Origin: a virus
Virus record (IMG/VR): IMGVR_UViG_3300043772_005292
Location: 1 to 20,576 of that record
DNA: 20,576 nt
Reading direction: 5' to 3' (one strand)
In this document: piece by piece, positions 1 to 20,576 of the stretch
How the letters are laid out: each line of letters begins with the position of its first letter
Numbering within the stretch: position 1 is the first letter of the stretch
Position numbers and translations under genes: made by a program
The notes under the pieces: generated by a model
Databases searched by the model: none
What the model was told of the DNA's origin: nothing
The model's input: only the letters and a program-made list of their open reading frames with translations

Positions 1-42
1 CTTATTGCTCCACTTTTCCCTGTTTCGTGGCAAACTCTAACA

Positions 43-50
43 ACTAAATA
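43..50 (+). promoter_or_regulatory. Possible late promoter box (ACTAAATA) upstream of the reductase gene
   Basis: The octamer matches the CTAAATA form of the T4-type late promoter box that recurs in this window. Counting six bases past the last A puts a start near 56, leaving a 22-nt leader that contains a good ribosome binding site (AAAGGAG at 63-69). The box may instead be the stop codon region of an upstream gene, since TAA lies inside it. Reductases are usually expressed early, so a late promoter here would be unexpected. Confidence 0.3.
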
Positions 51-77
51 AAGACACCCACCAAAGGAGTCTCAAAT

Positions 78-1967
78 ATGGCAGAAATTTTATCACCATT
101 TCAATCGTTTATTTTCATCTCTCGCTACTCTCGCTGGATGCCGGATTATAATCGGCGTGAATCCTGGGACGAATGCGTTGACCGCTGGTGGAAGTACTTT
201 ACCGCTAAGGTTCCGCAACTCGCAGAGCGTCCTGACGTAAAGGAAGCAATCCTCAATCTTGAGGTTCTTCCTTCCATGCGCAGCCTGATGACTGCTGGGC
301 CTGCATTGGATCATGACAACACATGCTTGTACAATTGTTCATATCTGCCAATCGACAGCCTTGATTCTTTTGCAGAGCTTTTTGTTGTTCTCATGAACGG
401 CACTGGTGTTGGTTATTCGGTTGAACATCAATACACCGATAAACTTCCACAGGTTGCAAACAAGATTGAAAAAGTTTTTAACATCACTTATGTTGTTGAA
501 GACTCCAAGGAAGGTTGGGGCAATGCAGTCAAGTTCCTCATGGATCATCTATACGCGGGTCGTCACGTCAAGTGGGATCTGTCAAGAATTCGTCCAGCGG
601 GTGCAAGACTGAAGACCTTTGGTGGTCGTGCAAGTGGTCCTGCTCCTCTTGACAATCTATTCAAGTTCATCGTCAAGGTGTTCTACAACGCACAGGGACG
701 CAGACTCACTGCTCTTGAGTGTCACGACATCTGCTGTGCCATTGCAAACGCAGTCATCGTCGGTGGTGTTCGTCGTTCTGCTATGATTTCTCTCAGCGAT
801 CTTTCGGATCGTGAGATGGCTCTCTGCAAGAGCGGTGCATGGTGGGAGCAGGCTGGCTTCCGTTCCTATGCAAACAACTCTGCGGTATATCGTGGGCGTC
901 CTCCGATGGGCCAGTTCCTTGAGGAGTGGACTTCGCTTTATAACAGCCACAGCGGGGAGCGTGGAATGATCAACCGCAAGGCATTGCAGGAGCAAGCAGC
1001 CAAGTGGGGCCGTGACGAGAACTGTGAGTATGGCACGAATCCATGCTCGGAAATCATTCTCAAGCCATTTGAGTTCTGCAATCTTTCAACAGTTGTTGTT
1101 CGTCCTGATGATACGGCTGCTTCTTTGAAGAAGAAGATTGAAATCGCCACCATCATCGGAACCGTTCAATCTACCTTTACTGAATTCCCATATCTTCGTC
1201 CCGAATGGAAGAAGAACTGCGAAGAGGAGCGTCTGCTCGGTGTTAGCATGACTGGAATTTATGATAATAAATTGACCAGCGGTCTTGAGGGCAAGCCAAA
1301 GTTGGTGCGTCTACTTGAAACCCTCCGCGATCATGCAACGGCAACAAACATGAAGTGGGCAGAAAAGCTTGGCATCAATCCAAGCAAGTCCATTACATGC
1401 ATCAAGCCAGAGGGAACGACTTCGTGCTTGGTGGATTCGGCATCTGGTCTCCACCCACGCTATGCGGAACACTATTATCGTAGAATCCGTATCGACAAGA
1501 AGGACCCAATTTACAATCTCATGAAGGATCAAGGCGTTCCTTGCGAAGATGATGTGATCAATCCTAATAACACGGCTGTCTTCACATTTGCCATGAAGGC
1601 CCCAAGAGGCACAATCACCACGGAAGATCTCCGTGCATTGGATCACTTGGATCTGTGGAAGACTTATCAGGAACATTACTGCCATCACAAGCCATCAATC
1701 ACCGTCAACTACAAGGATTCCGAGTTCCTTGAGGTCGGTAACTGGCTCTGGGAAAACTTCGATGTCGCAACAGGCATCTCGTTCCTTCCCGGTGGCGACA
1801 ATCACACATACGCTCAGGCTCCATTTGAGCAAATTGATTCTGCGACATATGCAGCGCATCCGAAGGTTAAAGTTAACTTCAAGGAGCTCTCTAAATATGA
1901 AGCAGAAGACAATACTGAGTCGGCAAAGGAATTTGCCTGCAGTGCTGGAGGTTGCCAGATAGTCTGA
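78..1967 (+). CDS. nrdJ: Adenosylcobalamin-dependent (class II, monomeric) ribonucleoside-triphosphate reductase
   Basis: Reduces ribonucleotides to deoxyribonucleotides in the cytoplasm, using a radical made from adenosylcobalamin, to feed phage DNA synthesis. The 629-aa protein shows the family's active-site block NPCSE at 321-325, with thiyl-radical Cys323, Asn321 and Glu325. Cys334 lies 11 residues after Cys323, as in the Lactobacillus leichmannii enzyme (C408/C419). Its redox partner is probably Cys87 (or Cys83). The C-terminal tail ends CSAGGCQIV, with shuttle cysteines 621 and 626 placed exactly three residues from the end, as in that enzyme. KPEGTTS at 443-449 is a phosphate-binding loop. 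The protein is about 110 residues shorter than the Lactobacillus enzyme, with much of the deficit before Cys323; no ATP cone is seen. Start chosen because AAAGGAG lies 8 nt upstream. Codons end in C or G far more than in the genes that follow. tRNA-Asn begins 8 nt after the stop. Confidence 0.95.
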   Translation: MAEILSPFQSFIFISRYSRWMPDYNRRESWDECVDRWWKYFTAKVPQLAERPDVKEAILNLEVLPSMRSLMTAGPALDHDNTCLYNCSYLPIDSLDSFAELFVVLMNGTGVGYSVEHQYTDKLPQVANKIEKVFNITYVVEDSKEGWGNAVKFLMDHLYAGRHVKWDLSRIRPAGARLKTFGGRASGPAPLDNLFKFIVKVFYNAQGRRLTALECHDICCAIANAVIVGGVRRSAMISLSDLSDREMALCKSGAWWEQAGFRSYANNSAVYRGRPPMGQFLEEWTSLYNSHSGERGMINRKALQEQAAKWGRDENCEYGTNPCSEIILKPFEFCNLSTVVVRPDDTAASLKKKIEIATIIGTVQSTFTEFPYLRPEWKKNCEEERLLGVSMTGIYDNKLTSGLEGKPKLVRLLETLRDHATATNMKWAEKLGINPSKSITCIKPEGTTSCLVDSASGLHPRYAEHYYRRIRIDKKDPIYNLMKDQGVPCEDDVINPNNTAVFTFAMKAPRGTITTEDLRALDHLDLWKTYQEHYCHHKPSITVNYKDSEFLEVGNWLWENFDVATGISFLPGGDNHTYAQAPFEQIDSATYAAHPKVKVNFKELSKYEAEDNTESAKEFACSAGGCQIV

Positions 1968-1974
1968 TCCTCAA

Positions 1975-2047
1975 TCCTCTGTAGCTCAGTAGGTAGAGCG
2001 GGAAGCTGTTAACTTCCATGTCACTGGTTCGATTCCAGTCGGAGGAG
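1975..2047 (+). tRNA. tRNA-Asn (anticodon GTT)
   Basis: Full cloverleaf: acceptor TCCTCTG pairs with CGGAGGA (one G-U), D stem GCTC/GAGC, anticodon stem GGAAG/CTTCC around loop CTGTTAA (anticodon 2008-2010), and T arm ACTGG-TTCGATT-CCAGT. Discriminator is G2047. The next three bases are TCA, so CCA is not encoded. It follows the reductase stop by 7 nt and is probably co-transcribed with it. Confidence 0.95.
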
Positions 2048-2051
2048 TCAA

Positions 2052-2080
2052 AATTCTCCCCTTTTAGGGGAGAATTTTTT
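2052..2080 (+). terminator. Rho-independent terminator after nrdJ/tRNA-Asn
   Basis: An 11-bp perfect stem (AATTCTCCCCT / AGGGGAGAATT) around a TTT loop is followed by a run of T to 2080. It separates the reductase-tRNA unit from the next gene, which has its own late box. Confidence 0.9.
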
Positions 2081-2085
2081 ATTGG

Positions 2086-2093
2086 CATAAATA
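2086..2093 (+). promoter_or_regulatory. Late promoter box CATAAATA for the 2111 gene
   Basis: Matches the NATAAATA late promoter of T4-like phages and sits just after a terminator. The predicted start at about 2099 gives a 12-nt leader containing GAGGA, so this is the one late unit here with a normal ribosome binding site fully inside the message. Confidence 0.6.
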
Positions 2094-2110
2094 AAAGTGA
2101 GGAACTATAG

Positions 2111-3343
2111 ATGGACCAATTAACAAATTTTTATAAAAACAAATCAGAAGTTTTAGCAGAACAATTAAAAAATTTAGAAGCTAAAATTAATTCTTTGATT
2201 GAGCAGGCACCAGCTTCTACTTTTAAAGCTGGCTCAACAAAACCAGGGTCGATGTCAAATTTAGGAGCAAGTCCTGAAGCAATTGCAGCCGCCAACCAAC
2301 AACAGTCTGGAAAATTTGCAAATTTAGGAGCAAGTCCTGAAGCAATTGCAGCCGCCAACCAACAACAGTCTGGAAAATTTGCTGGTACTTTGGGCAGCAC
2401 GCCAAATCAAACCGGAAAAAGCACAGCGGAGTTGATGGCTGCTAATAAAGCAAAAAGAATGAAAGATTTGGCAAATGAACCCTCTCAAAGAGTAAGTCAG
2501 CAAATGTATTCTAAGCCAAAGCAGGCAGCAAAAGCACCTGCTCCACCACCACTTTTGGCAAGAGATCCAAATGTCCCAACTCCTCCCGCCAAAGGACAGC
2601 CAGCTCCGGTTCAAGGTGGAACAAAACCACCTGTAAAGGCACCAGCCCCACCGCCACTTTTGGCAAGAGATCCAAATGTCCCAACTCCTCCCGCACAAGG
2701 ATCACCTGCACCAGTTCAAGGTGGGACAAAGCCACAACCAACATCTATTGGTCCAAACTCAGATTGGGCAAATCAACAAAGAGCTTCATTCAATACAGGA
2801 ATGGTAAAAGATGCACTCAAAACAACAACACCAGCACAAACAACACAAACCAGTGGTGTTCCTAGTGTAGGTCAATTGTTGGGAACGCAACCTTCGCCAG
2901 CAAAACAACCAGCGTATAATTTTAATAATTCATCAAAAGATTTAATGAACCAAATTACAAATTTATTATCTGGATTTGGTGCTTCTAAACCAAAACCAGC
3001 AAAACCATCTATGTCTCGTTCTGAATTGGAGCAGGCAGCAATGAATCCAAGTGGTGCGGCAACACCAAAGCCAAAAGGATTGCCAGTAAATCCATACACT
3101 GGAAAAAATTATCAACAACCAGAAGCTGCACCAAATGCAGCAAGACCCGGAACAGATCCCTCATCTATGGCAGAAATTGGTGAAAGACAAAGAGCAGCAA
3201 ATACACCAACAGCATCTGGAAGAAAAGCATATGAAGAAATGCAAGCCAGACTTGGAGCAAAAGCAGATCCAGTAAACGTGGATCAATTCATGAAGTTTAG
3301 AGCTGACTCTACCGGAAAATGGTACGATTTCCCAAAGAAATAA
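2111..3343 (+). CDS. Low-complexity repeat protein, candidate internal head protein
   Basis: Function not recognised. The 410-aa protein starts with an amphipathic stretch (MDQLTNFYKNKSEVLAE, 1-17) followed by a coiled-coil-like helix to about residue 35. The rest is Ala/Pro/Gln/Lys-rich and probably disordered. It holds two tandem 21-aa repeats (50-91, NLGASPEAIAAANQQQ core) and two 35-aa Pro-rich repeats (141-210, APPPLLARDPNVPTPP core). The last 40 residues (DQFMKFRADSTGKWYDFP) look folded. The 21-aa repeat also occurs, almost base for base, in the 4894 gene. The N-terminus ends in LAE, similar to T4 prohead protease sites, so packaging inside the head is an inference. SD GAGGA precedes the ATG; a late box lies at 2086. 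A structural tail or scaffold role cannot be excluded. Confidence 0.85.
   Translation: MDQLTNFYKNKSEVLAEQLKNLEAKINSLIEQAPASTFKAGSTKPGSMSNLGASPEAIAAANQQQSGKFANLGASPEAIAAANQQQSGKFAGTLGSTPNQTGKSTAELMAANKAKRMKDLANEPSQRVSQQMYSKPKQAAKAPAPPPLLARDPNVPTPPAKGQPAPVQGGTKPPVKAPAPPPLLARDPNVPTPPAQGSPAPVQGGTKPQPTSIGPNSDWANQQRASFNTGMVKDALKTTTPAQTTQTSGVPSVGQLLGTQPSPAKQPAYNFNNSSKDLMNQITNLLSGFGASKPKPAKPSMSRSELEQAAMNPSGAATPKPKGLPVNPYTGKNYQQPEAAPNAARPGTDPSSMAEIGERQRAANTPTASGRKAYEEMQARLGAKADPVNVDQFMKFRADSTGKWYDFPKK
2258..2383 (+). repeat. Tandem 63-bp repeat (two copies) inside the 2111 gene
   Basis: Copies at 2258-2320 and 2321-2383 are identical except for the final base. Each encodes 21 residues. A third copy lies at 6115-6177 in another gene. 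Confidence 0.97.
2531..2740 (+). repeat. Tandem 105-bp Pro-rich coding repeat (two copies)
   Basis: Copies at 2531-2635 and 2636-2740 encode 35-residue units differing at a few positions. The central stretch covering LLARDPNVPTPP is identical at DNA level. Confidence 0.93.
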
Positions 3344-3362
3344 TAATTTAAAAACAAAAATT

Positions 3363-3394
3363 AAAAATCCTTCCTGTTAAAGGGAGGATTTTTT
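3363..3394 (+). terminator. Rho-independent terminator after the 2111 gene
   Basis: A stem of about 10 bp (AAATCCTTCC with GGGAGGATTT, one T-G pair) around TGTTAAA ends in six T residues, 20 nt after the stop codon. Confidence 0.85.
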
Positions 3395-3402
3395 CATAAA
3401 TA
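3395..3402 (+). promoter_or_regulatory. Late promoter box CATAAATA before a hairpin RNA
   Basis: The box directly follows a terminator U-run. The start expected six bases downstream (about 3408) coincides with the base of the long hairpin at 3409-3495. No ATG-started gene begins here. Confidence 0.5.
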
Positions 3403-3408
3403 TTTTAG

Positions 3409-3495
3409 TCAGCGGCGGTGGGGTAGTTCCACGCATTCCTTTTGGGCCAATCGAAGTATACGCTCATCGTAATGCTCAGGAACCACCGCTGCTGG
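3409..3495 (+). ncRNA. Candidate structured small RNA (long imperfect hairpin)
   Basis: The intergenic stretch 3395-3512 has no ATG-started gene. It is GC-rich and folds into nested stems: 3409-3420 with 3484-3495 (12 bp, including wobbles), 3426-3430 with 3479-3483 (5 bp, after a GGGTA bulge) and 3433-3437 with 3471-3475 (5 bp). A loop of about 33 nt contains a possible CGA/TCG stem. One frame across it is open (about 33 codons, ...PRIPFGPIEVYAHRN..., stop TAA 3503-3505) but lacks ATG, GTG or TTG in a suitable place. It may be a phage small RNA, a relic coding fragment or a replication or processing element. No U-run terminates it. Confidence 0.4.
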
Positions 3496-3501
3496 CCAAG
3501 G

Positions 3502-3509
3502 TATAAATA
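3502..3509 (+). promoter_or_regulatory. Late promoter box TATAAATA for the resolvase gene
   Basis: Exact T4 late consensus. The expected start near 3515 falls inside the first ATG (3513) and 7 nt before the in-frame ATG at 3522, which favours the second ATG if this promoter is used. Confidence 0.65.
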
Positions 3510-3512
3510 TAT

Positions 3513-4061
3513 ATGTTCTATATGTTAGTAGGTGTTGATTATTCGATAACTTGCCCTTGCCTTTGTCTTTATGACGAACGCAAAGAATTTAAATTTGAAA
3601 ATTGTTTGTTTTACTATTTAACAAATACTAAAAAATTTACAAATAAAGTATTCCCGAATATAAAGGGAGAATCTTTTCAAGACTACGAACAGGATGTAGA
3701 CCGTTTTGACAGCATTTCTGAGTGGGCCTTAAAACTTTGTATTGGGGCCTCAGATGTCGCTGTTGAGGGCTATTCTTATGGATCAAAAGGTAAAGTTTTT
3801 AATCTTGCCGAAAATATGGGAATCTTTAAGCATAAGCTCTATAAGGCCGCGATTCCTCTGACGGTCATTGAGCCGTCTAAAGCCAAGAAACTCGCTACGG
3901 GCAAAGGTAATGCTGATAAAGCCCTAATGTATGAAGCCTTCAGCAAAGAAACAAATACAAATTTACTTCAAAAATTTGAGCAAAAAACTTTGTCAAATCC
4001 GGTAACTGATATTGTGGACAGTTACTTTATATTAAAATCGTTGATAGCCAGCAAAAATTAA
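3513..4061 (+). CDS. RuvC-like Holliday junction resolvase
   Basis: Predicted RNase H-fold endonuclease that cuts branched DNA, probably clearing recombination and replication intermediates before packaging. This is the job done in T4 by the unrelated endonuclease VII. Of 182 residues the four acidic positions fit RuvC: Asp9 in VGVDYS, Glu85 in VEGYSYGSKG, then Asp166 and Asp169 in DIVDSY. The stretch EPSKAKKLATGKGNADK (120-136) is the usual basic TGKGNADK region of this family. Start is uncertain: ATG 3513 or ATG 3522 (MLVGVDYS). The late box at 3502 and most family N-termini favour 3522. Its TAA overlaps the stop of the convergent 4058 gene in a shared TTAA. Confidence 0.85.
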   Translation: MFYMLVGVDYSITCPCLCLYDERKEFKFENCLFYYLTNTKKFTNKVFPNIKGESFQDYEQDVDRFDSISEWALKLCIGASDVAVEGYSYGSKGKVFNLAENMGIFKHKLYKAAIPLTVIEPSKAKKLATGKGNADKALMYEAFSKETNTNLLQKFEQKTLSNPVTDIVDSYFILKSLIASKN

Positions 4062-4363
4062 CGAACTATTCTTCCGGGTTTCATTTTTACGCTATTATCC
4101 AATTTTTCATGGAAACGCTTTGGAACCTGGCCACTTGATTTAATTTTATCAATTACTTCTTTAAATTGACTTCCAACTACTTTTTGCGGACATAATGTCA
4201 TATCCATTGCAAGCGATGGGGTTGATGCACCCCAATCTTTTACAACTTTCTTTTTGTTGCAACTTGGACAAGGTTTTTTGGTCGGAAGATCCCTGTCGTT
4301 ATAATTTAAAATTTCATCAAATGTGTGACTACATTTTTCACAACGAAAAGCATAATTAGGCAT
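4058..4363 (-). CDS. Small FmdB-type zinc-ribbon protein
   Basis: The 101-aa protein begins MPNYAFRCEKC and holds two CxxC pairs (Cys8/Cys11 and Cys32/Cys35) about 20 residues apart, the layout of FmdB-like zinc ribbons. The remaining 60 residues are basic and of unknown fold. Such proteins are often found in phages; a role in DNA, RNA or protein binding is inferred, not shown. Its ATG overlaps the end of the HNH gene by 8 nt, so the two are translationally coupled. The stop shares TTAA with the convergent resolvase gene. Confidence 0.8.
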   Translation of the reverse strand: MPNYAFRCEKCSHTFDEILNYNDRDLPTKKPCPSCNKKKVVKDWGASTPSLAMDMTLCPQKVVGSQFKEVIDKIKSSGQVPKRFHEKLDNSVKMKPGRIVR

Positions 4364-4853
4364 TGTTTGGTCTCTTAAAAGTAATTAGCATATCTTCAAA
4401 CAAGAAACCATATGAAGGTTCTTTTGGTTTCTTTAACAAAGGCATGCTAGCTTCTTTTGGTGTTCTATTTCCCTTGGTTAAATTGCATTTTTTGCATGCT
4501 GCTACCAAATTAGTCCAAGAAAACCCCCCACCTTTACATTTTGGAATAATATGATCAATAGTGGCAGTTTCATCGCATAAAGTTTTTCCACAATATTGGC
4601 AGCAATATTGGTCTCTTTTAAAAATATTTTTTCTATTCGGTGCTACTTTTTTGTATGGCAAACGAATATAATATTTTAATATTAAAATTTTTGGAATTCT
4701 TACAATTTTTGAGACAGAGACAACTTCATAATATTCTTGTGCTGTCTCATCGATCCAAACTTTATCTTTAGAAAGAAGCTTAAAAGCTTTGGCGACAGTG
4801 ATAATATTTAAAGGAGTGTTGTCTTGATTTAACAGGAGTACCTGTTTCTTCAT
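4356..4853 (-). CDS. HNH endonuclease
   Basis: The 165-aa protein belongs to the common HNH family with an N-terminal LLLNQDNTPLN segment and a C-terminal treble-clef nuclease. Zinc cysteines are Cys85/Cys88 (CQYC) and Cys120/Cys123 (CKKC). Catalytic Asp100-His101 sits in TIDHIIP, and Asn115 lies in WTNL. The TPKEASMPLL tail is also typical. It may be a free-standing homing-type or DNA-processing nuclease. The frame is open further upstream (to 4895), but a TATAAATA box lies at 4864-4871 on this strand and a family-typical start (MKKQVLLLN) follows it, so 4853 is preferred. It heads a two-gene minus-strand unit with the zinc-ribbon protein, inserted among plus-strand late genes. Confidence 0.88.
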   Translation of the reverse strand: MKKQVLLLNQDNTPLNIITVAKAFKLLSKDKVWIDETAQEYYEVVSVSKIVRIPKILILKYYIRLPYKKVAPNRKNIFKRDQYCCQYCGKTLCDETATIDHIIPKCKGGGFSWTNLVAACKKCNLTKGNRTPKEASMPLLKKPKEPSYGFLFEDMLITFKRPNNA

Positions 4854-4863
4854 ACCTTTTAAG

Positions 4864-4871
4864 TATTTATA
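4864..4871 (-). promoter_or_regulatory. Late promoter box TATAAATA (minus) for the HNH gene
   Basis: Exact T4 late consensus on the minus strand. The predicted start near 4858 leaves a 5-nt leader before ATG 4853. It is back to back with the plus-strand box at 4876. Confidence 0.6.
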
Positions 4872-4875
4872 TAAT

Positions 4876-4883
4876 TCTAAATA
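4876..4883 (+). promoter_or_regulatory. Late promoter box TCTAAATA for the 4894 gene
   Basis: CTAAATA-type box followed by TTTT. The predicted start near 4889 leaves a 5-nt leader before ATG 4894. With the minus box at 4864-4871 it makes a 40-bp divergent late promoter. Confidence 0.55.
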
Positions 4884-4893
4884 TTTTACAGCC

Positions 4894-6507
4894 ATGGATA
4901 ATAAAAAAGATAAACAATTTTACTGGGAAGTCAAGGATTTCTTGACAAAAAAACCTAACTTTAACGTGAAACCTAAGACAGAATCAGTAGTTAATACTGT
5001 TAAAAGTTTGCTAGAAACCAGCAAACCAAAACCAGCCCCCACTGTTTCTTATAATGAAAATATGACATCGGCTGTCAAAAAAGCAATCAATAAGTCGCAA
5101 GAAATAAAAAATAATGGGACGCCAAGTATAGTTGCTTTTACAAAAAACATTGCAGGCAATCCATTTCGTTCTTTGACTGAATCTGTTAAAAAAATATACG
5201 AGCAAGATGAAGAAAAATTTAACCAAGACACGCTTCAAACTAGTGCAAGAGAATTGGCAGATATCCAAACACAGCTCAGAGACATTGATCCAAATAATGC
5301 CACACCGGAACAAAGAAAACAGTATGTAAGTTTAAGGGATCAAGAAGCTGCTGCACAAGCTACTAGAGATAAACAATTAGAATTACAAAAACAAGACGAA
5401 GAGGAAACGGAAGAGGCAGAAGCACAAGTTGCGGGATCTACTATAAAAACAACTAGTACCGGTGCAAGATATGGTGTAAAACCTGACTTTGTAAAAGAAA
5501 GAGAAGCACAGGCAGCACAAGCGAAACCGGCAACAGCTGGAGTTGATACTGAAGGGCCTGCCGTTCCTACTGCAGATGAAGAAAGAGAAGCCGCAGCCAG
5601 AGCGCAAAAAGAAAAAGAAGCAGCTGATGCAGCAAAAGCAACAGAGAAAAAAGAACCAACCGAGGATGAAAAATTCTCATCTGCAAGAACAGATTACTAC
5701 AAAAAACAAAATGCAAAAAAGAAATTAGAAGCAGAACAACGTCTTGCTGCAATTGAACAGCTAGACACTAGCAAAATGAGTGAAAGTGGAAGAATGGCTG
5801 TTGCAAGAAATAAGATGAAATTTCAACAACAACTTCGCGGCGACATGGATATGAGCGATAGTGATATTGCTAAAAGAGTTTCAGGTGATTTAAAATATAG
5901 AAACGATACACAGGCTAAACAGAAAGAAAAAATAAATTTACCACCAGAATTAGCTCGTCCAGCGTCGGGTCAAAGTTATCAGGAGTGGGATAAAAAAAGA
6001 AACGAATTTATTGCTGCGGAAAGATCTAAGAGAGGTCTTCCACAAGTATCTGCATCTGAAGCAGCTTCCCGTGCGGCTGGAAAAACTCCATCAACAAAAC
6101 CAGGGTCGATGTCAAATTTAGGAGCAAGTCCTGAAGCAATTGCAGCCGCCAACCAACAACAGTCTGGAAAATTTGCTGGTACTTCGGGCAGCACCCCAAA
6201 ACCAACAGGCACTAGCACCACTGCTTCTACGCCTCCAACTACTTCTACATCTTCTACTCAAACTGGTTCACAAGTTTCACAAAAAACAAATAATTTATTT
6301 GGAGGCACGCAACAAAAACCAACGGGTAGCTTTGAACAAGCTGCATCAAAGCCTGCGTCATTGTCTGGCTTTGTTCCATCGTCTGAAAATGATAATCTTG
6401 AACCAGGTTTTAGAGAATTGAATCAAATGAATCCTCAAGCATCATTTTCATCAATAAAAACAGCTCAACCAATAAAACAAACAAAAGCATCTTCTTACAG
6501 GATATAA
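4894..6507 (+). CDS. Ala/Gln/Lys-rich coiled-coil repeat protein, probably virion-associated
   Basis: Function not recognised. The 537-aa protein is highly charged. Residues about 100-170 and 225-310 are strongly helical and coiled-coil-like (repeated A/E/K/Q-rich heptads). The C-terminal third is Ser/Thr/Pro-rich and probably disordered. Residues 400-435 contain the 21-aa NLGASPEAIAAANQQQ unit found twice in the 2111 gene, with flanks also shared, which shows the two genes are related by recent duplication or exchange. The N-terminus (MDNKKDKQFYWEVKDFL) does not end in a clear LxE site, unlike its neighbours. Upstream is a late box. The 6509 gene starts one base after its stop, so these form one operon with 7801. 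A virion or internal head role is inferred from context. Confidence 0.82.
   Translation: MDNKKDKQFYWEVKDFLTKKPNFNVKPKTESVVNTVKSLLETSKPKPAPTVSYNENMTSAVKKAINKSQEIKNNGTPSIVAFTKNIAGNPFRSLTESVKKIYEQDEEKFNQDTLQTSARELADIQTQLRDIDPNNATPEQRKQYVSLRDQEAAAQATRDKQLELQKQDEEETEEAEAQVAGSTIKTTSTGARYGVKPDFVKEREAQAAQAKPATAGVDTEGPAVPTADEEREAAARAQKEKEAADAAKATEKKEPTEDEKFSSARTDYYKKQNAKKKLEAEQRLAAIEQLDTSKMSESGRMAVARNKMKFQQQLRGDMDMSDSDIAKRVSGDLKYRNDTQAKQKEKINLPPELARPASGQSYQEWDKKRNEFIAAERSKRGLPQVSASEAASRAAGKTPSTKPGSMSNLGASPEAIAAANQQQSGKFAGTSGSTPKPTGTSTTASTPPTTSTSSTQTGSQVSQKTNNLFGGTQQKPTGSFEQAASKPASLSGFVPSSENDNLEPGFRELNQMNPQASFSSIKTAQPIKQTKASSYRI
6091..6197 (+). repeat. Dispersed copy of the 2234-2400 repeat block
   Basis: Bases 6091-6114 equal 2234-2257, and 6115-6177 equals the 63-bp unit (matching the second copy at 2321-2383). 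The next 20 bases match 2384-2403 with one change. Reading frame is conserved. Confidence 0.95.
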
Positions 6508-6508
6508 T

Positions 6509-7804
6509 ATGAACTACTTAACAGAACATTATAAAAATATTTGTGAATCTCTTGATGCTCAAAAAACTATTCTTGAGTACATGATTTTTATAAAAGAAGA
6601 CGAGAACCTTGATAATGTATTAAGACGCTTAAGGCAAGGTGGCATGCACCAGCTCTCCGCAGATGATAAAAAATTGTTAGATGCTGCTAGAGATGAGATG
6701 CGTTTGCAGTCGGGATCTAAAGAGAATCTTGGACAAATGTCAGCAAAATATATTTCACAAAAAGCTCAAAAAGCTTCTCGCACTTCTGATTCGGCACAAA
6801 GAAGAATGAGAACTCAAGAAAGAGCCAGAGCAAATGCAAATTCCACAGCTAAAGGAACCGTTAGCTCATCATCGACACAGGGCACAGCAAATGCTGCAGA
6901 CATAAAAACCCCATCTTCGTGGGGTGACCCAAGCATTCGTTATAAAGGTGTACGAAATTATTTTTCAAATTCAAATTTAAGTCAAAGTGCCAAAGATTTA
7001 GAAAATTTAACTAAACCTACAAGTTATGGGATGCCAGAAACAAAAGGCTCCGGAACACCACCACAAGAACCACCTGTGCAAGCAAAACCAAAACCTTCTG
7101 GAACTCCACCAAAATATCCACAAGAGCCGCCAGTACAAGCAAAACCAAAACCTTCTGCACCTAAATCAAAACTCTCTTTTCCAAAAAAATTAACGGGGTT
7201 CGGTGTCGGTTTGGCGACAGGGTGGGGTGCCGATGAAGCCACACGATCAGCTTTAGGTGCTCTTGGTGTAGAAGATGAAAATATAAAAGATATTGCTGGT
7301 ACTGCAGTTGGAACTGGTGTTGGTATGGCAACAGACATCGCAACAACCTCTGCACTCGGTGGTGCAGGGTTAGGTGCAGCTGCAGGATTGGGAGCAGCTG
7401 CAGTTCTTCCATTTGCCGCAGCAGGAGCTGCTGGCGCAGTATTAGGAAAAGGATTAGAAAAAGTCGGTGAAATAGAATATAAACTTCCAGGAGAAACAGG
7501 AAACGCAAAAAGCACGCACCAAAGATTTGGGGAAAAATTATATCAATATAACCCACTTGTTCGCAGTGCAACAAATATTCTAGCCGGAAATGCTTTAACT
7601 GCAGGAATGGGCGACTTGAATGAAAAGCCAAAAGGTGTTGCAGGCGGAGATCCAAGTAAGATAGCTCAAAATCAAAGAGAAGATGAGGAAGAACAAGCAG
7701 AAATAGCAAGAAAACAGGCTGCAGAACAATCAAGAGCTGAAGGGCGTTCTGCTCGTATTGCACAAAAAGTAGCAGAATTAAAAGCAAAAGAGAGTTCACA
7801 ATGA
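6509..7804 (+). CDS. Gly/Ala-rich membrane-segment protein, candidate ejected head protein
   Basis: Function not recognised. The 431-aa protein has an amphipathic N-terminus (MNYLTEHYKNICE, 1-13, then Ser14) resembling a cleavable capsid-targeting peptide. A basic helical region follows (70-115), then two Pro-rich repeats with core QEPPVQAKPKPS (186-197, 205-216). Residues 227-313 are Gly/Ala-rich and hydrophobic, with small-residue spacing (GTAVGTGVG, GGAGLGAAAGLGAAA) like glycine-zipper membrane segments. The C-terminus is a charged helix. Proteins of this make-up occur among phage internal proteins that insert into the host envelope during DNA ejection; that role is inference. SD AGGA lies 6 nt before ATG. 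The stop overlaps the 7801 start by ATGA. Confidence 0.82.
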   Translation: MNYLTEHYKNICESLDAQKTILEYMIFIKEDENLDNVLRRLRQGGMHQLSADDKKLLDAARDEMRLQSGSKENLGQMSAKYISQKAQKASRTSDSAQRRMRTQERARANANSTAKGTVSSSSTQGTANAADIKTPSSWGDPSIRYKGVRNYFSNSNLSQSAKDLENLTKPTSYGMPETKGSGTPPQEPPVQAKPKPSGTPPKYPQEPPVQAKPKPSAPKSKLSFPKKLTGFGVGLATGWGADEATRSALGALGVEDENIKDIAGTAVGTGVGMATDIATTSALGGAGLGAAAGLGAAAVLPFAAAGAAGAVLGKGLEKVGEIEYKLPGETGNAKSTHQRFGEKLYQYNPLVRSATNILAGNALTAGMGDLNEKPKGVAGGDPSKIAQNQREDEEEQAEIARKQAAEQSRAEGRSARIAQKVAELKAKESSQ

Positions 7805-8688
7805 AAAATAAACTAGTTGAAGAACTGTTGGAGCAAAGATACCAAGAAAATTTAAATGAATTCGTTGGAGCTGCAGTTCGTGCAGTTGGAAGAGCTTTAA
7901 GTCAAGGAGCAAAACAGGCAACTAAAACAGCAACACGTACTGCAACAGAAACTGGTGGAAGAACAGCCGTAAGACCAACTATGACTACACCAAAAAATGT
8001 AGTTGTAGTAAAACCAAAACCAGCTACAGCCCCATCGCCGTCTACAGCTCCCGTACCAACAGAAGTCCCAACTCAAATACCGACAACAAAGCCAGTTGAA
8101 ATACCAACAACACAACCAACGGTTCCTCCAGCAAAACCAGCTGAAATTCCTGTAGTACGACCAAAGCCAGAAGAGTTACCGGGGTATAGACCAAAACCAG
8201 ACGAGATCCCAGGCCAAAAGCCAAAACCAGACGAGATCCCAGGCCAAAAGCCAAAACCAGATGAGATCCCAGGCCAAAAGCCAAAACCAAAACCTGATGA
8301 GGTTCCATCTCCAAAACCAAAACCAGAGGAGATTCCTTCTACAAGACCAAAAACTCCTCCAAAAGAAGAGCCAAAGACTCCTCCAAAAGAAGAAACTAAA
8401 ACTCCTCCAAAAGATGAAACTGGGACTCCTCCAAAAGAAGAAACGAGAACTCCTCCAAAAGAAGAAACAAAGCCTCTTCCAAAAGAAGAGCCAGTAAAAC
8501 CATCTGCACCACCAATAGCCGGTGTGACAAATTTAATACGCCGAACGAGAAGTCCAAAAATTGATATTGGTGGTAGTTCGATGGATTCTTATAGAACAGG
8601 TGAACAAGGATTTCTTTTACCAGCTTATGTAAATTTGGGAAGAGAAGCTATTGGATTAAGATATGCAACGGCCTTGCGTCTTATATAA
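7801..8688 (+). CDS. Pro/Lys/Glu tandem-repeat protein, candidate internal or stalk virion protein
   Basis: Function not recognised. The 295-aa protein starts MKNKLVEELLEQRYQ, with LVE and LLE motifs like its neighbours' N-termini, followed by a short Ala/Arg/Thr-rich basic segment. Residues about 60-235 are an extended polyproline-type rod of tandem units, KPKPDEIPGQ (131-160) then TPPKEET (about 185-232). This composition recalls TonB linkers and PEVK springs. The last 50 residues (DIGGSSMDSYRTGEQGFLLPAYVNLGR) look folded. It overlaps the 6509 gene by ATGA, so translation is coupled. The repeats make copy-number change likely. Confidence 0.8.
   Translation: MKNKLVEELLEQRYQENLNEFVGAAVRAVGRALSQGAKQATKTATRTATETGGRTAVRPTMTTPKNVVVVKPKPATAPSPSTAPVPTEVPTQIPTTKPVEIPTTQPTVPPAKPAEIPVVRPKPEELPGYRPKPDEIPGQKPKPDEIPGQKPKPDEIPGQKPKPKPDEVPSPKPKPEEIPSTRPKTPPKEEPKTPPKEETKTPPKDETGTPPKEETRTPPKEETKPLPKEEPVKPSAPPIAGVTNLIRRTRSPKIDIGGSSMDSYRTGEQGFLLPAYVNLGREAIGLRYATALRLI
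8191..8280 (+). repeat. Three tandem 30-bp repeats in the 7801 gene
   Basis: Units at 8191-8220 and 8221-8250 are identical; 8251-8280 differs at one base. Each encodes ten residues (PKPDEIPGQK). Confidence 0.97.
8353..8496 (+). repeat. Six tandem 24-bp repeats in the 7801 gene
   Basis: Units start at 8353, 8377, 8401, 8425, 8449 and 8473. The first five begin ACTCCTCCAAAAGA; the sixth is diverged. They encode eight-residue TPPKEETK-like units. Confidence 0.95.
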
Positions 8689-8701
8689 TATGTGATATAA
8701 T
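8674..8701 (+). promoter_or_regulatory. Possible sigma70-type promoter before the exonuclease gene
   Basis: TTGCGT at 8674-8679 and TATAAT at 8696-8701 are separated by 16 bp. A start about 7 nt later would fall just before ATG 8713. No late box is seen, which suits an early DNA-metabolism gene. The region is AT-rich, so a chance match is possible. Confidence 0.4.
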
Positions 8702-8712
8702 TATTATGTATT

Positions 8713-9381
8713 ATGTACATTGAAAATTATAAAAAGTTTACGCATAAACCAATAGACATAGAAGGTTCTTTAAAAGAAGTTTCAGAAAATGGAAAACGTT
8801 TTTATGAAACTCCAGAGGGAATCTTTCCCAGTGTTACAACTGTAGTTGGTTTTGAAAAACAACAATTTTTTGCTGAATGGAGACAGAGAAATCCAGAAGA
8901 AAGCAAAAGAGTAACATCAAGGGGAACAAAATTCCATTCTTTAATAGAAAAATATTTAAAAAATGAAGATATAGATTATGATAATCTCCAATCTGGAAAC
9001 AAAGCTTTATTTTCTTTATTGAAACCAGAGCTAGACAAGATAGACAACATAATTGCTCTTGAAAGTCCTTTATGGTCAAAAACTTTAAAACTGGCCGGAA
9101 GAACAGATTGTATTGCAGAATATGATGGCAAACTTACAATAATAGATTTTAAAGCCAGCACAAAAGAAAAAAGAAAGAAAGATATCGATAATTATTTTGC
9201 TCAGGCAACTGCATATGCCCTAATGTTCCAAGAAAGAACGGGAATAATAGTTGACAATTTTGCAATATTAATTGCATGTGAAGATGGCTTAAAACAAGTT
9301 TTTGAGGGAAATCCACTCCACTATGTTAAACATTTACATAAATTAGTAAAAAAATACAGGAACGCAAATGGAATATCGTGA
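8713..9381 (+). CDS. PD-(D/E)XK exonuclease, MGME1/RecB-nuclease-like
   Basis: Predicted metal-dependent DNA exonuclease of the PD-(D/E)XK superfamily, like the MGME1-type nucleases known in T4-like cyanophages. The 222-aa protein carries the motifs in order: FPSVTTV near 38-44, His75 in GTKFHSLIE, Glu117, Asp132 in AGRTD, Asp145-Phe-Lys147 in IIDFKAS and Gln164-x3-Tyr168 in QATAYA. This is the RecB/Cas4-type set. Probable role: trimming of single-stranded ends in replication or recombination. No SD is visible before ATG 8713; an upstream sigma70-like promoter would give a very short leader. Its last 14 nt overlap the next gene. Confidence 0.87.
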   Translation: MYIENYKKFTHKPIDIEGSLKEVSENGKRFYETPEGIFPSVTTVVGFEKQQFFAEWRQRNPEESKRVTSRGTKFHSLIEKYLKNEDIDYDNLQSGNKALFSLLKPELDKIDNIIALESPLWSKTLKLAGRTDCIAEYDGKLTIIDFKASTKEKRKKDIDNYFAQATAYALMFQERTGIIVDNFAILIACEDGLKQVFEGNPLHYVKHLHKLVKKYRNANGIS

Positions 9382-9970
9382 ACAGAGAACACTGGAAGAA
9401 GCTGTCAACACAAGAGGAAGTCGTTTATGGACTAAAATGAACGATAATTCCAAATCCGAAAAAAACAGGCAACTTTTTGTTGAAGAGAATGGTGGCTTTT
9501 TTGTTCGTGAAGGTCGCTATTGGAAATGGAATACTCCAGTAAAAGAAAAGAATGGTTATTGGTTAAAACGAGCAGATAGCGGAGAAAAAGTCTTTTTTGA
9601 AAATATGACTAAATTCGGAAATGAAAATGGGCTTACCGCAGTAAAAATATGCGAACTCTTGAATGGAAAAAGAAAAACCTATAAAGGTTGGACTGCAGTT
9701 GAAATAAGAGAAGTGAAGGATAGCGTTGGCTCCAACGAGAAGTTAAAGGAACCCAAAAAAGATAAGATTAAGATAACTATGGGTGCCGTTTTACAAGACA
9801 TTACTACTGGTGAAATTTTAAATATTTCAAGCATAGCAGATTTTGCCAAAGACAATAATTTAGATTATGCAAATTTAAGAAAACTTGCGGTAGGCAAGGC
9901 AAAAACATATAGAAACTTAAAATTATTCAATCCAATTGAAAAATACAAGGCTCTTGAAGAGCCTAAATAA
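9368..9970 (+). CDS. Tandem helix-turn-helix (NUMOD1/IENR1-like) DNA-binding protein
   Basis: The 200-aa protein holds two related modules: residues 76-108 (FENMTKFGNENGL...LLNGKRKTYKGW) and 151-187 (ISSIADFAKDNNL...LAVGKAKTYRNL). Both fit the short HTH repeats found at the DNA-binding end of homing endonucleases and as stand-alone phage proteins. No nuclease motif is seen, so it may be a regulator or a remnant of a homing enzyme. Residues 35-70 are rich in aromatic residues (FFVREGRYWKWNTP) and may be a third, degenerate binding unit. ATG 9368 has AGGAA upstream at a good distance and overlaps the exonuclease gene, so the two are coupled. The stop codon lies within the next late box. Confidence 0.8.
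   Translation: MEYREQRTLEEAVNTRGSRLWTKMNDNSKSEKNRQLFVEENGGFFVREGRYWKWNTPVKEKNGYWLKRADSGEKVFFENMTKFGNENGLTAVKICELLNGKRKTYKGWTAVEIREVKDSVGSNEKLKEPKKDKIKITMGAVLQDITTGEILNISSIADFAKDNNLDYANLRKLAVGKAKTYRNLKLFNPIEKYKALEEPK
9962..9969 (+). promoter_or_regulatory. Late promoter box CCTAAATA for the 9977 gene
   Basis: CTAAATA-type box overlapping the TAA of the previous gene. The predicted start near 9975 leaves a 2-nt leader before ATG 9977. Confidence 0.5.
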
Positions 9971-9976
9971 TTGGAG

Positions 9977-12373
9977 ATGAACTTTAAAAGCCTTTTATCA
10001 AAATTATACGAAGCAAGAGACAATAAAGAAGCCTTTACTCGGACTGGTGAAGCCACCAAAAAAGAAAGAGAAAAGAGCAAATCTGTTGATTCTCGGTCAA
10101 AAGATGCTGCCAGAAAGCGCGCAGAGCGGGCAAGAGAGATGCCCCGTGAAAGAAAGCCTAAACAAGAATTAGTGAAAGAAGTTTTAGGCGTAAAAACTAG
10201 AGGTGGAAGAGTTCAGCTTATTTTTAAAGATTCTTTCAATAAAGAACAACACACAAAAATTGGAAAAGAAAATATGTCAATTGCTGATGCTCAACAATTG
10301 ACAAAAGATCCAAAATTTGAACAAACAAGAGCATCAAAACTTCTCTTTGGAAACGTAAAAGAAAAAGAAAAATCAGACAAGGGACCAAAAAAAGAAGGAA
10401 AGTCTGAGCCAAAAAAAGAAACTAAACCAAAACAAGAAGACGAAAAGAAAAAAGAAGGCCAGCAAAAAGAAGGCCAGGAAAAAGAAGAAAAACCAAAAGC
10501 CAGAAGACTTAGCAAAGAAGAGATATTTCAATCTCTTTCACAAATGACACCAGATCAATTGCTGGGTGTTCCTCCCGATCTCCGTCAAGAGTTTTTCCAG
10601 ACGCAAAGAAAGCCGCCATCAAATAATGATTTTGATGAGATGACATACGAGACACTAAGCGTAAAATTTGGTCTTAATCCAGTATCTTCTACCCCATACA
10701 ACCAACAAGTATTGAACGCTATTATTTTCTTGGCAAAGATGAAAATGGGTGCAAGCGACCAGGAGATGCAGACAATCAGTGCAATGAATCCAAAGGGAAT
10801 GGATTTTACACGTGGAGCATTCTACACAGCAAAGAAAATACTTTCCCAATTAGGCGAAGAATGTATTCAATCAATGATGTCAACAATTGAAAGTGGTGGA
10901 ACACCAATGAGCAGCGATGGTGTTCCAGATATGGCTTGCGGTGATTATAAATTCAAAGTTTCTGCTGGTGGTGAAATAAGTCTATCTACTACACAGTTTG
11001 ATCAAAAGAACAAATCATTTAAAGGTTATGTTGCATCTGCTTTAGCAACCGCTTTGGGATCTCCTGAAACAATTGCTAGAGACAATGCTGTAAAATCAGT
11101 TTTTGAAAAAGGATCACAGATTAGTTCTGGGTATAGTTCTGAGCTGATCCCACCAGAAGCATTGAGTTTGATTTTAAATGATGAAAAGCTTCTCACAAAA
11201 TTTAAAAATACAAAAATACAAGATCAAAATGGAAACGATCTCGGAACAATTATAGATTCTGAAAATAATTTAAATCCAAAAGCATCTTTGGATAACTACT
11301 ACAAAGAGTGGCAAACCTTGTCAAAAGATCTTGTAAAAGGAAAAGAAACTCCATTTAAAAGCGAAATATCAAAACAAGTATTAAAAAATGTTCTTCGTGG
11401 AGATAATATCGTAGATCCAAAAAATGCACCGACACACTTAATTACAGTAAATGGCGTATTCCCGATGACGGATGATTGGTTTGATATTGTATCTAAGCAA
11501 TCTGAGCTTGATATAAAACCAGCAAAAACAATTTTAAGTTCAAAAAACGTAACCAACTATAAACCTTCAGCAGCTGAAATGTTGAAAAAATATAGTGTTG
11601 TAGTAGAACAAAAAGAAGAAAAAACGCCTTCTCTTTCAAAAATGATTATTCCTGCTGAGAGCATAAATCCTGCTCAGTTTATGGTAAATCATATAATGAA
11701 TAATTATGAGTTTCAACTAAACTCAAGTTTATTACCCGGATTCAAACCAAAAGATTTAAATTCTGTTGATTTTAATTATGTTAAAATAGGTAAAAAGACA
11801 ATAAAAATTCCTGTAGAAAAAGAACAAAATATTTCTTTGGCAATGCAGGAAAATGCAGGTCTCATAGTAAATGATTTGCTTTTAGAATCTTTTACAAATA
11901 ATTTTGTACTTCACACATTATTAAAAACTACATTGGTAAATGATACAGAGGCATCATTTTTGAACATGGGTGAACAAATTTTGTTGGAAAATGAAATAAG
12001 ACCTATGGAGTTGCAACAAATATATAAAAATGTAATGGAAAGAGTTGAAAACGAACCTTTCCGTCTTTTGTGGATTGTAAACATATTGAATGCAATCGAT
12101 GAAGAGTATGAAAGAGACTACAAACAAGAATACAAAAATTACCACGGAAAACCAAAACAGAGAAAAGAAAGAGCTGCTAGAACTGCTGCAAGAGAATTGA
12201 TGATAAAAAAGGGAAGAGCAAAAAAAGGTGACGGCAAAGACATAGATCACAAAAAGCCTCTTCGACACGGTGGTTCTAAGGGCATAAATAATTTACGTGT
12301 CAGAAATCGTTCAGAAAACAGATCTGACAATGGACACCACAAAGGTGAAAAACAAAATAAGGATTGGAAATGA
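9977..12373 (+). CDS. Large head-type protein with C-terminal HNH-like module
   Basis: The 798-aa protein begins MNFKSLLSKLYE then Ala13, a near-ideal capsid-targeting peptide with an LYE/A cleavage site. Residues 20-65 are strongly basic. Residues 115-180 are a Lys/Glu/Pro-rich linker. Residues about 185-700 look folded; the stretch around LRQEFFQTQRKPPSNNDFD and FGLNPVSSTPYNQQV resembles a conserved protein of marine T4-like phages that I cannot name. The last 44 residues carry DIDHKKPLRHGGSKGINNLR and a following NR...HHKGE pattern, an HNH-type module preceded by a basic helix. The Cys residues of a typical zinc HNH are missing. An in-frame TTG at 9971 exists, but ATG 9977 gives the shared N-terminal motif. 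A virion-packaged nuclease is possible. It overlaps the next gene by ATGA. Confidence 0.82.
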   Translation: MNFKSLLSKLYEARDNKEAFTRTGEATKKEREKSKSVDSRSKDAARKRAERAREMPRERKPKQELVKEVLGVKTRGGRVQLIFKDSFNKEQHTKIGKENMSIADAQQLTKDPKFEQTRASKLLFGNVKEKEKSDKGPKKEGKSEPKKETKPKQEDEKKKEGQQKEGQEKEEKPKARRLSKEEIFQSLSQMTPDQLLGVPPDLRQEFFQTQRKPPSNNDFDEMTYETLSVKFGLNPVSSTPYNQQVLNAIIFLAKMKMGASDQEMQTISAMNPKGMDFTRGAFYTAKKILSQLGEECIQSMMSTIESGGTPMSSDGVPDMACGDYKFKVSAGGEISLSTTQFDQKNKSFKGYVASALATALGSPETIARDNAVKSVFEKGSQISSGYSSELIPPEALSLILNDEKLLTKFKNTKIQDQNGNDLGTIIDSENNLNPKASLDNYYKEWQTLSKDLVKGKETPFKSEISKQVLKNVLRGDNIVDPKNAPTHLITVNGVFPMTDDWFDIVSKQSELDIKPAKTILSSKNVTNYKPSAAEMLKKYSVVVEQKEEKTPSLSKMIIPAESINPAQFMVNHIMNNYEFQLNSSLLPGFKPKDLNSVDFNYVKIGKKTIKIPVEKEQNISLAMQENAGLIVNDLLLESFTNNFVLHTLLKTTLVNDTEASFLNMGEQILLENEIRPMELQQIYKNVMERVENEPFRLLWIVNILNAIDEEYERDYKQEYKNYHGKPKQRKERAARTAARELMIKKGRAKKGDGKDIDHKKPLRHGGSKGINNLRVRNRSENRSDNGHHKGEKQNKDWK

Positions 12374-13533
12374 TCTCTAAAAATATAAAATTGATCACAG
12401 AAAAAGTATACGAAAACTCTGGCCTAGGCAAATGGTTTAACAAAGAATCTGCCGGGGGTGGACCGGGCTGGGATCGTTACAATACCAAGGGAGAGCGTGT
12501 CGGAAAATGTGGTGACGCAAAAGAGGGTGAATCGTATGCCGCATGTTTGAGCCGTCAAAAGGCAGACAAACTTGGAAAAGAAAAAATAGGATCATTTGTA
12601 AGAAGAAAAAGAGCTGCACAAAATAAAGCCGGAAGAGGCGATAAAGGCGATGTAAAAGGAAAAGGTAAAAAGCCTGTATTTGTAAAAACTGGTGTTACTG
12701 AAGTTAAAGAATTTTTTGAAGTGTTTACAGTTTTAAACGAATGCTTTATTCCGTTGACTTTTAATTCAATTGAAGCAAAAGATCTATTGCCATGTGATTT
12801 GATTATAAACGAAGCTGGTAAAATATTAAATGTAAACGGAATAGAACTAAATGAAGAAAAATACGAAATAAGTTTTACTGACGAAGAAGGTAATGAAGTT
12901 AATGAGATATTTGAACCTTCTACTGTAATGGGGTTTGTTGATACTAATGAAGGAACTGAAAAAGACGATGAAGGAAAATTTGTTGAGATTTACGAGGATG
13001 ACAATAAAAAAGTAAAACTCAATAAAATCATGAAGGGCGATGTTAAAAAATACAAAGTTTATGTAAAAAATGACAAAGGAAATGTAGTCAAAGTAAACTT
13101 TGGTGACCCAAACATGGAAATAAAAAGAGACGACCCAGATCGTCGCAGAAACTTCAGAGCTAGACACAATTGCGATACTCCGGGACCAAGATGGAAAGCA
13201 CGCTACTGGGCTTGTAAGACATGGAGCACACAATCAGTTACTTCTATGTTGAAAGAAGAAATTGAAATACTTGGTGAAGCAGCAAAGAACAAAGCAAAGG
13301 ATCCTAAAAAATGGAGTTCTTGCATTGCTCAAGCTAAGAAAAAGTTTGATGTTTATCCATCAGCATATGCCAATGCATGGGCAGCAAAATGCTACAAGAG
13401 CAAGGGTGGAAAATGGAAAAAACTTTCAGAGGACATTGCATTAGCAGGGCTAAACAAACTTTATTCAAAATCTTATAATAAAAATTTTTATGGGTTGATG
13501 GATTTAAGAAAAAACAAATTTTTTCAGTCATAA
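12370..13533 (+). CDS. Multi-module Cys-motif phage protein (three short conserved modules)
   Basis: The 387-aa protein starts MISKNIKLITEKVYEN, again a capsid-targeting-like peptide. Module 1 (19-92) reads WFNKE...GGGPGWDRYNTKG with Cys47/Cys59 and a basic GRGDKGD tail. A middle acidic domain (about 115-215) is unknown. Module 2 (227-284) is KYKVYVKND...VNFGDPN then DPDRRRNFRARHNC and GPRWKARYWAC, with Cys268/Cys282. Module 3 (310-352) is DPKKWSSCIAQAKKKFDVYPSAYANAW with Cys318/Cys341 and a basic end. I recognise modules 2 and 3 as recurring small domains in phage proteins (module 3 resembles DUF5872), without known biochemistry. The arrangement suggests tandem nucleic-acid- or capsid-binding units. 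ATG 12370 overlaps the previous stop; the in-frame TTG at 12364 is less likely. Confidence 0.83.
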   Translation: MISKNIKLITEKVYENSGLGKWFNKESAGGGPGWDRYNTKGERVGKCGDAKEGESYAACLSRQKADKLGKEKIGSFVRRKRAAQNKAGRGDKGDVKGKGKKPVFVKTGVTEVKEFFEVFTVLNECFIPLTFNSIEAKDLLPCDLIINEAGKILNVNGIELNEEKYEISFTDEEGNEVNEIFEPSTVMGFVDTNEGTEKDDEGKFVEIYEDDNKKVKLNKIMKGDVKKYKVYVKNDKGNVVKVNFGDPNMEIKRDDPDRRRNFRARHNCDTPGPRWKARYWACKTWSTQSVTSMLKEEIEILGEAAKNKAKDPKKWSSCIAQAKKKFDVYPSAYANAWAAKCYKSKGGKWKKLSEDIALAGLNKLYSKSYNKNFYGLMDLRKNKFFQS

Positions 13534-13536
13534 ATA
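13529..13536 (+). promoter_or_regulatory. Late promoter box CATAAATA for the 13548 gene
   Basis: The box contains the stop codon of the previous gene. The predicted start near 13542 leaves a 6-nt leader and would cut the SD-like AAGGAAG (13538-13544) out of the message. Confidence 0.55.
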
Positions 13537-13547
13537 AAAGGAAGACT

Positions 13548-14102
13548 ATGAAATTCAAAGAATTAATCTCAAATATCCAAACATTGGCCGAAAATTCAGG
13601 AGAGCATACCGAAGGCGGTGGTGGCCTCTATTCAGGTCAACCAAACCCAGGGCCATCTGCCTTAACAGATAAGGGAACATTTAACCTTGCTCTGCCTAGA
13701 TCCATTGATGCAATTAATGCATTGCTTCACACCTTTTCTTATAAAGATTACATCGACCCAGATGGAGTTATGTCGATTGTAAAACAAAAATTAAACCACT
13801 TCGGTCTTGACTTTGCATGCAAAGGAAAAGTTCAAGATGGTGATAATATGTACGAATTGGTGCAATACGGAAGCACCCAATTGGGAGTTTATGGGCAAAA
13901 TCCTTATGATGACGTAAATGAAAAAGGATTCTCTCAAGGAGATGGAATCAAAGAAAAATTGGGTCACTCCTTAGCATTGTCTGTTAATGTTCAAAAGATG
14001 CCAACAAGTCTTCGTAAAGTGACAATGATGATCGTGCCAACAGCTACATCATCCTATAATACTGGTGATATGGCGGGCGCAGATTGTGGTTGTTCACATT
14101 AA
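13548..14102 (+). CDS. Small probable head protein of unknown function
   Basis: The 184-aa protein starts MKFKELISNIQTLAE then Asn16, matching the capsid-targeting-like pattern. A Gly-rich stretch follows (GEHTEGGGGLYSGQPNPGPS), then a compact domain (about 40-170) with a DPDGVMSIVKQKLNHFGLDF helix pair and beta-like segments ending MMIVPTATSSY. The last residues are ADCGCSH, with a Cys-x-Cys. I do not recognise the fold. It has its own late box and an SD-like AAGGAAG. The following gene overlaps or abuts its 3' end. Confidence 0.82.
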   Translation: MKFKELISNIQTLAENSGEHTEGGGGLYSGQPNPGPSALTDKGTFNLALPRSIDAINALLHTFSYKDYIDPDGVMSIVKQKLNHFGLDFACKGKVQDGDNMYELVQYGSTQLGVYGQNPYDDVNEKGFSQGDGIKEKLGHSLALSVNVQKMPTSLRKVTMMIVPTATSSYNTGDMAGADCGCSH

Positions 14103-14505
14103 TCAAACAAACAATTCCAACAATATTTTGACAGAATCGTGTTTCACTGATTTTTGTCAAAAATATTATTTTAACCCGGAATGTTCGGGCAAGGAAGAGT
14201 TTATTGATGACATGAAGCGAATCAAATACATAAAAAGATTGCTTCAAAAAATACATAAACACAAAACATTAAAATCAATAAGAGAGAGATTGATAATAAA
14301 TCATCTCATAATATTAAGAAACGTGTTTGGTGAAGAAAATACAGCCAGAATTTTGTTTTTTAAATTGGAGCCAAGACTTCATTGTTATTTGAAGTCTTTT
14401 TTAGTATTTTTAAATTTTAATATACAGGATATCCCAGAAGTTCAATATTTTAAAATTTTAACAGATCAGAGAGTTGACAAAAAGCTCTCTCAGACTGAAA
14501 ACTAA
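14086..14505 (+). CDS. Conserved small phage protein, DUF7207-like
   Basis: About 140 residues. The stretch from FTDFCQKYYFNPECSGKEEF through DDMKRIKYIKRLLQKI, RERLIINHLIILRNVFG and ARILFFKLE to FLVFLNFN matches, from memory, a small helical protein conserved across T4-like cyanophages and relatives (DUF7207). Its function is unknown. It is rich in Arg/Lys and aromatic residues and probably all-alpha. The start is uncertain: there is no ATG at the 5' end. GTG 14065, GTG 14086 and TTG 14128 are in frame, and none has a clear SD. Family N-termini usually begin just before ILTE, which favours 14128 or 14086. Translation may depend on coupling to the overlapping upstream gene. The stop lies inside the next late box. 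Confidence 0.75.
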   Translation: MVVHINQTNNSNNILTESCFTDFCQKYYFNPECSGKEEFIDDMKRIKYIKRLLQKIHKHKTLKSIRERLIINHLIILRNVFGEENTARILFFKLEPRLHCYLKSFLVFLNFNIQDIPEVQYFKILTDQRVDKKLSQTEN

Positions 14506-14508
14506 ATA
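14501..14508 (+). promoter_or_regulatory. Late promoter box ACTAAATA for the 14515 gene
   Basis: Contains the stop of the previous gene. The predicted start near 14514 leaves one base before ATG 14515, and no SD could be transcribed. Confidence 0.55.
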
Positions 14509-14514
14509 TTTTTG

Positions 14515-16041
14515 ATGCTTTCAGGATCCTCATACATACCACCATTTTATTTTTACCAATTTGCAGATGCAATAAGTGCACCCTATACGTCTTTAAAGGC
14601 TTATCAAGGGGGCGTTATTGATGCGAATGGAAATCTTTTAAAATCAGAAAACAACATAGAGCCATTTGAATATTTGGTTATAAAGCTTAAAAAAATATTT
14701 GAACAGCTTCCATATGGAATGACAAAAGCAAAATTGGGTGGGTATCTGTCAACTTTGCAGTTATTTGCAGAAGAAGCAGAAGCATACAACTTTAACTCAG
14801 AATATATGCACGCTTTGATTGAAGGGCACATTTCAAATATCACTGATGGTGAAATTAGTTATTTGGAATTATGTGAGGATATGGGTTCAGGAGGCGGTGC
14901 AGCAGGTTCATTGGGAACACCAATGGGAGGATCTGGCGACACTCCCGGTGTTGCAGGTTATGACCCACCACTCACAGATAAAATAATAAAAAGAAAGTAT
15001 TTGCAAAATTGTGAAATATTTGATGTTTGTCCAGAGGATTATGTTGCATTTAAAAATGCAAAATCATGGAAAAATATTCCAGATGGACCAACTAAAAACT
15101 ACATGCAACGGTTTCAAAGAAGAAACAAAGGAACTAAACTTGCTGTAAGAACCACAATGCCAGAGAGTGGAGAGCAAGATCTTTATTGGATTACATATCC
15201 ATCAAAAAGTTTTATGGAAGAATATGGGTTGAAAAATGTTGATTTTTTAACTGAAGGCATGGAATACTTAAATGAAGCATTGTCCCCCAAAGAAGTCCAT
15301 GATAAATTTGCTACATATTTAATAAAAAAAGGATATGTTAGGGTTCCTTCGCCAGACTTAAAAACTAGACAAAATGCAGAATCTCTGCAAAAGTTTCATG
15401 ATTCTTTACCTCACGGACATTTTTATGTTGGAGAAAATCCAAATGAAGGTCGGGGTCATGATGCATATCTAAAAGTTGATAATGAAACATACGGTGGAAT
15501 AGAACTTAAAAAAAGCACAGCGTCCAAACCAAGATCCAAAAAACCATCTCATCATGGGATGGGAATAGGAATAAGCAGAATTTTATTGGATAAGCTTGCA
15601 AAAAGATATGGTAAAGAATCTGAAGTTGAAAAAAAGCCATCTCTTGTTAAGAAAATTTTTTCTGGATTAATGGATTCTAGTAAGTTACAGAAGTTAGTTG
15701 AGCGGGGTGCACAAAAAGAAATAGAAAGAAGAGGCGAGCTTATAATTGCAGGTGATGTTGGTGGCGTACATGCAGTTTCTTCTTCAAGAAGAAAATCATC
15801 GGAAAACAATAGATCAGAACTTTACGATAGACACCAAAGATTAGCAAGTTCAATTGGAATGGATCTCACAGGAAATATAAAAGACTGGGGCGGTACTTTG
15901 CAAACAGGCTTTAAAAAGTCCAGACCAACAAGTGAAACTGATAAAGGTGTATCTTTAAAAACAAGAGTCGAATTAACTCCTGTTTCGGCTGACCATGAAA
16001 TGCATGGTTCTTATGTAAGAAACAGTGAATTTTTAAAATAA
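14515..16041 (+). CDS. Conserved T4-like phage protein with possible PD-(D/E)XK-type segment
   Basis: The 508-aa protein has three parts. Residues 1-120 (SSYIPPFYFYQFADAISAP, GGVIDANGN, LGGYLSTLQLFAEE) form a helical domain that resembles an uncharacterised protein of marine T4-like phages. Residues 122-150 are a Gly-rich linker. Residues 155-508 contain HDKFATYLIKKGY (262-274), then GRGHDAYLKVDNETYGGIELKKS (313-334). Asp316, Glu330 and Lys332 have the spacing of a PD-(D/E)XK active site, but fold support is lacking. The C-terminus is rich in Ser/Arg/Lys. ATG 14515 is preferred to TTG 14512. A bidirectional terminator starts two bases after the stop. It may be structural or a packaged nuclease. 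Confidence 0.8.
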   Translation: MLSGSSYIPPFYFYQFADAISAPYTSLKAYQGGVIDANGNLLKSENNIEPFEYLVIKLKKIFEQLPYGMTKAKLGGYLSTLQLFAEEAEAYNFNSEYMHALIEGHISNITDGEISYLELCEDMGSGGGAAGSLGTPMGGSGDTPGVAGYDPPLTDKIIKRKYLQNCEIFDVCPEDYVAFKNAKSWKNIPDGPTKNYMQRFQRRNKGTKLAVRTTMPESGEQDLYWITYPSKSFMEEYGLKNVDFLTEGMEYLNEALSPKEVHDKFATYLIKKGYVRVPSPDLKTRQNAESLQKFHDSLPHGHFYVGENPNEGRGHDAYLKVDNETYGGIELKKSTASKPRSKKPSHHGMGIGISRILLDKLAKRYGKESEVEKKPSLVKKIFSGLMDSSKLQKLVERGAQKEIERRGELIIAGDVGGVHAVSSSRRKSSENNRSELYDRHQRLASSIGMDLTGNIKDWGGTLQTGFKKSRPTSETDKGVSLKTRVELTPVSADHEMHGSYVRNSEFLK

Positions 16042-16042
16042 A

Positions 16043-16064
16043 AAAACCCCCTTTCGGGGGTTTT
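16043..16064. terminator. Bidirectional Rho-independent terminator
   Basis: A nine-bp stem, AAAACCCCC / GGGGGTTTT, with loop TTTC. T-runs follow on both strands (longer on the minus strand). It separates the convergent 14515 and 16066 genes. Confidence 0.92.
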
Positions 16065-16065
16065 A

Positions 16066-16284
16066 TCAATCCTGAATAAAATTTTTCTTTTTGCAGCAAT
16101 TGGGCTTAGAGCACATGTTTGCTTTTCTTGCTTCATTTATAATTTTTTCATGTGCATCATCCCAGCCAGCCGTCCATTCTTGGATGTAAACGGGATTTTC
16201 ATTATTAAACGTGTGTTTTGCAACCCCTCTCATGCGAGATTGAAATCCTTCACTATATGCTGAACCTGGTTTATAGTCGCTCAT
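16066..16284 (-). CDS. Small RMF-like domain protein
   Basis: The 72-aa protein shows YKPGSAYSEGFQSRMRG, then NPVYIQEWTAGWDDAHEK (Trp37, Gly40, Trp41, Ala44). This spacing is like the ribosome modulation factor family, where an A..G...R..G helix is followed by W..GW.dA. Many phages carry such small proteins; ribosome binding is not shown. The Cys-rich, basic tail (Cys58, Cys63, Cys64 with KKK) is unusual for RMF. SD AAAGGAG precedes the ATG, which overlaps the stop of the 16281 gene (ATGA). Last gene of a minus-strand operon that ends at the bidirectional terminator. Confidence 0.78.
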   Translation of the reverse strand: MSDYKPGSAYSEGFQSRMRGVAKHTFNNENPVYIQEWTAGWDDAHEKIINEARKANMCSKPNCCKKKNFIQD

Positions 16285-16706
16285 TTTTGCTCCTTTGGAT
16301 CAACTGGAATAATTTGAATCTGATTTATTAACTTGTCAAGAGCTTTTACGTGGGCAAATTGCTCAGTGATTGCGAGATATCCACGGATTTCAATTAACTT
16401 CATGTATTCATCTTGACTAAAAGTCATGACTTTAGTTTTCTGTGGTCTTTGTGGCTTATTTCTCGGTTGCTTGTTTGGATTTGGTTTATTGTTTAGTTGT
16501 TTAGACCATTGCTTTAAAATGTCATCCATGTTTAAATACTCTTGCATGTGTTCAAAATAATCTTCATTATTTTGCATTTTATTCCACATGTTTTTAAATT
16601 TTGGATTAAATGGACCGTAATAGAAGAATCCATTGTTTGGATTGCTTGGGTCATTATCGTCGCCATTTTGCCAATTTTGAAAATCGTTATAGTCTGAATT
16701 ATTCAT
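16281..16706 (-). CDS. Hypothetical Asn-rich small protein
   Basis: Not recognised. The 141-aa protein is Asn/Asp-rich at its N-terminus (MNNSDYNDFQNWQNGDD), with an aromatic segment (GFFYYGPFNPKFKNMW). A Lys/Pro/Asn linker (about 73-92) then leads to a helical C-terminal part (MTFSQDEYMKLIEIRGYLAITEQFAHVKALDKLIN). SD AAGGA lies before the ATG. It is the fourth gene of the minus-strand unit starting at 17335, eight bases after the 16715 gene. Confidence 0.75.
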   Translation of the reverse strand: MNNSDYNDFQNWQNGDDNDPSNPNNGFFYYGPFNPKFKNMWNKMQNNEDYFEHMQEYLNMDDILKQWSKQLNNKPNPNKQPRNKPQRPQKTKVMTFSQDEYMKLIEIRGYLAITEQFAHVKALDKLINQIQIIPVDPKEQK

Positions 16707-16714
16707 GTGTTTCC

Positions 16715-17014
16715 TTAGTTAGTATCGAAGAACTGTTCATATACAATTTTTCCACGACTGTCGGTTACAGAAATATACCGAACATGACGTTCAATTGCAT
16801 CTGAAATATTTAGTGGATCGTTTGGGCCAAAAGACAGATGCTTGATCCAAGCGGAGCATCCACCAAGAGAAATTCTAACTTCATTGCCTGACGGATCAGA
16901 CCCATAAAAATCAAATGTAGATTTTTCTCCGTCATAATACGTAAAGAAACAATCAATTGAGTCATACTTTTTTCTTACGTCACTTAAAGGTAATTGTGTG
17001 TCAGTTTTAGCCAT
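16715..17014 (-). CDS. Hypothetical small beta-rich protein
   Basis: Not recognised. The 99-aa protein begins MAKTDTQLPLSDVRKKYDSID and shows alternating hydrophobic strands (CFFTYYDGEKSTFDFYG, EVRISLGG, RYISVTDSRGKIVYEQFF). No catalytic motif is visible. Its ATG overlaps the end of the 57-aa gene upstream by 8 nt, showing translational coupling within the minus-strand operon. Confidence 0.75.
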   Translation of the reverse strand: MAKTDTQLPLSDVRKKYDSIDCFFTYYDGEKSTFDFYGSDPSGNEVRISLGGCSAWIKHLSFGPNDPLNISDAIERHVRYISVTDSRGKIVYEQFFDTN

Positions 17015-17180
17015 TGGGCAATCTTTCTTGTTTTACGGTATCTGGAAGACGGCCAATTGAATCCAACTTTCTTAGGGTTGAAACTTTAGCTTCCATCAAA
17101 CTTTTGTTTCTATTGTTGCGAATTCTCTCTTTACGCTTTCTATGTCTGCGAGCTGTTACACGTTGCTTTGAATTAGGCAT
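17007..17180 (-). CDS. 57-aa highly basic protein
   Basis: A short gene with SD GGAG six bases before ATG. The first half is almost all Arg/Lys (QRVTARRHRKRKERIRNNRN). The second half (MEAKVSTLRKLDSIGRLPD) looks helical. It probably binds nucleic acid; the target is unknown. It lies between two coupled genes in the minus operon and overlaps the 16715 gene by 8 nt, which supports it as real. Confidence 0.72.
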   Translation of the reverse strand: MPNSKQRVTARRHRKRKERIRNNRNKSLMEAKVSTLRKLDSIGRLPDTVKQERLPNG

Positions 17181-17194
17181 ATTTTACTCCAAAA

Positions 17195-17335
17195 TTAAGT
17201 TTTCTTTGATTTCTTAGATTTCTTAGTTACCTTACGCTTTTTACTAAAAATAGCATCATAATTTTTACCATAAACTTCCATATTCACCTGTCTAGGTGAA
17301 TCTCCTTTACCTGCGCCATTGTTTCCGTAGTCCAT
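17195..17335 (-). CDS. 46-aa protein with Lys-rich tail
   Basis: A short gene reading MDYGNNGAGKGDSPRQV at the start and ending in KKRKVTKKSKKSKKT. The tail resembles DNA-, RNA- or membrane-binding basic tails. It is the first gene of the minus operon. A sigma70-like promoter places the transcript start at or within a base or two of its ATG. It contains a perfect 8-bp inverted repeat at 17282-17301. The frame is clean and the downstream SD of the next gene follows its stop closely, but the gene is small and could be missed or false. Confidence 0.6.
   Translation of the reverse strand: MDYGNNGAGKGDSPRQVNMEVYGKNYDAIFSKKRKVTKKSKKSKKT
17282..17301. repeat. Perfect inverted repeat ATTCACCT-GTCT-AGGTGAAT
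   Basis: Eight-bp arms with a 4-bp spacer inside the 46-aa gene, about 35-55 bp downstream of its predicted start. It could be an operator for a dimeric regulator or an RNA hairpin. Confidence 0.6.
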
Positions 17336-17342
17336 AATATTT

Positions 17343-17370
17343 ACTATATCCTATGTTAAAGAAAAGTCAA
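17343..17370 (-). promoter_or_regulatory. Sigma70-like promoter for the minus-strand operon
   Basis: On the minus strand TTGACT (17370-17365), a 16-bp spacer, then TATAGT (17348-17343). The expected start is about 17336, immediately before ATG 17335. It abuts the plus-strand late box at 17372. Confidence 0.5.
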
Positions 17371-17371
17371 G

Positions 17372-17379
17372 TATAAATA
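17372..17379 (+). promoter_or_regulatory. Late promoter box TATAAATA for the 17385 gene
   Basis: Exact T4 late consensus. The start expected six bases after the last A is 17385, the A of the ATG itself, so the message would be leaderless. No SD lies between box and ATG. Confidence 0.65.
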
Positions 17380-17384
17380 TTTTT

Positions 17385-17846
17385 ATGAAAAATAATAAAG
17401 GTTATTACAGTTGGATTCATACATTGAATAATTCTGCCATCAGTGCACATAAAAAGGGAATTGAAATGCTTGCAGAAAGCAATGGGAATGATCCAAAAAG
17501 TGCGGGTGGTGATGACTCTGCATATGAACGATTGAAAGCAATGAAAGATGCAGAAAAAATGGCAGACCTTGCAAAAATAAAAGGTCCAATAGATTTTAAA
17601 CCAGAAGGATCTGCACAAGATGTAGAAAATGATGCTGAAAACGGTTTCATTGATGATCCTCCACTTTCAAGACTCCCAAGTTACCCTATTGCAGCTCAGG
17701 CAAGACAAGAAACCGCAGACTTGGAAAGAGAAGAAGATTGGAAAGAAAGTGAAGATGCAAGACATTGGAGTGATTACACCGGAAGAACCGGTGAAAAAAT
17801 GTATGAGTCGGTTTCTCAAAAAATTAATCGATTTCTAAAAAATTAA
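17385..17846 (+). CDS. Small acidic protein, candidate internal head protein
   Basis: Not recognised. The 153-aa protein has a hydrophobic/aromatic N-terminus (MKNNKGYYSWIHTLNNSAIS) ending IEMLAE then Ser32, fitting the N-terminal cleavage pattern of its neighbours but longer. The rest is acidic and mostly helical or disordered (RLKAMKDAEKMADLAKIKG, ETADLEREEDWKESEDARHW). The mRNA is predicted to start at its ATG. Its TAA shares TTAA with the stop of the convergent 17843 gene. Confidence 0.75.
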   Translation: MKNNKGYYSWIHTLNNSAISAHKKGIEMLAESNGNDPKSAGGDDSAYERLKAMKDAEKMADLAKIKGPIDFKPEGSAQDVENDAENGFIDDPPLSRLPSYPIAAQARQETADLEREEDWKESEDARHWSDYTGRTGEKMYESVSQKINRFLKN

Positions 17847-18082
17847 ATATCCGGATACCCGATCTCTCTGGTCCATTCCCATTCTTCCCATAACATTTTA
17901 GCAAATTCGTCGTCAGGGTCATGACGACGAATTTCTATTTCGGCAAGTCCCGGTGCGGAAATAACGGCTTCCATTTCCCATGAATACCAATACCATTCAT
18001 CGGAATTTAAAATTTTATTGGTGACAAGGCAGCGTATTTCTTTATTCAATGTTAACTGCGTAAGGAATCTTGTCGATTGCAT
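17843..18082 (-). CDS. Hypothetical Trp-rich acidic protein
   Basis: Not recognised. From ATG 18082 it is 79 aa: a hydrophobic start (MQSTRFLTQLTLNKEI), then CLVTNKILNSDEWYWYSWEMEAV and an acidic, Trp-rich end (DEFAKMLWEEWEWTREIG). The start is uncertain: the frame is open to 18121. ATG 18082 has AAGGAGG only two bases away, and either start overlaps the beta-rich gene upstream (41 or 80 nt). It is translated from a minus-strand operon with 18042 and 18481. Confidence 0.65.
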   Translation of the reverse strand: MQSTRFLTQLTLNKEIRCLVTNKILNSDEWYWYSWEMEAVISAPGLAEIEIRRHDPDDEFAKMLWEEWEWTREIGYPDI

Positions 18083-18476
18083 ACCCTCCTTCGGTCGTAT
18101 TAGTAATAGTGATTTCTCCACTTCCAGAAATTGGAGATGTTGCGGGACCTACCAGACCAATTTTTAAAACATCTCCGTTTGTCATTGTGAATGGTGTGCT
18201 ATAAGTTGAAGTTACTCCATTTTTATCATATCTCATGCTTGTAACTCCTCCTGTTCCTGCTATAGATAAAGTAACTGTTATAGTACCCACATCAGAAAAT
18301 GTTATTGCGGTTGCAGATCCTATATTTCTAACCGCTCCACTTGGGCCTGCCCAAAATATTGTTGGTTGAAAATCATCAATCGTATTGATATTTCCCCAGT
18401 CTGCAGTAAACTGTGGTGGTTCTCCTGCAGCGGTTCCGCCTGCTCTCAAGAAACTTAAAACTAGACTAAGATCCAT
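18042..18476 (-). CDS. Small beta-sandwich-like probable virion protein
   Basis: The 144-aa protein starts MDLSLVLSFLRAGG, a short hydrophobic lead common in small phage structural proteins. Thr/Ser/Gly-rich strands follow, alternating hydrophobic residues (AITFSDVGTITVTLSIAG, TPFTMTNGDVLKIGLVGP, SGEITITNTT). The pattern suggests an Ig-like or decoration-type fold; no enzyme motif. Ribosome entry is likely coupled to the 18481 gene, whose stop is 4 nt upstream. Virion location is an inference. Confidence 0.72.
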   Translation of the reverse strand: MDLSLVLSFLRAGGTAAGEPPQFTADWGNINTIDDFQPTIFWAGPSGAVRNIGSATAITFSDVGTITVTLSIAGTGGVTSMRYDKNGVTSTYSTPFTMTNGDVLKIGLVGPATSPISGSGEITITNTTEGGYAIDKIPYAVNIE

Positions 18477-18480
18477 TATT

Positions 18481-18732
18481 TTAGTTAAGATAAAATGCTG
18501 TAACGCCAGAAGGAAGAGCGTTAGGTAATGTGTGTACTTCTATTGGCAACAACATTGATCCGCTTGGGGCAATTTGAATTAATGTAGAAAATGTTCCACC
18601 AGTTGCTCTATAAAAATGCATAGTTACACCGGATGGACTACCAGAATTTGAATTTGAAAATAAAATTCCTTTATGCGTTGGAATTTTAGAACCTGTTGTT
18701 ATTGGTGCTGCTTTTGAATATTTGTCGTACAT
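18481..18732 (-). CDS. Small virion-like beta protein
   Basis: From ATG 18732 it is 83 aa: MYDKYSKAAPITTG, then KGILFSNSNSGSPSGVTMHFYRATGG and MLLPIEVHTLPNALPSG...AFYLN. This resembles small trimer-type structural proteins of T4-like phages in composition, without a firm family. The frame extends upstream to 18834, but that would overlap the 18744 gene by 91 nt. A late box (ACTAAATA, 18748-18741) lies directly before ATG 18732, which decides the start. The predicted leader is 3 nt. Confidence 0.73.
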   Translation of the reverse strand: MYDKYSKAAPITTGSKIPTHKGILFSNSNSGSPSGVTMHFYRATGGTFSTLIQIAPSGSMLLPIEVHTLPNALPSGVTAFYLN

Positions 18733-18740
18733 GTTACAAA

Positions 18741-18748
18741 TATTTAGT
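18741..18748 (-). promoter_or_regulatory. Late promoter box ACTAAATA (minus) for the 18481-17843 genes
   Basis: CTAAATA-type box on the minus strand overlapping the end of the 18744 gene. The predicted start near 18735 leaves 3 nt before ATG 18732. Confidence 0.5.
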
Positions 18749-19040
18749 TTTTCATATGGGATTGAAAAGCCATTGAAGACCAAAATGGCCTTAAATGCTC
18801 CGGTCCAGTTGCAAAATTTACCATCCAAATACATCTATTTGATTTGCCAATTTTTGCAATTACTCCAATGTGGTAAGAAGCACCATCAGAATACTGGTCT
18901 ACTTTTACCGTGAAAGGTGTTTTTTGTTTTATTTCTTCAATAAAAATTTTAATGTATTCCGGATAAACTGGCTCCGGAATTTTTGGCAACACTTTTGGTT
19001 TTCTTTTTGGTTGCGAGGATGTTTTTTTAATTCTTGGCAT
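18744..19040 (-). CDS. Hypothetical protein with basic N-terminus, start abutting tRNA-Gly
   Basis: Not recognised. The 98-aa protein begins MPRIKKTSSQPKRKPKVLP, a Lys/Pro-rich basic arm. An apparent domain follows (YIKIFIEEIKQKTPFTVKVDQYSDGASYHIGVIAKIG...CIWMVNF). No motif is visible. The ATG begins 3 nt after the 3' end of tRNA-Gly on the same strand, leaving no room for an SD outside the tRNA. A tRNA-processed, nearly leaderless message is likely. Confidence 0.75.
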   Translation of the reverse strand: MPRIKKTSSQPKRKPKVLPKIPEPVYPEYIKIFIEEIKQKTPFTVKVDQYSDGASYHIGVIAKIGKSNRCIWMVNFATGPEHLRPFWSSMAFQSHMKN

Positions 19041-19043
19041 GAA

Positions 19044-19115
19044 TGCGGCTGGAGGGAATCGAACCCTCGTATCAAGCTTGGAAGGCTAGCGTAATGGCCG
19101 CTATACTACAGCCGC
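19044..19115 (-). tRNA. tRNA-Gly (anticodon TCC)
   Basis: On the minus strand: acceptor GCGGCTG/CAGCCGC, anticodon loop CTTCCAA (anticodon at 19082-19080), T arm GAGGG-TTCGATT-CCCTC, discriminator A. The anticodon stem has one T-T mismatch. CCA is not encoded. It directly precedes the 18744 gene. Confidence 0.9.
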
Positions 19116-19116
19116 G

Positions 19117-19124
19117 TATAAGTA
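19117..19124 (+). promoter_or_regulatory. Possible late promoter box TATAAGTA for the 19142 gene
   Basis: One base off the TATAAATA consensus, at the outer edge of the opposite-strand tRNA-Gly. The predicted start near 19130 leaves about 12 nt before ATG 19142. Confidence 0.35.
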
Positions 19125-19141
19125 TTATAGGACAAAAAACA

Positions 19142-19345
19142 ATGATGTCAAATAAAAAAATTGTAAAAGAGGGAAACCTATACAATATGGAAACAACATT
19201 TGGTGCAAACCAAAATTCAAGTAAAGATGGTTTGGCTGCGTGGAAAGTGGAAGCTCGTAAGCAAGCATTAGAATATTTAAGAAGGGCAAATGTCCCAAAT
19301 ATAGATCAAGCAATCAAAGCAATATTTGGAACAATGTTAGATTAA
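19142..19345 (+). CDS. 67-aa hypothetical protein
   Basis: Not recognised. Reads MMSNKKIVKEGNLYNMETTF then NSSKDGLAAWKVEARKQALEYLRRANVPNIDQAIKAIFGTMLD, mostly helical. AGGA lies about 9 nt before ATG 19142; ATG 19145 is an alternative. The frame continues upstream through the opposite-strand tRNA-Gly, but that extension is not coding. Its 3' end overlaps the convergent 19337 gene by 9 nt. Confidence 0.7.
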   Translation: MMSNKKIVKEGNLYNMETTFGANQNSSKDGLAAWKVEARKQALEYLRRANVPNIDQAIKAIFGTMLD

Positions 19346-19540
19346 GTTCAAAGAAGCGGCCAACTTTTTATTGATGTTTGATTTAAAGTGTTTGTTAAAC
19401 TCTTCTGTAAGTTCTTCTCTTCTCTTGCACATCTTATTGTATTCTTTTGTGGTTTCTTTCTCATCAGTTTCCATTCTTCCAATACGATAAAGAACGTTTC
19501 CAAATTCATAAATTTTTTCTTCTAGTTCTTTGTTATCCAT
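19337..19540 (-). CDS. Small coiled-coil protein
   Basis: The 67-aa protein is a single charged helix (MDNKELEEKIYEFGNVLYRIGRMETDEKE...RREELTEEFNKHFK), probably a coiled coil. No family recognised. An SD-like AAAGGC lies 6 nt before ATG, and a sigma70-like promoter lies at 19562-19589. It is probably an early gene. Confidence 0.72.
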   Translation of the reverse strand: MDNKELEEKIYEFGNVLYRIGRMETDEKETTKEYNKMCKRREELTEEFNKHFKSNINKKLAASLNLI

Positions 19541-19561
19541 TATTTGCCTTTTAGTTTGTAG

Positions 19562-19598
19562 AGTATATAATACTACTCGTTCGTGTCAACAATTGACA
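19562..19598. promoter_or_regulatory. Divergent sigma70-like promoters with facing -35 boxes
   Basis: Minus strand: TTGACA (19589-19584), 16 bp, TATACT (19567-19562), serving the 19337 gene. Plus strand: TTGACA (19593-19598), 15 bp, TATAAA (19614-19619), facing the structured RNA and tRNAs. The two -35 boxes form an inverted repeat GTCAA-CAA-TTGAC, so activator or repressor binding could act on both. The plus spacer is short. Confidence 0.5.
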
Positions 19599-19619
19599 AT
19601 TAAATAAATCGTCTATAAA

Positions 19620-19749
19620 GCTGCGTAGGGATAACTGATACCCCGCAGCAATCAGAGGTGGGGCGCGGGATACCTCAGAAGAACGCGCAGGGCTAGTATC
19701 ATACTTCCCAAGGCTTGATCGGCTTTGGAAAAAGGGTTCAATGCCCGAT
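19620..19749 (+). ncRNA. Candidate structured RNA upstream of tRNA-Thr
   Basis: The stretch 19620-19751 has no gene. It is GC-rich with several local stems: 19620-19625 with 19644-19649 plus 19628-19630 with 19641-19643 (hairpin); 19655-19659 with 19672-19676; loop bases 19663-19667 (GCGCG) can pair with 19684-19688 (CGCGC), giving an H-type pseudoknot; 19690-19692 with 19707-19709, enclosing AGT/ACT; 19718-19722 with 19745-19749. A sigma70-like promoter start would fall at its 5' end. No known riboswitch, tmRNA or ribozyme core was recognised. It may also act as a leader or processing element for the tRNA transcript. Confidence 0.45.
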
Positions 19750-19751
19750 TT

Positions 19752-19823
19752 GCCACTTTAGCTCAACGGCAGAGCAATGCTTTTGTAAAGCATAGGTTGC
19801 GGGTTCAAATCCCACAAGTGGCT
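19752..19823 (+). tRNA. tRNA-Thr (anticodon TGT)
   Basis: Acceptor GCCACTT/AAGTGGC, D stem GCTC/GAGC, anticodon stem ATGCT/AGCAT around TTTGTAA (anticodon 19784-19786), T arm GCGGG-TTCAAAT-CCCAC with one C-A mismatch, discriminator T. CCA is not encoded. It is 3 nt before tRNA-Tyr. Confidence 0.93.
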
Positions 19824-19826
19824 TTG

Positions 19827-19908
19827 GCGAGTTTACTCAAGCGGTCAACGAGGGCAGACTGTAAATCTGCTGGCATTGCCTACGAAGGTTCGAATCCTTC
19901 AGCTCGCA
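19827..19908 (+). tRNA. tRNA-Tyr (anticodon GTA)
   Basis: Type II tRNA with a long variable arm. Acceptor GCGAGTT/AGCTCGC (one wobble), anticodon stem GCAGA/TCTGC around CTGTAAA (anticodon 19861-19863), T arm GAAGG-TTCGAAT-CCTTC, discriminator A. CCA is not encoded. The next gene starts 2 nt later. Confidence 0.93.
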
Positions 19909-19910
19909 TT

Positions 19911-20528
19911 ATGCACAATGTGAATATACCTCATTTTTATTGTTATCTTCGTAAAGAGCACATGTACCAGCATGAGCTGCATAAGGGAGAATTTGACAAG
20001 GTCTTGGTATTCGGTGCACAGTCCTGCGCCGGGTATGCAATGACTTTCCATGTCATGACTGACTACGGAATTGTTCGTAGCAGAGTCCCCATCCACATGT
20101 TATGCTGGAAGCCAGATGCTCCTTTAATGCCACTTGATCATCTACAACTTTGGGATTGTTTCCATGAAAATGTATCCACGGTTGAATATGATGCTCTCTT
20201 TGATTGCAGGGCAAAGGTTGTTCTTAAAGACAAGACCGAGCATTGGGGCGATTATGTAATGACCTTTGATTGGTATAGAAATGCCTATTCGGAGGAACCT
20301 ACGCAATACAAATGCCTTCACATGATTGCACTGGACAACGGAAACTATACACTCCAGCCGAATAATAGAATCTTTTGGAAAAACATGTCATTTGTCACCA
20401 AGCCATTCCCGGAAAAACCGGACTTCAAGGTTGACAACAAGGCATGGAAGTGCGAAGGTGAGAGTGATCGTTGGATCATCGATGGTCATGATGACAATTA
20501 TTACTATGATATAAAACCGACTAAATAG
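19911..20528 (+). CDS. Conserved hypothetical protein of T4-like phages, start abutting tRNA-Tyr
   Basis: The 205-aa protein starts MHNVNIPHFYCYLRKEHMY, then HKGEFDKVLVFGAQS, RVPIHMLCWKPDAP, PLDHLQLWDCF, YVMTFDWYRNAYSEEP and LDNGNYTLQPNNRIFWKNMSF. From memory this matches an uncharacterised protein conserved in cyanophages and relatives, including the first residues. That supports the start 2 nt after tRNA-Tyr, even though the frame is open through both tRNAs. Function unknown; the fold looks beta-rich and cytosolic. Codon use (AAG, GAC, TTC favoured) is like the reductase gene and unlike the A-rich central block. No SD can lie between tRNA and ATG. Confidence 0.85.
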   Translation: MHNVNIPHFYCYLRKEHMYQHELHKGEFDKVLVFGAQSCAGYAMTFHVMTDYGIVRSRVPIHMLCWKPDAPLMPLDHLQLWDCFHENVSTVEYDALFDCRAKVVLKDKTEHWGDYVMTFDWYRNAYSEEPTQYKCLHMIALDNGNYTLQPNNRIFWKNMSFVTKPFPEKPDFKVDNKAWKCEGESDRWIIDGHDDNYYYDIKPTK

Positions 20529-20531
20529 TTT

Positions 20532-20576
20532 TATGCGTAGTTCAGTTAACGCTGACTAGAATCGCCTACTTGCAAG
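20532..20576 (+). tRNA. Possible 5' part of a tRNA cut by the window end
   Basis: TAGTTCAGTT resembles a tRNA D-arm start, GTTC can pair with GAAT (20560-20563 area), and CTTGCAAG at the end could be an anticodon loop. It would read TGC (Ala) or GCA (Cys), depending on the unseen stem. The D loop would be unusually long (about 15 nt). The 3' half lies outside the window. Confidence 0.35.

Follow-up and report, generated by a model that had tools for sequence, protein, structure and literature searches.

Genes of the window and its relatives

The window, the whole stretch of DNA analysed here, is a 20.6-kb IMG/VR fragment and derives from an uncultured phage of T4-like (Kyanoviridae-like) type. 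A second contig, G008, represents the same phage (99.9%) and extends ~8.7 kb beyond the right end of the window, and ~110 loci taken from related contigs form the comparison set. The DUF7207 protein of the window has its closest named matches in Methylophilales phage Melnitz and in T4-like cyanophages. Genes and their products are referred to below by start position in the window.

A preliminary description had listed seven otherwise unlike proteins (2111, 6509, 7801, 9977, 12370, 13548 and 17385), each beginning with a short peptide that ends in (L/I/V)xE, and proposed that these peptides direct the proteins into the capsid. All seven open reading frames are present and each N-terminus carries the motif (Table 1). 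The HNH-like end that had been described is likewise found, at the C-terminus of 9977; PADLOC, Pfam and PHROGs searches with the leader proteins of the window gave no other clear function. Judged from sequence, six of the window proteins (2111, 6509, 7801, 9977, 13548 and 17385) are leader proteins, with 12370 and 4894 uncertain. The gene at 9368–9970 has a weak I-HmuI-like NUMOD match and is conserved in ~100 related loci, and the reverse strand of G008, past the end of the window (19924–20796 of G008), encodes an additional leader-like protein (MINFNDHLNFSPNPQDN...).

Table 1. Leaders, genes and promoter element in the window; a slash marks a candidate cleavage position.
Feature	Coordinates	Strand	Basis
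Leader A of 2111 (residues 1-31, candidate end LIE31/Q; LAE17 also)	2111..2203	+	Leader A profile, orthologues
Putative internal head protein, repeat-rich, 410 aa	2111..3343	+	ORF; late promoter core upstream (2087-2093)
Conserved N-terminus MDNKxxRQFYWEVKxF (putative leader), divergent body; possible cargo	4894..6507	+	Orthologues; late promoter core upstream
Leader A of 6509 (residues 1-30, candidate end IKE30/D; ICE13 also)	6509..6598	+	Leader A profile match
Putative internal head protein, 431 aa, hydrophobic Gly/Ala-rich stretch	6509..7804	+	ORF; no family match
Leader D of 7801 (residues 1-20, candidate end LNE20/F; LLE11 also)	7801..7860	+	Leader D profile
Putative internal head protein, Pro-rich repeats	7801..8688	+	ORF; no family match
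Leader E of 9977 (residues 1-12, MNFKSLLSKLYE/A)	9977..10012	+	LxE conservation; predicted helix
Putative internal head protein, 798 aa, HNH-like C-terminus (phrog_4590)	9977..12373	+	Late promoter core upstream (9963-9969)
Possible short leader ending ITE11/K	12370..12402	+	(L/I/V)xE-K-V-[YF] conservation
Cys-motif protein	12370..13533	+	C-terminal part related to Melnitz protein (E = 1e-14)
Leader E of 13548 (residues 1-15, MKFKELISNIQTLAE/N)	13548..13592	+	Conservation
Putative internal head protein, 184 aa	13548..14102	+	Melnitz homologue; late promoter core (13530-13536)
T4-type late promoter element TATAAATA	17372..17379	+	5 nt ahead of 17385 ATG
Leader B of 17385 (residues 1-31, LAE31/S)	17385..17477	+	LxE at 24-36 in 37/42 of family
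Putative internal head protein, 153 aa	17385..17846	+	ORF; orthologues

Among the relatives, G001 (135.8 kb) and G006 (126.3 kb) are large and encode both the major capsid protein gp23 and the prohead protease gp21 (PF03420), and a gp21-type protease is also found in Melnitz, S-CREM2 and S-SZBM1. The preliminary description had suggested looking for a gp21-like protease and a cleavage site in the major capsid protein. In G001 and G006, gp23 carries LTE/LYE near residue 55; gp21 is absent from the window, a fragment that ends short of that region.

Conserved leaders and the bare motif

The (L/I/V)xE motif is weak evidence by itself, being present in about 35% of internal stretches: at residues 8–35, [LIV]xE occurs in 41–53% of N-termini as against ~35% of segments from protein interiors, while 52% of non-leader proteins have [LIVM]xE at residues 8–45. 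With 35–52% of control stretches positive, the bare motif was dropped as non-specific. The true signal lies in N-terminal leaders that are conserved across orthologues in the ~110 related contigs. These fall into several distinct types, so that the single shared peptide originally envisaged is not borne out. The leader profiles match N-termini almost exclusively, and LxE falls within the range set for each leader in 47/57 leader A, 37/42 leader B, 31/44 leader D and 114/114 leader E proteins, against a background of 18–29%. A conserved (L/I)xE thus closes leaders A, B, D and E. The glutamate is frequently followed by N, E, Q, K or R instead of A, G or S. As to the seven cleavage sites first proposed, those of 9977, 13548 and 17385 stand, those of 2111, 6509 and 7801 are ambiguous, and VYE15 of 12370 does not hold.

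Leaders A, C and D each occur on otherwise non-homologous proteins (18, 19 and 11 body clusters respectively), as does leader E on two clusters, whereas leader B is essentially confined to one family. Across G001, G006, G005, G003 and the window, the pattern M.{1,2}F[KRQ].[FYL][LI] fits 26 N-termini, including two window ones; more than 2,000 methionines internal to the same proteins gave no match. Each of these four contigs has 12–15 called leader genes, about one tenth of called genes, a count that includes a few false leader-F calls and for G005 and G003 refers to partial contigs; in the near-complete relatives the gp21 protease is accompanied by ~14 leader genes apiece, ~10% of the genes called. 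The leader-F counts were set aside as evidence because its loose seed additionally drew in leader E, along with two or more false proteins.

Leaders A, D and B

Leader A, M[DN]xLTNxYKNxxExLQExVNxLE..LNE, is common to 2111 and 6509 and is a long amphipathic, coiled-coil-like helix; its profile has 57 N-terminal matches. LxE recurs at up to three places within it, the best final site lying near residue 30 (LxE at 24–42 in the 47 proteins above, followed mostly by A or D). LAE17 of 2111 and ICE13 of 6509 sit on this repeated LxE, and the better sites come later, at LIE31 and IKE30. The leader D profile has 44 matches, and 7801 offers two candidate sites, LLE11 and LNE20. In leader B the site LAE31/S of 17385 is well supported by its family, and the likeness among 17385 orthologues lies mainly in the first 32 residues. 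The conserved N-terminus of 4894 was absent from the earlier list. An 86-bp stretch, encoding the repeat STKPGSMSNLGASPEAIAAANQQQSGKFA, is identical in 2111 (2234–2319) and 4894 (6091–6176), and additional near-identical copies exist; from sequence identity, this is a recent exchange between neighbouring genes.

No likeness to the T4 leader is seen in leaders A, B or D, which also lack matches among the ORFs of T4, Melnitz, S-CREM2 and S-SZBM1, and leader A gave chance-level matches only when searched in named phages.

Leader E and the 12370 protein

Leader E, M[NK]FKxLL...LxE, is common to 9977 and 13548. The site LYE12/A of 9977 is supported, and that of 13548, LAE15/N, lies in a leader in which M1, K2, F3, K4, L6 and E15 are invariant in 23 sequences. 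In the 9977 structure model the leader is a helix set apart from the rest of the protein by a linker of low confidence, and the 13548 model, of low overall confidence, has residues 1–45 unstructured ahead of a folded core; both models fit a detachable tag and leave cleavage itself unproven. Fold searches with the two proteins returned HNH domains, viral proteins that are themselves uncharacterised, or weak matches; one of the weak matches, to a protein of 1134 aa with the name Acb1, is not relied on here. In Melnitz, the homologue of 13548 (E = 3e-8) begins MKNFKNHIAE, and both genes directly precede DUF7207. S-SZBM1 gp136, a virion protein encoded at the same gene position as 13548, was tested and is not homologous.

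VYE15 of 12370 was rejected, its glutamate being present in only 18/70 orthologues. All 70 orthologues carry (L/I/V)xE-K-V-[YF], which in the window copy is ITE11/K. The Melnitz protein related to the C-terminal part of 12370 starts MKKFSEIIEA, and a related cyanophage DUF6321 protein has no leader ahead of its DUF6321 domain.

Late promoters

A late-promoter core, [AC]TAAATA, is found in the 30 nt upstream of 31/51 leader genes but of only 2/57 replication and metabolism genes (P = 2e-11); for other genes the figure is 76/332. The window genes preceded by it are 2111, 4894, 9977, 13548, 14515 and 17385, and the remaining genes may be read through from upstream. The promoter sequences therefore point to late expression of the leader genes. 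Across the window, G001, G006, G005 and G003, the core lies exactly 5 nt ahead of the start codon in 42 cases, a spacing far commoner than any other distance. If the core works as in T4, many late mRNAs would start at or beside the AUG and be leaderless.

Relation to the T4 internal proteins

The first ten residues of T4 IPIII are sufficient for packaging, with targeting assigned to residues 4 and 7 and processing to residues 8 and 10 (review, PMC9026906). Leader C of the relatives fits this ten-residue kind of leader (MKTYQEFIAE). It is absent from the window, where leader E (9977 and 13548) is a near variant of it. A ten-residue profile (M..FK.FL.E) was trained on 17 type-C leaders of relatives, picked by a pattern requiring E at residue 10 and with no part played by T4, and run on 247 called T4 proteins. 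The best matches are gp61.1, IPI, IPII and IPIII, with gp24 sixth, and four known substrates (IPI, IPII, IPIII and gp24) are thus recovered in the top six of 247 (P about 1e-7). The top T4 match, above the known internal proteins, is gp61.1 (NC_000866, 18966–19130), an uncharacterised protein of 54 aa that begins MKTFKEFIKED...; on this sequence it is a possible overlooked internal protein.

Cargo and virion proteins

In an IMG/VR scan, the T4-like short form of the leader occurs on at least 31 body clusters and at least 69 proteins. Recognised cargo in the scan and in the relatives comprises SAM lyase, cytidylyltransferase, glucosaminidase, phage lysozyme (one with LysM), methyltransferase and acetyltransferase, all plausible as injected enzymes. 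Two leader-bearing proteins of G001 (10823–12316 and 128195–129082) have HExxH-like motifs (HEWTH and HELQH) and no family match, their sequences suggesting packaged metallopeptidases.

Five annotated S-CREM2 genes score above 5 bits with the leader profile (gp14, gp154, gp6, gp175 and gp13), and four of the five are in the published virion list of 52 proteins (P = 0.012, or 0.0016 without 24 structural proteins). They include gp14, a kinase, gp154, a cytidylyltransferase, and gp6, a SAM hydrolase; gp175 is not among the 52. S-SZBM1 gp140, the single virion enzyme of that phage, starts MRFRQFIIE/A, one residue shorter and resembling leader E of the window. Replication of the virion link in S-SZBM1 is weak, with gp191 and gp192 having strong leaders and being absent from its 30 detected virion proteins. 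The consulted passages of the two virion papers do not describe a leader, and in the literature searched cyanophages and capsid-targeting sequences are joined in one review only. Some proteins have stretches resembling a leader in their interior, namely LRFASFMAE in S-CREM2 gp12 and IKSFGNFVAE in Sf-CH8 gp72, and targeting or cleavage may therefore also take place at internal sites.

Interpretation

Conserved leaders on unlike bodies, late promoters, and gp21 with T4-like capsid genes in the relatives are observed together; the relatives' short leader resembles that of T4, and enzymes bearing that short leader have been detected in published virion work on a cyanophage. Taking the whole set together, we favour, with a probability of about 0.7, a T4-type internal-protein system that has been expanded and uses new variants of the leader. 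Late in infection, leader genes would be transcribed from T4-type late promoters, and an N-terminal helical leader of ~10–31 residues ending in (L/I)xE would bind the protein to the prohead core. A gp21-type prohead protease would then cut after the glutamate and the leader depart, and the mature proteins would remain in the head with the DNA, entering the next host along with it and acting against host defences or on envelope and metabolism. By this scheme the window's own proteins are predicted to be cleaved, packaged and ejected, and to function in the new host. Confidence is higher for 9977 and 13548, and lower for 12370. Several observations weigh against the scheme: leaders A, B and D are unlike the T4 leader, leader B is tied to a single family, S-CREM2 gp175 and S-SZBM1 gp191 and gp192 bear leaders yet are missing from the virion lists, gp21 is not encoded in the window, and the residue after the glutamate often departs from A, G or S.

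The main competing account is an assembly role without injection, the leaders being uncleaved oligomerisation or scaffold-binding helices of prohead-core or minor structural proteins. The coiled-coil-like length of leader A would suit it, as would the repeat-rich, acidic or basic composition of several window proteins, which recalls core proteins; late expression is compatible with it, and T4 core proteins are themselves cut at LxE-type sites (PMC9026906). We regard it as unlikely, given that the short leader matches those of the T4 internal proteins and is carried by enzymes (SAM lyase, lysozyme, glucosaminidase, methyltransferase, cytidylyltransferase) rather than core-like proteins. That the products are instead intracellular takeover factors, with N-termini addressing them to a membrane or replication body and virion detection reflecting lysate carry-over, a possibility named by the S-CREM2 and S-SCSM1 authors, is improbable: the promoters are late, not early, and the matching T4 leader is known to package proteins. 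Mere coincidence, a pick from N-termini in which (L/I/V)xE is common, draws on the control frequencies above and on the lack of conservation of VYE15, yet leaves orthologue conservation, the T4 profile result, promoter enrichment and virion data unexplained; for six of the seven it can be regarded as largely refuted already, and we give it almost no credence.

The capsid-targeting idea thus survives in altered form. The match to T4 IPI–III and gp24, the S-CREM2 virions, the late promoters and gp21 speak for it, but several leader families replace one peptide, LxE alone is uninformative, and of the seven sites one was wrong and three are ambiguous. Support for capsid targeting is strong but indirect. 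By analogy with T4, the number of injected proteins encoded in the window is probably unusually large, and by analogy with T4 and with the relatives' cargo their most likely role would be to counter defence or to alter the host early after injection.

A broader reading, to which we give slightly less than even odds, is that in T4-like phages of this uncultured group about one tenth of the genes encode head-packaged injected proteins, that a single prohead core and protease recognise the chemically distinct leaders A, B, D and F as well as the T4-type leaders C and E, and that the T4-type leader is a general label with which T4-like phages load enzymes such as kinases, wall hydrolases, SAM lyase and cytidylyltransferase. 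Were the favoured account correct, proteins injected by T4-like phages could be predicted from a short sequence profile, the puzzling enzymes in cyanophage virions would be explained, and many hypothetical late genes of uncultured phages would become candidate injected anti-defence or takeover proteins.

Comparison with known systems

The ejection proteins of phiKZ-like giant phages are also internal head proteins, and their N-terminal propeptides, which are cleaved off, are thought to target the head. In SPN3US the propeptides are mostly longer than 100 residues, with cuts such as AQE, AVE and ALE (PMC5694885), unlike the ~10–31-residue leaders ending in (L/I)xE and the T4-type PF03420 protease of the relatives, and the present proteins were accordingly not placed in that class.

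The short leader of S-CREM2 gp6, gp14 and gp154 and of S-SZBM1 gp140 is the same or nearly the same as that of the window phage's relatives, although these virion enzymes are not homologues of the window proteins. A close parallel in form is with T4 IPI, IPII and IPIII, in which a short N-terminal leader ending in xxE is likewise borne by proteins that share nothing else: only the leader is homologous among Ip1–3, and each inhibits different GmrSD restriction enzymes (PMC12373910). A gp21-type protease is common to both, here in the relatives, and the relatives' leader profile retrieves the T4 internal proteins. The differences lie in scale and variety, as T4 has three internal proteins plus Alt, compared with ~12–15 leader genes per large contig here, leaders A, B, D and F are ~20–35 residues long and dissimilar to that of T4, and the cargo differs too.
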